A program made the translations under genes and the position numbers. Source: Desulfobacula toluolica Tol2 (GTDB lineage Bacteria > Desulfobacterota > Desulfobacteria > Desulfobacterales > Desulfobacteraceae). Taken from it: a stretch of 64,000 nt of DNA. Below are positions 1-64,000 of this stretch, one piece after another (positions within the stretch are counted from its first letter, which is position 1; each line of letters starts with the position of its first letter). The notes under the pieces are model-generated. The model had not been told where the DNA came from. It searched no databases and saw only the letters and a list, made by a program, of their open reading frames with translations. The stretch lies in NCBI RefSeq assembly GCF_000307105.1, contig NC_018645.1, forward strand, positions 4,970,001 through 5,034,000, read 5' to 3'.

Positions 1-2
1 TG

Positions 3-2717
3 GAAGACCCCGGGGAAGGCGCAAGAACAGGCGAATACCGGTTTGAACCTGTACAGGAACGCCTGGAATCACTGGTAAAACGTATCCGGCGATGGCGAAT
101 TCTCCAAAAAAAGGCCAATCACGAAAAAAAAATCACCATCGTGCTTCACAACAATCCCTGCAAAGGAGTGGAATCCACCGTGGGCATGGCCGTGGGCCTG
201 GATACATTTGAAAGCCTGGGGGCAACTATAAGGGCATTGGGTGCGGCCGGATATGATATTAAGGATTGCCCGGTTGAGGGTTTGGCTCTGAAAAACGCTG
301 TTTTTGAAAAAAAAGCATTTTCAGAATTCAGATGGACCACGGTGGATGAAATCGTGTCCAAAGGTGGTGGGCTGCATTTCATGGGCGCAGATGAATATCA
401 ACCCTATTTCAACGGTTTGCCCAAAGCAGCAAAAGAAAAAATTGAAAAGGACTGGGGACCATTTCCAGGCCAGGGAATGGTTTATGAAAAACAGGACCGA
501 AAAAACCTTGTTATCACAGGACTTTGTTTCGGCAATCTCAAAATTATGGTTCAGCCTAAAAGGGGATGTTATGGTGCCAAATGCAACGGTGAGGTGTGTC
601 GTATCCTCCATGAACCGGATTTGTCTCCACCCCACCACTGGCTGGCGTCCTATAAGTTTATCCGGGATACCTCGGATGCTGTTCTTCATTTTGGTGCCGA
701 AGGGGCATTGGAATACCTGCCCGGCAAGCGGGCCGCACTTTGCCAGACCTGTTTTCCGGATATTTCTCTGGGCGATTTACCCAATATCTATGTATATTGC
801 ATGGATATTCCCGGAGAGGGGCTCATGGCAAAACGACGGGCACAGGCCGTGATTGTGGATCATCTTTCTCCGGTTCTCAGCCACATGGGGGCAGATGAAA
901 ATCTCATTGAGCTTGAGAGCCTGCTTGCACAATACCAAAAGGCAGACCAGCTGGAGGAATCGGACCGCAGACAAAAACTCAAACAAAAGATGCTGCCCTT
1001 GATGGCTGAACTGGAACCGGATGAAAATAAAAAAGGATCAGACGATTTCGAAGATCGGCTCCATACCCTGGGCCGCAGGATCAGGCAGCTTAAAACGGCC
1101 TGTTTTCAAAGTGGGCTTCATGTCCTGGGCAAGGCCCCTGACGAAGAGGATATGAATGCCATGCTGGAAACACTGGAACAGACTGTCCGGGATGATGATC
1201 TCCTTGCCCGGGAAAAAATATTTTTTATTACCGAGAAATTGCAGCAGTGCCCAAGGGAGCTTGAAGCCGTTGTTCAATGCCTGGACGGGAAGTATCTTGA
1301 AGCAGGGCTTGGCGGTTCTTTTTACCAGGGAAAGCTTGAAACCCTTCCCACGGGCCGTAATTTTTATCCTGTTGATATTGCTGCTCTTCCCACAAAAACG
1401 GCATGGGAAACAGGAAAAATAATGGCAGACAAGCTGCTTGAAAAATATTTCACACAAGAGGGCGAATTTCCGGAAAATGTAGGGATCAGCCTTTGGAGTT
1501 CCGATGCCTTTAAGGCCGACGGAGAGCTGTTTTCACAAATTCTCTATCTTCTGGGGGTGTGTCCTGTATGGGCAGATAACGGCCGGGTCAAAGGTCTTGA
1601 TGTCATTGAGACAGACCGGCTGTTACTGACAACGGCAAATCATGAAACAATACACCGGCCCCGGGTGGATGTGACCATCCAGACCAGCGGTATTTTAAGG
1701 GATATGGTGCCCAATTTTTGTGATCTCATGGATGAGGCGGTGGTCATGGTCAGCCGCCTGGATGAACCCTCTGACGTTAATTATGTGGCAAAACGAACCC
1801 GGGAACAAATTCTGGAATTAAAGAAAAAACTGGGCAAAGACCTGCCTGAAGAGGCCATTGCCCGCATGGCCTGCTTCCGGGTTTTTTCTTCCAAGCCGGG
1901 AACCTACGGGCTTGGGGTCGGGCTTGCCCTGGATGCCTCGGCCTGGAAAAATAAAAATGACCTGGCCGAAGCCTATGTCAACTGGGGGGGATATGCTTAT
2001 GGATCGGAAAAAATAAGCCATGCCCTTGAAAATTACGGTTATGAGGCCCATGCCATCCTGGCCAGGCAGTTAAGGGATGTGGATATCTCCTATATGAAAC
2101 AGTCGTGTGTGGAATATGATGTTCTGGACTGTGGGGGATATGCCGTGTTCCAGGGTGGCATGGCAACAGCCGGTAATGCCCTTAAGAAAACCGGAAAAAA
2201 AATCAAGTTATACTGGGGAAGTGCCGGAACAGGTGAGGAAAAAGGAATTTGTGATTTAAAAGATGCAATAGAAAACAGTGCATTGACCAAATTATTGAAC
2301 AAAGACTGGCTGGAAAAAATAAAACCCCACGGATTCCAGGCTGCTTCATCCATTGCATCCAAGATCAACAATTTGTTTAAACTGGCTGCCACAACCGAAT
2401 CAGTGGATGATTGGCTCTTTGACCGGGTGGTGGACACCTATATTGCCGATGAGGCCAATGCCGCCTGGATGAAGTTACAAAATCCCTATGCCGTTGAAGA
2501 GCTGACCCGCAGGTTGCTGGAAGCCCATTCAAGAAAATTGTGGGAACCCGATGATCGGCGCCTGGAGCTTGTCCAATCCATGGCACTTGAGATCGAAGGG
2601 GACATGGAAGAGACCATGGGAGAGGTGAACTCAGAGTTCCAGGGAAGTCGGGTGGATGTCATGACAAAGGATGATGTGGAGAATTGGAATCCCGCATTTA
2701 TATTGGCCGGATCATAA
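3..2717 (+). CDS. CobN/BchH-family metal-chelatase large subunit, 5'-truncated by window edge (CobN-1)
   Basis: The reading frame is open from base 3, so this is the C-terminal 904 residues of a longer protein; the GTG at 141 is internal. Homology to CobN/ChlH is clear from the PPHH-W-L-SYK segment, the LEYLPGK motif, the DLPNIY segment and the AKRRAQA-IVDHL block, all of which recur in the full-length paralogue at 9002. CobN-type subunits bind the tetrapyrrole and metal while ChlI/ChlD-type AAA+ proteins supply ATP hydrolysis; both partner types are encoded downstream. Two oddities: the usual H-x-G-x-HG-x-x-EW motif reads HFGAEGALEY (about residues 228-237 of the visible part), so the second His is Glu, and a Cys-rich loop (CYGAKCNGEVC) precedes PPHH. 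The loop resembles what I recall of archaeal-type CobN. Substrate and metal are not determined. Confidence 0.88.
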   Translation, partial: EDPGEGARTGEYRFEPVQERLESLVKRIRRWRILQKKANHEKKITIVLHNNPCKGVESTVGMAVGLDTFESLGATIRALGAAGYDIKDCPVEGLALKNAVFEKKAFSEFRWTTVDEIVSKGGGLHFMGADEYQPYFNGLPKAAKEKIEKDWGPFPGQGMVYEKQDRKNLVITGLCFGNLKIMVQPKRGCYGAKCNGEVCRILHEPDLSPPHHWLASYKFIRDTSDAVLHFGAEGALEYLPGKRAALCQTCFPDISLGDLPNIYVYCMDIPGEGLMAKRRAQAVIVDHLSPVLSHMGADENLIELESLLAQYQKADQLEESDRRQKLKQKMLPLMAELEPDENKKGSDDFEDRLHTLGRRIRQLKTACFQSGLHVLGKAPDEEDMNAMLETLEQTVRDDDLLAREKIFFITEKLQQCPRELEAVVQCLDGKYLEAGLGGSFYQGKLETLPTGRNFYPVDIAALPTKTAWETGKIMADKLLEKYFTQEGEFPENVGISLWSSDAFKADGELFSQILYLLGVCPVWADNGRVKGLDVIETDRLLLTTANHETIHRPRVDVTIQTSGILRDMVPNFCDLMDEAVVMVSRLDEPSDVNYVAKRTREQILELKKKLGKDLPEEAIARMACFRVFSSKPGTYGLGVGLALDASAWKNKNDLAEAYVNWGGYAYGSEKISHALENYGYEAHAILARQLRDVDISYMKQSCVEYDVLDCGGYAVFQGGMATAGNALKKTGKKIKLYWGSAGTGEEKGICDLKDAIENSALTKLLNKDWLEKIKPHGFQAASSIASKINNLFKLAATTESVDDWLFDRVVDTYIADEANAAWMKLQNPYAVEELTRRLLEAHSRKLWEPDDRRLELVQSMALEIEGDMEETMGEVNSEFQGSRVDVMTKDDVENWNPAFILAGS

Positions 2718-2798
2718 GTTTAACCTTACATTAAAGCAGGTAATATATGAAAAATTATTTTTATGTTCCTTTTTTTTACTATTCAGGAATTGGATAAG

Positions 2799-3551
2799 AT
2801 GAATATTCAAGTAATCATTCATCATTCTTTTCTGGTCGCCTCCCTGCTCTATCTGATCAGCCTGATCATGGTGGCCGCAAAACAGAAAACCTGTGCTGCA
2901 TGTGTATTTGCAGCCGGTATGATATGCCATGCCGGTTCTCTGGCGTTGCGATACTGGACCTGTTTCCCGCTGCTGCCCTTATACCAGGGTCCGTTTTTTC
3001 TTGCGTTTGCAGTGGGCCTCATCGGTTTTCGGCCGGTTCTGTCTCGCTCCAACCTGCTGTCCCGGATCGTTCTTGTCAATTTGCTGTCCTGGTCTGCATA
3101 TTTATTTCCCAATGATTTTTATCTGCCGTTTTTGCAGTTTAAAACCCTGTTTGCCCATGGTTTCTTTTTGCTGGGAGTGGTGGGCAAATCCCTGTTTTTG
3201 CTGGCAGGGGCCGGGGCAGTCATGGTTCTTCTGGATAAAGGCGAGACGGGACAGGTAAAATTCGTGGGCCAGGCTGTGCTATGGGGTTTTTTTTTCTGGA
3301 CCCTGTCTGTATTTTCCGGTGCTTTCTGGTCCTGGTTGGGGTGGGGATCACCCGTTGTCTGGGATGATCCTTTGATGACCACAACAATGGCCACCTGGCT
3401 TTTATACTCCCTGATGCTTCACCTGCATCTTACGCGGTTTTCAGGTGCCGGGCCCAGGGCCTGGTTTGCCCTTTTGGGTGCCGTCTGGGTGTTTTGTTTT
3501 AATTGTGTGCCTGAACTGGGACCTTTCAGAATACCGGGGTGGCTCTCATGA
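2799..3551 (+). CDS. CcsA/CcmC-like integral membrane protein (haem-handling type)
   Basis: A polytopic protein of 250 residues with about eight hydrophobic segments. The WGSPVVWDDP stretch followed by an aromatic TM and HLHL resembles the tryptophan-rich WWD-type haem-binding region of CcsA/CcmC/CcmF proteins. The next gene is ResB-like and overlaps by ATGA, the same pairing as in System II cytochrome c maturation. The ATG at 2799 is preferred; an in-frame ATG at 2763 would add 12 residues. In CcsA/CcsB the pair moves haem across the membrane to apocytochrome c. Here the neighbours are a CobN subunit and an iron-siderophore/B12-type importer, so a dedicated role with a haem or other tetrapyrrole is a reasonable inference. 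It is shorter than typical CcsA. Confidence 0.7.
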   Translation: MNIQVIIHHSFLVASLLYLISLIMVAAKQKTCAACVFAAGMICHAGSLALRYWTCFPLLPLYQGPFFLAFAVGLIGFRPVLSRSNLLSRIVLVNLLSWSAYLFPNDFYLPFLQFKTLFAHGFFLLGVVGKSLFLLAGAGAVMVLLDKGETGQVKFVGQAVLWGFFFWTLSVFSGAFWSWLGWGSPVVWDDPLMTTTMATWLLYSLMLHLHLTRFSGAGPRAWFALLGAVWVFCFNCVPELGPFRIPGWLS

Positions 3552-4408
3552 AGGGATTAAAACAGATATGGAATTGGGCGGGAAATATTTATGTGACCAT
3601 GGGGATCATGGGGGTGATGATCCTGGATCTTCTGGCGGGATATGTCATGCTCAAATATCATGCCCATTTGTTTAACCCCATCAATGATCTGGGATTTCTC
3701 AAATGGTCTGCCACATGGGGTAAAGAATCCCTGGGAAAGACCGGGTGGCTGTTTATCCTAGTGGGGCTTCTGGCCGCACTGTCATTCAATACCTTTGCCT
3801 GCACCACGGATCGGGTGGTAAGCCTGTTGAAAAATCGTCACAGATTTAAAAGTCGGTCCCGGTTTGTTCTGCGGTTTGGTCCCCATGTCATGCATTACAG
3901 CATGCTGATCATGTTCCTGGGCTATCTGGTTTCCTATCTTTTTGCCGGCACCCATGTTGGAAAAGTCCTGTTGCCGGGGAAAACCATCCAGGTGTCCGGC
4001 AGCAGGATTACCCTTGAAACGCTGGATATTGAGTATTACACGGGAAATCGTCTGCTGTATATGGAAAAACAGGCCATTGATATCCGGGCAAAATTGTTAC
4101 TTCAGGCAGGTGAAAACACCAAACTTGCAGTGCTTTCTTTTAACCGGCCGGTCCGGTTTCAGGGCCTGAGCATCCATTTAAAGGATTTTGCACCCAAAAC
4201 CCGGAGCAACGGCATGGACAGGCGACAATTTGTCACATTGATTATTAAACAGGACCCGGGAGTGGGGTTTTATTTTACAGGAATGGTCTGTTTTACCCTT
4301 GGACTATTGATGTATGCCTGGGAAAAAATTTTTTCAGAAAAACGGTATGGGTTTGGTCGACAAAGGCAATACATGTCCAATCAGACCGGACAGGAGGAAA
4401 CAACATGA
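3548..4408 (+). CDS. ResB/Ccs1-like membrane protein
   Basis: A protein of 286 residues starting at the ATG that overlaps the upstream stop (ATGA). It shows hydrophobic segments at about residues 14-35 and 60-80, a third near 115-135, a soluble beta-rich middle domain and a final TM near 245-265. This is the ResB/Ccs1 layout in short form. Aromatic and His residues lie near the third membrane segment (FGPHVMHYSM). ResB proteins partner CcsA in haem delivery. With the CcsA-like gene immediately upstream and a lipoprotein binding protein overlapping downstream, the pair appears to be transcribed with the import system. Classical cytochrome c maturation remains possible, but no other Ccs gene or apocytochrome lies nearby. 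Confidence 0.7.
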   Translation: MKGLKQIWNWAGNIYVTMGIMGVMILDLLAGYVMLKYHAHLFNPINDLGFLKWSATWGKESLGKTGWLFILVGLLAALSFNTFACTTDRVVSLLKNRHRFKSRSRFVLRFGPHVMHYSMLIMFLGYLVSYLFAGTHVGKVLLPGKTIQVSGSRITLETLDIEYYTGNRLLYMEKQAIDIRAKLLLQAGENTKLAVLSFNRPVRFQGLSIHLKDFAPKTRSNGMDRRQFVTLIIKQDPGVGFYFTGMVCFTLGLLMYAWEKIFSEKRYGFGRQRQYMSNQTGQEETT

Positions 4409-5532
4409 GAGTAAACGTAAAACCGGTGCTGCTGATTTTTATAGGTCTGGCCATGGCTTTTTTTACAGGATGTTCCAGCGACAGTGAGTCACCGGTCAAA
4501 GAAAAAGAGACAAAAGAGTTAAGTTTTATGAGTATCGGCAGTTTTGCCGTTAACCCACTGGCCAATGGATGCACCGAGGTCAGGGACGGGGCCGGCAGGA
4601 CCTTGATACTGGTCCCCCGGGACGCGGATATACCTTCGGGGTATGAAAAATTCCAGGTGGTTCGGACCCCGGTTGAACGGGTGGTGGCCTATGGCTTTTT
4701 TGACATTGCCATTCTCAAGGCATTGGGGGTGATAGAGTCACTCAAGGGTGTTCTGGCCGAAAAAGAGGACTGGTTTATCCCGGAAGTGGTACGGGGAATG
4801 GAAGAGAATGCCATTACCTTTCTGGGGGATTATAATGCCGTGGATTTTGAACAATTGCGTAAAGTCAGGCCTGAACTGGTCCTGACCTGGGACATGTCCA
4901 TTCTTCCCATGCTGGATGAAATGGGGGTCGCCTGTGTGATCACCACTACGCCCGTTGCCATGTGCCTCAATGCCCGGATGAAGTTTATCCGTTTTCTGGC
5001 CCCGTTTTTTAATAAACAAGCCCAGGCAAATCAATATTTTGAGCGAGTCTCCAATGCCCTGGAACAGATCCGGAAAAACACTGCCAAGGCAAGTTATAAA
5101 CCCAAGGTCATGTGGGGAGACATCTATGAAAAGCGGGTACTGGTGGAACCGGGAAACGCCTGGGTGGGTGAGCTGGTTGAACTGGCATTGAGTGATTATC
5201 AGTTTGAAGATATTTTCGGCAAATCCTGTGTCGAGATTTCCCTGGAGCGATTTTTATATTCCGGCCAGGATGCCGAGATTTTTTTCACCTACCGGACCCC
5301 GAAAAGCGGGGCAAGTTCAAAGGCGGCTCTGGCACGGGCCAATCCGTTGTTGGCCGGTGTGAAACCCTTGAAGGACGGCAGGGTGTATTCCCCCATGCCC
5401 CATTATACCCAATCCGGGGACAAGCTGGATGAAATATTGACGGATATTGCCGCCATTCTTCATCCCGAGTGTTACCCGGGGCACAAACTTGGCTATTTCA
5501 GGCAATTGCCGGATACAGACCCGAAAAGCTGA
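4405..5532 (+). CDS. ABC importer substrate-binding lipoprotein, BtuF/FepB class
   Basis: A protein of 375 residues with a lipoprotein signal: basic N-terminus, hydrophobic core, then a lipobox ending FFTGCSSD with Cys at about residue 23. The mature part has the class III binding-protein pattern (VERVVAYGF, ALGVIESLKG, then LRKVRPELVLTWD). Such proteins capture B12, haem or ferric siderophores in the periplasm. The start overlaps the ResB-like stop by ATGA, and the FecCD-type permease and ATPase follow after a repeat element. Given CbiZ and CobN genes in the island, a corrinoid or other metallo-tetrapyrrole is the best guess for ligand; sequence alone does not decide it. Confidence 0.85.
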   Translation: MRVNVKPVLLIFIGLAMAFFTGCSSDSESPVKEKETKELSFMSIGSFAVNPLANGCTEVRDGAGRTLILVPRDADIPSGYEKFQVVRTPVERVVAYGFFDIAILKALGVIESLKGVLAEKEDWFIPEVVRGMEENAITFLGDYNAVDFEQLRKVRPELVLTWDMSILPMLDEMGVACVITTTPVAMCLNARMKFIRFLAPFFNKQAQANQYFERVSNALEQIRKNTAKASYKPKVMWGDIYEKRVLVEPGNAWVGELVELALSDYQFEDIFGKSCVEISLERFLYSGQDAEIFFTYRTPKSGASSKAALARANPLLAGVKPLKDGRVYSPMPHYTQSGDKLDEILTDIAAILHPECYPGHKLGYFRQLPDTDPKS

Positions 5533-5560
5533 AGGCCTTTAAAATCAATACAGGATAACT

Positions 5561-5644
5561 ACTAACGCCATGGCAGATCACCCTGCCACAACAAAATATG
5601 AAAGATATTTAATTTCAATAGGTTAAGAGTTCTTTCATATAAAA
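5561..5644 (+). repeat. Dispersed leader-type repeat, copy A
   Basis: First of eight copies in this window. It begins with ACTAACGCCATGGCAG and contains two inverted repeats: GGCAG (5572-5576) with CTGCC (5583-5587), and TATGAAAGA (5597-5605) with TCTTTCATA (5631-5639). It ends 15 bases before the permease start, between the binding protein and permease genes of one importer. See the finding on this family. Confidence 0.75.
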
Positions 5645-5659
5645 GAAAGACAAGGACAT

Positions 5660-6718
5660 ATGACAACAACCACTATTCAACCTACTGATATCACAGCACT
5701 TCGAAAGCTTTCGGGAAAGCGCCGCAGCATCACGTATACGCTTTTTTGTGCCATCCTTCTGATAATCATGACAGCCAGTGTTATGGTCGGCTCTGTTCCT
5801 ATATCTTTAGACGAACTTGTTTCCATTCTGGTCACCCATGACACTGCCGGCGTCAATGGGTTTATCATATGGAAAATCCGTTTGCCCAGGGCTATTGCCG
5901 CTGCACTTGGCGGGGGGTATCTTGCCGTCGCAGGTCTTCTGCTTCAGGTTTTTTTCCGCAATCCCATTGTGGGACCTTTTATTCTGGGAATTTCTTCCGG
6001 GGCCACATTAATGGTTTCCTTTGTGATGCTCACCTCCCTGACCCTTGGATTTACTGTCCTCAATCCCTTTATGGCAACCCTGGCAGCCTTTACAGGAGCA
6101 TATGGCGTCATGGTCATTGTAGTGGCCATTGCCGGCCGGGTGAAAAATGCGGTCACACTCCTTATCGTGGGATTGATGATGGGGTATCTTTGCCATGCCG
6201 TTACCAGTGTGCTGGTGGCATTTGCAGAAAAAGAAAAAATAAAGGGGTTTGTGCTGTGGCAATTGGGTAGTTTTTCAGGATTCAGATGGAGTGAAATCGA
6301 AATCATGATCATCGCAGGCGGGCTGATATGCCTTCTGGTCTATGCCCTGGCCAAACCCCTGAATGCTTTTCTTTTAGGAGAAGAATATGCCGCATCCATG
6401 GGGGTGAATATTAAATTATTCCGGTTGCTTATTCTTTTGTCCTCCTGTGCCCTGGCCGGGATGATCACTTCTGTGGCCGGTCCTGTGGCCTTTGTGGGCC
6501 TGGCTGTTCCCCACATGGTGCGGCTGGCTTTTGGCACCTCCGACAACCGGATACTGATACCGGGTTCGCTCCTGGTGGGGGCAGTGGTTACCTGTTTGTG
6601 TGATTTTATCGCCCGAATGGTGTTTTCACCGGTGGAACTGCCCATATCCGCGATCACTGCATTTTTCGGGGCACCCATCGTGATCGGCCTTCTATTAAAA
6701 CGAAAGGTGGTATTATAA
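5660..6718 (+). CDS. FecCD/BtuC-family ABC importer permease
   Basis: A 352-residue polytopic membrane protein of the FecCD family: RLPRAIAAALGGGYLAVAG near residues 75-93, NPIVGPFILGISSGA, then SVAGPVAFVGLAVPHMVR and a C-terminal ELPISAITAFFGAPIVIGLL. These match BtuC/FhuB/FepD-type permeases with about ten TM helices. A good ribosome-binding site (AAGGA) precedes the ATG. The stop overlaps the ATPase start (TAATG). It forms the membrane channel for the lipoprotein at 4405 and the ATPase at 6718. Confidence 0.92.
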   Translation: MTTTTIQPTDITALRKLSGKRRSITYTLFCAILLIIMTASVMVGSVPISLDELVSILVTHDTAGVNGFIIWKIRLPRAIAAALGGGYLAVAGLLLQVFFRNPIVGPFILGISSGATLMVSFVMLTSLTLGFTVLNPFMATLAAFTGAYGVMVIVVAIAGRVKNAVTLLIVGLMMGYLCHAVTSVLVAFAEKEKIKGFVLWQLGSFSGFRWSEIEIMIIAGGLICLLVYALAKPLNAFLLGEEYAASMGVNIKLFRLLILLSSCALAGMITSVAGPVAFVGLAVPHMVRLAFGTSDNRILIPGSLLVGAVVTCLCDFIARMVFSPVELPISAITAFFGAPIVIGLLLKRKVVL

Positions 6719-7932
6719 TGAACAACACGTCGATTTTATCAACCCGGAATCTTTGTGTCGGATACGAAAAAAAACAAGTACTCAAAGACCTTGACCTTGA
6801 TTTTTACCCGGGAAAATTTGTATCCCTGTTAGGACCCAACGGGGCCGGTAAGACCACTTTGTTGCGGACCCTTTCCAAACACCTGCCTCCCCTTAGCGGG
6901 AAGATCACGATTCATGGAAAGGATTTATCCCTGATCCGGTCCGATGATCTGGCCCGGATAATGTCTGTTGTGTTGACACAAAGGGTGGCTCCCCCCCTTT
7001 TTCGTGTTTATGATTTTGTGGGCATGGGCCGTTACCCCCATACAAGTTGGACCGGCAGGATGAACAGTCAAGACGATGATGCGGTCATGGAATCTTTAAA
7101 TTTAGTCCGGGCACAACATCTGGTTTTTCGGGATCTTTCCACCCTGAGTGACGGGGAACGGCAAAAGGTTCTTATTGCAAGGGCCCTGGCCCAGGAACCC
7201 GCCATTATCCTGTTGGACGAACCCACCATGCACCTGGACTTGAAACACCGTATGGAAGTCATGTCCATTCTCCAGGGGCTTTGCCGGGAAAAAGGCATTT
7301 GTGTGGTTGCCTCACTCCATGATGTGGAAGTGGCAGCCAAGGTATCGGACCGGGTAGTTCTGATTAAGGATGGCATGCTTCACGCATTCGGATCGCCGGA
7401 AGATGTCCTCCAGGAGGATACGGTATCTGACCTGTATGATTTTTCCAATGCCTGTTTCAATAGGATGCTGGGAAATATTGAGATCCGGAACCGGGCTGAC
7501 AAAGCCAGGGTGTTTGTCATCGGGGGGATGGGCAGTGCATCGGTTCTCTATCGCCTGCTCTCCAAAAAAGGATATGAGGTTATCACAGGCGTGCTGTTGA
7601 AAAACGATATTGATTATTTTGTGGCCAGATCCCTGGGAATCCAGTGCCTGGTTCAGGACAGCCTGGATATCATTTCCAGCCAGAGTGTTCAGGGCGCTGT
7701 TGAGGCACTCAAGGCATGTGATTTTATCATTGATACCGGGTTTGAAACCGCTGGCCTGAACCGTGCTAATCTGGATCTGATCACCACGGCGCTTGCCCTT
7801 AAAAAGCCGATTTTCTGCATGGGCAGCCCTAAAAACAGGGAAATGTTGAACCGCCCGGACCTGTCTGATGTATGGTTTACAAAAACGGAATCCCGCCTGG
7901 TAGACCTGGTGGAAGAAAAAGAAATCGCCTGA
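6718..7932 (+). CDS. FecE/BtuD-type ABC importer ATPase with extra C-terminal domain
   Basis: Walker A GPNGAGKTT lies at residues 39-47, the signature LSDGERQKV near 142, Walker B LLDEPTMHLD near 162 and the H-loop SLHDVE near 196. These place it with the importers of B12, haem and siderophores. The usual family length is about 255 residues; this protein has 404. The extra part, from about residue 262, looks like a Rossmann-type fold (VFVIGGMGSASVLYRLL then GYEVITGVLLKNDIDY) and contains FIIDTGFET and PIFCMGSPKNREM. I do not recognise the domain; it may sense a nucleotide or the imported ligand. Overlaps the permease gene by one base. Confidence 0.88.
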   Translation: MNNTSILSTRNLCVGYEKKQVLKDLDLDFYPGKFVSLLGPNGAGKTTLLRTLSKHLPPLSGKITIHGKDLSLIRSDDLARIMSVVLTQRVAPPLFRVYDFVGMGRYPHTSWTGRMNSQDDDAVMESLNLVRAQHLVFRDLSTLSDGERQKVLIARALAQEPAIILLDEPTMHLDLKHRMEVMSILQGLCREKGICVVASLHDVEVAAKVSDRVVLIKDGMLHAFGSPEDVLQEDTVSDLYDFSNACFNRMLGNIEIRNRADKARVFVIGGMGSASVLYRLLSKKGYEVITGVLLKNDIDYFVARSLGIQCLVQDSLDIISSQSVQGAVEALKACDFIIDTGFETAGLNRANLDLITTALALKKPIFCMGSPKNREMLNRPDLSDVWFTKTESRLVDLVEEKEIA

Positions 7933-7934
7933 CC

Positions 7935-8984
7935 ATGAATTTTTCTCCGGCGTATTTGATTTTAATGCTGACCGACAGGTGCAACCTTGCCTGCCGGTAC
8001 TGCTATCTGGGCAGTCAGGGGGAAAATACCAACCGGGGCACTGATATGTCCTGTGAGATGATTGATCAGGCCCTTGGGGCAGCTGCAAAGGAGAGTCTGC
8101 CCTTTCATGTCCAGCTCACCGGCGGGGAACCCCTGCTGGTGCCCCGTCTTATTGAATATGCAGCTCAAAAAACCAGGCAGATCCGTCCGGATGTCAGCAT
8201 CGGGATTCAGTCCAATGCCACCCTCATGAATGACCGGGTTGTTGATCTTATTAAAAAATATGATCTTAACCTGGGGATCAGCATAGATGGAGATCCTTGT
8301 TTACAAGAAGCCCATCGGGGCCGGGCAGGTGACACCTTTAAGGGGCTGCGCCTGCTGGAAAAAGAAAAAGTCCCTTTTAATGTTACAACCGTGGTCACGG
8401 CAGCCAATGCAGATAAGCTTCACCGTCTGGTGCTGTCGCTGGGGGGATTTTCAATGGCCCGGGGGATCGGGTTGGACCCCCTGGTCTTAAAGGGAAATGC
8501 AAAAAAGACCTCTGTTCTATCGGCAGAACCCGACCAGGTGGCCTTTGGAATCAAAAAAATGATCACTGCCCTGGATATGGTTAATGCCGGAAGGCATGTC
8601 CCGCTTGTGATACGCGAAATGGAAAAATTAAAGGAAAAAATATATAAAACAGCTTTAGCCCCTTTTTGCCATGCAGCAGCAGGGCAAAGCCTGGCAGTCA
8701 CGCCCGAAGGAAAATTGTTTCCCTGCAGCCAGACCGCCAATGACCCTGATTTTGCCCTTGGCACCCTGGATCATCCTGAAACAGGCAAACAGGTGTTAAA
8801 ACTTAAGGCCTATCGTTTGAACCGGACACTCCAGGCCAGGTGCCGGGAGTGCGGCCTGAGCCCGGTATGTCCCGGCGAGTGCCCCAGTCGTCTTCATTAT
8901 AACAAAAATCATACCCCCGGGCTTGCCTGTGCGATCTATCAGGCCCTGGCATCCCAGACAGACATCGGGATAAAAATTGCTTAA
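7935..8984 (+). CDS. Radical SAM protein with SPASM-like C-terminus
   Basis: A protein of 349 residues, starting two bases after the ATPase stop. The radical SAM cluster motif CNLACRYC gives Cys16, Cys20 and Cys23, followed by the GGEP motif (LTGGEPLLV) near residue 65. The C-terminus carries further Cys in CRECGLSPVCPGEC plus an upstream FPCSQ, typical of SPASM/Twitch auxiliary Fe-S cluster domains in peptide- or sulfatase-maturing enzymes. No precursor peptide is visible within the operon. It sits tightly between an importer and a chelatase, so a role in modifying a small molecule or partner protein of this pathway is possible but unproven. Confidence 0.85.
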   Translation: MNFSPAYLILMLTDRCNLACRYCYLGSQGENTNRGTDMSCEMIDQALGAAAKESLPFHVQLTGGEPLLVPRLIEYAAQKTRQIRPDVSIGIQSNATLMNDRVVDLIKKYDLNLGISIDGDPCLQEAHRGRAGDTFKGLRLLEKEKVPFNVTTVVTAANADKLHRLVLSLGGFSMARGIGLDPLVLKGNAKKTSVLSAEPDQVAFGIKKMITALDMVNAGRHVPLVIREMEKLKEKIYKTALAPFCHAAAGQSLAVTPEGKLFPCSQTANDPDFALGTLDHPETGKQVLKLKAYRLNRTLQARCRECGLSPVCPGECPSRLHYNKNHTPGLACAIYQALASQTDIGIKIA

Positions 8985-9001
8985 AAAAAGGATAAAATAA
9001 A

Positions 9002-12000
9002 ATGAAATCTTATACCCTTGCTTATTATTCAGCCACGTCAATGGAAATATCCTCTTTAAGTCAGGGCATCGAGCAGTTCATAGAGGCCGGTAAACGGGTC
9101 CGGGTGCATGCCAAAACCCAGACCCAGCTCTTTGACGACAGCAGGATACATTCTTTTGTGGACCGGGCCGTGACTGCGGACATAATTATCATCACTCTGC
9201 ACGGCGGCAAAGAATCCTGTCCGGCCTTTGATCCTTTGATTGAAGCCCTGAACAGCCTGAAATCGGAAAACAGGGAAAAAGCATGGCTGCATATCCAGCC
9301 CATGGGCGGGGATGAGGATGCCATGGAACTGGCAAGGAAGTACTCCACAGGGTTCGGCACCCCGGCATGGGATGAGATTCATGCCTATTTGAAACACGGG
9401 GGGGCGGTTAATTTTAAACATCTGCTTTTTTATCTCCATGATCTTTTGATCGGGGCTGACGGATTTGACCCGATTGAATTTGCCCCTCCCTTGCCCCTTC
9501 CCCTTGAAGGCATATATCATCCTGATTTTTCCCACATTCCCTCTTTTAAGGAATACGATCAAAAAAAAATCAAACCCGGCCGGATCACTATCGGCCTGTG
9601 GTTTTACCAGACCTATTGGGTGAATAACAATCTTAAATTTATCAATGCTTTGATCAGAACCGCTGAAAAATCAGGGGCCAATATTATTCCGGTGTTTCAT
9701 CTGCGGTACAAGGACAAGCTCCTTGGAAACCGGGGAGCCGATGATATTGCCCGCCAGTTTTTTATGAAACAGGGAAAGCCGGTTATTGATGTACTCATCA
9801 ACCCCATGATGTTTTCCATGACATTGGCGGACCCGGATTACAAGGATATCTATCCAAACCTGAATGTGCCGGTCATCCAGGCCATGACCACCCTGCAGCC
9901 CTATGAGAGCTGGAAACAAGGCTTTCAGGGCATGACCACCATGGAAGTCTCTTTTGCAGCTGCCCAGCCCGAGTTTGACGGCACCCTGATCTCCGTACCC
10001 GTGGCATCCAGGGAAATGGATGAGACCGACCCTTTGACCGGTGCGCTCATTGCCCGGTATATGCCCATCCTGGATCGGGTGGAACAGGTGGTGAACCTGG
10101 CCCTTAACTGGGCACGGTTGTCAAAAAAGGAAAACCAGGATAAAAAAGTGGCCATTATTTTTCACCATTATCCCCCGCGCAATGACCGCATTGGCTGTGC
10201 CGCCGGCCTGGACAGTTTTGAAAGTGTGAAAAAACTGGTGGACCGGTTAAAGCAGGAAGGATATCGGGTGGAAAAAACCTATGAAAAAGGAGACACGCTT
10301 TCCCACGAAATCATTGACGGCATGACCTGTGACCAGAGATGGCTTATGCCCGAGCAGATGTATGAGAAATCCGTGGCCCATGCCGAAAGATCAGATTATC
10401 TGCCCTGGCACGATAATCTGCCAAAGGCCATCAAGGAAAAGCAGGTGGCCGATTGGGGTGACATGCCCGGGGATTTGTTTGTCCATAAGGATGAACTGCT
10501 GTTTTCAGGGGTTAAGAACGGGAACCTTTTTATCACGGTCCAGCCGCCCAGGGGATACCTGGAAAACATTGACAAGGCCTACCATGACATGTATCTGTCC
10601 CCGCCCCACCATTATCTTGCACAATACCGGTATATCAAGCATATTTTCAAGGCCGACGCCGTCATCCATGTGGGCAAGCACGGGTCCCTGGAATGGTTGC
10701 CGGGCAAGGCCCTGGGATTATCCAGAGAATGCTATCCCGATCTTTCCATCATGGACCTGCCCAATATTTATCCGTATATCATCAATGACCCCAGTGAGGG
10801 CACCCAGGCCAAGCGCAGAAGTTATGCCTGTATCATTGATCATCTGACACCGGTGTTTACCAATGCAGACCTTTATGAAGACCTGTCAACGGTGGAGAAT
10901 CATCTTAAGGAATATTATGATGCCGTCAGGGAGGACCCGGGGAAGGTTGCCGTACTCAAGCCCATGATCTGGGAGGCTGTGGTAAAAGCAGATCTTGATA
11001 AAGATTTGAAGGTGACACAAGAAACGGCTTTCACCGATTTTGACGCTTTCCTGGAAGATTTGCATGCCTATCTGGGAGACCTTGGGGATACCATGATCAA
11101 TGACGGCCTCCATATCCTGGGGACGGTGCCGGAAAAAGAACGGCTCATTGAATTTCTTGTGCAACTCACCCGGGTGGCCAACGGCTCGATTCCCTCTCTT
11201 AGAGAATCCATTGTTAAAGTTATTGGTCATGATTATGATCATCTCCTGGAAAACAAAGGCAGGGTGGTGGATACAGAACAAGGTCTTACGGGTAGCCAGT
11301 TGATTTCAAAGGCACACAGCCTTTGCCTGGAACTTGTGACCCGGCTGTTGGACAGCAGGGATTTAAACCATCAGATTCCCGGGATGATTTCAGATACCCT
11401 TGGCAGGACCAGTCCGGATGTTGAAGAAACCCTGGCTTACCTGGCGGACTGTCTTGTACCCAATATTGAAAAAACACCACAGGAAATCATGGCAACCCTC
11501 ACGGCTCTCAATGGCGGGTTTGTCCTTCCCGGGCCTTCCGGGGCACCCACCCGGGGTCAGGCGGATATCCTGCCCACCGGCAGAAATTTTTATTCGGTGG
11601 ATCCCTATAAAATTCCCAGTCTCGGGGCCTGGGAAGTCGGTCAGTCTCTGGCCCATGCCCTTCTGGCCCGATACCAGGAAGAAACCGGCAATTATCCGGA
11701 AAGTGTGGGTATCATTGTTTACGGGGGTTCCACCATGCGGTCCAAGGGAGATGACATTGCAGAAATTTTTTATCTTCTGGGTGTCAAACCCGTGTGGCAC
11801 AAGACCAACCAGACGGTTCTGGGGCTTGAGATTATTCCCTTAAGGGAACTGGGGCGGCCTAGGATTGATGTGGTCCCAAGAATCTCGGGATTTTTCAGGG
11901 ACTCTTTTCCATTGCTGGTGAAGCGCATTGATGAAGCGGTCCAAATGGTGGCAGCCTTGGATGAACCCCTTGAATCAAATTTGATTCGCAGGCATGTGAG

Positions 12001-12787
12001 CCGGGATATAAAAGAGTATGAAAGCCGGGGACTGTCCCAAGACCAGGCCTTCCGGGAGGCCACCTTCCGGGTGTTTGGTTGTCCGCCCGGCACATATGGG
12101 GCCGGGGTATCCGAACTTGTGGAATCCAAGAACTGGAAAACCCAGGAGGATCTGGGCAACAATTATATCCGGTATTCCAGTCATGCGTATGGAGAGGGCA
12201 GCTATGGTCTGCAAAAACCGGCTGTATTCAGAACGCTTCTATCCCGGATGAATGTGACGGTTAAAAATGAGGATTCTCGGGAATATGACATGATGTCCTG
12301 TACGGATTACTATAATTATTATGGCGGACTCATTGTCGCCGGAAAAACAGTGACCGGCAAGTTCCCCTTTTCCATGGTCGGAGACAGTTCCGATCCCAAA
12401 CGGGTGAAAATGAGAACCACCCATGAAGAGGCGAAACATGTCTTAAGATCAAGGCTGGTCAATCCAAAATGGCTGGAAGGAATGATGCGCCACGGCTACA
12501 AAGGCGCAGGGGATATTTCCCATATGATGGATGTGGCCCTGGGCTGGGATGCCACGGCCGAAGTCATGGAAGACTGGATGTACGAACGTATGGCAAATGC
12601 CTATGTCCTGGATGAAAAAATGAAAGAATGGATGAACGCGGTTAATCCCTATGCCCGCCAAAATATTCTGGATAAATTACTGGAAGCCATTTCCAGGGGC
12701 ATGTGGCAGGCAGATTCAAAAATGGAGGCCACCCTTAAAGAAGAATACCTTGAAATTGAAGGGGAAATAGAAGGTCTCACGGAATAA
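9002..12787 (+). CDS. cobN: CobN-family metal-chelatase large subunit, full length (CobN-2)
   Basis: A protein of 1261 residues, the normal CobN length, with a strong ribosome-binding site (AAAGGATAAAATAAA then ATG). The motif HVGKHGSLEWLPGK near residue 556 is intact, followed by DLPNIYPYIINDPSEG and AKRRSYACIIDHLTP. PTGRNFYSVDPYKIPS near residue 860 and PPGTYGAGV near 1030 are standard CobN blocks. In aerobic B12 synthesis CobN with CobS/CobT inserts cobalt. Anaerobes normally use CbiK or CbiX instead, and HmuS, a CobN relative in Bacteroidetes haem loci, has been reported to remove iron from haem, so metal removal or exchange is also possible. It lies directly upstream of a TonB-dependent receptor and the AAA+ partners. 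Substrate is undetermined. Confidence 0.9.
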   Translation: MKSYTLAYYSATSMEISSLSQGIEQFIEAGKRVRVHAKTQTQLFDDSRIHSFVDRAVTADIIIITLHGGKESCPAFDPLIEALNSLKSENREKAWLHIQPMGGDEDAMELARKYSTGFGTPAWDEIHAYLKHGGAVNFKHLLFYLHDLLIGADGFDPIEFAPPLPLPLEGIYHPDFSHIPSFKEYDQKKIKPGRITIGLWFYQTYWVNNNLKFINALIRTAEKSGANIIPVFHLRYKDKLLGNRGADDIARQFFMKQGKPVIDVLINPMMFSMTLADPDYKDIYPNLNVPVIQAMTTLQPYESWKQGFQGMTTMEVSFAAAQPEFDGTLISVPVASREMDETDPLTGALIARYMPILDRVEQVVNLALNWARLSKKENQDKKVAIIFHHYPPRNDRIGCAAGLDSFESVKKLVDRLKQEGYRVEKTYEKGDTLSHEIIDGMTCDQRWLMPEQMYEKSVAHAERSDYLPWHDNLPKAIKEKQVADWGDMPGDLFVHKDELLFSGVKNGNLFITVQPPRGYLENIDKAYHDMYLSPPHHYLAQYRYIKHIFKADAVIHVGKHGSLEWLPGKALGLSRECYPDLSIMDLPNIYPYIINDPSEGTQAKRRSYACIIDHLTPVFTNADLYEDLSTVENHLKEYYDAVREDPGKVAVLKPMIWEAVVKADLDKDLKVTQETAFTDFDAFLEDLHAYLGDLGDTMINDGLHILGTVPEKERLIEFLVQLTRVANGSIPSLRESIVKVIGHDYDHLLENKGRVVDTEQGLTGSQLISKAHSLCLELVTRLLDSRDLNHQIPGMISDTLGRTSPDVEETLAYLADCLVPNIEKTPQEIMATLTALNGGFVLPGPSGAPTRGQADILPTGRNFYSVDPYKIPSLGAWEVGQSLAHALLARYQEETGNYPESVGIIVYGGSTMRSKGDDIAEIFYLLGVKPVWHKTNQTVLGLEIIPLRELGRPRIDVVPRISGFFRDSFPLLVKRIDEAVQMVAALDEPLESNLIRRHVSRDIKEYESRGLSQDQAFREATFRVFGCPPGTYGAGVSELVESKNWKTQEDLGNNYIRYSSHAYGEGSYGLQKPAVFRTLLSRMNVTVKNEDSREYDMMSCTDYYNYYGGLIVAGKTVTGKFPFSMVGDSSDPKRVKMRTTHEEAKHVLRSRLVNPKWLEGMMRHGYKGAGDISHMMDVALGWDATAEVMEDWMYERMANAYVLDEKMKEWMNAVNPYARQNILDKLLEAISRGMWQADSKMEATLKEEYLEIEGEIEGLTE

Positions 12788-12788
12788 A

Positions 12789-14522
12789 ATGAAACCACTG
12801 TTTTTTTTGCTCCCGATCCTTATTCTGGCATCTGTTTTCGCACCATCTGAAGTCCCGGGATTCACAGAAACCAAAGCCTATGTCCTTATCACAAAAGCAG
12901 ATATTGAAGGGTTGCGTGCCGGCCGGATTCAGGACGTCCTGAACCTGGTACCCGGTGTCAATGCAGGGGATACATCCATTGCCATCCGGGGGGTCTATAA
13001 GGTGAGAGTGGTAATGGACGGAAAAATGATCAATGATCCAACTTCCAGTTACGGGGGGGTGAAATGGGAAACGATCTCCCTGCAGAAGGTTGAATCCATA
13101 AAGGTGTATAAAAGTTCCGGCAGTACCGCCTTTGGCAGTGATGCCAGCGGTGGTGTGATTGTGATTACCACGGACAAAACCCGGGAGACTTCTGGATTTG
13201 TGGAAGCCCATACCGGCAATTTTGATACCCACCATACCTATCTTTCCTGCCGGTCAGGAACAGAACGGTTTTCCCTGTCTGCTTCGGCAGGCCTTGACCG
13301 GACCGACGGCTATCGGCCAAATGCTGATAAAGAAAAAAAAATGATCCAGGGAGATGCGGGGTTTTCCCCGGATAACACCACCCGGTTTCGAATTTTTGCA
13401 AGTCAGCTTTCCGAGGACAGGGGTTCTCCGGGAATGAATGCCTATCCCACCCCCAATGCCCGGTATGCCTATGATCTTTTTTCCGGCCTTTTCACTGCTG
13501 ACATATGGAAATTTCAAAATAAACTGACTTATATTGATGCGGAAAGGAAAAATACCAATCCGGACACCCACCTGGATACCCTGTTAAGAATTGAAAAAAT
13601 CAGGGATGAACTGACCCGGCAGATCCAGTGGGATCATTGGGGCAACCTGTCCATTGGTTCAGGAGGTGAAAAAACCACTGCCCGGTCCACGGGATTTGCC
13701 ACCCGGGAAGAGACCCATGCATGGGGGTTTGCCACTTTTTCCGGTCAATTGGACCGCATACCGGTTCAGTTCAGTCTGGGAGGCAGAGTTGAAACATATT
13801 CCGAGTTTGATGAGTCCTTCAGCCCGGAAATTACGGCGGGGATTCACAAAAATGCATTTCGCGCAAAAATCAGTTTTTCCCGTACCCATAACATTCCTTC
13901 CTTTTACCAGCGCTATTACCAGAGTACCTCCATGCTGCCGAATCCGGATCTCACTCCGGAACAGGCTGACAATATCAGTCTTTCTTTGTCCATGGCAGTG
14001 TCTGACTGGATGAGCCTTGACCTGTCGCCTTTTTACAACAGGATCACGGACCGCATCACCTATGTCAGGGAGGGCAGCACCGGTTCCTATGTCAACCTGG
14101 GCAAAGTAACGTACACGGGTGTGGATCTCTCCTTTGATGTAAAACCTGGAAAAAATTTAAAGCTGAAAACCACCTATACCTATCTTGAGGCAAAAGATGA
14201 GAACACAGGATTATTTTTGTCTTCCAAACCCAGACACCGGGCAATGGCAGATCTTGTGTATACGCCTGCTCAATCTTTTTGTCTGCGTCTGTCCCTGGAA
14301 CATGTATCATCGGTTTTTGCCAACAAGGCAAACACCCGAAAAGAGGATGGATATACTCTGGGAAATGTGCGGCTGGAATACCGGTTGAAACTTTCTTTTT
14401 TGAAGGAATCCGTGACCCTGTTTACTGAAGTTAAAAATATCGGGGACACATTTTACATGTATGGAGACGGCTATTCCGGGGCCCCCAGGACATGGATAAC
14501 AGGTGCAAGAATAAAATTTTAA
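12789..14522 (+). CDS. TonB-dependent outer-membrane receptor
   Basis: A protein of 577 residues with an N-terminal signal peptide (hydrophobic stretch about residues 4-18) and no cleaved signalling extension. The plug domain shows RIQDVLNLVPGV, a weak TonB-box region before it, IRGVYKVRVVMDGK and SGGVIVIT. The barrel is made of alternating aromatic strands and ends in a C-terminal Phe (GARIKF), as required for BAM-dependent insertion. It is short, as in the BtuB class. It starts one base after the CobN-2 stop, so transport and chelatase are in one operon. A corrinoid or haem ligand is suggested by context. No tonB, exbB or exbD gene is in the window. Confidence 0.88.
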   Translation: MKPLFFLLPILILASVFAPSEVPGFTETKAYVLITKADIEGLRAGRIQDVLNLVPGVNAGDTSIAIRGVYKVRVVMDGKMINDPTSSYGGVKWETISLQKVESIKVYKSSGSTAFGSDASGGVIVITTDKTRETSGFVEAHTGNFDTHHTYLSCRSGTERFSLSASAGLDRTDGYRPNADKEKKMIQGDAGFSPDNTTRFRIFASQLSEDRGSPGMNAYPTPNARYAYDLFSGLFTADIWKFQNKLTYIDAERKNTNPDTHLDTLLRIEKIRDELTRQIQWDHWGNLSIGSGGEKTTARSTGFATREETHAWGFATFSGQLDRIPVQFSLGGRVETYSEFDESFSPEITAGIHKNAFRAKISFSRTHNIPSFYQRYYQSTSMLPNPDLTPEQADNISLSLSMAVSDWMSLDLSPFYNRITDRITYVREGSTGSYVNLGKVTYTGVDLSFDVKPGKNLKLKTTYTYLEAKDENTGLFLSSKPRHRAMADLVYTPAQSFCLRLSLEHVSSVFANKANTRKEDGYTLGNVRLEYRLKLSFLKESVTLFTEVKNIGDTFYMYGDGYSGAPRTWITGARIKF

Positions 14523-14568
14523 TGATACCCATGAAATTGACCAGCAGATTCAAACCAAAGGAAAAAAA

Positions 14569-16602
14569 ATGAGAAACATATTTCCCTTTTCAGCCATCAT
14601 CGGCCAGGAAGACTTAAAGCTGTCACTGATCCTTACCGCCATTCATCCCGGCATTGGCGGTGTCCTGATCCGGGGGGAAAAGGGTACGGCCAAATCCACG
14701 ATCGTCCGGGGTCTGGCGGATGTACTGCCAAAAATCCGGGTGATCGAAGGATGTGCTTTTAATTGTAATCCAGACAGCTTGTTTTTATGTGATACCTGTA
14801 AACAGGGGATACCTGAAGACAGGATCATCACCCTCCGCAAGCAGGTGGTCACCCTGCCGTTGAATGCCACCGAGGACCGGGTGGCCGGTGGTATGGATTT
14901 TAACCGGGCAGTAAAGGAAGGCAGAAAAATCTTGCTGCCGGGGCTTCTGGCCCAGGCCCACCGGGGAATTCTTTACGTGGATGAAATTAATCTTTTGGAT
15001 GACCATATTGTGGATATTATCCTGGATGCAGCCGCTTCCGGGGAAAACCATGTGGAGCGGGAAGGACTTTCCTTGTGCCATGAAGCAAAATTTCTCCTGG
15101 TGGGGACCATGAACCCGGAAGAAGGGGATCTGCGTCCTCAGCTCCTGGATCGGTTCGGATTATGCGTGGAGGTGGCTTCGGAAAAAGATCCGGAAGCAAG
15201 GATCACCCTCATGGAACAGCGGGAATTGTATGACCGTGATCCAACGGCCTTCAGGGTCGGCTGTGAATCAAAGACCCAAAAGCTGGCTCAAAAGATTGAA
15301 AAGGCAAAAAAATTGTTGCCCCGGGTCCGGATGCGGTCCCATTTGCGGTCTTTTATTGCAGAACTCTGTAGCAGCAACCATGTGGCAGGCCACAGGGCTG
15401 ATCTTGTCATTGAACAGGCTGCCCGGGCCCATGCAGCACTTCTGGGACAGGTGGATGTAGAGATTGATGACATCAGTGTGGTGGCAAAATTTGCCTTGCT
15501 GCACAGGAAGCGGGAGGCTGATCCGCCACCGCCACCGCCACCACCGCCTTCTGAAAAGGACCGGAAGGATGATCCCCCCTCTGAACCGGATGAACCAAAT
15601 AAACCGGATGAACCGAATCAGGAAGGGGACCCTGAACAAGAAAACCCGCCACCGGCTGAATCCGGGAAACCGGACTCAGAAAATCCTGAAGAAAATGACC
15701 GGGATGATCCGGATCAGGATACAAAAAAAGATCTGCCCCAGCCTAAAGAGGATGTCAAAGAGCAGATATTTGACATCGGTGCCACATTCAAGGTTAAAAA
15801 AATTACCACGCCCAGGGACCGTAAGATGCGGCGGGGATCGGGTCGGCGTTCCCGCACCCGGGTATCCCGGAAACAGGGCCGGTATGTAAAAAGCGGGATG
15901 AAAAGACTCCATAATGACGTGGCCTTTGATGCCACGCTCAGGGCTGCAGCCCCTTACCAGCTTCGGCGGGAGGTGCCGGAAGGACTTTTTATCAGCCTTA
16001 AACCCGAGGATATCAGGGAAAAAATCAGGGAAAAAAGAATTGGAAATTTCCTGGCTTTCCTGGTGGATGCCTCCGGATCAATGGGGGCAAAAGGGCGGAT
16101 GGCCGCTTCCAAGGGGGCTGTTTTATCCCTTCTTCTGGATGCTTACCAGAAACGGGACCGGGTGGCAATGGTTTCGTTCAGAAAATCAGAGGCCTATGTC
16201 AACCTGCCCCCTACAAGTTCAATAGAGCTTGCGGCCCAGTATCTTAAGGAAATGCCCGTGGGCGGCAGAACCCCCCTGTCCGCCGGCCTGGACAAGGTGT
16301 TTCAGATGGTGGGGAATGTGCTGCTCAGGGATCCGGCCACCCGTCCGATTGTTTTGATTATCACGGACGGAAAAACCAATGTGGCAATGGGACAGGGCAA
16401 GCCTGTGGAAGAGGCCATGACTTTTGCAGCCAGGATGGGACAGGATGAACGGATCAAGTATATCGTGGTGGACACCGAAGCCGATGGACTGGTGCGCTTC
16501 GGGCTTGCCGGGAAACTGGCTGCTGCGGCCGGTGCCCAATATTGTAAAATAGATGATTTGCAGGCCGACTCCCTTGTCAGTCTGGTTAAAGATACCCAAT
16601 AA
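14569..16602 (+). CDS. Fused ChlI-ChlD type chelatase AAA+/VWA subunit
   Basis: A 677-residue protein. The N-terminal AAA+ domain has Walker [10 protein letters not shown] at residues 36-44, Walker B ILYVDEINLLDD near 132-143 and [19 protein letters not shown] Cys-rich insert (CAFNCNPDS then CDTC) follows Walker A. A linker of polyproline and acidic repeats spans about residues 313-400, and a VWA domain begins near 490 with the MIDAS motif DASGSMG. This domain order is that of BchD/ChlD but with an intact ATPase, as in many putative cobaltochelatases. It would drive the CobN subunits. Ribosome-binding site AAAGG before the ATG. Confidence 0.9.
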   Translation: MRNIFPFSAIIGQEDLKLSLILTAIHPGIGGVLIRGEKGTAKSTIVRGLADVLPKIRVIEGCAFNCNPDSLFLCDTCKQGIPEDRIITLRKQVVTLPLNATEDRVAGGMDFNRAVKEGRKILLPGLLAQAHRGILYVDEINLLDDHIVDIILDAAASGENHVEREGLSLCHEAKFLLVGTMNPEEGDLRPQLLDRFGLCVEVASEKDPEARITLMEQRELYDRDPTAFRVGCESKTQKLAQKIEKAKKLLPRVRMRSHLRSFIAELCSSNHVAGHRADLVIEQAARAHAALLGQVDVEIDDISVVAKFALLHRKREADPPPPPPPPPSEKDRKDDPPSEPDEPNKPDEPNQEGDPEQENPPPAESGKPDSENPEENDRDDPDQDTKKDLPQPKEDVKEQIFDIGATFKVKKITTPRDRKMRRGSGRRSRTRVSRKQGRYVKSGMKRLHNDVAFDATLRAAAPYQLRREVPEGLFISLKPEDIREKIREKRIGNFLAFLVDASGSMGAKGRMAASKGAVLSLLLDAYQKRDRVAMVSFRKSEAYVNLPPTSSIELAAQYLKEMPVGGRTPLSAGLDKVFQMVGNVLLRDPATRPIVLIITDGKTNVAMGQGKPVEEAMTFAARMGQDERIKYIVVDTEADGLVRFGLAGKLAAAAGAQYCKIDDLQADSLVSLVKDTQ

Positions 16603-16610
16603 GGGTGATA

Positions 16611-16702
16611 CTAACTGCCACGGGCAGGCCTGGTATTTCATACGGGTTGCCCACAACAAAACATGAAAGTCTTTGTTTGGATTTTTGAAGACTTTCATAT
16701 GA
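16611..16702 (+). repeat. Dispersed leader-type repeat, copy B (best preserved)
   Basis: Begins ACTAACTGCCACGGGCAGG (from 16610). GGGCA (16622-16626) pairs with TGCCC (16648-16652), then CACAACAAAAC leads into an 11-bp perfect inverted repeat, ATGAAAGTCTT (16663-16673) with AAGACTTTCAT (16688-16698), separated by 14 bases. It ends about 19 bases before the next start codon and lies between two chelatase subunit genes. Confidence 0.85.
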
Positions 16703-16720
16703 AAATTAAAGGAAATTTTG

Positions 16721-17770
16721 ATGAAAAACAAACCCATATTCCCCTTCACGGCCATTGTGGGACAAGAAGAAATGAAGTTGGCATTGATACTCAATATTAT
16801 AAACCCCACCTTGTCAGGCGTACTCATCAGGGGAGAAAAAGGCACGGCAAAGTCCACAGCGGTAAGGGCCCTGGCTCAAATTCTGCCGAACATTGAGCGG
16901 GTAAAGGCGTGTCCGTTCCAACTGGCCGTAAACGAGACAGGAACAATCTGTAACGCCTGTGTCTCAACGGATTGCCCGGCCCGATCCGATAGCGCAATAC
17001 TTGAAACCACTCTTTTGGGAATCAGTGTTATTGAATTGCCCGTGGGTGCCACAGAAGACCGGGTAGTGGGAACGATGGATCTGGAACATGCCTTGAAAAA
17101 AGGGGAAAAAAGGATCGAGCCCGGCCTTCTGGCAGCGGCCCACCGGGGTATTCTCTATGTGGATGAGGTGAATCTGCTGGATGACCATGTGGTGGATGTA
17201 CTCCTGGATTCCGCAGCCATGGGGGTGAACACCATTGAAAGGGAAGGTGTTTCTTTTTCCCATCCGGCCAGGTTTACCCTTGTGGGAACCATGAACCCTG
17301 AAGAAGGGGAGTTGCGGCCCCAGCTCCTGGACCGTTTCGGACTCTGTGTCAATATTCAGGGCGCGTTGGAGCCTGAAGACCGGGTGGCGGTCATGGAACG
17401 GCGTGCTGCCTTTGATGAAGACCCGGACGGTTTTTGCCGGCAATGGGAAAACAGGTCCCAGTACCTGTCCCAAAAGATCGAACAGGCCATGGATCTTTAT
17501 CCCCGGGTGACCATTGAAAGACCGCTGCTTTATGAAATCGCTTCTTTCTGCCTGGATGTGGGGGTAGACGGTCACCGGGGGGATATCATCATCCTGAAAA
17601 CCGCCAAGACCCTGGCGGCCTACAACGGCCGGGACCAGGTGGATTCGGCAGACATTGAACGGGCCGCAGAGCTTGCCCTTCCCCACAGGATCAGGCGCAA
17701 ACCCCTCCAGGAGGTGGCCCGGGACATTCATGCCGTCAGAGAACAAAACCGGGGGGCCAAGGCTGTCTAA
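16721..17770 (+). CDS. ChlI/BchI-like chelatase AAA+ subunit
   Basis: A protein of 349 residues from the ATG at 16721, which is supported by AAAGGA eight bases upstream (an in-frame TTG just before it is less likely). Walker [10 protein letters not shown], Walker [14 protein letters not shown] and the sensor region [19 protein letters not shown] are present. A Cys-rich insert (CNACVSTDC) sits where the fused subunit has its Cys pairs. BchI-type ATPases form hexameric rings with ChlD and power metal insertion by the H/CobN subunit. Having both a stand-alone I subunit and an I-D fusion, plus two CobN paralogues, suggests either two chelatase complexes or a mixed ring. Confidence 0.9.
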
Positions 17771-17787
17771 TAAAGATGCCGTAAAAC

Positions 17788-18639
17788 ATGGATGCCATAG
17801 AAATAGAAGATTTAAAAAAAGTGTATAAGGATGTGACAGCCTTGGGGGGAGTCAACTTGAGAATCAAGCAGGGAGAGCTGTTTGCCTATCTGGGCCCCAA
17901 CGGGGCCGGCAAGACCACCACAATCCGGATTCTCACGGGACTTACCCGGCCCGGCTCCGGTAGATGCCGCATCAATGGGTTTGATATCCAGAAAAATGTC
18001 CGGGATGCCAAACGCCAGTATGGGCTTGTGCCCCAGGCCGTAAACCTGGACCAGGAATTGACGGTGGCTGAAAATCTCATGATTCACGGCCGGCTTTTCC
18101 AGATGAGTGCTTCAGCCATCCGTAAAGAAACGGACCGGCTTTTGGGGTATGTGGATTTAAAAGATCGAAAAAAAACACCGGTAAAAAATCTGTCCGGCGG
18201 TATGAAACGGCGCCTCATGATTGCCCGGGCCCTGTTGCATGCACCGGGAGTGCTGTTTCTGGATGAACCCACGGCAGGGCTTGATCCGGGTATCAGGCGG
18301 CGGATCTGGGCCCTGATAAAAAAAATACAGTCCCAGGGCACCACTGTATTTTTAACCACCCATTATATTGAAGAGGCGGAATTTCTGGCCGACCGGGTGG
18401 CATTTTTGGACAAGGGACAAATCGTGGCCCTGAACACGCCGGAAAATTTTATGAAAGCCATTGGCAGCTGGGCCATTGACCGGCTCAAGGAGGATGTCAT
18501 GGAAACGGTTTATTTCAAGGACAGACAGTCGGCCGAGGCGTTTAATACCCGGAATCTTGCACTATATACATTGCGCCGGGTCAATCTGGAAGATGCCTTT
18601 TTAAGTCTGACCGGCAAGAAGGTGGGTGGGACATCTTGA
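17788..18639 (+). CDS. ABC-2 type transporter ATPase (DrrA/CcmA-like)
   Basis: A protein of 283 residues with Walker A GPNGAGKTT, signature LSGGMKRRL and Walker B VLFLDEPTAGLDPGIRRR near residues 153-170, plus THYIEEAE. LSGGMKRRL and the C-terminal part characterise the exporter-type DrrA/NodI group. It follows the ChlI gene by 17 bases, and its permease partner lies directly downstream. What it moves is unknown; in context a modified tetrapyrrole, a removed metal or a by-product are possible. Confidence 0.88.
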   Translation: MDAIEIEDLKKVYKDVTALGGVNLRIKQGELFAYLGPNGAGKTTTIRILTGLTRPGSGRCRINGFDIQKNVRDAKRQYGLVPQAVNLDQELTVAENLMIHGRLFQMSASAIRKETDRLLGYVDLKDRKKTPVKNLSGGMKRRLMIARALLHAPGVLFLDEPTAGLDPGIRRRIWALIKKIQSQGTTVFLTTHYIEEAEFLADRVAFLDKGQIVALNTPENFMKAIGSWAIDRLKEDVMETVYFKDRQSAEAFNTRNLALYTLRRVNLEDAFLSLTGKKVGGTS

Positions 18640-18673
18640 AATCAAAGCGGATAAATCAATAGGAATTATTAAC

Positions 18674-19411
18674 ATGATACACGCCATATCAGCAATCTAT
18701 ATACGGGAGATGCTGATCCTAAAGAAAAGGATCACCCGGCAGATCCCGTCCTGGTCCATCTCCCCTTTATTGTATCTTATTGCCTTTGGGTATGCCGCAG
18801 GCCATGCCGCTCCGGTTGAGGGGCATACATATATGCAATTTTTAATCCCGGGCCTTATTGCCATGAGCAGCATGACCCAGGCCTTTGCCATTGCCAGTGA
18901 TATTAATATTGCAAGATTTTACTGGCATATTTTTGAAGAATTCCAGGCAGCCCCTATTTCAGACTTTGCCTATGTGACGGGCGAGGTTCTGGCAGGCATG
19001 ACCCGGGCGTTTTGTTCTGTCTTGGTGATTATGGTCCTGGGGGGTCTGTTCCGGGTGGATGTTCATTATAACATGGTATTTTTGGTCGCAGTCCTGCTCA
19101 ACAGTTTTGTGTTTGCATCCCTGGCCGTGGGGCTTGCCATGGTTGTCAAATCCCATGCAGACCAGGCCATGCTCAATTCTTTTGTGATCACTCCCATGGC
19201 ATTTCTGGGGGGGACGTTTTTCCCGGTTGACAGACTGCCGGTATGGGCGGGAAAAATCCTTTCTTTTCTTCCCCTGACCCATGCTTCATCCGTCATTCGT
19301 TCTGCCTGCCTGGGAAAAGAAACCGACCCTTTATCCTGGCTGGTGCTGTTAGTCATCGGTATGGCCTTTTTTGCCGCAGCGATTTTCTGTGTTGAAAAGG
19401 CAAAAGATTAA
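18674..19411 (+). CDS. ABC-2 type transporter permease
   Basis: A protein of 245 residues from the ATG at 18674, chosen because AGGAATT lies at the right distance; an in-frame ATG at 18626 overlaps the ATPase gene. It has six hydrophobic segments and the ABC-2 signature region PMAFLGGTFFPVDRLP near residue 175. QFLIPGLIAMSSMTQAF is typical of DrrB/NodJ permeases. It pairs with the ATPase at 17788. Confidence 0.88.
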   Translation: MIHAISAIYIREMLILKKRITRQIPSWSISPLLYLIAFGYAAGHAAPVEGHTYMQFLIPGLIAMSSMTQAFAIASDINIARFYWHIFEEFQAAPISDFAYVTGEVLAGMTRAFCSVLVIMVLGGLFRVDVHYNMVFLVAVLLNSFVFASLAVGLAMVVKSHADQAMLNSFVITPMAFLGGTFFPVDRLPVWAGKILSFLPLTHASSVIRSACLGKETDPLSWLVLLVIGMAFFAAAIFCVEKAKD

Positions 19412-19414
19412 TTT

Positions 19415-19497
19415 TATTATGAAAGAACTTCTAACTTGCTGGAATTAGATCTCTCTTATTCTTAGTTTTGACAGAATTATCTGCCATGGTTATTAGT
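19415..19497 (-). repeat. Dispersed leader-type repeat, copy C (degenerate, reverse orientation)
   Basis: Read on the minus strand it starts ACTAATAACCATGGCAG and ends near AGTTCTTTCATA, matching both ends of copy A (ACTAACGCCATGGCAG, GAGTTCTTTCATA). The middle is diverged. It is the only copy whose downstream end does not point at the following gene. Confidence 0.55.
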
Positions 19498-19512
19498 GAA
19501 AGATAAAAATGA

Positions 19513-20679
19513 ATGGATAAACAGATGCATTTGAAAACCTATGATGATGTGCTGGAACTTTACCGGAACCAGAAAAAAATTTATGCAAAATTTTTAACCC
19601 CCCACCGGGTAATCTCCACCTGCCGTGTCAACGGCGGGCTGAGAGATGACATAAGCGTCCTGCTCAACCACCAGTCCTGTGAGCCCTGTAATCATATGGG
19701 CGCACATACCAAAAAAATTACCCAAGAGCCTGAAGCTTATCTGGAGCAGATCTGCACCCGGGAAGGACTGGACTGGCGGTATTGTGCCTGTCTGGGCACG
19801 GCTGCCAACATGAATTATGCCGCCATATACAAGGAGCAGTTTCAAAATCTCTGGGTGATGGCAGTTGCCACGGGCGGGGTGGAAGCCAATGCCGGGCGGG
19901 CGGGGGATGATGCGCATTATTATGAAAAAGACGGGGCCTGGGTCCATGTGGATGATATCGGCAAAACGCCAACACCTGGTACCATCAATATAATGATCTT
20001 TATCAATAAACCGTTAAACTGCGGTTCCATGGCCCGGGCCATTGTCACGGCCACTGAAGCCAAAACCGCAGTTCTCCAGGAATTAGCCGTGAATTCCCGG
20101 TATTCCGACGGTCTTGCCACAGGAACCGGGACAGACCAGATCGCTGTTGCCGCAAGATTAACTGATGAACCAGAACTGACAAGTGCAGGCAAGCATACCA
20201 AGCTTGGAGAACTTATCGGAAAAGCCGTTAAAAAAGCGGTTCGCAAGACCCTTTGCCTTCAGAATCGCCTGAGCCCGGAGGGTCAACGGTCAGTAAAGAT
20301 CCATATCGAACGGTTTGGAACAGATAAAAAAGAGATGATCCAGGGCATCTGCAGTCATTTAAATGATGACCTTGCCCGGCTGGCAAAGGATAATATTGAC
20401 AGCATCAACCGTGATCCCCTTATTGTGGCTGCAGTAGCAGCCTTGGTTCATCTCAGGGATAAATCCGCCTGGGGCATTTTGCCGGCAACCTGCATGAAGG
20501 AAATTTTTTCAAGCTTTGGAGCCCAGGTTGCCATGGCCGTGTCCGGCAGGACGGATCAAATAGAAACCTATCGACTAAAACTGTCGCAAAACCTGTCCAA
20601 CACCAGCGACAAGGCAATGCTGGCATTGATTTTCAAAGCACTTGCCATGGGATTTGAGGAAAAATGGAAAATCACTTAA
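19513..20679 (+). CDS. cbiZ: Adenosylcobinamide amidohydrolase (CbiZ)
   Basis: A protein of 388 residues with the CbiZ hallmarks: RVNGGLRDD near residue 38, NIMIFINKPL, ARAIVTATEAKTAVLQEL and ATGTGTDQIAVAA near 201. CbiZ cleaves the aminopropanol amide of adenosyl(pseudo)cobinamide to give adenosylcobyric acid, letting a cell salvage and remodel corrinoids. The C-terminal part, about residues 230-388, extends beyond the core domain. Its location strongly suggests the imported ligand of the island is a corrinoid. The ribosome-binding site is weak; an in-frame ATG four codons later is an alternative start. Overlaps the next gene by 16 bases. Confidence 0.85.
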   Translation: MDKQMHLKTYDDVLELYRNQKKIYAKFLTPHRVISTCRVNGGLRDDISVLLNHQSCEPCNHMGAHTKKITQEPEAYLEQICTREGLDWRYCACLGTAANMNYAAIYKEQFQNLWVMAVATGGVEANAGRAGDDAHYYEKDGAWVHVDDIGKTPTPGTINIMIFINKPLNCGSMARAIVTATEAKTAVLQELAVNSRYSDGLATGTGTDQIAVAARLTDEPELTSAGKHTKLGELIGKAVKKAVRKTLCLQNRLSPEGQRSVKIHIERFGTDKKEMIQGICSHLNDDLARLAKDNIDSINRDPLIVAAVAALVHLRDKSAWGILPATCMKEIFSSFGAQVAMAVSGRTDQIETYRLKLSQNLSNTSDKAMLALIFKALAMGFEEKWKIT

Positions 20680-22250
20680 ATACGGCGTTGATTCATCTGG
20701 ATGTGCGGTACAAAGATCCAAAGACCAATTGCCGGGAATTGATCCGGCTTAACCGGGAAGCAGCCGGGAACGGATCACAAATCATTGTGAATACGGAAAT
20801 GGGGATATCCGGGTATAGTTTTCAATCCAGGGAAGATATTTTTCCCTATACCCAAACAGATCGCGATGAGATCATAAGACAGATCAAAGAGATTGCCCGG
20901 GAATTTCGCTCCTATATCTGTCTGGGGTTTGCGGAAAAGGACCAGGAAAGCGCTCTTTTTTACAACACGGCCATGGTCATCGACCCGGTGGGTGAAATCA
21001 TTCTGAAATACCATAAGATCAATGCGGAAGCCAGGTGGGCCTGTCCGGGTGATCCGGTCCAGAATAATGTATTTGACACACCCTGGGCAAGAATAGGGGT
21101 ACTGATCTGCTCTGATACCTACCACAGCCTTATGCCCAGGCAGACAGCGCTCAAAGGGGCCGATCTCATCCTGGTGCCGGCCAACTGGCCTTCATCCGGG
21201 CTGGACCCCGAAGAATTATGGGCCATTCGTGCAAAAGAAAACGGGATCTATATTGCTGCGTGCAACAGGGGAGGCAAAGATCGGATGATGAGTTGTGAAA
21301 ACGCGCCTTCGGGCGTCTTTTCCCCTGCAGGAGAGACCCTCATATCCCTTTGCAGTAAAGAGTCGGCCATTGTCAACTGCCGCCTGCCCCTGACCCGGGG
21401 CAGACTTTCCGGAATCATCCGTCCTGATATCATGGCGGACCGAAATCCTTCAGCCTGGGGTCCCATCTATCTTGATATGCGCCATGTCGCCTATGGAGGC
21501 GGGGATCTGACCTCTTATTATGATCTTGCAACGCCGTCTCCTTTCCGGGTGATTTGCCATACTGCAATGGGGGACGACTTTTCGGAGCAGAATCTGTACA
21601 ACCGTGTAAAGGAACTTTCCAACACCCCTTTAAACGACTTTGTTCTCCTGGTTTTCCCACAGGTGGTTACAGCCGATCCGACAGACCTGGTTGCACGGCT
21701 TTCAGATGAGATTGCCCACAAAAAAACAGCGGTCTGCTTTAGTATCAACAATGGGCAAAACAGCCTTTTTCTTATTACGCCCTTGGCCGGTGCAGTGATG
21801 CATACCATTGACGGCAAAGGATACGGGACAGGCCCTGAAGGGATTTCCATTGTGGATACAGGCCCGGTCAGGCTTGGACTGTGCAGTCCTGAAGAGTTAC
21901 GCCACCCGGAAACAGGGGTGACCCATTCAAAATTGGGGTGTGACCTTTTGATCTCTTCCACGGGACACATAACGCCGGACAACCGGCAGGTATATGCTTG
22001 CCGGAGCCTGGATAAAATTTGTGTGGCGGTTGCCGGAAGCAATACCGCATTTATCTGCCAGCCGCCTGAAGGACACAACCGGTGGAAGGAATCTTTTGCG
22101 GAAACCCCGAACCTTTGCGAGGACAGGATCGATCTTGAAAAGATACGGGACAAGACCTTTCAGGACAGAATTGATTTTAAGACCCTGTTGAACAGCAACC
22201 CCACGCAAGCTGGGAAAAGCAACCGCCTTCAAGATGCCGGTTTTTTATGA
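20664..22250 (+). CDS. Carbon-nitrogen hydrolase (nitrilase superfamily) with duplicated, degenerate second domain
   Basis: A protein of 528 residues. The first half is a nitrilase fold with the triad visible: Glu in NTEMGISGYSF (about residue 45), Lys in KYHKIN (about 117) and Cys in VLICSDTYH (about 148). The second half, from about residue 285, repeats the fold loosely: VLLVFPQVV where the Glu motif should be, and LGLCSPEELRHPE where the Cys motif should be, so the Cys is kept but the Glu is not. These enzymes hydrolyse amides or nitriles. With CbiZ immediately upstream and overlapping, an amide on a corrinoid side chain is a plausible substrate; this is inference. GAGG precedes the ATG. 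Confidence 0.8.
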   Translation: MENHLNTALIHLDVRYKDPKTNCRELIRLNREAAGNGSQIIVNTEMGISGYSFQSREDIFPYTQTDRDEIIRQIKEIAREFRSYICLGFAEKDQESALFYNTAMVIDPVGEIILKYHKINAEARWACPGDPVQNNVFDTPWARIGVLICSDTYHSLMPRQTALKGADLILVPANWPSSGLDPEELWAIRAKENGIYIAACNRGGKDRMMSCENAPSGVFSPAGETLISLCSKESAIVNCRLPLTRGRLSGIIRPDIMADRNPSAWGPIYLDMRHVAYGGGDLTSYYDLATPSPFRVICHTAMGDDFSEQNLYNRVKELSNTPLNDFVLLVFPQVVTADPTDLVARLSDEIAHKKTAVCFSINNGQNSLFLITPLAGAVMHTIDGKGYGTGPEGISIVDTGPVRLGLCSPEELRHPETGVTHSKLGCDLLISSTGHITPDNRQVYACRSLDKICVAVAGSNTAFICQPPEGHNRWKESFAETPNLCEDRIDLEKIRDKTFQDRIDFKTLLNSNPTQAGKSNRLQDAGFL

Positions 22251-22701
22251 TGTTTTGAAAAAAGTACGCGCCTGGAACGGCTTTGTCCTGGCATTGGATC
22301 TTAAGAGCGTAAATCCGGTCAAGGCTGCCCGGTTGGTCCTGGAACAGGATATGGCAGGCTCGGTTTATTTTTTCATTTCCAGACCCAAGGCTGTGGCAAT
22401 GGCCAAGCAAATCAAATCCCTGGATACTGATCTCATGATTTCCATTGATTTACTCAATTGTTGGCAAATCATGGAGGTGCCCGAATTTGTCATCAAGGCA
22501 TTGGATGCAGATGCCGTATTTGCTTCGGAGTGGTTTTTCCCCCGGCATGAATTTTCAGAAACAAGTCAGGCCAATGCCCAGGTTCAGGTGTATCTTTGAG
22601 GTAATCACGACCTTCCCGCCAGGATGAAACGAGCCGCTGCACTGTGTGCCCATGTAATTTCCTGTGACCGGCCTGAAATTTTGCTGGACCATATTCAATA
22701 G
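22234..22701 (+). pseudogene. Glycerophosphodiester phosphodiesterase (GDPD) remnant with in-frame TGA
   Basis: The frame starting at 22234 encodes a TIM-barrel segment (FVLALDLKS, then FFISRPKAVAMAKQIKSLD), stops at TGA 22597-22599, and continues in the same frame with GNHDLPARMKRAA, ALCAHVISCDRPEILLDHI to a TAG at 22699. Read through, the join VYL-(stop)-GNHDLP resembles the GDPD C-terminal pattern V-x-V-W-T-V-N-D...GxIxDRPexLL, where a Trp is expected at the TGA. The N-terminal catalytic region (HRG and the Glu/Asp metal ligands) is absent, the frame instead running into the amidase gene. Most likely a truncated, decayed gene; selenocysteine is less likely. Confidence 0.6.
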
Positions 22702-22825
22702 CTTCCTCATGATCTATGTGGCAAATAAGGGACACGGCATGCAGGCTGTCCCGCTCCCTGGCCGCTTTTGCTCCTGTGGTTCTCCATGGATGTCTCCTGA
22801 AAGGATTATGCTTTTACTATTGTTT
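22702..22825. other. Intergenic, convergent, no gene seen
   Basis: Between the GDPD remnant and the M24 peptidase, whose 3' ends face each other. No convincing hairpin terminator or gene is seen. Confidence 0.5.
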
Positions 22826-24016
22826 TTAAGATATGCGGATCAACGCCTGGTCCGTTAATGTAAGCCGCTCAATTCCTTTTGAGGTGACCCTGTAATCATC
22901 TTCGATACCGACGATTCCCTTGCCGGGAAAAACAAATTTAGGCTCAAGGGCGAATACCATGCCTTCCTGTATGGGTGCTTTAAAGCCTGGAGCCATAACC
23001 GGAAGCTCATCAATCTCAAGGCCTATACCATGCCCTACAAATTTAACCTTACCCTGGCCATATCCCATGAAATTTTCTTCAAATCCGTTCTTGCGGGCTA
23101 TGGAATGGGCCCTTTCATAGAGTCGGGCACAGGGGATGCCTGGCTGAACTTCAGCTTCGAGTGTTTCTAAAATTTTTTTACTGCACTCATAGGCCCTTGC
23201 CAAATCATCTTCCAGATCACCCATCACAAGGGTTCGGGTCTGATCACTGAAATACCCGTTCACGCCCACCCCATAATCAATGTAGATCGGCTCATTTTTT
23301 TTAACACGTCCAAATCCGGCTCCCTGGGGCATGGCCGGGGTGTTACCTGGACCACCTGCCGTGGTTTCACCGGATGAAACCACGGCCCCGCTTTCTCCTG
23401 ATAGTACATGGGCATGGGTCATCTCCTGGTTCCACCCGCGCATGCGCATAATCCCCATATGGCCTTCCTTCCTGGCCAGGCAGTAAAGAAGGCCATCAAT
23501 TTCAAGTTCAGTCATGCCTTCTCGAATCAATTGTTGAATTTCCTGGTATCCTTTGTCCAGAATAGCGGTGGCCCGCTGTATTTGATTCACCTCATAGGGA
23601 GTTTTGATTGTTCTCAATTTTCGTATGCCAGGGGAAATATCAACAAAATCTATCCGCGGGAATTTTTTTTGAAACCAGAGATACTGGGCCGTTGGAAGAA
23701 CATCCAACTCAAAGCCCACTCGCTTGAGCATGCCATGGCCATGGCCTGCCAAAATCGGCAATATCCCGCCACGTCCCTGTATTTCAAAGATTGCTTGGAT
23801 CGCAGATTCATTCCGGGCCCGCTGAAAACTTTTTATCACCATTAACAGCGGTTGCCCTTCACAAGGCACAAACAATATCGCGCGCTGAAGCGTACCGCTC
23901 AAATAATACAAATCAACGTTCTGAAGAACAAAGGCTCCATCCAGATCTTTGGATGTCAGCCATTTTTGAAACTTTTTAATTCGGGCATAAATCTGAGATT
24001 TCGGGACCAGCTCCAA
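22826..24016 (-). CDS. M24-family metallopeptidase, Xaa-Pro dipeptidase/aminopeptidase-like
   Basis: A protein of 396 residues with a creatinase-type N-terminal domain and a pita-bread domain. Metal ligands are seen in YIDYGVGVNGYFSDQTRT (two Asp), GHGIGLEIDELP (His), FALEPKFVFP (Glu) and GIEDDYRV (Glu). Such enzymes remove or cleave Xaa-Pro dipeptides in the cytoplasm with two divalent metals. The best start appears to be a TTG at 24016; no in-frame ATG precedes residue 1. A good GGAGG lies farther upstream but leads into a short out-of-frame ATG reading. Confidence 0.85.
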   Translation of the reverse strand: MELVPKSQIYARIKKFQKWLTSKDLDGAFVLQNVDLYYLSGTLQRAILFVPCEGQPLLMVIKSFQRARNESAIQAIFEIQGRGGILPILAGHGHGMLKRVGFELDVLPTAQYLWFQKKFPRIDFVDISPGIRKLRTIKTPYEVNQIQRATAILDKGYQEIQQLIREGMTELEIDGLLYCLARKEGHMGIMRMRGWNQEMTHAHVLSGESGAVVSSGETTAGGPGNTPAMPQGAGFGRVKKNEPIYIDYGVGVNGYFSDQTRTLVMGDLEDDLARAYECSKKILETLEAEVQPGIPCARLYERAHSIARKNGFEENFMGYGQGKVKFVGHGIGLEIDELPVMAPGFKAPIQEGMVFALEPKFVFPGKGIVGIEDDYRVTSKGIERLTLTDQALIRIS

Positions 24017-24101
24017 CCCGTTTTCCGATAAGCCACCTTCTTCTGCTATTATATTCCTCCATATTAAGTTGTGAACAGTTCAAAAAGGAAAATTATTTTT
24101 C

Positions 24102-24269
24102 TTAATCAATTCCCATCTGCTTTTCAACTTTGGCAATTTCTATTAGCAGATCTTTTTTTTCTTCAGGTGTCAACTCCGGGGAAGACAATTTTTTTTGCAG
24201 TCCCAAAAGGATCATCTCTTCCCTGTATTCATAGCAGGTGTATTTTCCACCGGTTTTTGGTTTTTCCAT
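24102..24269 (-). CDS. Small conserved-looking protein, 55 residues, unknown
   Basis: An ATG preceded by AGGAAGAG at good spacing opens a 55-residue frame: MEKPKTGGKYTCYEYREEM, a basic/acidic helical stretch (LQKKLSSPELTPEEKKDLL), and an end at QMGID. Charge pattern, codon use and the ribosome-binding site all look like a real gene, probably helical and cytoplasmic. It lies between the M24 peptidase and the rRNA methyltransferase, all on the minus strand. Function not recognised. Confidence 0.6.
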   Translation of the reverse strand: MEKPKTGGKYTCYEYREEMILLGLQKKLSSPELTPEEKKDLLIEIAKVEKQMGID

Positions 24270-24342
24270 TGTTTGAACTCTTCCTGTCTTATTAAATCCT
24301 GGTCTGGTTTTAATCCTGGTATTATTGAATCCTGGTACGGTC

Positions 24343-25548
24343 TTAATACAGGTCGTATTTTACAAGTTTGCCGTCAAGGCCCCCGATTTTCAACGGACGT
24401 TTCCAGGAAGGGGAAAGGGGAACTTTTTTAATGTATTTGGGTTCTCCAAAATAGACAAAGGCTTTTGAATTTTTGCACCTGTTTTTCAAAAAAAGCCCCA
24501 GATTTTGATAAAACTCGTTAAGGTTTTGATCTTTTCCCATCCTGATACCATAGGGTGGATTGGTTATGATCACACTGTCTTCTATGGCGTCTATATCCTG
24601 GAAATCCTTTAGTTCAATGTTGATTTCACTGCCGAAATGAAGTCCCATAATATTGGTTCTTGCGGCATTCACCGAATGTTCGGACACATCACTTCCCAAA
24701 ATCATGTTTGCTTTTAATTCCCTGAAATTATCCCGGGACTCTTGTTTAATCCGTTCCCATAAATCGGCATTAAAATCAGGCAGCCGCTCAAACCCGAACC
24801 GGGTTCTGAACACCTGTGCAGGTATCCTGCTATAGGCCATGAGGGCTTCACACAAAAGGGTGCCTGATCCGCACATGGGATCGTATAAAGGGACGGTTCC
24901 ATCCCATTCGGAAAGCCGGATAATGGATGCGGCAACTGTTTCCTGCATGGGAGCGGATACGGATTCTTCCCTGTAACCGCGTTTGTGCAACGCCCCGCCA
25001 GATGCATCAATAGACAAGGTGGCCATGTTTCTGTGAAGGTGCAGATTAATAATGATATAAGGGTCTTTTGCATCCACACTGGGTCTTTTATTAGACCTGT
25101 CCCTGAAATAATCGGCTATAGCATCTTTGATCCGCAATCCTGCAAAATTGGAGTGTGTAATTTCCGATTCAGACACATTGGCCACAATGGAAAATGTTTT
25201 TTTAGGGGTTAAAAACTCTTCCCATCTTATTTTTTTGGCAGCCTTATACAGTTCATCCTTGTCATGGGCTTCAAACAAAACAAGTGGTGCCAGAACCCTT
25301 GAGACAAGTCGTGAAAAATAAGTGATCCGATAAAAATCCTTTTTGGATGCACAAAACCATATCCCTCTGAAAACCGGTTGTAAATTATAGGCTCCCAGCT
25401 CTTTGAGTTCTTTTATGGCAATGTCTTTTATACTTTCGGCAACCTGGGCAAAATATTGTGACTCTTTTTCGTATAAATACGCAAGTTTTGCCTGTCGTCT
25501 TGTCTTGCCTTTTCCTTTTTGAAGGATGCTTTTTTTACCTGTATTCAA
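24343..25548 (-). CDS. THUMP-domain class I RNA methyltransferase (RlmL/RlmKL-like)
   Basis: A protein of 401 residues. The N-terminal part is a THUMP-like RNA-binding domain, preceded by a Lys/Arg-rich tail (KKSILQKGKGKTRRQAK). The methyltransferase part has DPMCGSGTLLCEALMAY near residue 215 as the SAM-binding motif and the catalytic NPPYG near 332. The IDASGGALHKRGYR segment is typical of bacterial RlmL-type N2-guanine 23S rRNA methyltransferases. Only the RlmL half is present, without the RlmK domain. Confidence 0.85.
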   Translation of the reverse strand: MNTGKKSILQKGKGKTRRQAKLAYLYEKESQYFAQVAESIKDIAIKELKELGAYNLQPVFRGIWFCASKKDFYRITYFSRLVSRVLAPLVLFEAHDKDELYKAAKKIRWEEFLTPKKTFSIVANVSESEITHSNFAGLRIKDAIADYFRDRSNKRPSVDAKDPYIIINLHLHRNMATLSIDASGGALHKRGYREESVSAPMQETVAASIIRLSEWDGTVPLYDPMCGSGTLLCEALMAYSRIPAQVFRTRFGFERLPDFNADLWERIKQESRDNFRELKANMILGSDVSEHSVNAARTNIMGLHFGSEINIELKDFQDIDAIEDSVIITNPPYGIRMGKDQNLNEFYQNLGLFLKNRCKNSKAFVYFGEPKYIKKVPLSPSWKRPLKIGGLDGKLVKYDLY

Positions 25549-25644
25549 CTTTTAAATCCTCTGATTATTCAATACATAACAAACAGGCGAGAGTATATCA
25601 GGATTCCATCAGTTTTAAAATATCCTGCACAAAAATAAAAAAGT

Positions 25645-26787
25645 TTAATGTTCCAGTTTTAATAAAAACGGGATGGCACAAAATCCGATCAACGCACTCA
25701 CGACGAACATGTTCTCAAGACCTGCAATATCACCAATGATACCGGCAAAAAAAACGGCAATGGATCTGACGGCAAAAGAGATCATCATAAACAGACCATT
25801 GGCTGCCGAAGGATTGAATTTTGCGTTTTCCTGGATGATGGCCAGCATGACAGGTGTGGTTGAAAGAACGGTAAATCCCGTTATAACCAGCATAACAATT
25901 TTCAGGATGCCTGTTGTAAAAACAAAGAACAGAATGGCAACAGGTGCAATGGTCAATACCCAGAACAAGACCCTCTGCCGTCCCAGCCAGTCACTGAGCG
26001 TTCCGGCACTTAAAACGCCTGCCACACCAAACGCCTCATACAATGCAAGGGCTGCGCCTCCATACCATAGGCTTCCTGTTTGTCTTTCTACAAAAACAGT
26101 GAGAAAAACCCCCATGGATGCGTGCATAAAGGATCGTGCCGTTAAAATACCGGACAGGGGAATCATCACATGCTTGATTTCATCATAGGTTGATTTTAAA
26201 GATCCGCTTTTTTTGATCCTGATTTTTTCTTCTTCTTTTTCAAGAGTAAAATAGAGCAGGACAGAGGTAAAAAAAGCAAATCCCATAACAGCATAAAAAT
26301 GATCAGCTCCCAGTAAAGATACTGCCAGGATTGCAAACATGGGCCCTATGGTTCGAGCGGTTTCTCCGCCCGTCATAAAAACACTCATACCGAGTCCCTT
26401 GCTTTTCCCGGAATATTTTGCAACCAGAACAGGTGACGGGACATGATAAAACGCCACGCTGATTCCTGCAAAAAAAACAAGAACAAGCAGCAGAGAATAT
26501 GATGAGGTATTTAAAATAAGGCTCATTGGAATTGCCGTAAGAGTTGGTGAAAGCACAACCATCCATCTTGCCAGACCCTTATTGTCTGCAAACAGCCCGA
26601 TAACGGGATTGAGCAGTGCCGGAATCTGCATAACCGTTGACAGCAAACCGGCCTGGCTTAAGGTCAGTGAAAGTTTTTCTATGATCAAAGGCAGTAAAGG
26701 GGCAAGGAAACTTGTATATGCATCATGGATAAAATGTGAGAAGGCCACTAATGTTACCCGGCCTGTTTGGAAGTTTTTAGTTTTCAT
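25645..26787 (-). CDS. MFS transporter, Fsr (fosmidomycin-resistance)-like
   Basis: About 380 residues with twelve hydrophobic segments. The N-terminus VTLVAFSHFIHDAYTSFLAPLLPLI and the FAGISVAFYHVPSPVLVAKYSG segment resemble Fsr-type drug/H+ antiporters. The start is uncertain: the ATG at 26787 gives the usual N-terminus, while an in-frame ATG at 26841 would add 18 residues; neither has a strong ribosome-binding site. Substrate unknown. It is divergent from the reductase gene at 27070. Confidence 0.8.
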   Translation of the reverse strand: MKTKNFQTGRVTLVAFSHFIHDAYTSFLAPLLPLIIEKLSLTLSQAGLLSTVMQIPALLNPVIGLFADNKGLARWMVVLSPTLTAIPMSLILNTSSYSLLLVLVFFAGISVAFYHVPSPVLVAKYSGKSKGLGMSVFMTGGETARTIGPMFAILAVSLLGADHFYAVMGFAFFTSVLLYFTLEKEEEKIRIKKSGSLKSTYDEIKHVMIPLSGILTARSFMHASMGVFLTVFVERQTGSLWYGGAALALYEAFGVAGVLSAGTLSDWLGRQRVLFWVLTIAPVAILFFVFTTGILKIVMLVITGFTVLSTTPVMLAIIQENAKFNPSAANGLFMMISFAVRSIAVFFAGIIGDIAGLENMFVVSALIGFCAIPFLLKLEH

Positions 26788-26860
26788 GCCGGCATAGGTA
26801 GCAAATTTATTTATGAAAGTAAAAAGATTTATAACCGGCATTTTTATCTGATTTTCAAAT

Positions 26861-26970
26861 CACTGCCACGGTCAGACCTGGCAATTTTATACAAAAATCT
26901 GCTCACCTTGGTTTGTCCACAAAAAAAATTGAAAGTCTCTGTTTGGCTTTTTAAAGATTTTCATAGAAAA
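26861..26970 (+). repeat. Dispersed leader-type repeat, copy D
   Basis: Starts CACTGCCACGGTCAG; the right half GTCCACAAAAAAAATTGAAAG, TCTCTGTTTGGCTTTTTAAAG and ATTTTCATAGAAAA matches copy B position by position with scattered changes. It lies in the divergent intergenic region and points towards the gene at 27070. Confidence 0.7.
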
Positions 26971-27069
26971 TTTATAAAAAATTTGGACATTAAACAAAAT
27001 TCTGATAGATTATAAACATACGGATCATTAACAGCTTCCAATCATTAAAATTATCTAAGGATGATGGAT

Positions 27070-28062
27070 ATGGATAATCTTTCATACAATGCATTGATTG
27101 TTGAAGAAATTAAAAAAAATGAATTCGCGCAGCAGGTAAAAAAGGCCTTTATAAATGACCTGCCGGATAACGAGGTTCTGATTCGGGTCTGTTATTCTTC
27201 TTTGAATTATAAGGATGCATTGTCAGCCACTGGCAATCGCGGCGTCACAAAACAATACCCTCATACTCCAGGAATTGATGCGGCCGGCATTGTTGAAAAA
27301 AGCTGTATTGACACGATTAAAAAAGGAGAAAAGGTCATTGTGACAAGTTATGATCTGGGCATGAACACGCCCGGAGGTTTTGGGCAGTATATTCGTGTGC
27401 CAGGAGCCTGGGTGGTCAAACTGCCGGATGGGCTGAGCCTGAAGCAGAGCATGATATGGGGAACGGCCGGATTGACCGCCGGCATGTCTGTTTTTAAACT
27501 GATACAAACCATACGGCCCGAACATGGGGACATTCTTGTCACAGGTGCCACGGGAGGAGTTGGAAGCCTTACATCAGGTATTTTATCCCTTCTTGGATAT
27601 TCAGTAACCGCTGTCTCCGGAAAAACAGACACCAGTTTGCTGGACAAGCTGGGCGTTAAAACCGTCATTGCCAGAAAAGAGTTTCTTAAAAACACAGCTC
27701 AGACCATTTTAAAGCCGAGATGGGCCGGTGTTATTGACACTGTGGGCGGTGAAATCCTGGCAGCTGCCATAAAATCAACTAAAACCGGCGGCATTGTTAC
27801 CTGCTGCGGAAATGTGGCATCACCGGATCTGCCTATCAATGTATTTCCGTTTATTTTAAGGGGGGTTTCCCTCCTGGGGATAAATTCACAAACTTGCCCC
27901 ATGGAATTTAGATTAAAAATCTGGGAAAAACTAGGTTCAGACTGGAAATTTGATTATCTTGAAAAAATTTATGAGGAAATCTCTCTGGATAAAGTAACAG
28001 ATAAAATCAAACTGATTTTAAAAGGAGGGCTTACAGGAAGAACCCTTTTAAATTTGGATTAA
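27070..28062 (+). CDS. YhdH/YhfP-family zinc-independent quinone/acrylyl-CoA-type reductase
   Basis: About 330 residues of the medium-chain dehydrogenase/reductase superfamily. RVCYSSLNYKDALSATGN near residue 42, HTPGIDAAGIVE and the dinucleotide-binding VTGATGGVGSLTSGILSLLGY near 157-177 are YhdH/YhfP/AcuI hallmarks, and the Cys/His zinc ligands of classical alcohol dehydrogenases are lacking. Family members reduce quinones or acryloyl-CoA with NADPH. The ATG at 27070 has AAGG at good spacing; in-frame ATGs at 27061 and 27064 lie too close to it. Physiological substrate unknown. Confidence 0.82.
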   Translation: MDNLSYNALIVEEIKKNEFAQQVKKAFINDLPDNEVLIRVCYSSLNYKDALSATGNRGVTKQYPHTPGIDAAGIVEKSCIDTIKKGEKVIVTSYDLGMNTPGGFGQYIRVPGAWVVKLPDGLSLKQSMIWGTAGLTAGMSVFKLIQTIRPEHGDILVTGATGGVGSLTSGILSLLGYSVTAVSGKTDTSLLDKLGVKTVIARKEFLKNTAQTILKPRWAGVIDTVGGEILAAAIKSTKTGGIVTCCGNVASPDLPINVFPFILRGVSLLGINSQTCPMEFRLKIWEKLGSDWKFDYLEKIYEEISLDKVTDKIKLILKGGLTGRTLLNLD

Positions 28063-28146
28063 ATTAAATTAAAGTTTTGTTTTAGCTTGTCTATTATGAC
28101 AAATTAATATTTAATGTTCGTCAAGCTTCGTGTTTTAATAATTTGG

Positions 28147-28235
28147 TAAAGGCAAACCTGGTATTTCTCATTTGTTTGCCCACAACAAAACATGAAAATT
28201 ATTGTTTTGATTTTTAAAGACTTTTATATGAAAAA
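28147..28235 (+). repeat. Dispersed leader-type repeat, copy E
   Basis: GGCAAACCTGGTATTTCTC then TTTGCCCACAACAAAACATG matches copy B closely, with a GGCAAA/TTTGCC stem. The right stem is weakened (ATGAAAATTA with AAAGACTTTTAT). It ends about 22 bases before the next gene. Confidence 0.75.
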
Positions 28236-28257
28236 TTAAATCCAAAAGGAGGATGTT

Positions 28258-28443
28258 ATGACTACCCCACAACATTGCCCAGGTTTTGAACAGTTTAAAA
28301 GCTTAAAATCCTTTACATGTAATTGCCCCAAATGCAACACGCCAAAAGAAATTTTTTCAGATGAGTTTGATAAACCCCATAAATGTGACAATTGCGGTGA
28401 GGAGATAGATTTTACCTCCTGCACCTATGATGCCGGCAACTAA
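28258..28443 (+). CDS. Small zinc-ribbon protein
   Basis: A protein of 61 residues preceded by a strong AAAGGAGG. It contains CPGFEQ, CNCPKCNTPKE and CDNCGEE, that is two Cys-x-x-Cys pairs spaced as a zinc ribbon or rubredoxin-like knuckle, with extra Cys at both ends. FMN- or DNA-binding domains are absent. The composition suggests a cytoplasmic metal-binding or redox accessory protein. Monocistronic: a repeat element precedes it and a hairpin follows it. Confidence 0.75.
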   Translation: MTTPQHCPGFEQFKSLKSFTCNCPKCNTPKEIFSDEFDKPHKCDNCGEEIDFTSCTYDAGN

Positions 28444-28462
28444 ATTAAAATTTTCAACAAAT

Positions 28463-28529
28463 AACATCCTGGTTTTTATCCCTTGATCCAATCCCTTTTA
28501 GTTTAAAGGGATAAAAAATCAGGATGTTT
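28463..28529 (+). terminator. Long hairpin after zinc-ribbon gene
   Basis: AACATCCTG (28463-28471) pairs with CAGGATGTT near 28520-28528, and inside it TTTTTATCCCTT pairs with AAGGGATAAAAA. A long A/T-flanked stem with a short T run; likely a terminator for the gene at 28258. Confidence 0.6.
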
Positions 28530-28584
28530 GTCACAAATTCCAACTAAATTAAAGACCAGAAACAATTCAATGTTCTTAATATGA

Positions 28585-28628
28585 GTCGTTCATAGCCGCA
28601 AGGCAAAGAACGGCTTTGTTTTTTTTAC
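28585..28628 (+). terminator. Second hairpin with long T run
   Basis: AGCCG (28594-28598) pairs with CGGCT (28611-28615), or GTCGTTC with GAACGGC, followed by TTTGTTTTTTTT. The two alternative stems share bases. Probably an intrinsic terminator; a small RNA ending here cannot be excluded. Confidence 0.45.
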
Positions 28629-28843
28629 TTTAGTTTTATACTTTCAAAAAAATTAAAATAGTCATTACCTCTTATTTTTTGATCAATGAACATATGCTGA
28701 GTTAAATTAGCAGAAAGATTGAAAGATATTTGTATCAAAATACCGCCTTAATCAATAAAAATATTTGAAATTTTAAAGATTATGATTTATAGAAGATACC
28801 TTGGCTTGAACTATAAAAATGGTTTTTATGGAGTAAAAAATTA
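28629..28843. other. A+T-rich region upstream of cytochrome c gene
   Basis: No gene seen. Probably holds the promoter of the cytochrome/metVF cluster; I cannot assign -35/-10 boxes with confidence. Confidence 0.4.
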
Positions 28844-29263
28844 ATGATTTATAAAAACAAAATCAGTTTGATCATTTTGAAATGCCTTTTAATCTTTACA
28901 GGTTGTATCTTTGTGTCCGGTTATGTGTTTGTGTCAGGGGTATTTGCTTACACCGAGAACATCGAACTTGGCGGAACTAAGACTCGCGGTCCTGTTGCAT
29001 TTCCCCATGAACTTCATATGGAGGGCTTTGAGTGCTTAGAGTGCCACCATGTTATGGAAAATGGAGAAAATGTACTGGATGAGTCGGATCTTGAAGAAGG
29101 CAATCCTGATATTTTGTGTGCCTCCTGTCACCAGGAACAATCAAAAGTAGAGAGAAAAGAAGCCTTTCATCATCAATGCGTAAAATGCCATGATCAGTAT
29201 AGCTTTGCGCCTGAAGAAAAAGGCCCGACCCTTTGCGGTGAATGTCATACCCAGAAAAAATAA
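28844..29263 (+). CDS. Periplasmic tetrahaem cytochrome c (c3/TmcA-like)
   Basis: A protein of 139 residues with an N-terminal signal/anchor (hydrophobic stretch residues 7-34, then VFAY). Four haem motifs are seen: CLECHH, CASCH, CVKCH and CGECH, with other His residues (FPHELH, FHHQC) that can act as distal ligands. This fits a class III cytochrome c such as the type II c3 TmcA of sulfate reducers. It heads a cluster with MetV, an NarI/TmcC-like membrane protein, an HdrC-like protein and MetF, suggesting periplasmic electron exchange with that membrane complex. Confidence 0.85.
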   Translation: MIYKNKISLIILKCLLIFTGCIFVSGYVFVSGVFAYTENIELGGTKTRGPVAFPHELHMEGFECLECHHVMENGENVLDESDLEEGNPDILCASCHQEQSKVERKEAFHHQCVKCHDQYSFAPEEKGPTLCGECHTQKK

Positions 29264-29297
29264 TACCAATAACAGCTAACACCTTGGAGATTAAAAA

Positions 29298-29969
29298 GTG
29301 GTAAAAGCAAAAAGAAAACCCCTGGAAGAAATTAAAGAGGCCATAGGCGGGTACGAAAAAATCTTGACCGTCGGCTGCGGAGGGTGTGTTTCCGTCTGTC
29401 TTGCCGGTGGTCAAAGAGAAGTTAATGCATTAAATCTGGAACTTGATCTTTCTTTGAAAAAAGAAACCATCCATAAGCGGTTTGATGCATATACAGTAGA
29501 ACGCCAGTGCAATGAAGAATTTTTAGAAGAGCTTGAGAAAAAGGTGGGTCAATACGATTGTATCCTTTCAATGGCCTGTGGTGCTGGTGTTCAGAATATG
29601 GCAGAACGTTTCCCCATGATTCCGGTTCACCCGGCTGTCAATACGGTTTCCATCGGAATTGACAGGGCCCTTGGCATGTATGAAGAAAAATGCAGAGCAT
29701 GCGGTCATTGTGTCCTGGGGTATACCGGTGGTATCTGCCCTGTGACCCGATGCTCCAAAGGATTGTTCAATGGCCCGTGCGGCGGCACCAATAACGGATA
29801 TTGTGAAATCAGCCCGGAGATACCCTGTGCATGGCAGGATATCTACAACCGGTTAAAAGAGCAGGACCGCCTGGATGATATCCTGAAGGTACAGCCGCCA
29901 ATGATGTGGCAGAACCAGACCCCCAGGACCATTGTTCAGGAACCTTACGAGAAAAGGTATCTGGCCTGA
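29298..29969 (+). CDS. metV: MetV, zinc/Fe-S partner subunit of methylene-THF reductase (MTHFR_C)
   Basis: A protein of 223 residues with GTG start and GGAG ribosome-binding site. Cys-rich segments are TVGCGGCVSVCLAGG near residue 26, SMACGAGVQ, and the C-terminal CRACGHCVLGYTGGICPVTRC with GPCGG. This is the MTHFR_C/MetV family found with MetF in acetogens and sulfate reducers, where it carries Fe-S/zinc sites and assists MetF. Four genes later lies metF, so the two subunits are split by the membrane and ferredoxin genes of the same apparent operon. Confidence 0.88.
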   Translation: MVKAKRKPLEEIKEAIGGYEKILTVGCGGCVSVCLAGGQREVNALNLELDLSLKKETIHKRFDAYTVERQCNEEFLEELEKKVGQYDCILSMACGAGVQNMAERFPMIPVHPAVNTVSIGIDRALGMYEEKCRACGHCVLGYTGGICPVTRCSKGLFNGPCGGTNNGYCEISPEIPCAWQDIYNRLKEQDRLDDILKVQPPMMWQNQTPRTIVQEPYEKRYLA

Positions 29970-30064
29970 CAGGTTTTATGGGCCAAGAAAATATAGACGT
30001 TTTACAGTCTGACAATCGTTTCAGGCTATACTGTCAACCCTAATTGTTAAATGAATTGTATATT

Positions 30065-30766
30065 ATGGAATTTTCAACCATTTTTTCATGGGCATTTGCC
30101 TATGATTTTATAAAAGGCCCCATGGTATGGGTTTCTTTTATTGTATTCATCTTTGGAACTTTGTTTCAGATTTTCAGGATTTCTTCTTTGATGTCCAAAC
30201 CGGAAAGAATACAGCTCAGTGCAGGACCTGGAAAATTTATTTCAACTCCCCCGTCCCCTGAAAACAAAAAGCCATGGTCTCTGCGGTTCAAGTTATCCAT
30301 TGCCGGGGTTAATCCGTTCATGACAATTGTCACTACGGTTTTTCATATTCTGTTATTATTTTTGCCCATATTTGTCCTGGGTCACAATATTTTACTGAAC
30401 AATGCCTTTGGAATCAGTATGGTATCCCTGCCGGAAAACATATCCCACAGACTAACCCTGGTTGTGATCCTGTGCGCCTTGATTTTTCTGTACCGAAGAA
30501 TATTTTTATATCGTGTCCGGCTCATTACAAGCTTTGAAGATTACCTGTTTTTGTTCCTTGCTGCGATTCCCTTTATAAGCGGATTCCTTGCGTATGAACA
30601 ATTTTTTGCAAATTACAAGCTGGTCATCGGGCTTCATATTTTATCCGGAGAACTCATGTTGATGGCGGTGCCGTTTACCAAATTCATTCATATGATCTTT
30701 TTATTGATCATCCGTTTCAAAATTGACGGTGAGTATAGTCTCGGCAACGGAGACAGAGCTTGGTAA
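30065..30766 (+). CDS. NarI/HdrE/TmcC-like membrane cytochrome b subunit
   Basis: About 233 residues from the ATG at 30065 (an in-frame TTG at 30044 is less likely). Five to six hydrophobic segments and His residues within or at the edges of several of them (VFHILLLFLPIFVLGHNILL near residue 95, ISHRLTLVVIL, IGLHILSGELML, FIHMIFLLI) fit the NarI/HdrE/DsrM/TmcC family of dihaem b quinone-interacting subunits. In sulfate reducers such subunits couple menaquinone to cytoplasmic HdrC/D proteins and sometimes periplasmic cytochromes. All three partners are in this cluster. Confidence 0.75.
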   Translation: MEFSTIFSWAFAYDFIKGPMVWVSFIVFIFGTLFQIFRISSLMSKPERIQLSAGPGKFISTPPSPENKKPWSLRFKLSIAGVNPFMTIVTTVFHILLLFLPIFVLGHNILLNNAFGISMVSLPENISHRLTLVVILCALIFLYRRIFLYRVRLITSFEDYLFLFLAAIPFISGFLAYEQFFANYKLVIGLHILSGELMLMAVPFTKFIHMIFLLIIRFKIDGEYSLGNGDRAW

Positions 30767-30829
30767 ACTGTATTTTTTATTTGTTCAACTGATTTTATTT
30801 GTTCAACTAATGTCAGACCGGAGAATCAA

Positions 30830-31216
30830 ATGTTTAGAAAAAAAAATACTGCTGGCGTTGACAGCAATGAAATACGCGCCATACTGGATGAAAAAAAGGC
30901 AAAGATGAAATTGTCTTTAAAGGCATGTGCCCACTGCTCTCTTTGTGCGGAGAGTTGTTTTTTATTTATGAGCCGGGATAAAGATCCCAAATACATGCCG
31001 TCATATAAACTTTTAAATTCAGTGGGCGTTTTATATAAAAGAAAAGGAAATGTGGACAAACTGGATCTTGGGGAGATAAGGGATATTGTATGGGAACGAT
31101 GTGTTTTGTGTACCCGTTGTTATTGCCCCATGGGAATTGATATACCCGAGATGATTTCACTGGCCAGGCGAATCTGCAGAAGCCAGGGTGTTTACCCACA
31201 ATATGACAAAGAATAA
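30830..31216 (+). CDS. HdrC-like 4Fe-4S protein
   Basis: A protein of 128 residues with two Cys clusters: CAHCSLCAESC near residues 33-43 and CVLCTRCYCPMGIDIPEM near 93. The spacing and the CPMGIDIPE motif are those of HdrC/QmoC/TmcB N-terminal ferredoxin domains. No membrane segment; cytoplasmic. GGAG precedes the ATG. In Qmo the HdrC and membrane parts are fused; here they are separate, with the membrane protein immediately upstream. Probable role: pass electrons between MetF/MetV and the membrane subunit. Confidence 0.8.
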   Translation: MFRKKNTAGVDSNEIRAILDEKKAKMKLSLKACAHCSLCAESCFLFMSRDKDPKYMPSYKLLNSVGVLYKRKGNVDKLDLGEIRDIVWERCVLCTRCYCPMGIDIPEMISLARRICRSQGVYPQYDKE

Positions 31217-31257
31217 AATGCTGTTGATGAAAAAAAAATTTATGAGGATCTTTGAAA

Positions 31258-32181
31258 ATGAAATCAGGAAGTAAACTTGAAAGAATATTAACCGCTGGCC
31301 ATTTTGCTTTTACCGGAGAACTTGGACCACCACGGGGCAGCAACATTCAGGTCATTAAGGAAAAAGCCGCACCTCTCAAAGGCATGGTGGACATGGTCAA
31401 TATTACCGACAATCAGACTGCCATGGTCAGGATGTCCAGCTGGGCAGGAGCCCTGATTCTGGCCGCAGAAGGCCTTGAACCAAATTACCAGATGGTCTGC
31501 CGTGACAGGAACCGCCTGGCAATGCAGGCAGACATATTGGGGGCATATGCCCTTGGTCTTCGAAATATCCTCTGTCTTTCCGGCGATCACCAGAAATTCG
31601 GGGATCACCCCAATGCCAAAGGCGTATTTGATATTGACTCTATCCAGCTTGTTGCCATGGTAAAAAAAATGCGGGATGAAGGCAAGTTCCTTGGTGGCGA
31701 TGATATTGACGAACCACCGAAAATGTTTATCGGGGCTGCTGCAAATCCTTTTGCCCAGCCTTTTGAGTGGCGTATTCACCGTCTGGCAAAAAAAGTGGCT
31801 GCTGGTGCGGATTTTATCCAGACCCAGTGTGTCTACAACATGGAAAGAATCAGGGAATGGATAAAAATGGCTAATGATATGGGACTGACAGAAAAAGTGT
31901 ATATCCTTCCTGGCGTAACTCCCCTGAAAACCCTTGGTATGGCCAAGTACATGAAAAACAAAGTACCTGGAATGGATGTGCCGGATGAGATCATCAAGCG
32001 CCTTGAAGGTGTTGACAGGAAAAAAGTGGCTGATGAGGGGATTAAAATCGCCTGTGAGCAAATTGCAGAATTCAAGGAGATGAAAGGTGTGGCAGGCGTT
32101 CATTTAATGGCCATTGAATGGGAACATAAGGTTCCTGAAATTGCTGAAAGGGCAAAGGTTTTACCAAGACCTGAAGTTTGA
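31258..32181 (+). CDS. metF: Methylenetetrahydrofolate reductase (MetF)
   Basis: About 307 residues from the ATG at 31258 with GAGGATC upstream. TGELGPPRGSN near residue 17, LCLSGDH near 103 and ADFIQTQCVYN near 185 match MetF TIM-barrel FAD enzymes. MetF interconverts methylene-THF and methyl-THF. With MetV, HdrC-like, NarI-like and cytochrome genes directly upstream it is probably the catabolic enzyme of the Wood-Ljungdahl pathway, run in the oxidative or reductive direction, rather than a methionine-synthesis enzyme. No NADH-binding HdrA- or RnfC-like subunit is present. Confidence 0.9.
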   Translation: MKSGSKLERILTAGHFAFTGELGPPRGSNIQVIKEKAAPLKGMVDMVNITDNQTAMVRMSSWAGALILAAEGLEPNYQMVCRDRNRLAMQADILGAYALGLRNILCLSGDHQKFGDHPNAKGVFDIDSIQLVAMVKKMRDEGKFLGGDDIDEPPKMFIGAAANPFAQPFEWRIHRLAKKVAAGADFIQTQCVYNMERIREWIKMANDMGLTEKVYILPGVTPLKTLGMAKYMKNKVPGMDVPDEIIKRLEGVDRKKVADEGIKIACEQIAEFKEMKGVAGVHLMAIEWEHKVPEIAERAKVLPRPEV

Positions 32182-32205
32182 TAAACACCCCATAAGAGGA
32201 TTGGT

Positions 32206-33678
32206 ATGGAACAGGATCTGCTGATAAAAGCTATTGATTCCATCAAGCCATCAATCATTGTTATATCCCCGGAGTTTAAGATATTGTCCGGCAACCGGGG
32301 CCGGACTGTCCCCGGATCAGTTATACAGGGAAAGCTTTGCTATAAAGCACTCTACAACAGAAAAATTCCCTGTTATAACTGTCCGGCCAAAGAAGTTCTT
32401 CAAACAGGCAAATCCGTTATAAAAAAATGTCGTGACGCACCCTGTGCTCCTGAGAAATTATCTTACCTGTATTCATATCCGATTTTTTCAAACAAAGAAA
32501 TCATTTCCCTTGTCATCATGGAGTTTCCGGTCTCTACAATGGAAAAAATGGAGAGAAAACTTCACCAGTCTGATGAGTTTTTAAACAAACTGATCAAAAG
32601 TGCTGTGGACGGTGTTATTGCTTCGGACATGAAAGGAAAAATTCTTATTTTTAATGATGCTGCATGTGAAATATCCGGGTATGAAGTGGATGAAGTCATC
32701 GGTAAAAAGGACATTCGCGAGCTTTATCCAGGTGATGGTGCAAAACAGGTCATGCGTATGCTCAGAAGCGATCAATATGGAGAAAAAGGAAGAGTTCGAT
32801 CGTTTCGGGTGAACATTAAGAGAAAAACAGGGGAACTCATTCCCATCAATATGAATGCTGCCATTGTTTACCATGATGAGAAGGAAGCGGCAACCCTTGG
32901 ATTTTTTCATGACTTAAGAGATACATTGAAAATGGAGGCTGAACTTGAAAAAACCCAGATTCAACTACTTCAAGCCGAAAAAATGTCGTCTCTCGGGGAA
33001 CTTGCCGCAGGCGTTGCCCATCAGTTAAACAATCCCCTGGGCGGTATTACTTTATTCACCCAGCTTGTCATGGAAGAATATGACCTGCCCGCCGGTGCAA
33101 AAAATGATTTGAAACGAATTTTCAAGGATGCGCAGCGTTGCAGCAACATTGTGAAAGAACTGCTGAAATTTTCACGGCAGACCGGCAATGAAATGCATCC
33201 CCAGGATATTAATCATGCCTTGTCAAAAACCTTATTTCTTGTTGAAAATCAAACTCTTTTTCAAAATATTTCCATTGAAAAAAAGTTTCAAAAAAACCTT
33301 CCCTTGATCCCGGTTGACATTCAAAAGATAAAACATGTTTTTATGAATATCATTCTTAATGCAGCCGATGCCATGGACGGGGAAGGAGTGTTATCAATTT
33401 CAACACAACTGGGGCTTTTAAAAGACCGGGTGGTGATTAAAATCAGGGATACGGGAACAGGGATATCAGAAGAGAACCTGTTAAAAATATTTGATCCCTT
33501 TTTTACAACCAAAGATCAGGGAAAAGGGACAGGACTCGGATTGAGTCTGGCCTACAGGATTGTTGAAGACCATGGGGGAACAATTAATGCGGAAAGCCGG
33601 GTCGGCTGCGGTACAACATTCATCATTGAGCTGCTGCTGGATCCTCCTGGCATGAAAGGAGTTATCAGTGGGAATTGA
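32206..33678 (+). CDS. PAS-domain sensor histidine kinase, NtrB-like
   Basis: A protein of 490 residues without a clear TM segment. An N-terminal PAS-like domain contains a Cys-rich stretch (CYKALYNRKIPCYNCP near residue 45), a second PAS follows (DGVIASDMKGKILIFNDAACEISGY near residue 130), then HisKA with AAGVAHQLNNPLGGI near 267 (phosphoacceptor His) and a HATPase domain (DTGTGISEENLLKIFDPFFTTK, GKGTGLGLSL). A cytoplasmic sensor, possibly of redox state or metal through the Cys cluster (inference). It overlaps the following receiver-kinase gene by 11 bases. The metF operon ends 25 bases upstream. Confidence 0.88.
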   Translation: MEQDLLIKAIDSIKPSIIVISPEFKILSGNRGRTVPGSVIQGKLCYKALYNRKIPCYNCPAKEVLQTGKSVIKKCRDAPCAPEKLSYLYSYPIFSNKEIISLVIMEFPVSTMEKMERKLHQSDEFLNKLIKSAVDGVIASDMKGKILIFNDAACEISGYEVDEVIGKKDIRELYPGDGAKQVMRMLRSDQYGEKGRVRSFRVNIKRKTGELIPINMNAAIVYHDEKEAATLGFFHDLRDTLKMEAELEKTQIQLLQAEKMSSLGELAAGVAHQLNNPLGGITLFTQLVMEEYDLPAGAKNDLKRIFKDAQRCSNIVKELLKFSRQTGNEMHPQDINHALSKTLFLVENQTLFQNISIEKKFQKNLPLIPVDIQKIKHVFMNIILNAADAMDGEGVLSISTQLGLLKDRVVIKIRDTGTGISEENLLKIFDPFFTTKDQGKGTGLGLSLAYRIVEDHGGTINAESRVGCGTTFIIELLLDPPGMKGVISGN

Positions 33679-35158
33679 TGATGACATTGACATCCTTGTC
33701 ATAGATGATGAAAAAGATATCCGTGATGGATGTGAACGGATTCTTCAGCGCATGGGCTGCAAGGTCTTAACTGCTGCAAGCGGTAAAGAAGGGCTTGAAA
33801 TCCTTGAAAAATCAAAAATTTGCATTGTATTGTGTGATATCAAAATGCCGGGGATGGACGGGCTTGAGGTGTTAACCCAAATCAGAAAAAACCACGAATC
33901 AATCCTTGTTATCATGATTACCGGGTTCAGTACGGTTGAAACCGCCATTGAGGCCATGAAAAAAGGTGCTTATGATTTTTTGTCCAAGCCTTTTACACCG
34001 GATCAACTGAGAATTAATATTACAAGGGCCATAGAAAAAATACGCCTTACCCGGCAGGCAGAGTGCTTAAAACTTGAGCGACAACGAAATCTGGCAGATC
34101 TTGAAACGGAACAAAGCCGGATAAGAACAATTATTGAGAACCTTCCCAATGGTCTGCTGGTCACCAATCTGTCAGGTCAGGTTGTGCTGATAAACCCGTT
34201 ATCAAAAACATACCTGGGCCTTTCACAAAATATGTGCGTTGGGGAAAAAATCGAACATTATATTGCTGATAAAGGCCTTTGTGACTATATCATGGGGGTG
34301 TCCAAATGCAGTTTGACAGATACCAAACCCCCGGAGAATTACGAATTTTCACTGTCGGAAGAAAGATATGTCCTTGCCCAGGCAAGGCCTATTGAAGGAG
34401 AGGATGGCGAGTGTATGGGCGCTGTAGTGATATTGTCGGATATTTCAGCCATAAAAGTATTTGATCGCCTCAAAACCGAATTTGTTGCCAAGGTTTCCCA
34501 TGAACTTAGGTCTCCGTTATCGGTCATTCATGAACAGCTTGCCATGGTTCTCAAAGCCAATGCTCCTGACTCCTCTGATGACAACCAATACATCCTTGGC
34601 CGGGCAAAAGAAAAAACCAAAAGCCTGATCACCATGATTGCAGATCTTTTGGATATTTCAAAAATTGAAACCGGAAATAAAGGACAGATGCTGGTAAAGG
34701 TACATTTGGATGATATGATCGGAAAAATTGTTGAATTTTTAACAGCAGCAGCCCAGAAAAAGCAGCAGTCAATTAAATTCAACATTGCTGCAAAAAATAT
34801 TCCGCCGGTGGTCGCCGATCCCATTGCCCTTGAAAGTGTTTTTGGAAACCTGATTGAAAATGCCATAAAATATACCCGGGAGCAGGGAAGCATTTTAATC
34901 TCAATCGATACCAAGGACAACTATGTCCGGGTAATTGTAAAAGACAATGGGTTCGGCATGGAACAGCGGCATATTAGCAGGATCTTTGAAAAATTCTATC
35001 GCATTAAAGATGACAACACCCGCTTTATCAATGGGACAGGATTAGGGCTTCCCATTGCCAAAGCCATTGTTGATGCCTTGAACGGACAAATTCTTGTTAA
35101 AAGCCAGGTTGGTAAAGGCAGTGAGTTTACCGTCCTTTTACCGGCAGACAAAAACTGA
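33668..35158 (+). CDS. Response regulator-PAS-histidine kinase hybrid
   Basis: A protein of 496 residues. The GTG at 33668 has AAAGGAG at seven bases. An N-terminal receiver domain (IDILVIDDEKDIRDG; phospho-Asp in CDIKMPGMDG near residue 58) is followed by PAS (IIENLPNGLLVTNLSGQVVL), HisKA (KVSHELRSPLSVIHEQ near 277) and HATPase (IVKDNGFGMEQRHISRIFEKF, GTGLGLPIAKAIV). It is positioned to receive phosphate from the kinase upstream and pass a signal on; no DNA-binding domain is present. Output may be the small receiver encoded convergently at 35199. Confidence 0.88.
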   Translation: MGIDDDIDILVIDDEKDIRDGCERILQRMGCKVLTAASGKEGLEILEKSKICIVLCDIKMPGMDGLEVLTQIRKNHESILVIMITGFSTVETAIEAMKKGAYDFLSKPFTPDQLRINITRAIEKIRLTRQAECLKLERQRNLADLETEQSRIRTIIENLPNGLLVTNLSGQVVLINPLSKTYLGLSQNMCVGEKIEHYIADKGLCDYIMGVSKCSLTDTKPPENYEFSLSEERYVLAQARPIEGEDGECMGAVVILSDISAIKVFDRLKTEFVAKVSHELRSPLSVIHEQLAMVLKANAPDSSDDNQYILGRAKEKTKSLITMIADLLDISKIETGNKGQMLVKVHLDDMIGKIVEFLTAAAQKKQQSIKFNIAAKNIPPVVADPIALESVFGNLIENAIKYTREQGSILISIDTKDNYVRVIVKDNGFGMEQRHISRIFEKFYRIKDDNTRFINGTGLGLPIAKAIVDALNGQILVKSQVGKGSEFTVLLPADKN

Positions 35159-35198
35159 TGTTTGATCTGTCTTTGAGCCTGATTTATCTATAATTTGA

Positions 35199-35582
35199 TC
35201 AATCCATCAATGCTTTTAAACTTTTCAATATCTCTTCAGGTGATGCCGGTTTTGACAAAAAATCATCTGCTTCCAGATTGATACCACTTGAATGAGAATA
35301 GCGGCTGGAAGTTACATTTTCTGCAACAGCTGTCAGCAGAACTATCGGGATATCACAGTATTGATCGTCATGTTTAAGTTCCGAGCAAACTGTATACCCA
35401 TCTTTTTCAGGCATCATGACGTCTAATACTATTGCATCCGGTGGGTTGGCTTTTACTTTTTCAAGAGCTTCAACACCATTATATGCAACTTCCACATCAT
35501 ATCCTTCATGCTGAAGATTTGCTTTAACCACGGCGACAAAATCCGGCTCATCATCCACTACCAAAATCCTTTTTTTGCTCAT
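35199..35582 (-). CDS. Single-domain response regulator
   Basis: A receiver domain of 127 residues with no output domain: KKRILVVDDEPDF, phospho-Asp in IVLDVMMPEKDG and a conserved Lys in DDFLSKPASPEEIL. The ATG at 35582 is preferred because AGGATT lies at good spacing; an ATG at 35594 is also in frame. CheY/PleD-like single receivers act by protein contact. Convergent with the two kinases, their likely partners. Confidence 0.88.
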   Translation of the reverse strand: MSKKRILVVDDEPDFVAVVKANLQHEGYDVEVAYNGVEALEKVKANPPDAIVLDVMMPEKDGYTVCSELKHDDQYCDIPIVLLTAVAENVTSSRYSHSSGINLEADDFLSKPASPEEILKSLKALMD

Positions 35583-35606
35583 ATTAATCCTCATCCTTAT
35601 TTTTTA

Positions 35607-35752
35607 ATATGAAAGTCTTAAAAAATCCAAACCGTGACTTTCACGTTTTGTTGCGGGCAAATATAGTCAAAAACCCAAATTTAAGCAAAAACCCAAATTT
35701 AAGCAAAAACCCAAATTTAAGCAAAAACCAAGTATGCCCGTGGCAGTTATTA
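35607..35752 (-). repeat. Dispersed leader-type repeat, copy F, enlarged by an internal tandem repeat
   Basis: Read on the minus strand: TAATAACTGCCACGGGCATAC, an A/T-rich tandem array, then TTTGCCCGCAACAAAACGTG, AAAGTCACGGTTTGGATTT and TTTAAGACTTTCATATT. The outer parts match copy B well. The end nearest the gene lies about 25 bases from the response-regulator start. Confidence 0.8.
35669..35730. repeat. 18-bp tandem repeat, three copies plus partial
   Basis: The unit AAAAACCCAAATTTAAGC occurs exactly three times at 35669-35686, 35687-35704 and 35705-35722, followed by a partial AAAAACCA. It sits in the loop between the GGGCA and TGCCC arms of repeat copy F. Confidence 0.95.
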
Positions 35753-35887
35753 CAAAACCTAGCTATATTATTACCAAACCTAGTTTAAATTTATAACATG
35801 ATAATGAATCCGTGTCGATACCATTTGTCATATTGACAGAAGCCTTCAAAACAAACGAACCGACCGTGAAAAGGCGGATAGCGGATT
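35753..35887. other. Short intergenic stretch, no gene seen
   Basis: Contains the near-duplicate phrases CAAAACCTAGCTATATTATTA and CCAAACCTAGTTTAAAT but no convincing gene or terminator. Confidence 0.4.
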
Positions 35888-36604
35888 TCAAGAAAGGCTT
35901 CCGGATTTTGACAGATCAAGCAGCCCTTCAAGGTCTTTAATAAAAATGGTTTTGGTCTGAACGTCAATAAAGGAAGCAGCCATCATTTTTTTTAATATCC
36001 TGGAAACGGTCTCGGGCGTTGTTCCGATCAGGTTGGACAATTGGGCCTTTGATATAGGAAGGATCACCTGTTGTTCATTTTTTTGTTCTTTTGAAAGGGT
36101 TATAATATAAGCGGCAAGCCGGGAAGGCACTTCTTTTAAGCTTAAATTTTCAATCTGTACGGTAAATTCCCTCAAGCGTCTGGAAAGGTCAGCCAGCATG
36201 TTCATGCCAAGACCGGGGGTACGGGTAATCAAGTCTACAAATTTATCCCTGGGAAGAAACAGAATATCTGATTTTTCAAGAGCCATAGACGAAGCAGGAA
36301 AATTTTTGCCTTCAAATGCCGGGACCTCTCCAAAAATATGTCCAGGCCCGTAAATATGAAGGATCTGCTCTTTACCGTCAAACGAAAGCTTGAACACCTT
36401 AATCTTGCCTTTTTCAACCATATAGAACCCGTCGCCCCTGTCCCCTTCATGAAAAATCATTTCTCCCCTGGCAAATTTAAGGGTTGAGGCAATGGCAGCT
36501 ATTTGTTCCAGGTGTTCATTGGAAAGGCCTGAAAAAAGAGGAATTGTTTTTAAGTTTTTAATGGCGTATACTTCTCCGGATAAGGTTCTAAAATAATCTA
36601 ACAG
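35888..36604 (-). CDS. hcpR: Crp/Fnr-family regulator, HcpR-like, with non-ATG start
   Basis: The frame is open over 238 codons from 36604 (a stop lies just upstream), but the first ATG is at 36460, inside the conserved cNMP-binding fold (FARGEMIFHEGDRGDGFYMVEKGKIKVF). The 48 codons before it clearly encode the missing N-terminus (IPLFSGLSNEHLEQIAAIA) yet contain no ATG, GTG or TTG. Possible starts are CTG at 36604 or ATT at 36562 behind GGAG. The C-terminus has a Crp-type helix-turn-helix (ISKAQLSNLIGTTPETVSRILKKM). It is divergent from hcp with an FNR-like palindrome between, the HcpR arrangement of sulfate reducers, which senses nitrosative stress. Confidence 0.8.
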   Translation of the reverse strand: MLDYFRTLSGEVYAIKNLKTIPLFSGLSNEHLEQIAAIASTLKFARGEMIFHEGDRGDGFYMVEKGKIKVFKLSFDGKEQILHIYGPGHIFGEVPAFEGKNFPASSMALEKSDILFLPRDKFVDLITRTPGLGMNMLADLSRRLREFTVQIENLSLKEVPSRLAAYIITLSKEQKNEQQVILPISKAQLSNLIGTTPETVSRILKKMMAASFIDVQTKTIFIKDLEGLLDLSKSGSLS

Positions 36605-36633
36605 TTAAAAAACAATCAAAAAAAAACAGCTCA

Positions 36634-36649
36634 CTTGATCTATATCAAG
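36634..36649 (+). promoter_or_regulatory. FNR/HcpR-like palindromic operator
   Basis: CTTGATCTATATCAAG fits the Crp/FNR consensus TTGAT-N4-ATCAA perfectly. It lies between the divergent regulator and hcp, 84 bases before the hcp start and 30 bases before the open frame of the regulator, suitable for controlling both. Confidence 0.75.
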
Positions 36650-36732
36650 GATTTGTGTCCTTTTTTATAATAAGTTCAAATCAGGAAGTAAAGATCAATT
36701 ATTCGTCAATTTAAATATAAGGAGAAATTGAA

Positions 36733-38376
36733 ATGTTTTGTTTCCAATGTCAAGAGACAGCGAAAAATCAAGGCTGCACAATAAAAGGTGTTTGCGGAAA
36801 AGAAAATGATACAGCCATTCTTCAGGACCTGTTAATTTACAACCTCAAAGGGATATCGGTTATTGCAAACAAGGCCAGAACTCAAGGTACGGCAACACCC
36901 AGAGATGCAGGTCTGTTTGTTGCCCGGGCGCTGTTTACCACTATCACCAATGTCAACTTTAACGATGAAAAATTGATTGAGTGGATTCAGCAGGCCCAGA
37001 AAGTTAAAAAAGAATTGTTTGAAAGTGTCAAAGACAAAGTGGGGACTGATCTCCATGAAAGTGCTGTCTGGTATTCCGATGATGCATCAACCTTTAAAAC
37101 CAAGGCTGAGAGTGTTGGAATCCTTGCCACGGACAATGAGGATATCAGATCCTTAAGAGAGCTTTTGGTCATCGGGTTAAAAGGGATTGCCGCCTATGCG
37201 GATCATGCAGCCATTTTAGGAATTGAAAAAGATGAAATTTATGACTTCATATTTGAAGCACTCGCCTCTACCACCCGGGATCTTACTGTAGATGAGATGG
37301 TCGGTATGGTACTTAAGGCCGGAGAAATGGCAGTCACCACAATGGCAGCTCTGGATGAAGCCAATACCACGGCCTATGGTCACCCGGAATTGACCGAAGT
37401 CAATATCGGCGTGGGATCAAATCCCGGAATACTGATCTCAGGACATGATCTTAAAGACATGGAAGAGTTGTTAAAACAGACCGAAGGAACCGGCGTAGAT
37501 GTTTATACCCATGGTGAAATGCTGCCCGCCAATTATTATCCGGCCTTTAAAAAGTTTGCCCACCTTAAGGGCAATTACGGGGGGTCCTGGTGGCATCAAA
37601 ATGAAGATTTTGAAACATTTAACGGTCCCATTCTCATGACCACCAATTGCATCATCCCCATGAAAAAGAAAAACACTTATAAAGACAGGGTTTTCACAAC
37701 GGGTGTTGTCTCCTATCCCGGCACAAAACATATTCAGGACAGGGCAGATGGCGGTGCAAAGGATTTTTCAAACATTGTTGCCCTTGCCAAAACTTGCAAC
37801 GCACCCAAAGAAATAGAAACAGGTAAAATTGTCGGCGGATTTGCACGCAACCAGGTATTAGCCCTGGCGGACAAGGTTGTGGAAGCCGTAAAATCAGGTG
37901 CCATCAAACGGTTTGTTGTGATGGCCGGGTGTGACGGTCGTCAAAAGGGAAGAAACTACTTTACTCAAGTTGCTGAAAAACTGCCCAAAGATGCAGTTAT
38001 CCTGACTGCGGGATGTGCAAAATACAGGTACAATAAGCTTGATCTTGGTGATATCGGAGGTATTCCCAGGGTGCTGGATGCCGGCCAGTGTAATGACTGC
38101 TACTCTCTGGCCGTGATTGCCCTTAAGCTAAAAGAGGTTTTCGAACTTGAGGATATCAATGATCTGCCATTATCCTTTGACATCGGCTGGTACGAACAAA
38201 AGGCGGTGGCCGTGCTTCTGGCCCTTCTGCACCTGGGTGTAAAAGGTATCCGCATTGGTCCATCTTTGCCGGCGTTTGTTTCCCCGGCCGTACTGGGTGT
38301 GCTTGTGAAAAACTTTGATATTAAACTCATTACAGAGCCTGATGCCGACGTAGAAGCCATGATGCAGGGCAAATAA
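36733..38376 (+). CDS. hcp: Hybrid cluster protein (hydroxylamine/NO reductase)
   Basis: A protein of 547 residues with the N-terminal cluster Cys at positions 3, 6, 15 and 21 ([15 protein letters not shown]), as in Desulfovibrio Hcp. Later motifs for the hybrid Fe-S-O cluster are present: [36 protein letters not shown] and [10 protein letters not shown]. Hcp reduces hydroxylamine and NO and protects anaerobes from nitrosative stress. Strong ribosome-binding site (AAGGAG). It leads a group with an HD-domain protein, a ferredoxin and a sirohaem-type Fe-S protein, all plus strand. Confidence 0.96.
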
Positions 38377-38396
38377 CAAATAAAAAGAAAGTTTGG

Positions 38397-38427
38397 CCGG
38401 TGCATGAATGGGTCATGCACCGGTTTT
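38397..38427 (+). terminator. Hairpin after hcp
   Basis: CCGGTGCATGA (38397-38407) pairs perfectly with TCATGCACCGG (38413-38423), loop of five, then TTTT. An intrinsic terminator; because the next gene on the same strand has its own strong AAAGGAGG and starts 42 bases later, partial read-through is likely. Confidence 0.8.
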
Positions 38428-38468
38428 AACCGGTTTTTAACCGGAAAATTGTTTAAAGGAGGCTTAAA

Positions 38469-39203
38469 ATGAAATGTCCCGGACAAGATACTCAATACTG
38501 GAATGGAGATGCCATCTTTGACACTAAATGCCCGGAATGTGGTCATCCCATGGAATTTTTCAAGGATGATGCTACTCGAAGATGCGCCAACTGCAAGAAA
38601 AAAATTGTTAATCCCAAGATGGATTTTGGCTGTGCCTCTTATTGCAAATTTGCAGAACAATGTCTTGGCACCCTGCCTGAAGAATTTGTTGCCAAAAGAG
38701 ATGATCTGTTAAAAGACCGGGTGGCAGTGGAAATGAAAAGATACCTTGGAACGGATTTCAAAAGCATCGGGCATGCAGCAAAAGTGGCAAATTTTGCAGA
38801 AAAAATAGGAAAAAAAGAGAAAGCCAACCTTGCCGTGGTTCTTTGCGCTGCCTATCTGTCTGATATCGGCGTAAAAAATGCCCGGGAAAAATACGATTCA
38901 GAGGAGCTGGAATACATTGAAAAAGAGAGCCCGAAAGTAGCCGGAGAACTCATGGAGAAACTGGGTGCCAAAGAATCCTTGATCAACGAAGTCATTGAAA
39001 CAATCAAACATCGCAATCGTCCGGCACAAGATGATGGTATAAACCGCAAGGTACTGCATGATGCAGGCATGCTCGCCCATATGGCAGCCTGCAAAGAAAA
39101 AGACAGCGTGGATGATGAAAAATTTCATGCCAAGCTTGACAGATTATTTTTAACGGCCGCCGGAAATGAGCTTGCCAGGCAGGTATTGATAAAAATAAAA
39201 TAA
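38469..39203 (+). CDS. HD-domain phosphohydrolase with N-terminal zinc ribbon
   Basis: A protein of 244 residues. The N-terminus has CPGQD, CPECGHPMEFF and CANCKKK, a zinc-ribbon-like module, then CASYCKFAEQC. The rest, from about residue 85, is a compact helical HD-like domain (SIGHAAKVANFAEKIG, AAYLSDIG, IKHRNRP). The canonical HD pair reads SD in AAYLSDIG, so the metal site may be altered. It is placed with hcp and two Fe-S proteins, suggesting a role in the nitrosative or redox stress response; the reaction is unknown. Confidence 0.75.
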   Translation: MKCPGQDTQYWNGDAIFDTKCPECGHPMEFFKDDATRRCANCKKKIVNPKMDFGCASYCKFAEQCLGTLPEEFVAKRDDLLKDRVAVEMKRYLGTDFKSIGHAAKVANFAEKIGKKEKANLAVVLCAAYLSDIGVKNAREKYDSEELEYIEKESPKVAGELMEKLGAKESLINEVIETIKHRNRPAQDDGINRKVLHDAGMLAHMAACKEKDSVDDEKFHAKLDRLFLTAAGNELARQVLIKIK

Positions 39204-39270
39204 AAAATATATTTGAATATGACGAAAAATAAAAACCTTATTCAAATTTATATATGATGGGGAGAATACC

Positions 39271-40008
39271 ATGAAAGTAACCAGAAAAATAATAGAAATA
39301 GACGAAGAACTTTGCAATGGATGCGGTAATTGTGTCCTTGCCTGTGCCGAGGGTGCGATTGAAATTATCAACGGCAAGGCCAAGGTGGTCGCGGATAAAT
39401 ATTGTGATGGTCTTGGGGCCTGTATTGGCGATTGTCCCGAGGATGCTTTAAAAATAATAGAACGAGAGGCAGATGATTTTGATGAAGCAGCTGTTGAAGA
39501 GATGCTAAAACAAAAGAAAGAAAAAAAGGCAGCGCCCCTTGCCTGCGGGTGTCCTTCATCTCAAATAAAAACCTTTCCAATGGCCGAGGAAAAAGCTTGT
39601 GCCTGTGCCAACAAACCGGTACGTCAGGCATCCGGCGAAAAATCACGCCTGGGGCACTGGCCGGTTCAGATCAAGCTTGTTCCTGCAGGGGCACCGTTTC
39701 TCAAAGATGCGGATCTTGTAATTGCAGCAGATTGTGTGCCCGTGGCCTATCCCACTTTTCATGCTGATTTTCTGGACAAAAAGGCCGTGATGATCGGGTG
39801 TCCAAAGTTTGATAATGCAGAAGAATATGTTGAAAAACTTGCCGGGGTTTTCAAGGTTTCAGGGATTAAAACCATCACTTCCGTAATCATGGAAGTTCCC
39901 TGCTGTTCAGCCATGCCCATGATCATTAAAAAAGCCCTTGAAAAGTCCGGTGTGGATATACCGTTTAAGGAAGTCGTGGTCAGCGCCCAAGGGGAAATTA
40001 TTTCATGA
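39271..40008 (+). CDS. Ferredoxin-domain Fe-S protein
   Basis: A protein of 245 residues with two 4Fe-4S motifs: CNGCGNCVLAC near residue 17 and CDGLGACIGDCP near 46, the second with altered spacing. A linker with CGCPSS and CACANK follows, then a C-terminal domain (LKDADLVIAADCVPVAYPTF, MIGCPKFDNAEEYVEKLA, EVPCCSAM) with further Cys. This architecture is common next to Hcp in anaerobes and probably delivers electrons to it. The 3' end overlaps the next start by four bases. Confidence 0.85.
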   Translation: MKVTRKIIEIDEELCNGCGNCVLACAEGAIEIINGKAKVVADKYCDGLGACIGDCPEDALKIIEREADDFDEAAVEEMLKQKKEKKAAPLACGCPSSQIKTFPMAEEKACACANKPVRQASGEKSRLGHWPVQIKLVPAGAPFLKDADLVIAADCVPVAYPTFHADFLDKKAVMIGCPKFDNAEEYVEKLAGVFKVSGIKTITSVIMEVPCCSAMPMIIKKALEKSGVDIPFKEVVVSAQGEIIS

Positions 40009-40796
40009 AATGGTCCAGAAAAGCTGATGATGAAATTAAAAAAGTCCCGTTTTTTGTAAGGAAAAAAGTAAAGAAAAAGGTGGAGTCCTTTGCCGTGCAA
40101 AAAGGAAAGACATTGGTTGGCCTTTCTGATGTGACGGAATTGAAAAAAAAATTCCTGTCCAGGGGCGGCATGGAAAAAGAGATCAAAGGGTATGAGGTCT
40201 CTACCTGTTTTGGAAGTTCAGGGTGTCCAAATACGGCAAATTCGTGTACCCGACTTGCAGCGGATATTGAGATAATTTTTGAAAAAGAAAATTTGCTTGC
40301 ATTTTTAAAAGCAAATGTAAGCGGAGACTTAAAATTTCATCATGAATTCCGGGTGGTGCTTGCCGACTGCCCCAATGCCTGTTCAAGACCGCAGATCGTT
40401 GATATCGGTATTATTGGAGCAATATTTCCGGGAATTTGTGATGAACCGTGTACTTTTTGCGGAAACTGTGTGGATGTTTGTGATGAAAATGCCATTACAC
40501 TTGATAAAGGGGATGTTATCCCTTTGATTGGTGATGAGCATTGTTTGATGTGCGGCAAGTGCATAACAGCCTGTCCCGGCGGAACCCTGCAGCAAAAAGA
40601 AAAAGGCTTCCGGGTGATGCTGGGCGGAAGACTGGGCCGCCATCCCAGGCTTGCCATGGAAGTTGTAGGATTACACACCCATGACGATGTATTGCACATT
40701 GTTCAAAGCTGCCTGAAACTCTATAAAAAAAACTCAAAAAACGGTCAACGATTTTCCCATATCCTCTCCTCTGTGGGTCAGGTGATACGGAATTAA
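40005..40796 (+). CDS. Sulfite/nitrite reductase-like Fe-S protein with PCP_red-type N-terminus
   Basis: A protein of 263 residues. An N-terminal helical segment (WSRKADDEIKKVPFFVRKKV, then VTELKKKFL) matches the PCP_red domain. A central part has CFGSSGCPNTANSC and LADCPNACSRP, spaced like the sirohaem/4Fe-4S Cys of sulfite and nitrite reductases. Two ferredoxin motifs follow: CTFCGNCVDVC and CLMCGKCITACP. It resembles small dissimilatory-type sulfite reductase relatives of anaerobes. In this operon nitrite or NO chemistry is a reasonable guess; the sirohaem ligand and substrate are not proven. Confidence 0.8.
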   Translation: MKWSRKADDEIKKVPFFVRKKVKKKVESFAVQKGKTLVGLSDVTELKKKFLSRGGMEKEIKGYEVSTCFGSSGCPNTANSCTRLAADIEIIFEKENLLAFLKANVSGDLKFHHEFRVVLADCPNACSRPQIVDIGIIGAIFPGICDEPCTFCGNCVDVCDENAITLDKGDVIPLIGDEHCLMCGKCITACPGGTLQQKEKGFRVMLGGRLGRHPRLAMEVVGLHTHDDVLHIVQSCLKLYKKNSKNGQRFSHILSSVGQVIRN

Positions 40797-40821
40797 GATG
40801 TTTTAGCTCTCCCCATAAAAA

Positions 40822-40935
40822 AAGCGAAGATGGTGAGCTTCGAACTCACGATCCAGGTTTAAAGGATAACCGGCGGGTGGTCAGGGTGCCGCCAACTTCC
40901 AGGTTAACAGCACCTTTGTGTTTGCACTGCAGGTA
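40822..40935 (-). ncRNA. Structured intergenic element with tRNA T-arm-like hairpin (unassigned)
   Basis: On the minus strand, GTGAG-TTCGAAG-CTCAC is a five-bp stem with a seven-base T-loop-like sequence, followed by CATCTTCGC and a run of seven T. Upstream are GGCGG...CCGCC arms and two copies of AACCTGG. GAAGTTGG, about 65 bases upstream, could pair with CCATCTTC. No acceptable D-arm or anticodon arm is found, so I do not call a tRNA; it may be a degenerate tRNA, a small RNA, or a terminator of the cus operon. Confidence 0.3.
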
Positions 40936-40940
40936 AAAAA

Positions 40941-41543
40941 TTATTTTATTTCATAATCAAACCGGTCCATCAGTTTTTTATTTCCCAGAACCGCTTTGGT
41001 TGTAATGGTATAAACGCCTTTTTTCTTCATATCCGCGGTTGCTCCGAAGCCGTTGCTCATGAACATACCCATGATTTTCTGGGCCTTGCCCCGGGCATCT
41101 TTTATCACAAAACCCACTTTCCCTTTCAAAACAGGGGTATGATTCTGATCAGTTAGATACACCATGATATGGTGGGGTTTGTCCATTTGCGCCATACCAT
41201 GGGATTTGGACTTGTCCATATCCATGGAGTCCTTATCATTGGTATCGTTTTTCATATCCCGCATATCCATAAAATAGTAGGACATGGTATAGCCGTCAAC
41301 GACAGATTCATGAATCAGATCGCCGAACCTGCCCGGCATCTCTTTGCCATGGTCCTTCATATCCGGCACCTTCATATCGTGACCCTGCATGTGATTGTCT
41401 TTCATGCCGTGGTCTTTCATGTCCGGCGCTTTCATGTCATGACCCTGCATGACATGAGCTGGCGTATCGCCGGCAAAAACAGCACCGGCAGAAAAAAAAG
41501 CGATAAAAAATACGGCAATCAGGGATTTAAAAAATGTTTTCAT
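40941..41543 (-). CDS. Secreted Met/His-rich protein, probable copper/silver-binding
   Basis: A protein of 200 residues starting at the ATG that overlaps the CusA stop (ATGA), with AAGGAAAAA upstream. A Sec signal peptide (residues 1-23, ending GAVFAGD) precedes two near-identical tandem repeats built of MQGHDMK, PDMKDHG and similar Met/His/Asp units, then a MDMDKSKSHGM stretch and a folded C-terminal domain (IMVYLTDQNHTPVL, IMGMFMSNGFGA). Methionine and histidine clusters bind Cu(I)/Ag(I) in periplasmic chaperones such as CusF and PcoC. It is the last gene of the RND efflux operon, so a periplasmic metal donor to the pump is the likely role. Confidence 0.82.
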   Translation of the reverse strand: MKTFFKSLIAVFFIAFFSAGAVFAGDTPAHVMQGHDMKAPDMKDHGMKDNHMQGHDMKVPDMKDHGKEMPGRFGDLIHESVVDGYTMSYYFMDMRDMKNDTNDKDSMDMDKSKSHGMAQMDKPHHIMVYLTDQNHTPVLKGKVGFVIKDARGKAQKIMGMFMSNGFGATADMKKKGVYTITTKAVLGNKKLMDRFDYEIK

Positions 41544-44500
41544 TGGTTTTTCCTTTCTTGTTTGGAAGTTAGTTTCCATGTTTTCCAAACGTTATAAATT
41601 ACGGGTATGATAACCAGGGTCATGACGGTTGAAGAGATAAGCCCGCCGACCATGGGGGCGGCAATGCGCTTCATGATCTGTGATCCTGCCCCGGAGCCGT
41701 ACATGACCGGCAATAAACCGATTAACGTTGTGGCAACAGTCATTATTTTAGGACGAACCCTGTCCACGGCACCTTCAATGATTGATTCGTGAAGATCTTT
41801 TAAAGAGTTCATCCGTTTTAATCCTTTTTTTCGGTTAAATGCTTCATCCAGGTAGACCAGCATGACAATCCCTGTTTCTGCTGCAAGCCCTGCAAGAGCT
41901 ATAAACCCTACTCCCACGGCAACTGACATATTATAACCCAGCAGGTACACAAGCCAGATTCCGCCCAGCAAAGCAAACGGAAGGCTGGCCATGACGATGA
42001 TAACCTCCATAATATTATTAAAATGGATATACAGAAGAATAAAAATAACCAGCAAAGTAGCCGGAATAATAATATTCAAGGTTTTTCTGGCTTTTTCCAT
42101 GTATTCATACTGTCCGGCCCAAAGAATGGAATAACCTGCCGGCAGATCCACATCTTTGTTCACAAGCTCTTTGGCCATTTTAACATAAGTTCCCAGATCA
42201 ACGTCTTTGATATCAACATACACCCAGGCCGTCCGTTTTGAATTTTCGCTCTTGATGCCTGCAGGGCCTTTGTGGATGGAAATATCCGCCAGGTGAGTCA
42301 AGGGAACCTGGGCTCCGGCCGGTGTAGGCACCATGACCCGCTTGATCATATCAATATTGTCCCTCAGTTCCCTGTTGTACCTTAAGTTAACCGGGTATCG
42401 TTCAAGGCCTTCAATGGTATGGGTCACATTCATTCCGCCAATGGCCGTCTTGATGATATCCTGTACATCCTGCACCACAAGACCGTACCGGGCGATCTTT
42501 TCCCTGTTTATTTTAAAATCCAGATAGTTTCCGCCGGTAACACGCTCTGAAAAAACCGAAAGGGTTCCAGGGGAGTTCCTTAAAGTAGCCTCAATGGTTT
42601 CTCCGATTTGAGCCAGGATTGCAAGATCAGGCCCCATGATTTTAATGCCCACGGGTGTTTTAATCCCGGTGGAAAGCATATCGATCCTTGTTTTGATGGG
42701 CATGGTCCATGCATTGGTCAATCCTGGGAACCGGACCGCCCGCTCCAGGTCATCGGTCAGTTCTTTGATGGTAATATAGCGCTCTTCAGGCAAAACCCAT
42801 GACAGCGGTTCTTTTAAAAATCCGGGCCAGTTTAAAAAAAAACGGTCAATTTTTTTCTTTCGCCATTCATGGAGTTTTTCACCCTTGATTGTTTCAGGCC
42901 AGATCCAGGTCAATGGTTTTTTCAGCCATCCGGGCCAGCCTGAAAAAAAACGAAGCTTTTCAATTGTTTCATATTCAATCTGAGGCCTTAACATGATCAC
43001 AGTCTCGATCATGGACAAGGGTGCAGGATCGGTTGAGGTTTCGGCCCGACCGATTTTACCCATAGTGGTTTTGACTTCCGGAAATCTCTGGATAATCTTA
43101 TCGGTCTGCTGCAACAGCTCTTTGGCCTTTGTGATGGAAATTCCCGGCAGGGTCGTTGGCATGTACAAAATATCCCCTTCGTTCAAAGGCGGCATAAATT
43201 CACTTCCCACTCGGGTCATTGGATATAAAGATATTAAAACGGCAGCAAGGGATACCAGAACAGTTGTTTTTTTCCATTTTAATACAAGGTTGATGACCGG
43301 CAGATAAACCCATATCAAAAACCGGCTGATGGGATTTTTCTTTTCTGAAATAATTTTCTGAGGACTCAGGCAGAAAAAAAGAAAAATTGAAAGCGTCACT
43401 GCCGCAACCAGACTTAAATCAGGCAGATTCACGCCAAGCAAACCAGCCAGGATAACGCCGACAGGTGGTCCCGCAATGGCAAAAATCCAGATTCGGCGTT
43501 TTTTATTTAATGGCAATTCAGGATCAACAGGGGTTTCGCGCACAAAAAACGTCATCAAAACGGGAATTATCGTAATGGCAAGAAGGGAGGACGCTGCCAT
43601 GGCTGTTGTCTTTGTATAAGCCAGTGGTCGAAACATCCGTCCGGACTGTTCTCCCAGACTGAACACCGGCAAAAAAGAAATGGTAATGATCAAAAGGCTG
43701 AAAAAAAGGGCCGGACCAACTTCTTTTGAGGCATTGATAATAATCTGGGTGTGGCTTATTTTCCCTTTGTCCCGTTGAAGGTGCTTGTGGGCGTTTTCAA
43801 CAAGGACAATGGATGCATCCACCATCACGCCGATGGCAATGGCGATTCCGCCAAGGCTCATGATATTGGCATTAATCCCCATGGGATACATGATTAAAAA
43901 AGACATTAAAATACCCACTGGCAAAGTAAAAATAGCCACAAAAGCCGACCTGAAATGCAATAAAAAAAGGATGCAGATCAGAGTCACAACGATCATCTCT
44001 TCGGTCAGTTTTCTTGTTAAGGTTTCAACCGCCCGTTCAATGAGTGCTGACCGGTCATAGCCGGTAATGATCTCAACTCCTGGGGGAAGCCCTTTTTCAA
44101 GGTCTTTTAATTTTTGCTTGACCTTTTTAATGACCTCAAGGGCATTTTCTCCATACCGCATGATCACGATACCGCCAACGGTTTCCCCTTGCCCGTTCCA
44201 CTCAAGGATACCACGCCGAAGTTCCGGTCCGATGTGAACATTGGCAACATCTTTTAATAAAACAGGGGTTCCTTTTTTATCAAAGGAAACGGCAATATTC
44301 TGTATATCTTCAACCGATTTTATATACCCCAAACCCCGCACCATAAATTCGGTTTCTCCCATTTCAACAAGCTTGCCCCCCACATCAGAGTTGGACCGTT
44401 TGATGGCGTTCCTGATTTTCTGGATGGGAATATTATACTCCATCAGCTTGTTCGGATCCACTTCCACCTGGTATTGCTTTACAAAGCCGCCAATGCTTGC

Positions 44501-45031
44501 AACTTCCGAAACACCTGGAACCGCTGTCAGCTCATATCTTAAAAACCAGTCCTGGATGGAGCGAAGCTTTTGAAGATCATTTTTTCCACTCGTGTCTTTC
44601 AGTACATACTCGTATATCCATCCGACCCCTGTGGCGTCCGGTCCCAGGCTCGGCATAACGCCTTCGGGAAGACGGCCGGAGACAAAATTGAGATATTCCA
44701 TTACCCTGGATCTTGCCCAGTAAATATCCGTACCATCTTCAAAGATGAGGTAGACAAAGGAAATTCCAAAAAATGAATACCCTCGGACAACTTTTGCAAA
44801 AGGAACACTTAGCATGGCCGTGGTCAAAGGATAGGTAACCTGGTCTTCCACCACCTGGGGTGCCTGACCCGGATATTCGGTATAAATAATCACCTGAACA
44901 TCAGACAGATCCGGAATGGCATCCAGCGGGGTTTTCAACATGGCGAACACTCCGGTGGCAATGATAAAAAGGGTTGCAAGGATCACCATGAACCGGTTAT
45001 GGACAGACCATTCGATTATCTTATCTATCAT
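41540..45031 (-). CDS. cusA: CusA/CzcA-type heavy-metal RND efflux permease
   Basis: A protein of 1163 residues, longer than the usual 1040-1050. N-terminus IIEWSVHNRFMVILATLF, the PDLSDVQVIIYTEYPGQAPQVVEDQVTYPL block, GVMVDASIVLVENAHKH in the fourth TM region, and the GSEFMPPLNEGDILYMP start of the second half are typical of CusA/SilA. It moves Cu(I)/Ag(I) from periplasm or cytoplasm to outside, driven by protons. The extra length comes partly from an insertion after MIETVIMLRPQ carrying two similar segments (WPGWLKKPLTWIWPE and WPGFLKEPLSWVLPE). Repeat copy H lies just upstream. Confidence 0.93.
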   Translation of the reverse strand: MIDKIIEWSVHNRFMVILATLFIIATGVFAMLKTPLDAIPDLSDVQVIIYTEYPGQAPQVVEDQVTYPLTTAMLSVPFAKVVRGYSFFGISFVYLIFEDGTDIYWARSRVMEYLNFVSGRLPEGVMPSLGPDATGVGWIYEYVLKDTSGKNDLQKLRSIQDWFLRYELTAVPGVSEVASIGGFVKQYQVEVDPNKLMEYNIPIQKIRNAIKRSNSDVGGKLVEMGETEFMVRGLGYIKSVEDIQNIAVSFDKKGTPVLLKDVANVHIGPELRRGILEWNGQGETVGGIVIMRYGENALEVIKKVKQKLKDLEKGLPPGVEIITGYDRSALIERAVETLTRKLTEEMIVVTLICILFLLHFRSAFVAIFTLPVGILMSFLIMYPMGINANIMSLGGIAIAIGVMVDASIVLVENAHKHLQRDKGKISHTQIIINASKEVGPALFFSLLIITISFLPVFSLGEQSGRMFRPLAYTKTTAMAASSLLAITIIPVLMTFFVRETPVDPELPLNKKRRIWIFAIAGPPVGVILAGLLGVNLPDLSLVAAVTLSIFLFFCLSPQKIISEKKNPISRFLIWVYLPVINLVLKWKKTTVLVSLAAVLISLYPMTRVGSEFMPPLNEGDILYMPTTLPGISITKAKELLQQTDKIIQRFPEVKTTMGKIGRAETSTDPAPLSMIETVIMLRPQIEYETIEKLRFFSGWPGWLKKPLTWIWPETIKGEKLHEWRKKKIDRFFLNWPGFLKEPLSWVLPEERYITIKELTDDLERAVRFPGLTNAWTMPIKTRIDMLSTGIKTPVGIKIMGPDLAILAQIGETIEATLRNSPGTLSVFSERVTGGNYLDFKINREKIARYGLVVQDVQDIIKTAIGGMNVTHTIEGLERYPVNLRYNRELRDNIDMIKRVMVPTPAGAQVPLTHLADISIHKGPAGIKSENSKRTAWVYVDIKDVDLGTYVKMAKELVNKDVDLPAGYSILWAGQYEYMEKARKTLNIIIPATLLVIFILLYIHFNNIMEVIIVMASLPFALLGGIWLVYLLGYNMSVAVGVGFIALAGLAAETGIVMLVYLDEAFNRKKGLKRMNSLKDLHESIIEGAVDRVRPKIMTVATTLIGLLPVMYGSGAGSQIMKRIAAPMVGGLISSTVMTLVIIPVIYNVWKTWKLTSKQERKNQ

Positions 45032-45060
45032 GGGATATCTCCCCCCTTATTATTCCACAT

Positions 45061-45158
45061 TTTCTTATAAGAAAGTCAGTGTTTCATATCTCGTTGTTGA
45101 CAAACCAGGATGACCAGGTTGTTGTAAAAAATGGCCAAGTCTGCCCGTGGCGGTTAGT
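45061..45158 (-). repeat. Dispersed leader-type repeat, copy H
   Basis: Read on the minus strand it starts ACTAACCGCCACGGGCAGAC, includes CAACAACGAGATATGAAACAC and ends TGACTTTCTTATAAGAAAA. The leading ACTAAC overlaps the cusB stop codon, and the other end is about 30 bases from the cusA start, so it lies inside the cus operon. The right-hand stem is diverged. Confidence 0.7.
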
Positions 45159-46665
45159 CCATATCTTTGAAAAAGTCGTCATTGTTTTCCATGTCCTCAA
45201 AAAAATCATCCTGAACCTCTTGTTTCTCGGGAGCGGATTTGGATTCAATCATTTTTTGAATGGCTTCTTTTAACTTTGATTCCGAATCCAGCAGGAACTG
45301 CCCTGAAATCACAACGCTGTCCTCCTGGGCAAGACCGCTTAAAATTTCCACCCGGCCGTTATCCAGATAAATACCGGTCTGTATTTCCCGGGGGGTGTAT
45401 TTTCCGTCTCCCCTGGCCACAAAAACAATCTTTTTTTCTCCTGAATGAATCACGGCTTCCGACGGGATTGAAATCCCGATCTTGCCGGCTCCGGTTTTTA
45501 TTTTTATTCTCACGAACATATCCGGCTTGAGTTCGTCATTCTTATTGTCAAAATCAATCCGGATGATGACATCCCTTGTTTTTTGCTGGAGATAGGGAAA
45601 AATAAAGGATATTTTTCCATTATAAATTTTCCCGGGATGATACGACAGGGTCATTTCAACTTCCTGGCCTTTGAATACCAGGTTCTGCTCATACTCAAAA
45701 ATATGGGCCTCCACCCAGACACGCGACAGATCTGAAATCGTAAACATAGGGGTGCCGGGCTTGACAAAAGACCCTTCAACAATGTTCTTTTGAGTGACAA
45801 CGCCTGTCAACGCAGACCGGACAATCAAAGTTTTTTTTACCTCTCCGCTTTTTTCAAGGGCCTTGATTTCCGTGTCTGCAATATCAAAATAAGTGAGTCT
45901 TTTTTTGGCTGATACAAGAAAGTCCAGGTTCAGGCGGGTATTACTTTTTTGAACATTTTTAAAGGCGGACAAATATTCTTCCTGAGCGGCCAGAAGAGAA
46001 GGAGAATAGATTTCATACAGGGGCTGTCCCGCTGTCACAAAAAAACCTGTATAATCGGCATACAGCTTTTCTATCCATCCGCCCGCCTTCTGGGTTATCA
46101 TACCGGTTCTGGTTTCGTCAAAGGTAATATGGCCATAGGTTTTTATGGTATGGTGAAGTAAGCTTTTTGCTGCTTTTTCAATTTTCAGACCCATGTTCTG
46201 TTCCACAACAGGGTCTATCTTTATATCAACTCCCCCCACAAAATCGTCCTCATAAACCGGCACAAGATCCATTCCCATCTTGCTTTTACCGGGCTGTTCA
46301 TAAATTTCAGTCGGGTCCATGGGAGCCTTCCAATAAACGATTTTCCGCTCGCTGCTTTTTGAATCCCCTGCAACATCATCCTCATAAACCGGAACCAGAT
46401 CCATACCCATTTTGCTTTGGCCAGGCTCGTCATAAATTTCCATGGGATCCATTGGGGCGCGCCAATAAATAATTTTGCGTTCAGTCGGGTCTGTGTTTTG
46501 CGATTCAGCCGGGCCTGACGTATTGCCATCTTCATTGCCATGCTTGCCTTGACCCTTATACATGGTCATCATCCCGAATATCGTCCAAAAAACCAAACCG
46601 GTCACTACGGCAGTGATTAAAATCGTAAAAATCATACGTTTTTTGTTGTTGTTGTTTTGTTCCAT
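45154..46665 (-). CDS. cusB: CusB-type membrane fusion protein with two heavy-metal-binding domains
   Basis: A protein of 503 residues with an N-terminal membrane anchor (IFTILITAVVTGLVFWTIFGMM, residues 12-33). Two copies of a metal-binding motif follow: IYWRAPMDPMEIYDEPGQSK with MGMDLVPVYED, then VYWKAPMDPTEIYEQPGKSK with MGMDLVPVYED. In related domains Cys take the places held here by Met, which suits Cu(I)/Ag(I). The barrel-sandwich and hairpin domains come after (GWIEKLYADYTGFFVTAGQPLY). It links CusA to the outer-membrane factor. Acidic C-terminus (DDFFEDMENNDDFF). Confidence 0.9.
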   Translation of the reverse strand: MEQNNNNKKRMIFTILITAVVTGLVFWTIFGMMTMYKGQGKHGNEDGNTSGPAESQNTDPTERKIIYWRAPMDPMEIYDEPGQSKMGMDLVPVYEDDVAGDSKSSERKIVYWKAPMDPTEIYEQPGKSKMGMDLVPVYEDDFVGGVDIKIDPVVEQNMGLKIEKAAKSLLHHTIKTYGHITFDETRTGMITQKAGGWIEKLYADYTGFFVTAGQPLYEIYSPSLLAAQEEYLSAFKNVQKSNTRLNLDFLVSAKKRLTYFDIADTEIKALEKSGEVKKTLIVRSALTGVVTQKNIVEGSFVKPGTPMFTISDLSRVWVEAHIFEYEQNLVFKGQEVEMTLSYHPGKIYNGKISFIFPYLQQKTRDVIIRIDFDNKNDELKPDMFVRIKIKTGAGKIGISIPSEAVIHSGEKKIVFVARGDGKYTPREIQTGIYLDNGRVEILSGLAQEDSVVISGQFLLDSESKLKEAIQKMIESKSAPEKQEVQDDFFEDMENNDDFFKDMD

Positions 46666-46693
46666 GTTAACGTTCCTCTAAGGTTTTCATTAT

Positions 46694-48250
46694 TTAAAAA
46701 CCGATGCCAACGATCTTTTCAAGAGCTGCCATTGAACGGCCCAGGTCTGTTTGTTTTTTCGCGATGGTCAGTTGTACAACCAGCAAGTTTGTGTAAGAAT
46801 CTATTGCCTGGGAAAAAGGGATTGAACCGGATTCATACTCCCGGATGGAAACATCCAGGGCTGATTGGGACAAGGACAGAATCTTTTTTTTATACAGAGC
46901 AAGTTCACGCTTGTTTTTATCCGCCTCAAACCAGGCTTCTCTTACCATTCGATCCGTGGCATTTTCCTGTTGAACAAGGGTTTGCTCCAGGCTCAAAAGC
47001 TTTTGCCTTGTTTGATTCAGCCATGGGCCATCAATGCCGTACCAGGGTTTTAACGGGCTGCCGGTTTTCATGGATGCCATGGTTTTTTCCGGAAAAGAGG
47101 GTTTGGGGGCACCCGTACCAACAGAATTTATAGCCTCATCTTCATACAAGGAAAAGCTAAACGTAAAAGGTTCTTGTATCATGGATTCCGCCATTTCCAC
47201 CATATTTTTAACTTTACGAATCTGATGCCGGACAAAGCTTAGTTCCTGGCGGTTTTGCCGGGCCAGGAGGTAAAGGTTTTCAGGGTCAGGAAGGTGTTTA
47301 TCCGGCTGGCTTAACACTATTTCCCCCATCCGGGTGTCCGGCTCAAGGTTTAAAAGTTCCCAAAGCCGTACTTCAAAATTTTTCTTTTTGGATGCAAGCG
47401 TTATAAGATCTTCTTTTAAGACTTCAATCTTGATATTGATTTTAATAATATCCTGGAAACTGGTTTTGCCGCTCTTGTATAATGTGGTTGCAACATCTTT
47501 AAGCCGGTCAAATGCATCAAGGGTTTCAGACGTTGAGCGCATTGATTGCCCGATAAAAACAATATCCCAGTAGGCGTTTTTAGTCTGTGTGATAACAGTC
47601 TTTTGCGCTATCCTCATTTTTTCCACCAATGCAGCTACCTGGTGATGAATGACCCCGCCTTTAAGAGAGGTCAAGCCTGGATAAGGATAAGTTTGTTTCA
47701 TGGACCCCTTCATTTTAAGCGGCCCGATTTTATTGTTAATGCCCTCGGTAAAAGCCGTGTATTGCTTTAAAGTTTCATCAAGAGCCATCACTTGGTTAAA
47801 CGACTCCAGCTCAGCCTTTATCTTTTTTTGTGCCGCAAGAACCGCTGGATTTCTCAACCCGGCAATGACTGCTATTTCATGCATGTTTAACTTTTGATTG
47901 ATGATCTGACGGACCGCCTCCGGGTCTGAAGCAATCTCCGCCAGCCGTTTAAATGTCTTTGTGTCAATGTCGGACAGGAAAAAATTCTCATGGCCATTGC
48001 TTATTTTTTTCTCATAGGCCTGCTTCAGATCTTTTATTCGGAAAAAAACCGCCTCGCTATCCTGACTTGAATCAATCGGGCTTGATTCAGCAGAAGAGTC
48101 AAGGCGCTGTTCATCAAATTCCAATGCCCGGGTGTAATATCCCGGGGGGGTATAATTTTCCAGTGCCCGTGTCATTTCCGAATATTCTGCATACAAAGGA
48201 GACATATAAAACAACCCGAGGGTCAACATGATCGCTGTTTTTATTTTCAT
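46694..48250 (-). CDS. TolC-family outer-membrane efflux protein (first of two)
   Basis: A protein of 518 residues with a signal peptide (MKIKTAIMLTLGLFYMSPLYA) and long helical coiled-coil segments of the OEP family (IAKKQTDLGRSMAALEKIVG at the C-terminus, QTKNAYWDIVFIGQSM in the middle). It overlaps the next upstream gene by four bases and precedes cusB by about 28, so it is in the cus operon. Likely outer-membrane channel or an auxiliary factor of the Cus pump. Confidence 0.85.
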   Translation of the reverse strand: MKIKTAIMLTLGLFYMSPLYAEYSEMTRALENYTPPGYYTRALEFDEQRLDSSAESSPIDSSQDSEAVFFRIKDLKQAYEKKISNGHENFFLSDIDTKTFKRLAEIASDPEAVRQIINQKLNMHEIAVIAGLRNPAVLAAQKKIKAELESFNQVMALDETLKQYTAFTEGINNKIGPLKMKGSMKQTYPYPGLTSLKGGVIHHQVAALVEKMRIAQKTVITQTKNAYWDIVFIGQSMRSTSETLDAFDRLKDVATTLYKSGKTSFQDIIKINIKIEVLKEDLITLASKKKNFEVRLWELLNLEPDTRMGEIVLSQPDKHLPDPENLYLLARQNRQELSFVRHQIRKVKNMVEMAESMIQEPFTFSFSLYEDEAINSVGTGAPKPSFPEKTMASMKTGSPLKPWYGIDGPWLNQTRQKLLSLEQTLVQQENATDRMVREAWFEADKNKRELALYKKKILSLSQSALDVSIREYESGSIPFSQAIDSYTNLLVVQLTIAKKQTDLGRSMAALEKIVGIGF

Positions 48251-49638
48251 GAATCACGGTCTCCTTTGTTTTTCTTGATCTTTTTATCCTTTATCTGTTT
48301 GTCCTTTATCTGTTTGTCCAGGACAACGCCTGCCAATTGTTCAAGCTGAACAAGTGTTTTGCCGTAATCCGCTTTTGCCCGGGCAAGGGACAATTGAAAA
48401 TTATAAGCGGTTGCCTGGATTTCAAGCAAATCGGCAAAGCTGCCGTCGCCATGCCTGAACCAGGTTTCAGCGGTTTGAACAGACCGCATGGACTGAGGAA
48501 TCAGCTCTTTTTCGTACAGGGTCACCAATCGTTTCGAATTTTGAAGCTTGAACCAGAGCCTGCTGATTTTCTCTTTTATCTGATTTGCGATGACAAGTTG
48601 ATCTGCTTTGGCTTTTCGTTTGGACGCTGTGGCTTTGGATATTTGACTTTTATTTTTCCCAAACCATAACGGGAGGCTCAACCCGAGCTGAACTCCGATC
48701 GCATCATCTCCAGCATCTTTTGGAGGCGTTGGCACATCGGGATCACCAATGGAAGCATAAAAAAGCCCCAGCTTAAAGGAAGGAAGGGATTCATACCCGG
48801 ACAGTTTAACAGCTTCATCAAATTTTTGAACTGTTTCTTTGGCAATTAAAACATCTTCCTGGTGGATCATGCAAAGAGCGTAAATCTCATTGAGTCCGTA
48901 CGCAACATCCCTGAGTACAAGATCTGAAGCCTTGCCCAGCACAGCATCCGGCGCTCTGTTTAACAGGGTGTTTATCCGTGCTTTTTCCGCTTGTTCCAAT
49001 TCTTTCAAAAGAAGAATATCATACCGGATCTGTGCCGTCTGGGCACGGGCTTTGGAAATATCATAAAACAATGCCTTGTCCTGAACATATGCGGTTTCAC
49101 TTATTTTTATCAATTCCTGATTTAAATTAAAATTAGCCAGTGCAATGTTCACAGCTTTTTGAATGTAAATCAATTCATAAAATGAGGCTGAAATTGATGT
49201 CACAATATTTTTTATGGTCTTGTCCAGCTTGAGCTTGGAAATTTTTGTATCCGCCTCCAGAATTTTGCCTTGACGGGTAAGTTTTCCGGGAAAAGGGATT
49301 GCCTGTGACAGCGTTATGTTCCAATCCTGTGGTCCCAGGCGAGTTTCTATGGGCGACGGAAAATAGGTGGCCATAAGCTGAGGATCGGGATAACTTTTAC
49401 CGATACGGTAATTTTCAATAAAAATTTTCCATGATTCTTTTGAAGCTGTGATTGAAGGGTTGGATACATAAGCATACTTGAGCAGATCTGACAAGAACAG
49501 GGTTTTTGAAAATTTTTTTTCAATTGCCAGAGCTTCTTCTTTAAAAATTTCTTCGTTGCTGTCTACAAAAGAAAAAGAGTGGTGCGGCAACAGAATACTG
49601 AGACTCAATAAAATCAGTAACACAATTATTTTTCTCAT
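48247..49638 (-). CDS. TolC-family outer-membrane efflux protein (second), CusC-like
   Basis: A protein of 463 residues with a signal peptide (IIVLLILLSLSILLPHHSFS) and OEP repeats: LSQAIPFPGKLTRQGK near residue 105, GVQLGLSLPLWFGKNKSQISKA near 300, and a Lys-rich C-terminal tail in which DKQIKDKQIKDKKIKKNK repeats. It is the first gene of the cus operon. The PFPGKL and LPLWFGK motifs are typical of CusC/CzcC. Presence of two OEP genes in one operon is unusual; they could be alternatives or form a mixed channel. Confidence 0.87.
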   Translation of the reverse strand: MRKIIVLLILLSLSILLPHHSFSFVDSNEEIFKEEALAIEKKFSKTLFLSDLLKYAYVSNPSITASKESWKIFIENYRIGKSYPDPQLMATYFPSPIETRLGPQDWNITLSQAIPFPGKLTRQGKILEADTKISKLKLDKTIKNIVTSISASFYELIYIQKAVNIALANFNLNQELIKISETAYVQDKALFYDISKARAQTAQIRYDILLLKELEQAEKARINTLLNRAPDAVLGKASDLVLRDVAYGLNEIYALCMIHQEDVLIAKETVQKFDEAVKLSGYESLPSFKLGLFYASIGDPDVPTPPKDAGDDAIGVQLGLSLPLWFGKNKSQISKATASKRKAKADQLVIANQIKEKISRLWFKLQNSKRLVTLYEKELIPQSMRSVQTAETWFRHGDGSFADLLEIQATAYNFQLSLARAKADYGKTLVQLEQLAGVVLDKQIKDKQIKDKKIKKNKGDRDS

Positions 49639-50148
49639 TTTAATTGTTTTCCTCCATTCAACCCCTTTTAAAATTTCAGCTTAATGGACATTAAAAGCAT
49701 TTTATGTACCAAAGCCTGCAACTCTTTATGATTATTAAATTTTATAGGCAAAGAAACGAAATACTGCTTTTAATAGCATGGGTTATTGTAGAATATTGCA
49801 CAACATTTTTTGATTATTCTACAATTTAAAATTAAATAGTTTGATTTTATCTTATCTATAAAAAAACTGCCCTTTAAAGCTTTTCACTCTTTATGAGGCA
49901 TGGCGAACATTTTTTATAAAAACTTTTATAGGAATTTAAGAACCAACAACGTGATATCACCATTCTGCCGGATTTCACCGCGAAATTTTTCCGTTTCAAA
50001 TATAATTGAGTTTACAATCTCTTATGATGAAAGTAAAATTGATTCCTGAATCACTTTTTCAACATTTTTTTCCAGAATCATCCAAAAATTCGATAATATC
50101 AAAATAGTCCCCTCAGGTTTTATCGCAATAACGAAACAAGCGCAAATC

Positions 50149-50250
50149 TCAATATTCTTGTATGAAAAATTGGCCCATCCCGGCCAGAATAAAAAGCACG
50201 GGTATTAGAATGAAAATTACAATGCGTTGCTGAAGGGTTTGGGGTTGCAT
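50149..50250 (-). CDS. Possible 33-residue membrane peptide or sensor-kinase N-terminal relic
   Basis: ATG at 50250, behind AGGATA, opens MQPQTLQQRIVIFILIPV followed by LFILAGMGQFFIQEY and a stop. The pattern TLQQRIVIF-hydrophobic helix is like the first TM segment of membrane sensor kinases or cyclases. The sequence beyond does not continue convincingly in any frame. Either a small membrane protein or the stub of a decayed gene. Confidence 0.3.
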   Translation of the reverse strand: MQPQTLQQRIVIFILIPVLFILAGMGQFFIQEY

Positions 50251-50461
50251 ACGATTCTATCCTCATTTGAGCAGATGATATGAAACATCTTTTCACAAGA
50301 ATCAATGCATAAAAAATACCAGAGGAGACAAAATGATAACAAATTGATTTTTATATCAAATGCCAAACACAAGCATTTTAACAAAATTTGTATAATTATA
50401 GAATATCCTACACCCATTATGGATACTTGCATAGACATTATTCATGGTATCAAATAACGAC

Positions 50462-50491
50462 CGGGCAGTCATTTATGTGAATGACTGCCCG
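50462..50491. terminator. Perfect 11-bp inverted repeat
   Basis: CGGGCAGTCAT (50462-50472) and ATGACTGCCCG (50481-50491) pair perfectly around an eight-base loop. Downstream of the OmpA-like gene on the minus strand it is followed by GTCGTTATTT, so a terminator is likely; a regulator binding site is possible. Confidence 0.55.
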
Positions 50492-50586
50492 TGAAACCAG
50501 CAGATAAACATTAAAATTATTCAGAATTAATTAAATAGTTATTTATACTTAAACATGGCTTTGTCTTAGGATCACCTTGACTTAAA

Positions 50587-51234
50587 TTAGCCTTGTCGTA
50601 TGGGAACAATAATGATTTCAACCCGCCTGTTTACAGCATGATTTGATGATATGGGACGATTTTCACCATATCCAACCGCCCTCATTCTTTCAGGAGAAAT
50701 GCCATTTTGTATCAATTGTGTTTTCACGGCCTCCGCTCTTTTTAAGGAAAGCATCCGGTTATATTCTTCCGAACCCCTGGTATCAGTATGCCCACCGATT
50801 TCTATGGTTGTCCTGGGATATCTATTCAAGACATCTGATACCCTGTTAAGCTCTTCATAAGCACCGGGTTTAAGCCTGCTTGAATCAAAATCAAAAAAAG
50901 CTTCACTTTTAAAGGTAGCTCTTAAAATATCCTGATCTCTTGAAATGGCCGCGCTTTCAGAAGCTGCCAGGGCACTTCTCAAGTCCTGTTCCTGCATATC
51001 CATATAACGGCCGATCTGGTTCCCCGCAAGTCCTCCAATAGCAGCGCCTATTCCTGCCCCAATCAGGGTGGATTCCGTATCATTACCAATGGCCTGGCCG
51101 AGAATGGCACCGACTCCTGCACCAACTCCTGCTCCGACAGCAGTACCTCGTTCCTGCCTGGTTTGCATGCCGGCGCAGGAAAACATCATTGTCAATATCA
51201 TCATGCTTAAAACCGTAAAAATAATTTTTTTCAT
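50587..51234 (-). CDS. OmpA-family lipoprotein with glycine-zipper domain
   Basis: A protein of 215 residues with a lipobox (MMFSCAG, Cys about residue 20), a glycine zipper (GAGVGAGVGAILGQAIGND, then GAGIGAAIGGLAGNQIG) and a C-terminal OmpA peptidoglycan-binding domain (TIEIGGHTDTRGSEEYNRML and RMRAVGYGENRPIS). It anchors the outer membrane to peptidoglycan. Monocistronic. Confidence 0.92.
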   Translation of the reverse strand: MKKIIFTVLSMMILTMMFSCAGMQTRQERGTAVGAGVGAGVGAILGQAIGNDTESTLIGAGIGAAIGGLAGNQIGRYMDMQEQDLRSALAASESAAISRDQDILRATFKSEAFFDFDSSRLKPGAYEELNRVSDVLNRYPRTTIEIGGHTDTRGSEEYNRMLSLKRAEAVKTQLIQNGISPERMRAVGYGENRPISSNHAVNRRVEIIIVPIRQG

Positions 51235-51494
51235 AAATAGAATCTCCTGTTAAATTTAAAAAAACTTTTTTAATCTTCTAACTTTTTTAATCTTCTTATA
51301 TAATGACACCAAAAATCAAAAAAAACTCATTTTTTAATGCGATAAAAAATTTCCTATAAGTTTCAAGGCCTTTTTACAATATTTTATTTAAAATACTTCC
51401 GACTTGACTGCCCCCTCCATAAGAGGTTGCCATGCATATACCACAAAGTTGTATTGATCACGAAAAAATTGAAACCAGAATTTCAGGCAGCTCC
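51235..51494. other. Intergenic A+T-rich region with a doubtful short frame
   Basis: Includes repeated ACTTTTTTAATCTTCT phrases near 51265-51297. On the plus strand an ATG at 51432 behind AAGAGG opens a 27-codon frame (MHIPQSCIDHEKIETRISGS...) ending at 51515, inside the opposing DUF1178 gene. It may be the stub of a decayed gene. Confidence 0.3.
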
Positions 51495-51926
51495 TTAATT
51501 CAAATCATCTTTTGATTTTTTAGTCACCGGAACCTTGAACACGGGCACACCTTCCTTGGCAAGTACCTTATCTTCTTCTTTTGTTGTTGTCCCTTTGATA
51601 TTCCTGTGTTCTTCTGCTCCATAATGCATTTTCAAAGCCTGCTTTGTAAAATCTGTTCCCACGTCCTCAAAATTTTTTTCAACATATTCAGCCACCTTTT
51701 CGGTCAGTTCGGACACAACTTCCCGGCTTGCCTGCAAGGCTCTTTTGGTTTCCGTATGGGAAGATTTTCTAATGGCTATGGGATGAAGTTTTTGGACAAC
51801 TGATGTGGTGCCGCAAACCGGACAGGCCAAAAGACCCTGTTCCAGTTGCTGGTCCAGATCCTTTTTGTCTTCAAACCACCCTTCAAAGGCATGACCGTTT
51901 AAACATTTCAGGTCAAATACTATCAT
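51495..51926 (-). CDS. DUF1178-family protein
   Basis: A protein of 143 residues. The N-terminus MIVFDLKCLNGHAFEGWF with LLACPVCGTTSVVQKL supplies the Cys/His pairs of a zinc-ribbon and matches DUF1178. The middle is a charged helical region (VSELTEKVAEYVEKNFEDVG) and the end is basic. Function unknown; it starts three bases after the Na/Pi cotransporter stop, so the two may be co-expressed. Confidence 0.85.
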   Translation of the reverse strand: MIVFDLKCLNGHAFEGWFEDKKDLDQQLEQGLLACPVCGTTSVVQKLHPIAIRKSSHTETKRALQASREVVSELTEKVAEYVEKNFEDVGTDFTKQALKMHYGAEEHRNIKGTTTKEEDKVLAKEGVPVFKVPVTKKSKDDLN

Positions 51927-51929
51927 ATT

Positions 51930-53603
51930 TTAAATAATTCTGTTTACACCCGTGGCGATGTTATAACAGTAATCCCCCATTTTTTCATAATTTGAAACAA
52001 GGGCAATAAAGAAAACTCCGACATCCACCGAGCATTCTCCTGCTCTTAATCTTTCTATATGCTGATATCTCATATTCTCACGCATCTGGTCAATCAAATC
52101 TTCCATGGCCAGTGCTTTTTGATAAAATCCTTCGGTTTTCTCCTGAAACTCATCAATGATGAAACCTAAAAAGATATCCACCTGTTCTGATATATCCACA
52201 AGATCCTGTTTAGCTTTTTCACTGAATTCAAATTTATTATCATATATTCTTTCAAGTATTTTAGATACATTTTCCATGGAATCTCCCAATCTTTCGATAT
52301 TATTGGTGATTCTCATTAATTCAGATATCTCTTTGGCTTCGGGTTCATTGACCTCTCCTTGATAAATTGTGGTCAAATATTTGATAATCACTTTCTGAGA
52401 GTCATCCAGATGGTCTTCAATGGCGTCTCTTTCCCCGAGTATGTCATCGTCCCGTACTTTGAGGCAGGTGGATGTTTTTTTTAGGTTCATGTGGGCAAAC
52501 TCCATGGTTTTGATGATTTCACCCTTAACTTTTGCAAGCGCACCAATGGGTGAATCAATAAAACCGGAATCAAATTCAGGCAGCCTGTATCTTTCATATG
52601 ATTTAGAAGGCTTAGGAGATATTAAAATTGTCAGTTGAATAAGTTTAGGAAGAAAAATAAGGAACACCATGGCATTGATAACATTAAAAATAGTATGGCC
52701 GTTGGCAATGTATCTTGAAACATTCACATATTCATTATTTACGGTATGGCTTACAGCGCCGGCCCCCAGTTTTAATGTAATGATTTCAACCACATCAACA
52801 AACCAAGGAAAAATCAGTAAAATAATGCCCACCCCTATGACGTTGAAAATAGTATGGGCATTGGCAGTTCTATGGGCCTCGGTATTGTTTGAGCCGATGG
52901 TGGATAATTGTGCTGTCACTGTGGTGCCGATATTTTCGCCGAGAACAAGGGCAAGGGCGGTCGGATAGCCTAAGAGCCCGGATGAAGCAAGGGTCATCGT
53001 CAATCCAACCGTGGCTGAAGAAGATTGAACGGCAACCGTCAGAACTGTGCCCATAAAGACACACAGCAGAATACCGCCGATACTGTCCGTACTGAATGTT
53101 GTAAAAAATTCAATAAACTGCGGATCGGTTTTTATGGGTGCCAGACCATTTTTCATGACGGTCATGCCATAAAAAAGCAGTCCAAAACCTAAAATAATGT
53201 CACCGATATATCTGTAGTTTCTTTTTTTTGAAAAATATTTCAGGCCCACACCAAGGGCAATGGCAGGCAAAGCTGCTGCCGTCAGCTCAAATGCGATCAT
53301 CTGCCCGGTAATGGTGGTCCCGACATTGGCACCAATGATCACTCCCACGGTCTGCTCAAGAGACATAATGCCGGCACTGGCAAACCCGATCAACATTACG
53401 GTAGTGGCGGATGACGATTGAACCATGGCCGTAACCCCCGCACCAGTTGCGCATCCCATAAATCTGTTGGAAGAGATTGCTTCCAGAATTCGTCTGATTT
53501 TCTGACCTGCCGTAGCCTGAAGGCCTTCTGTCATCATCTTCATTCCAAGAATGAAGAGGCCAAGTCCGCCAAGGGTTTGAATTATTATGCCTGTTATGTT
53601 CAA
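51930..53603 (-). CDS. Na+/phosphate cotransporter family protein with PhoU-like C-terminus
   Basis: A protein of 557 residues. Two NptA-type inverted repeats are visible: GCATGAGVTAMVQSSSATTV near residue 52 and VLTVAVQSSSATVGLTMTLAS near 190, with the QSSSAT substrate motif in both. The C-terminal part, from about residue 345, is a PhoU-like helical domain (VRDDDILGERDAIEDHLDDS, ITNNIERLGDSMENVSKI). Such proteins import phosphate or act in its homeostasis. Preceded by repeat copy G. Confidence 0.92.
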   Translation of the reverse strand: MNITGIIIQTLGGLGLFILGMKMMTEGLQATAGQKIRRILEAISSNRFMGCATGAGVTAMVQSSSATTVMLIGFASAGIMSLEQTVGVIIGANVGTTITGQMIAFELTAAALPAIALGVGLKYFSKKRNYRYIGDIILGFGLLFYGMTVMKNGLAPIKTDPQFIEFFTTFSTDSIGGILLCVFMGTVLTVAVQSSSATVGLTMTLASSGLLGYPTALALVLGENIGTTVTAQLSTIGSNNTEAHRTANAHTIFNVIGVGIILLIFPWFVDVVEIITLKLGAGAVSHTVNNEYVNVSRYIANGHTIFNVINAMVFLIFLPKLIQLTILISPKPSKSYERYRLPEFDSGFIDSPIGALAKVKGEIIKTMEFAHMNLKKTSTCLKVRDDDILGERDAIEDHLDDSQKVIIKYLTTIYQGEVNEPEAKEISELMRITNNIERLGDSMENVSKILERIYDNKFEFSEKAKQDLVDISEQVDIFLGFIIDEFQEKTEGFYQKALAMEDLIDQMRENMRYQHIERLRAGECSVDVGVFFIALVSNYEKMGDYCYNIATGVNRII

Positions 53604-53625
53604 TTTCTTTCCTCTTTGTTTATTT

Positions 53626-53720
53626 TTTCTATGAAAGTCTTGAAAAAATCAAACAAAGACCCTCATATCTTATTGTAAGCAAACCCGGATACACTGTCAG
53701 GCAGTGCCCGTGGCAGTTAC
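53626..53720 (-). repeat. Dispersed leader-type repeat, copy G
   Basis: Read on the minus strand: GTAACTGCCACGGGCACTGC ... TCTTTGTTTGATTTTTTCAAG, ACTTTCATAGAAAA. Its right end lies about 25 bases before the cotransporter start, and the spacing is as in copy B. Confidence 0.8.
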
Positions 53721-53783
53721 AACTATTGTTGCTAACAAAACTCCAACAAAATCCTAACAAACCAGGAGGGTTATATCTTAAAT

Positions 53784-55181
53784 CTATGAATTTTTCAATT
53801 GGGAAATACGCGCAAGATCACGGCTTGAATTTACGCAGGGAAAAAGCGTATTATTAGTAAAAACAGGATGTTCCAAAAGATTAAATTTTGATTGTTTGAC
53901 TGCATCCGACCACATGGGGGTGTGGGGAATGGGAGTATAGTAGGCAAGCACAGGAATTATCCCAGCATGTTTGACAACCTGAACAGAGGCTTCCACATCA
54001 TCCAGATTTTGTCCGGGCAAACCGCACAGCAAATAGGCCCCGATCTGTTTTTCCTCAAAACCGGCAGCCTTGAGATGGGCAATTGCATTAAAAAATTCAT
54101 TTTCCGCAACTTTTACATCATGGCTTCGATCTGCTGAGAAATCAGTGGTTTCAAGACCCAGGCGGATGGTTTTAAAACCGGCTTCAAACATTAAATCTGC
54201 AGCCTTTCTTGTAATTTCCCGGATATGGAGGGCATTGGGGGTATGAAAAAAGAGATCCATTTTTGATGCGATGATCTTTTCAAACAACAAAAATGCATAT
54301 TTTCCGGCATTCACCAGCAGGGCATCATCATAAAAGGCAAAATTTTTAACCCCATGGCTGTAATGCCAGTGTTCTATCTCTTTGAACACATTTTCAGGAG
54401 ATCGTCGCCTAAGCTTTGGCTCCAGGTATGAGGAGGCGCAGTATTCGCAGGAAAAAGGGCATCCCCTTGATGTTAAAACAGGTGCGTAGACAATTTTATT
54501 TTGAAGATCAAGAGCAGGAAAGGGCAAGTCATCCAGGTCATTCACTCTATTAGATATACCAGGCACATCAGACACACCGGATATCTCAACATCAGGTATA
54601 TTAACATCAGGCAAATTGCCGGCATCCAGTTCAAACCCTGTAAACTTTTGGATAATATTTTTCAATTGATGCTCGCCAGGGCCTTTTATCACAAGGTCTG
54701 CCAAGGTGTTTTTGGCTGCATGATCATGGCAGAGGCTTGCATAGATTCCCCCTAAAACAACCGGTATATCAGGATAAACCTCTTTGACTGCTTCTATGGT
54801 CTCTTGAACCCCTGAAGCCCAATAGGTCATCAGGGAAGTGACAAAAATAATATCAGGTTTGTTTATCTGCTCCAGATCCTCTTTAAACCATTGGGGTTTG
54901 ATGCCATAGCGGGAAAACTTTTTACCTGTGTTTTCAAGCCCCTGGGGCAAATCAATTTGAGTTTTCCGAAACGGCCCCCTGCCGTCCCAAAGCACTTTCA
55001 TCTGACTGGGTTCCCTGGGATGAAACCTGTCAAGGCAGTCAATGTAACTCACTGTTATCCCTTTTTCACGCATGATGGCGGCAAGGGTTAAAAGCCCCAA
55101 AGGTTTTGCCCAGAAATCAAAGGCGGCAAAATCATGAATCCAGGGGTTTACACACAGAATGTGGGGGGAATCAGTCTTCAA
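53784..55181 (-). CDS. B12-binding-domain radical SAM protein
   Basis: A protein of 465 residues. The N-terminal half looks like a cobalamin-binding domain (KPLGLLTLAAIMREKGITVS, then VVLGGIYASLCHDHA) although the classical DxHxxG motif is not obvious. The radical SAM core begins near residue 235 with TSRGCPFSCEYCASSYLEP (Cys x3, C-x3-C-x2-C). IRLGLETTDF and AYLLCGLPGQ are conserved family blocks. A short aspartate/valine repeat (DVNIPDVEISGVSDV) separates the domains. The gene overlaps the AhbB-like gene by 11 bases, so the two are likely functionally linked, but the product is unknown. Confidence 0.85.
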   Translation of the reverse strand: MKTDSPHILCVNPWIHDFAAFDFWAKPLGLLTLAAIMREKGITVSYIDCLDRFHPREPSQMKVLWDGRGPFRKTQIDLPQGLENTGKKFSRYGIKPQWFKEDLEQINKPDIIFVTSLMTYWASGVQETIEAVKEVYPDIPVVLGGIYASLCHDHAAKNTLADLVIKGPGEHQLKNIIQKFTGFELDAGNLPDVNIPDVEISGVSDVPGISNRVNDLDDLPFPALDLQNKIVYAPVLTSRGCPFSCEYCASSYLEPKLRRRSPENVFKEIEHWHYSHGVKNFAFYDDALLVNAGKYAFLLFEKIIASKMDLFFHTPNALHIREITRKAADLMFEAGFKTIRLGLETTDFSADRSHDVKVAENEFFNAIAHLKAAGFEEKQIGAYLLCGLPGQNLDDVEASVQVVKHAGIIPVLAYYTPIPHTPMWSDAVKQSKFNLLEHPVFTNNTLFPCVNSSRDLARISQLKNS

Positions 55182-55662
55182 AATATCTCATGGATGTTTT
55201 TTTAAGTTCCTGTCTGCTGAACAGCAACTCATACTCATCTTCTCCCGTGGCTTTGGAAATCTTTCTGGCAATGGCATAACACTCATCTTCATCTGCGGCA
55301 TGAACCATGGTATACAGATTGTATTTCCATCCTGGAGCGGGATTTCTTCTATAGCAATGGGTGATTTCCTGAAATGTGGCCATAATATTCCCGGTTTTTT
55401 CCACCCGGTCTTCGTCCACTTTCCATGCCACCATGGCATTTGCTTTAAACCCGGATTTCTGGTGCTTTAGTGTGGCACCAAAGCGCCGGATCATCCCTTG
55501 ATCATTGAGATCTTTTAACACACTTAAAAACTGATCTTCGGTGATGCCGATCTGTTGGGCCATTTCAAGAAACGGCCGCTTGACAACCGGAATATCGGTT
55601 TGCAGCAGGGCTATTATTTTTTTTTCCAAATCTGTCAGCATAAGCGATTTTATGGCTTTCAT
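55171..55662 (-). CDS. ahbB: Sirohaem decarboxylase subunit, AhbB/NirD-like Lrp-fold protein
   Basis: A protein of 163 residues. An N-terminal winged-helix (LTDLEKKIIALLQTDIP) is followed by an Lrp-like domain. The HCYRRNPAPGWKYNLYTMVH motif near residues 102-121 is characteristic of AhbA/AhbB, which decarboxylate sirohaem to didecarboxysirohaem in the alternative haem pathway of sulfate reducers. FLEMAQQIGI and GMIRRFGATLKHQKSGF also fit. The AhbA partner is not in the window. It overlaps the radical SAM gene by 11 bases. Confidence 0.85.
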   Translation of the reverse strand: MKAIKSLMLTDLEKKIIALLQTDIPVVKRPFLEMAQQIGITEDQFLSVLKDLNDQGMIRRFGATLKHQKSGFKANAMVAWKVDEDRVEKTGNIMATFQEITHCYRRNPAPGWKYNLYTMVHAADEDECYAIARKISKATGEDEYELLFSRQELKKTSMRYFED

Positions 55663-55740
55663 TTTTCAAGGTTAATATAAAAAAAACAATGTGAACTTTT
55701 TTTCAGCATATTGTCAAGATCTTGTTATTTTTTTAAATTA

Positions 55741-56847
55741 TTATTTTTTCTTGTCAGGAAACAAAGACAGGATGTCCTGTTGTGTTGCCCGGCATACGCC
55801 TCTTTCCGTGATAAACCCTGTGACCAGCCTTGCAGGGGTCACATCAAAGGCGTGATTTGCAGCCGAACTGGTCTCGGGAGGAATCAGAACTCTTTTAATT
55901 TTTCCATGGCAAAGTCCCTGCACATATCTGATTTCATCGGGATCTCTTTCTTCTATGGGAATGTCGGCAATCCCGTCCGTGATGTCCCAGTCAAAGGTGG
56001 AGGATGGAAGTGCCACATAAAAGGGGATGTCATTGTCTTTGGCGGCAAGGGCTTTTAAATAGGTCCCGATTTTATTGGCCACATCCCCGGCCCGGGTGGT
56101 TCGGTCAGTTCCCACGATAACCAGATCCACCATGCCGTGCTGCATGATATGCCCCCCGGCATTGTCCGTGATAACAGTATGGTTTACCCCGTGTTTGCCC
56201 AATTCCCAGGCCGTAAGACGGGAACCCTGGTTTAAGGGCCGTGTCTCATCCACCCAGACATGGACATCAATGCCATTGTCAAAGGCCGTATAAACGGGGG
56301 CTGTGGCCGTGCCATATTCAATGCATGCAAGCCATCCGGCATTGCAGTGGGTCAGAATATTGACCGGTTCCCCATTTTTCATTTTGCTGATGTTTTCAAT
56401 AATGCTAAGGCCATACTCACCGATTTTTTGACAATTGATTGCCTCTTCCTCAATAACGGCAAGGGCTTCATCAAATGCTGCCTTTATCCTGGCCCCATAA
56501 TCGGCTTGCTGTAATGCCGCAGACAACACCCGGTCAACCCCCCAGAAAAGATTCATGGCCGTGGGCCGGGCATTCTTGAGCCGTTTGCATTCCGACTTCA
56601 GGTAGTCGTTATCAGCACCTTTGTTGTTTTCCTGGGTAAGGCTGATATACACCCCCAATGCCCCGGTGGCACCAATCAAAGGAGCGCCTCTGACCACCAT
56701 TTCTTTGATGGCGTAGATGGTGTCATCAACGGTGTTCAAATCTTTTATGATCAATTCATGGGGCAAAAATCGCTGGTCAATGACTTGAACCGTTTCAGAT
56801 TTCTTGTCAAACCAGATAGGTCTCATATCTTTTCCATCCACCTTCAT
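55741..56847 (-). CDS. mtnA: S-methyl-5-thioribose-1-phosphate isomerase (MtnA)
   Basis: A protein of 368 residues of the MtnA/eIF2B family. RGAPLIGATGALGVYI near residue 52, ILTHCNAG with the catalytic Cys near 169, DETRPLNQGSRLTAWEL and VGTDRTTRAGDVANKIGTY with the catalytic Asp near 250 are all present. It converts methylthioribose-1-phosphate to the ribulose form in methionine salvage; related proteins also act in ribose-1,5-bisphosphate metabolism. No other mtn gene is adjacent. Confidence 0.93.
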   Translation of the reverse strand: MKVDGKDMRPIWFDKKSETVQVIDQRFLPHELIIKDLNTVDDTIYAIKEMVVRGAPLIGATGALGVYISLTQENNKGADNDYLKSECKRLKNARPTAMNLFWGVDRVLSAALQQADYGARIKAAFDEALAVIEEEAINCQKIGEYGLSIIENISKMKNGEPVNILTHCNAGWLACIEYGTATAPVYTAFDNGIDVHVWVDETRPLNQGSRLTAWELGKHGVNHTVITDNAGGHIMQHGMVDLVIVGTDRTTRAGDVANKIGTYLKALAAKDNDIPFYVALPSSTFDWDITDGIADIPIEERDPDEIRYVQGLCHGKIKRVLIPPETSSAANHAFDVTPARLVTGFITERGVCRATQQDILSLFPDKKK

Positions 56848-56874
56848 CGTAAGCTCTCCAATAGCAATAGGATT

Positions 56875-57534
56875 TTAAAAATTCTTAATAAAATTTTGTG
56901 CTTCTTCTATGGACGCCGTCATATCCTTGATAAGCCTTGTCACATCCGTTTCAATGGAAACCACTTCGGAACTTAAAGACCCGACCGCTTTTGCATTGAG
57001 ATTGTGTTTCAGATAAAGAACATAATCTTTGAGCTTGTCCAGAACCGGGTACATCCCTTTGGTGGATGTATTCATAATTGTTTCAAGTTTTTGATATTTT
57101 GTTTTTGCATCCCGAAGCGATCGTTTGCTGCTGTTTTTCAGCCTGGCATCATTGATCTGTGTGATCTCCTGTTCCCATTCTTTGAACAGATCCCCGGCAA
57201 CCTGCTCCACATCATTGATCCGATTTTCAATCTGATCAGCCCTGGAATCGCATTCCTCATAGCTGTCCTTGAGATTATTATAAAAAGCCTCCAGGTCTCC
57301 GCCGTCAAAGGAATAAAGTTCCTTGATCTTTGTCAATGCGTCTTTAAACTCTTCCCTGGCTTTTGTCTGACTTTCCTGAACATCTTCAACATTATCAATT
57401 AAAATATGCCGTTTTTCCTTGCCCAATTTCTCCATGGTGGCATAGTAGGCCGTGCCGCATCCGGATATAAAAAAAAGAACCGCCCATATCAGAAAAAATT
57501 TTGTGATGGTTTTAAAGTTTGCAGGCTTCATCAT
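56875..57534 (-). CDS. DUF2959-family lipoprotein
   Basis: A protein of 219 residues with a lipoprotein signal (FFLIWAVLFFISGCGTAYY, Cys about residue 26), followed by almost pure coiled coil (DVEDVQESQTKAREEFKDA, LKDSYEECDSRADQIENRIN). The first mature motif YYATMEKLGKEKR is characteristic of DUF2959. Function unknown, probably a periplasmic membrane-attached protein. Confidence 0.85.
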   Translation of the reverse strand: MMKPANFKTITKFFLIWAVLFFISGCGTAYYATMEKLGKEKRHILIDNVEDVQESQTKAREEFKDALTKIKELYSFDGGDLEAFYNNLKDSYEECDSRADQIENRINDVEQVAGDLFKEWEQEITQINDARLKNSSKRSLRDAKTKYQKLETIMNTSTKGMYPVLDKLKDYVLYLKHNLNAKAVGSLSSEVVSIETDVTRLIKDMTASIEEAQNFIKNF

Positions 57535-57725
57535 TTAAGTTGTCGCTCCCATTGTTTTTTTGATATTCGTTACTGATTCTAAAAAATTCTTATACCAAAA
57601 ATTCAGGCTTTTATTAATCTTTTTCTTGTATTGCTTTCCGTTTGCATTTCATTTACTAAATCAGTATTTTATTTTCATTGAATTAGCGATTGATCGAAAA
57701 TTTGAATCAATTTGTTTTAAATCAT
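57535..57725. other. A+T-rich intergenic, no gene seen
   Basis: No supported coding frame or structure. Confidence 0.5.
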
Positions 57726-57950
57726 TTAATTCCCGTAAGAGATTTCACTGTCCATATATACCCGAGCTGAATCAAAATAGGTGATAACATGTTCATAAGC
57801 CTACTTAATAAAAGCCTGCGCCTGGTCTTTTTGTCCTGTTGTCCGAAGAATACCTTCCCCGCCCAGGCCGAACCGGGTAAGCTTTTTATCAGAGTTTTGA
57901 AAAAATTTTGATTTTGCAAACTTTATTTTTTTTTCTGGACTATTTGTCAT
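57726..57950 (-). pseudogene. Aldo/keto reductase remnant with in-frame TAG
   Basis: ATG at 57950, behind AAGGAC, reads through KLTRFGLGGEGILRTTGQKD and QAQAFIK to a TAG (57801-57803) and continues in the same frame as AYEHVITYFDSARVYMDSEI, then a TAA at 57726. Joined, this is the N-terminal part of an aldo/keto reductase (G-L-G-G-E-G...; G-I-x-Y-F-D-T-A-x-x-Y-x-x-S-E). The catalytic Tyr appears in ARVY. The gene is cut off after about 75 codons. Confidence 0.7.
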
Positions 57951-58384
57951 ACGTTCGTCCTTATATTTATTTTCCGGTTCACTCTTCAGGCCGGATCATC
58001 ATTATTTTTTAATAATTGAATATGCCTGACAGCATGCCATGCAGATCTGAATGATATTGTATCAGCATTATTTTTTGAAATTTTTGTCGGAAAAATCCAT
58101 AACAACATTCATGAAAGGTGTAAAGGTATTTCAAAAATCCAGATTACACATAATTATCTTTGCTGATTTGGTTAAACCATATGATTTTTTTTATTTTTTT
58201 TGTTAATAAAAATCAGTACGTTATCCAATTAGATTATTTAAAAATAAATTTTTCAGTCACAACAGGTAGAAAAATTGCTCAATATTATTAGAGCGGCAAG
58301 AAATGAATCCAATAATCTTCAACCTGGTATTTTAAAATCAGGCTGGTATGTGGGATCTGATAATTGAACAGATAAAAAGGTAAC
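57951..58384. other. Intergenic, upstream of sigma-factor gene, no gene seen
   Basis: A+T-rich, no convincing coding frame. Probably contains the promoter of the sigma factor. Confidence 0.5.
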
Positions 58385-59242
58385 ATGAAAAACCATAAAA
58401 AAATAGAACAACTCGTCTCAGAAGCCGTCCGGGGATCTAAAAATGCTTTGGAAGAAATAATCCGCCGAATACAAAAACCTGTTTATTCACTGTCACTGAG
58501 GATGCTGTTTAATCCGGAGGATGCCGAAGATACTGCCCAGGAGATATTGATTACAATTATTACCAATTTGCATGGGTATCGCCACAAAGGACCTTTTAGA
58601 GCATGGGCAATGCGAATTGCTGTCAATAAATTAAAAAATGTTCGCAAATCATATGCAGAAAAAAAAATGTCTAACATTGATAACCTGGAAGGAATTCTTG
58701 ACAGATATGAAGCCAAAGGATGGTTTTCAAAACCTCGGGAAATACCGGAACCCTATCTTGAGGCGGAGACACGATCCGTTTGCACACATGCATTGCTGCT
58801 GTGCCTGGACCGTTCTCACAGACTGGCTTTCATATTAGGCGTAGTGATGGAAGTCAGCAGTCAAGAGGGAGCGCAGATATTAGATATTACACCGGCCGCA
58901 TATCGGAAGCGACTGTCAAGGGCCAGGTCTCGAATTAAAGACTTTCTGCTAAATAATTGTGCTTTGTTCAATAGTTCGAACCGCTGCCGATGCAAACATA
59001 TTTTGCCTGCCTACCTGGAAAAGGGCTGGATTGATCCTGAAAAACCAATATTTGTAAGAAAAAAAGATGACGGGGAAATACCGACTAAACTGGGAAGCTA
59101 TTTGAAGGAAATGGATGAATTGAAGAAGTTGTCAGCTGTTTACAAATCAATCTCTCCATCAAATTTTGATTTTGTTGATGTTGTTAAAAGTAATTTTCAA
59201 AACAACCTATACAGAATCATTTCAGATCCCAAGCTCTCATAA
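58385..59242 (+). CDS. ECF-type RNA polymerase sigma factor with C-terminal extension
   Basis: A protein of 285 residues. Region 2 is seen at residues 18-80 (ALEEIIRRIQKPVYSLSLRML, NPEDAEDTAQEILI, FRAWAMRIAVNKLKN) and region 4 near 160-185 (SSQEGAQILDITPAAYRKRLSRAR). Beyond residue 195 lies an extension of about 90 residues with CRCKHILPAYLEKGWIDPEK, absent from simple ECF factors, that could sense metal or interact with a partner. No anti-sigma gene is adjacent. Targets unknown. Confidence 0.85.
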   Translation: MKNHKKIEQLVSEAVRGSKNALEEIIRRIQKPVYSLSLRMLFNPEDAEDTAQEILITIITNLHGYRHKGPFRAWAMRIAVNKLKNVRKSYAEKKMSNIDNLEGILDRYEAKGWFSKPREIPEPYLEAETRSVCTHALLLCLDRSHRLAFILGVVMEVSSQEGAQILDITPAAYRKRLSRARSRIKDFLLNNCALFNSSNRCRCKHILPAYLEKGWIDPEKPIFVRKKDDGEIPTKLGSYLKEMDELKKLSAVYKSISPSNFDFVDVVKSNFQNNLYRIISDPKLS

Positions 59243-59356
59243 ACTGCCATGGACCGGAAAACTCTGCAATGATCATAAATCGGGGATATGGTTGGATTCT
59301 GTGAACAGGATACACTTTAAATAGGAAAAAATCGTATAAAAGGGAGGTTTTAAGGT

Positions 59357-59848
59357 ATGACAATAAATCCGAATTTTGTTTCACCATGCGGACTTTACTG
59401 TGGCGTCTGTGCAATTCACATAGCTGATCGCGACAACAACGAAAAATTCAAAGAAAGACTTGTCAAGCTGTACCAAGGAGGTGTTCCCGGAAAAGGGACA
59501 CTGCCCAACAGCCGGAATCTTACAACAAATGATATTAAATGCAGTGGGTGCCTGTCTGATAATCTTTTCATGCACTGCAAACAGTGTGAAATAAGAGATT
59601 GTGTTAAAGAAAAAGGATATAGCGGATGTCACCAGTGTGATGAATTTCCATGTAAATACATTGAAAATTTTTCAATGGCTGTCGGCAAAAAAGTTATTTT
59701 AAGGTCTGTTCCATACAGAAGAAAATATGGAACAAAAAAATGGGTAGAAGATGAAGAAGCCCGTTATTTTTGCCCCGGATGCGGGAATAAGGTTTTTCGA
59801 GGCGCTGTAAAATGTAACAAGTGCAAAGAAGTATTGGACCTGGACTGA
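59357..59848 (+). CDS. DUF3795-family Cys-rich protein
   Basis: A protein of 163 residues with GGGAGG ribosome-binding site. CGLYCGVCAIH near residue 11, KCSGCLSDNLFMHCKQCEIRDC, GCHQCDEFPC and a C-terminal zinc ribbon (FCPGCGNKVFRGAVKCNKC) match DUF3795. The metal-binding Cys clusters suggest Fe-S or Zn. Function unknown. A hairpin terminator follows. Confidence 0.85.
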   Translation: MTINPNFVSPCGLYCGVCAIHIADRDNNEKFKERLVKLYQGGVPGKGTLPNSRNLTTNDIKCSGCLSDNLFMHCKQCEIRDCVKEKGYSGCHQCDEFPCKYIENFSMAVGKKVILRSVPYRRKYGTKKWVEDEEARYFCPGCGNKVFRGAVKCNKCKEVLDLD

Positions 59849-59885
59849 TTTTTTTGACGGGATTGTATCCTGTTAGCCTGTATAT

Positions 59886-59921
59886 AAATCCCTTCCGGTT
59901 AAGAAGGGATTTACTTTTTTT
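59886..59921 (+). terminator. Intrinsic terminator
   Basis: AAATCCCTTC (59886-59895) pairs with GAAGGGATTT (59903-59912), loop of seven, then ACTTTTTTT. Terminates the DUF3795 gene. Confidence 0.85.
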
Positions 59922-59954
59922 AATTCAAATAAATGATGCTTCTGAGCTATTGGC

Positions 59955-60173
59955 TCATGTGTTTTTTGAAGTTATACAGAACGTCACATTGTGCCCATTC
60001 CATGTGTCACTTTCAGGCAGAACATTTTCATAAAATTCAATGAGCCCGAAATGGTTTTCTTTTAAAATATTTTTTAAATCTTCATGGGAAAAAAAGTGCG
60101 TCCAAAACCGGTACGTTTCACAATGATCATTATCAATGACACAACCTTGCCGTCTCCTCTCTGTGAAAGAACT
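59955..60173 (-). pseudogene. SAM-dependent methyltransferase C-terminal fragment
   Basis: A minus-strand frame without a start codon encodes DNDHCETYRFWTHFFSHEDL, KNILKENHFGLIEFYENVL and ends VTFCITSKNT. TYRFWTHFFS-x-EDL is the kind of C-terminal region seen in class I SAM-dependent methyltransferases. The N-terminal SAM-binding half is missing. Confidence 0.45.
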
Positions 60174-60426
60174 TCATCAGGTATGTACCAGAAATAACCA
60201 ATGGATTTTTGATCTTACTGAATGCCCAGCAGGATTATGGTACCACTGCGGGGTAGATCCAAATCAAAAAGGGGTTATCCCCTGGACAGATAATCGCAAG
60301 AAAAAGACACCAGAAATAGGGACCTGCCCTGCTTGCTGCAAAAGAACCGGCAAATGTTATGGAAAGGCATATTTTGACGGCAAACCAGGAAAAGCACGGC
60401 CATGTGTGCCTCGCCAATGCCCCTGA
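60136..60426 (+). CDS. Possible Cys-rich protein, 96 residues, unknown
   Basis: The frame reads MTQPCRLLSVKELHQVC, then WIFDLTECPAGLWYHCG and a C-terminal GTCPACCKRTGKCYGKAYF with PCVPRQCP. A GTG or later codon might be the true start, since its first residues overlap the opposing methyltransferase fragment. The Cys pattern suggests metal binding. It may itself be a fragment. Not recognised. Confidence 0.35.
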   Translation: MTQPCRLLSVKELHQVCTRNNQWIFDLTECPAGLWYHCGVDPNQKGVIPWTDNRKKKTPEIGTCPACCKRTGKCYGKAYFDGKPGKARPCVPRQCP

Positions 60427-60432
60427 AAAGAA

Positions 60433-60504
60433 ATGAAAATCCTTGAGATTGAAGAGATAGAGGGTCGGTTAAAAGTCTTGGAAGAAAGGCTATTGCTTAA
60501 CTAA
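60433..60504 (+). CDS. Very short frame, 23 residues, phage-type
   Basis: MKILEIEEIEGRLKVLEERL followed by three more residues; a charged helix. Such mini-genes occur beside phage packaging genes, but the length is too small for certainty. Confidence 0.25.
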   Translation: MKILEIEEIEGRLKVLEERLLLN

Positions 60505-60517
60505 GGAAAATCCAAAA

Positions 60518-60672
60518 ATGAATTACAACAGCAGAATCACAAGAGTGTTAAAAAAAATCTTGGAATGATCGGCCTTGAAAAATCAATTACAATTTGGCCA
60601 GCAGGTACTGATCTTGAAGAATATTATAGGGATTTAACCACGGAACAGGCTGAAAAAATATTAAAGGAATAA
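60518..60672 (+). pseudogene. Small gene frameshifted in a poly-A tract
   Basis: ATG at 60518 behind AAGGAAAA reads MNYNSRITRVLKKILE and stops at 60566. Shifting by one base within the run of eight A gives MNYNSRITRVLKK then NLGMIGLEKSITIWPAGT and DLEEYYRDLTTEQAEKILKE to the TAA at 60670. The long, sensible second half suggests a frameshifted gene of about 51 codons, possibly phage-derived. Confidence 0.45.
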
Positions 60673-60883
60673 AATAATAAAGCTTAGCAAACGAATTGAA
60701 AAAAATAAAGGATGGCTTAGACCTTGTGATTCATGGTGGCATGACCTTTTGTCAGAAGAAGACTGCGGACTTTTGCCAATAGTCCGGACCTTCAAATCCA
60801 TCATTGAGGAGAATTTCGTTATAGACATAGCACGGGGTTTGAAATCAAAGATACCGATGCAAATCGAAACGGTTTTCCGTTAA
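60665..60883 (+). pseudogene. Coding-like fragment without start codon
   Basis: Open for 72 codons with protein-like composition (KNKGWLRPCDSWWHDLLSEE, then CGLLPIVRTFKSIIEENFV) ending in ETVFR and TAA. No start codon precedes it. Unrecognised, probably a relic. Confidence 0.3.
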
Positions 60884-61038
60884 GAGCCGTAGTCATTATC
60901 ATGCAAGTAAACTTGACTCTCAGTCAGTGTATCATACCAGTTTAAGAATGAGTCCCAATCATCAAAATATATATTGCCTGTTGCAATTTTACATAAGGAT
61001 GGATAATCTCCAGATAATTTTAATTTTGAATTTACTGC
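60880..61038 (-). pseudogene. Coding-like minus-strand fragment without start codon
   Basis: A 52-residue frame (KLKLSGDYPSLCKIATGNIY, then FDDWDSFLNWYDTLTESQVY) bounded by a stop upstream. Sensible amino-acid composition, no start. Unrecognised relic; its end meets the end of the previous fragment tail to tail. Confidence 0.3.
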
Positions 61039-61168
61039 TTAATTTATGACAGACTATCAACCGAATAATCTTTTATCTGATTAAGATTCGTTTCTTATTT
61101 TTTTAAAGGGAGTGAATTAGGCAAGTTCAATGGAGTTATCGTTTTTTTTAAATGGATTTTCATAATCA
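61039..61168. other. A+T-rich leader of the ABC-3C operon
   Basis: Contains AAAGGGAGTG and a short frame from the ATG at 61130 (MELSFFLNGFS then stop) before the first gene. Could hold promoter and ribosome-binding site; no further structure is seen. Confidence 0.4.
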
Positions 61169-62407
61169 ATGACTTCTGAAACAATTAACAGGGAAGCTGC
61201 AGATACTTCAAAAGGGTTTAGGCTCCAAAAAATCAGAGCCATCAAACTGATGTTGAACAGCATTAAAAATGATGCTGATGCAGTATTTTTTACGGCTGTC
61301 GAAAATGTAGAAGATGTATCCCACCAGACGGTTGAAAATGGTGTTGAAACAAATTATTTCGAAGAAGATAAAAATTATGATTTATGTGGAAACTTTACCA
61401 TTTTCAGCCCACCCGTAAAGAACACCCTTGTTAGCTTTTTTGATATTTACCTTGGGCAATTTAAGAATAGTAAGAACGTCTATCTTGGATTTTATACGAC
61501 TCGGGCAATAGGAAAAGAACGCAAGAACAAGCTTAATGATGGAACTGAAATTGACCTGCCTGAAACATCTATCCTTTCGCTTTTATCTTCGGGTAAAAAA
61601 ATTAATGGAGCGACTACCAGGTTGGTTAAGGCCATATTGATTGAAGAGTATATTGAACAATACAAAGGAAAACCATACGATGGGTTCCTTGAAAGCCTCA
61701 AAAATATGTCTGAGAAAGATTTTATTGATTTTTTGATGCGGATAAAATGGTATTTTGGTGAGGAAAATGAGGAAGATCTAAAACAGACAGTATTGAAAGA
61801 TATTGAAGCCTCAACTTTGCACAGTTCAGCCCACATTGGTAAAGAGTCAATTATTTTCAGTTCCCTTATGGAAAAACTGGATGAGAAACAAAACAAAGAA
61901 AGCCTGCTGGACAGATTGGTACACAGTTCTGATGTAAAACTGATTTTCGCAGAAGCGAGGTCCGAGGTCGCTGAATTGAACATGGATCCAACCTGGAGGC
62001 ACTACAATGAACTTGAGGAAGAAATAACGGATAAAAGAAATTTAAAAGAAAAGATTCAGGCTATTATAGATGATTATCCAGAAAGAAAAATAAGGCATCT
62101 TGCTAAGAAAGCATGCCGCTCTAAAACAGAACAGTCATCTTCCAATAAAACATTTTTGTCTTTGAAGTATCGTGTTCATGAAGCATGCAGTGATTATTTT
62201 TTTGAAGAAGATTATACCCCGCCTGAGAATGGGGATGATCTGAACCGTCTTATAAAAGAATTGCTTTCGGAATCGGTCAAGAGTATTGAAGAACTGAAAA
62301 AGGATTATCAATATTCGGTATCGAACAGCAAGATAATTGAGGGGATCATTTTGGATTTATTTGACAGTTGTTTTTTTGCATTCGATGAGCTTGAACATGA
62401 AAAATAA
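61169..62407 (+). CDS. ABC-3C system N-terminal/effector component (DUF4297/Cap4-like)
   Basis: A protein of 412 residues. The N-terminus KGFRLQKIRAIKLMLNSIKN followed by VFFTAVENVEDV and YLGFYTT resembles the nuclease-fold N-terminal domain of ABC-three-component and DUF4297/Cap4 proteins. The remainder is helical (LNMDPTWRHYNELEEEITDK). The next two genes overlap in sequence and encode a small middle component and an SMC-like ATPase, which is the ABC-3C gene order predicted to act in defence against phage or plasmids. Catalytic residues are not certain. No strong ribosome-binding site. Confidence 0.65.
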   Translation: MTSETINREAADTSKGFRLQKIRAIKLMLNSIKNDADAVFFTAVENVEDVSHQTVENGVETNYFEEDKNYDLCGNFTIFSPPVKNTLVSFFDIYLGQFKNSKNVYLGFYTTRAIGKERKNKLNDGTEIDLPETSILSLLSSGKKINGATTRLVKAILIEEYIEQYKGKPYDGFLESLKNMSEKDFIDFLMRIKWYFGEENEEDLKQTVLKDIEASTLHSSAHIGKESIIFSSLMEKLDEKQNKESLLDRLVHSSDVKLIFAEARSEVAELNMDPTWRHYNELEEEITDKRNLKEKIQAIIDDYPERKIRHLAKKACRSKTEQSSSNKTFLSLKYRVHEACSDYFFEEDYTPPENGDDLNRLIKELLSESVKSIEELKKDYQYSVSNSKIIEGIILDLFDSCFFAFDELEHEK

Positions 62408-62924
62408 TGAAATAAAAAAACGGTTAATGTATTTGTCTGGTGAGGATTTTTATTTATTCTGCTATTCAATTTTCATAATTTTAGATTCTTTGGGCTGTTC
62501 ATCGGGGAAAAAATTCAGGGATTATAGGAAACTTGCATTTCTTATCGATATCCTCAATGATGAAAAACTGGTTTATATCCTTTCCAATTCTCAAAGAAAA
62601 TCTTTAAATCCATTTGATAAAGAGTGCTTGTTTAACAGCTATTCTAACGGTCTCATGAGACGAAGTGAAATTTTAAAGCTTATTTTTACATTGGAAAAGA
62701 AGGGTTTCTTAATATTGGAGCGTGGTAAAACTATTTCAGAAATAGATGTATCCCTTAATAAAGCAGCAATCCCGGAAAGTTTTTTTAATAAAGACATATT
62801 TTCAACGGAATATGAAATTGCAAAAAAAATTAAGAAAAGCATTACCAGGTTGAAGTCATTAAAACTGGGAACCATGTTGGAAAGGATCTATGAAAATAAT
62901 GGAGTGAAAACATGGGCTATTTGA
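62397..62924 (+). CDS. ABC-3C system middle component
   Basis: A protein of 175 residues from the ATG at 62397 (ATG at 62385 also in frame), overlapping the first gene by 11 bases and the next by 14. The content MKNNEIKKRLMYLSGEDFYL, DYRKLAFLIDILNDEKLVYI and a winged-helix-like region (MRRSEILKLIFTLEKKGFLI then LERGKTI) fit the small middle components. It is thought to bridge the effector and ATPase. The tight overlaps indicate translational coupling. Confidence 0.65.
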   Translation: MKNNEIKKRLMYLSGEDFYLFCYSIFIILDSLGCSSGKKFRDYRKLAFLIDILNDEKLVYILSNSQRKSLNPFDKECLFNSYSNGLMRRSEILKLIFTLEKKGFLILERGKTISEIDVSLNKAAIPESFFNKDIFSTEYEIAKKIKKSITRLKSLKLGTMLERIYENNGVKTWAI

Positions 62925-64000
62925 GAATAAATAAAATCATATATTCTGGCAAAAACTATTATTTCGAGTCTGAGGATTTTGATAAAAATATTGTTTTAAT
63001 CGAAGGGGACAACGGCACTGGAAAAAGCACCCTGTGCAATTTGATCTATTTCGCACTAGGCGGAGAAGTAAAAGTGTTCCGTAAAAGCAATGACCAACGA
63101 CACACTCAGATTACTTCCGATACAGATAATTATGTTGATCTTCTCGTAACAATATCAGATCAAAATTATGTTTTTAGGCGCTACATTGGTGATAACGATA
63201 TAACCGTGATCCCATACGAGATCAAAATTACCCAAATCGTAGATAGTGAAACGGAACATACTGTAGAAACCAAAGAAATCCAATTCCTTGGTGACAGCAC
63301 AGAAATCCTTCCAGTTAATCGGCAGAGTGATCCTTTTATCTTTTCTGACTGGATTCTTGAGAAGCTTGGGATTTCAGTTGTTGAGTTCTACCATGGTTAC
63401 TCAACTTTTAAGATCAATTTTACAGATTTGATGAGATTGATGTACCACGATCAGCAGCCAGACCCAGAGAATATTTACAAAAAAATCGATGATAAATCTG
63501 CGCTGGTTTCAGATTCGGAGATGTTGAAAAACGCTATATTTGAGCTGTTGATAGGTAAATCCTATTCAGATTATTATGATTCGATTGTTAAAGAAAAAAA
63601 GCTCTTAAAGAAAAAAGCTTTAGCTAAAGGGCTGGTTGAGGAATACAAACTGCTGGCTGATCAAATGCGTAAAAATGATGAGCTGAAGAATATTAGTTTT
63701 TTAAAGGCTGAAATTGAGAAAAATGAAGTACAACTTGATAAACTACATGGGGCACGACTGATCTTTAAGAATAATCGTTCTGTCTCCGGCAGTTTAGATC
63801 CCGATATTGAAACTTATAAGAGCACCATTATTGAAAATGCACTGTTGTTGAGTCAGAAAAGAGAGCACCAGATTAACACCTTCGATGAGAGATACAAGAT
63901 CGCCAGCCTCCTTACAGAAACAAGAAGTGAAATTCATAAAATTGAGAAAATTATTTTTACTCATGACAAGTTAAACCTTTTTACAGCTGATACATGCCCA
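62911..64000 (+). CDS. SMC/Rad50-like ABC ATPase of the ABC-3C system, 3'-truncated by window end
   Basis: The ATG at 62911 opens a frame that runs to the window end without a stop (363 codons seen). N-terminus YLRINKIIYSGKNYYF, Walker A EGDNGTGKSTLCNLIYFAL near residues 32-50, then a head region and a long coiled coil (SYSDYYDSIVKEKKLLKKKA, LVEEYKLLADQMRKNDELKN). The last residues, DTCP, may start a zinc-hook-like Cys motif. Rad50/SMC-type proteins sense DNA ends or foreign replication; in ABC-3C the ATPase activates the effector. Remainder outside the window. Confidence 0.85.

Follow-up and report, generated by a model that had tools for sequence, protein, structure and literature searches.

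Why does an anaerobe keep two CobN-type proteins and two ChlI-type ATPase partners among genes for import and salvage? We addressed this question for an island in Desulfobacula toluolica Tol2, at the start of the 64,000-nt stretch of DNA analyzed here (the window). The island is a single set of 16 genes, all on the + strand, with the first gene starting at window position -969 (Table 1). Each gene named in an initial annotation is found as an intact + strand open reading frame, and only CobN1 crosses the window edge. The tight spacing described there holds as well: of the 15 junctions, 12 overlap or leave no more than 46 bases between genes, and the remaining three gaps measure 127, 115, and 101 bases. 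The last reading frame, which was absent from that annotation, has no Pfam or NCBIfam match of its own; it scores 103 bits against a protein of locus L270 (genome G065) that is itself a PF03009 GDPD.

Table 1. Features of the island, in window coordinates except where a contig position is given; bits are model scores.
Feature	Position	Strand	Remarks
RF00174 riboswitch	-1257 to -1081 (G000:C1:4968743-4968919)	+	outside window
cobN1, CobN-type subunit	-969..2717 (window part 3..2717; start G000:C1:4969031)	+	1228 aa; HFGAEG, CX4CX4C
CcsA-like membrane protein	2763..3551	+	PF01578 23.2 bits, below cut-off 29.9; WWD-like motif
ResB-like membrane protein, short form	3539..4408	+	PF05140 36.6 bits
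BtuF-type substrate-binding protein	4405..5532	+	PF01497 62.3 bits; no NCBIfam model above cut-off
BtuC/FecCD permease	5660..6718	+	PF01032 262.6 bits; top NCBIfam, BtuC model, 202.6 bits, below cut-off
BtuD-type ATPase with C-terminal extension	6718..7932	+	top NCBIfam, corrinoid ABC transporter ATPase, 228 bits, below cut-off
Radical SAM protein, full SPASM Cys set	7872..8984	+	PF04055
cobN2, CobN-type subunit	9002..12787	+	TIGR02257 974.6 bits, above cut-off 822.05; GKHG and SCTDYYNYYGG motifs
TonB-dependent receptor, BtuB-like	12789..14522	+	top NCBIfam, TIGR01779 TonB-B12, 106.5 bits, below cut-off
ChlI-ChlD fusion (AAA+ plus VWA/MIDAS)	14569..16602	+	TIGR02442 789.5 bits, above cut-off 779.45
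ChlI AAA+ ATPase	16718..17770	+	TIGR02442 477.8 and TIGR02030 432.1 bits, both below cut-off
ABC-2 exporter ATPase (DrrA/NodI type)	17788..18639	+	PF00005; TIGR01188 284.6 bits, below cut-off
ABC-2 exporter permease	18626..19411	+	PF01061 82.4 bits
CbiZ adenosylcobinamide amidohydrolase with C-terminal extension	19513..20679	+	PF01955 216.1 bits
Nitrilase-superfamily amidase (CN_hydrolase)	20664..22250	+	PF00795 101.2 bits, residues 8-226 of 528
121-aa reading frame resembling part of a GDPD-family phosphodiesterase	22234..22599	+	overlaps amidase end

A cobalamin riboswitch, which the initial annotation had suggested looking for upstream of base 1, is present upstream of cobN1 (RF00174, 109.1 bits; gathering score, 31.5), and no Rfam match reaches the gathering score inside the window. 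A second, divergent riboswitch of this type (106.2 bits) precedes a TonB receptor gene on the - strand. Cobalamin riboswitches also lie upstream of 16 of the 20 CobN2-type loci (18 genomes) and occur in 5 of the 6 named loci. The operon is predicted to be B12-repressed and to serve corrinoid acquisition and reworking.

Corrinoid and haem had both been put forward as the ligand. The cobalamin riboswitch just upstream of the operon makes a corrinoid the very probable ligand, and CbiZ and the grouping of CobN2 likewise speak against haem. Features of corrinoid salvage, CbiZ and a BtuFCD-type importer, occur together, although no B12-specific NCBIfam model matches BtuF, BtuC, BtuD, or the TonB receptor above its cut-off. 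Import of haem or another porphyrin, with HmuS-like removal of iron, would suit the conserved haem-handling residues of the CcsA-like and ResB-like proteins. The former has a WWD-like motif (W194 G195 P197 W200 D202) with flanking H132 and H220, invariant in 4 sequences (structure model poor, pLDDT 58); the latter has C88, H116, and H119. The TonB receptor has weak matches to haem receptor models as well (89.8 and 83.1 bits versus 106.5 for TIGR01779). We nonetheless regard haem import as very improbable, given the riboswitch, CbiZ, the lack of HmuS His1209 in both CobN proteins, and the lack of His538 in CobN1.

CobN2 most closely resembles the CobN of B12 synthesis. Among PDB entries it scores 764.8 and 659.5 bits against the two full-length CobN, 504.6 against ChlH, and 347.6 against HmuS. 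Its group joins 7 presumed B12 CobN (Streptomyces, Salinispora, Rubrobacter, Chloroflexus, Spirosoma, and two further MAGs) with a support of 1.00 in a FastTree tree (midpoint root; HmuS and BchH not included). CobN2 keeps the catalytic His (GKHG) at the position of HmuS His538, but this His of the HFG(T/A)HG motif is described as superfamily-wide (PMC12583661) and so does not discriminate for HmuS membership. At the His1209 position, read from a motif alignment with HmuS itself outside it, CobN2 has Asp, as do 34/34 readable group C proteins and 7/7 presumed B12 CobN, with His in 11/11 of group A. Additional Cys at 399, 610, 1027, and 1100 are kept in 27/28, 27/30, 30/31, and 31/31 group C SCTD proteins, respectively, and in 0/7 presumed B12 CobN. 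PF02514 covers CobN2 as one stretch (residues 127-1240), indicating that there is no Met-rich insertion.

CobN1 belongs to a branch distinct from that of CobN2. Glu replaces the catalytic His, as in 2 of 3 close relatives, and the second metal-ligand position (HmuS His1209, from the same type of motif alignment, HmuS outside it) is Gly. The CX4CX4C motif marks this branch, occurring in 43/43 members versus 0/82 others. CobN1 does not group with B12-type CobN in the FastTree tree, and the full-length protein, at 647.4 bits, does not pass TIGR02257. Its two PF02514 matches are 48 bases apart, leaving no Met-rich insertion as in HmuS. With this insertion and His1209 absent from both proteins, placing either CobN within the HmuS family is not supported; residue markers now separate the CobN subfamilies. 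Neither N terminus shows a signal peptide by eye.

The ATPase partners for CobN in the operon are ChlI and the ChlI-ChlD fusion, in which Walker and MIDAS letters are recognizable by eye. The SPASM radical SAM protein occurs in 18 and the amidase in 13 of 296 genomes of the phylum, all of them within the 81 that carry CobN. The gene set recurs in further genera, exceeding chance. The radical SAM protein has CX3CX2C and seven SPASM Cys, each kept in at least 85% of 19 homologues, and its AlphaFold model (pLDDT 82) is closest to the anSME fold in the PDB (TM 0.75). The radical SAM protein of genome G156 is without the CX2C pair. In the amidase, the first half matches CN_hydrolase and the second resembles, by eye, a degenerate copy of it.

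The gene set, riboswitch, conservation, and subfamily of each CobN are observed directly, and from these we infer the functional steps. It is highly probable that the operon carries out corrinoid processing. The best reading is that corrinoids are imported and trimmed and that their metal is then exchanged at the expense of ATP. The most likely exchange is insertion of cobalt, a direction that we propose tentatively. Post-import remodelling, suggested at the outset, remains the best account of import, salvage, and chelatase genes in one conserved riboswitch-led unit, in a host with CbiK and CbiD. At low coenzyme B12, the riboswitch would permit expression, and the TonB receptor and BtuFCD would carry a corrinoid to the cytoplasm, where CbiZ would remove the nucleotide loop and the amidase may trim further amide side chains. 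CobN2, with ChlI and the ChlI-ChlD fusion, would use ATP to exchange the central metal, most likely placing cobalt into corrins that arrive cobalt-free or with another metal. CobN1, having lost both metal-contacting residues, may hold or pass the ring without catalysis, and a by-product would leave through the ABC-2 pair.

Cobalt insertion is favored by the recurrent riboswitch, by the closeness of CobN2 to CobN in score, tree, and TIGR02257, with Asp rather than His1209, and by AAA+ partners like those of insertion chelatases. Some purple sulfur bacteria are reported to produce cobalt-free corrinoids when deprived of cobalt, and corrin-bound cobalt to resist removal unless the ring is destroyed (PMC6771967). 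Further, corrinoid starvation induces a similar Dehalobacter operon, reportedly raising transcript 346-fold and protein 46-fold (PMC4285132). Insertion leaves the exporter, the amidase, the second CobN, the radical SAM protein, and CcsA/ResB unexplained; the island has no CobW-type cobalt chaperone gene, and the lack of above-cut-off B12-specific matches among the importer genes also weighs against it.

The host genome encodes CbiD and two good CbiK, an early cobalt insertion route, so CobN is an extra not needed for that step. This equipment weakens the case for insertion and makes it quite improbable that the island encodes a conventional late-insertion cobaltochelatase that serves the host's own production of B12 and happens to lie next to transport genes. 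Such an enzyme would fit the family of CobN2, ChlI, ChlID, and the riboswitch, but the island holds no corrin-ring synthesis genes, and CbiD is present in 19 of 21 selected CobN-bearing genomes. Genome G156 offers support to both late insertion and our preferred reading: its rSAM-cobN2 pair lies in a single + strand run with CobD, CbiC-like, CobF, CbiE-CbiT, CobI, CobM, and CbiG-like/CobJ genes, and CbiD was not detected in G156. However, the run opens with CbiK, BtuB, and BtuF-like genes, suggesting that the pair there may serve salvage rather than de novo synthesis; for a second binding-protein-like gene, the top match is a weak one to the haem binder IsdE (54 bits; cut-off, 299).

Removal of cobalt competes seriously with its insertion as an explanation. 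CbiZ and the amidase would dismantle imported corrinoids, CobN with ATP would extract the cobalt, the ABC-2 pair would export the empty ring, and CbiK would receive the cobalt for new B12. This would account for the exporter, amidase, and CbiK, and an unrelated ABC exporter pair takes the place of the ABC-2 pair in Cutibacterium. The same host genome has a second set of CbiZ, CobN, and amidase functions (locus L012), comprising a riboswitch, BtuB, a BtuF-CbiZ fusion, an HmuS-like CobN, a DUF2162 predicted transporter, ExbB-like and DUF2149 proteins, and an amidase, with CbiK upstream. The set looks periplasmic, its CobN, fusion, and amidase having signal-peptide-like starts by eye. At the search thresholds, no BtuC or BtuD homologues were seen in 30 loci of the L012 CobN type, several of them short stretches, and CbiK occurs in 7. 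HmuS provides a precedent in removing iron from haem (PMC12583661).

Against recovery, discarding the ring would be wasteful for a B12-starved cell able to reuse it, cobalt corrins resist demetallation (PMC6771967), and CobN2 is nearer to B12-type CobN. HmuS is described as depending on NADH, and the passages on it name no AAA+ partner (PMC12583661), whereas the operon has ChlI and ChlID. Only 1 of the 30 periplasmic-type loci has an amidase, and the L012 CobN alone among the 30 has Gly in place of Asp. Such loci might rely on BtuCD encoded elsewhere, and at L278 a BtuF-CbiZ fusion does adjoin BtuC and BtuD. We consider recovery rather unlikely, and more doubtful still that cobalt is removed from corrinoids twice, by a periplasmic HmuSTUV-like set with BtuB and the BtuF-CbiZ fusion and by ATP-driven cytoplasmic CobN1/CobN2 expelling the empty ring. 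The island could also be imagined to export a cobalt-free corrin that is reloaded outside and re-imported. One B12-controlled unit does combine import, export, and chelatase, but the host ring takes cobalt early (CbiK, CbiD), so that an empty ring would need demetallation; we know of no precedent for such a cobaltophore and find it scarcely credible.

In this locus, two different subfamilies of CobN are tied to B12 sensing and to the import and loop cleavage of corrinoids. Should cobalt be inserted, as we favor, anaerobes would be able to rescue corrins that lack it. Should it be removed, corrinoids would serve as a cobalt mine in sulfidic sediments, which are poor in free cobalt, and corrin demetallation with the ring intact would be a novelty for both chemistry and biology.

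The initial annotation knew of no description of this exact gene set. Published work on Dehalobacter and Chlorobium already places CobN beside corrinoid transport or salvage genes (PMC4285132, PMC8620254), which makes the general idea a known one; for the Glu-type CobN and the wider gene set, we found no description in the literature. Operon-2 of Dehalobacter restrictus and its Acetobacterium woodii counterpart share a riboswitch, a FepBCD/BtuCDE-type importer, CbiZ, CobN, and magnesium-chelatase subunits. Compared by description, operon-2 differs in having one CobN and two CbiZ named, and the passages describing it do not mention CcsA/ResB, a radical SAM protein, or an amidase (PMC4285132). 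Similarly, the Chlorobium CobN/BchHID cluster has CobN and ChlI/ChlD-like genes near cobalamin transport genes, and insertion of cobalt into exogenously acquired cobalamin has been speculated for Chlorobaculum tepidum; that cluster belongs to a phototroph with true Mg chelatases, and its account likewise leaves CcsA/ResB, radical SAM, and amidase unmentioned (PMC8620254). The haem dechelatase HmuS shares the CobN superfamily and the HxGxHG His retained in CobN2, but is distinguished by His1209 (LSLDHxxEFMGG), a Met-rich insertion, membrane ends, and NADH dependence (PMC12583661); CobN1 and CobN2, without the first two, adjoin ChlI and ChlID. The B12-synthesis CobN (TIGR02257; PDB 7c6o, 9uk9) is the type that CobN2 joins in the tree and by family cut-off, and CobN2 differs from it in its extra Cys and in having ChlI/ChlID as partners instead of CobS/CobT.

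Profile analysis of the ORFs (Pfam and NCBIfam) recovered every gene that the initial annotation had listed for the island. The host genome, Desulfobacula toluolica Tol2 (G000), is a single contig of 5,197,905 bases, of which the window spans G000:C1:4970001-5034000. In the island, the genes are ordered cobN1, ccsA-like, resB-like, btuF, btuC, btuD, radical SAM, and cobN2, followed by a TonB receptor gene, chlID, chlI, the ABC-2 ATPase and permease genes, cbiZ, an amidase gene, and a 121-amino-acid ORF; at 12 of the 15 junctions, neighboring genes overlap or are separated by no more than 46 bases. Examined for recent foreign origin, the island has a GC content of 0.498 versus 0.413 in the remaining window, with 2-kb stretches upstream reaching 0.53. 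Two ORF pairs with identical starts (MENHKINSVQEI and MKTNSLFQS) suggest that a tandem duplication may lie directly upstream. A search for internal promoters and terminators at window positions 1 to 20000 gave 35 and 36 sites against 22.6 (SD, 4.5) and 27.1 (SD, 5.4) in shuffled sequences and was set aside.

Coordinates of features in and around the island and at related loci (negative window positions are upstream of the window start)
Feature	Location	Content
Cobalamin riboswitch	window -1257 to -1081	109.1 bits; ahead of cobN1
cobN1 start	969 bases upstream of window	first gene of the island
Genes beyond the island	past 22.6 kb of window	- strand; M24 peptidase, RlmL-like
Paired ORFs	window -12834 to -4090 (L008:7166-15910)	two pairs with identical starts
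Periplasmic-looking locus	L012 (G000:C1:4012001-4032000), 4210-15905	riboswitch, BtuB, BtuF-CbiZ fusion, HmuS-like CobN, DUF2162, ExbB-like, DUF2149, amidase
Second BtuF-CbiZ fusion	L278:7292-9517	downstream of CbiK gene, upstream of BtuCD
Group II intron matches	L011, 629-955 and 3475-4349	near an HmuS-like CobN locus of the host
G156 B12 cluster	L084 and L271 (G156:C7:140001-180000)	CobF with CbiG-like domain, CbiK, radical SAM-CobN2, split group D CobN
Part of split G217 CobN	L275, 1-10215	clustered with CbiQ, double ABC ATPase, Gate-domain protein, ChlID, ChlI
Amidase homologue	L276, 6872-8922 (G220)	adjoins ATP:corrinoid adenosyltransferase gene (PF02572)

An upstream cobalamin riboswitch, recommended as a check by the initial annotation, is indeed present, and a second one in the opposite direction precedes a TonB receptor gene. 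The host has at least 11 such riboswitches, with 74 of 166 candidates scored; at L277 and L279, too, B12 riboswitches occur alongside TonB receptor-like and BtuC/BtuD-like genes. When riboswitch and CobN places were compared by distance and strand only, 16 of 20 CobN2-type loci, from the 18 genomes with the radical SAM partner, had a riboswitch on the CobN strand no more than 11 kb upstream (G000, G033, G248, G217, G148 twice, G012 twice, G147, G189, G156, G094, G068, G223, G243, and G236); that of G147 is on a contig carrying the initial portion of a CobN gene, assumed to be one and the same gene. At the four loci without one (G157, G268, G072, and G125), the contig ends at most 6.1 kb upstream of CobN. 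The riboswitch is also present in five of six named loci, including Desulfovirgula, and absent from Cutibacterium. The riboswitch evidence and CbiZ together indicate that, of the two ligands originally considered, corrinoid and haem, a corrinoid is likely that of the island.

Conservation of the partner genes, a check proposed at the outset, was surveyed in 296 Desulfobacterota genomes. CobN (PF02514) was found in 81 genomes, with at most two or so candidates scored in each, and all genomes with the radical SAM protein (18 at E ≤ 1e-40) or the amidase (13 at E ≤ 1e-30) are among them; for 15 of the 19 radical SAM genes, a CobN gene is no more than 2 kb away. ResB-like proteins (E ≤ 1e-3) occur in 54 genomes, the 11 strongest matches (at least 95 bits, the host's own included) all in CobN genomes and weaker ones often outside. 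Because the genomes are related, these counts are not independent. Neighbors were surveyed at 35 CobN2-type loci, three of them second copies of an already counted record and many truncated at contig ends or poorly called at high GC: btuD (20), radical SAM (19), btuF (16), btuC and chlID (14 each), chlI, resB, and abcA (10 each), cbiZ and abcP (8 each), ccsA (7), and amidase and btuB (5 each). Among the 80 best-matching loci, out of at least 591, the closest named CobN2 relative is from a Desulfobacterium MAG (74% identity), and that of Desulfobulbus elongatus shares 63%. CobN2, radical SAM, and ChlID also occur together in Desulfovirgula and Cutibacterium avidum (46%); the downstream exporter pair of Cutibacterium is of another type (ABC_membrane).

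Independent mobility of the genes, originally named as a finding that would refute the proposal, was considered and rejected: although the set is modular, its members co-occur strongly. The modularity is seen in G094, where the radical SAM and amidase genes are together some 152 kb away from cobN2, and in distant CcsA/ResB-like pairs (L082 and L083) that adjoin TonB receptor genes with no CobN on the stretch read. The amidase-adenosyltransferase neighborhood in G220 is a further tie of the amidase to corrinoids.

The predicted fold of the radical SAM protein is nearest to those of anSME and sactipeptide maturases, whose substrates are proteins or peptides. No precursor peptide is evident nearby, five island intergenic stretches yielding only unsupported ORFs of 12 to 36 amino acids. 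Modification of Cys1100 of CobN2 (a PapB-like thioether) was considered and rejected: the CobN adjoining the radical SAM gene at L115, L107, and L182 has SSDD or SDDF, not SCTD, so Cys1100 cannot be its general target. The model of the CcsA-like protein was too poor for a fold check (pLDDT, 58), with no PDB match at E ≤ 0.001.

A midpoint-rooted FastTree phylogeny of 126 sampled CobN proteins, which omits HmuS, BchH, proteins shorter than 600 amino acids, and most actinobacterial loci, resolves five groups; in this tree without HmuS or BchH, group C unites with the presumed B12 CobN at a support of 1.00.

CobN groups and the residue aligned with His1209, the second metal-ligand His of the haem dechelatase HmuS
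Group	Proteins	Description	Residue
A	11	LDHYYEF or near variant	His, 11/11
B	30	periplasmic-type	Asp, 29/30; Gly in the host's L012 CobN
Presumed B12 CobN	7		Asp, 7/7
C	35	includes CobN2	Asp, 34/34 readable
D	43	includes CobN1	Cys 18, Gly 9, Ser 5, Ala 3 (35 readable)

The motif CX4CX4C marks all 43 group D proteins by aligned columns (42 by pattern search) and none of the 82 readable others. The catalytic His (of HxGxHG) is replaced by Glu in CobN1 and its G012 relative, 2 of 125 readable proteins; a close relative in G223 also has Glu, and one in G147 keeps His. With Glu in three of the four known CobN1-subfamily members, spanning three families of the phylum, the substitution is probably not a random lesion, a modest case from four sequences. 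Judged by its lost ligands alone, CobN1 may serve as a carrier. A group D CobN is also found in 13 of the 18 genomes with the radical SAM gene, with none seen in G148, G157, G236, G243, or G248; that of G217 is split over L275 and L274, and at L272 a weak Gate-like protein (under the cut-off) lies downstream of one. Group A CobN with an HmuS-like LDH motif are at L117, L119, L122, L124, L126, L127, L129, L130, L133, L134, and L139, and 8 of the 11 loci have a ChlI or ChlID homologue above 60 bits.

Ordinary B12 synthesis in the host does not need CobN, since its genome encodes CbiD along with two strong CbiK. Among 21 chosen CobN-bearing genomes, CbiD is found in 19 and CbiK in 20. CbiD was not found in G156, where the radical SAM-cobN2 pair lies within one + strand gene run with CobF (232.7 bits; cut-off, 195.8) and further corrin genes, the CbiG- and CbiC-like genes falling under their cut-offs; this B12 cluster is perhaps a mixed early/late pathway.

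Cobalt insertion, the direction we tentatively prefer, is favored by the family of CobN2, its ATPase partners, and the B12 context, as well as by the inertness described for cobalt corrins and the occurrence of cobalt-free corrinoids in nature (PMC6771967). Removal of cobalt from corrinoids, in keeping with the reverse chelation first suggested, we consider less likely, though a serious rival. The exporter and amidase of the island, the HmuS precedent, and CbiK beside a periplasmic-type copy argue for it. The L012 locus has starts resembling signal peptides by eye and no BtuCD within it, and the thresholds used detected no BtuC or BtuD homologue at any of the 30 group B loci, which include a CbiZ-containing gene (14), DUF2149 (18), DUF2162 (19), and CbiK homologues (7). 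If these loci process corrinoids outside the inner membrane, freed cobalt could be what enters. However, BtuCD encoded elsewhere could serve them, a BtuF-CbiZ fusion does stand with BtuC and BtuD at L278, the amidase occurs in just 1 of the 30 (L012), and the L012 CobN has Gly for Asp.

The literature, as far as searched, yielded no description of the Glu-type CobN, the CX4CX4C marker, the radical SAM/amidase link, or the periplasmic copy. Related known systems, as given in excerpts of the sources, are Porphyromonas hmuYRSTUV, which comprises HmuY, a TonB receptor, CobN, a hypothetical protein, MotA/TolQ/ExbB, and DUF2149 (PMC10434189); Dehalobacter, with CobN beside corrinoid salvage genes and a riboswitch (PMC4285132); Chlorobium, with CobN beside cobalamin transport genes (PMC8620254); and the BtuS-type CobN, for which metalloporphyrin salvage was proposed (PMC6460266, citing Rodionov 2003).
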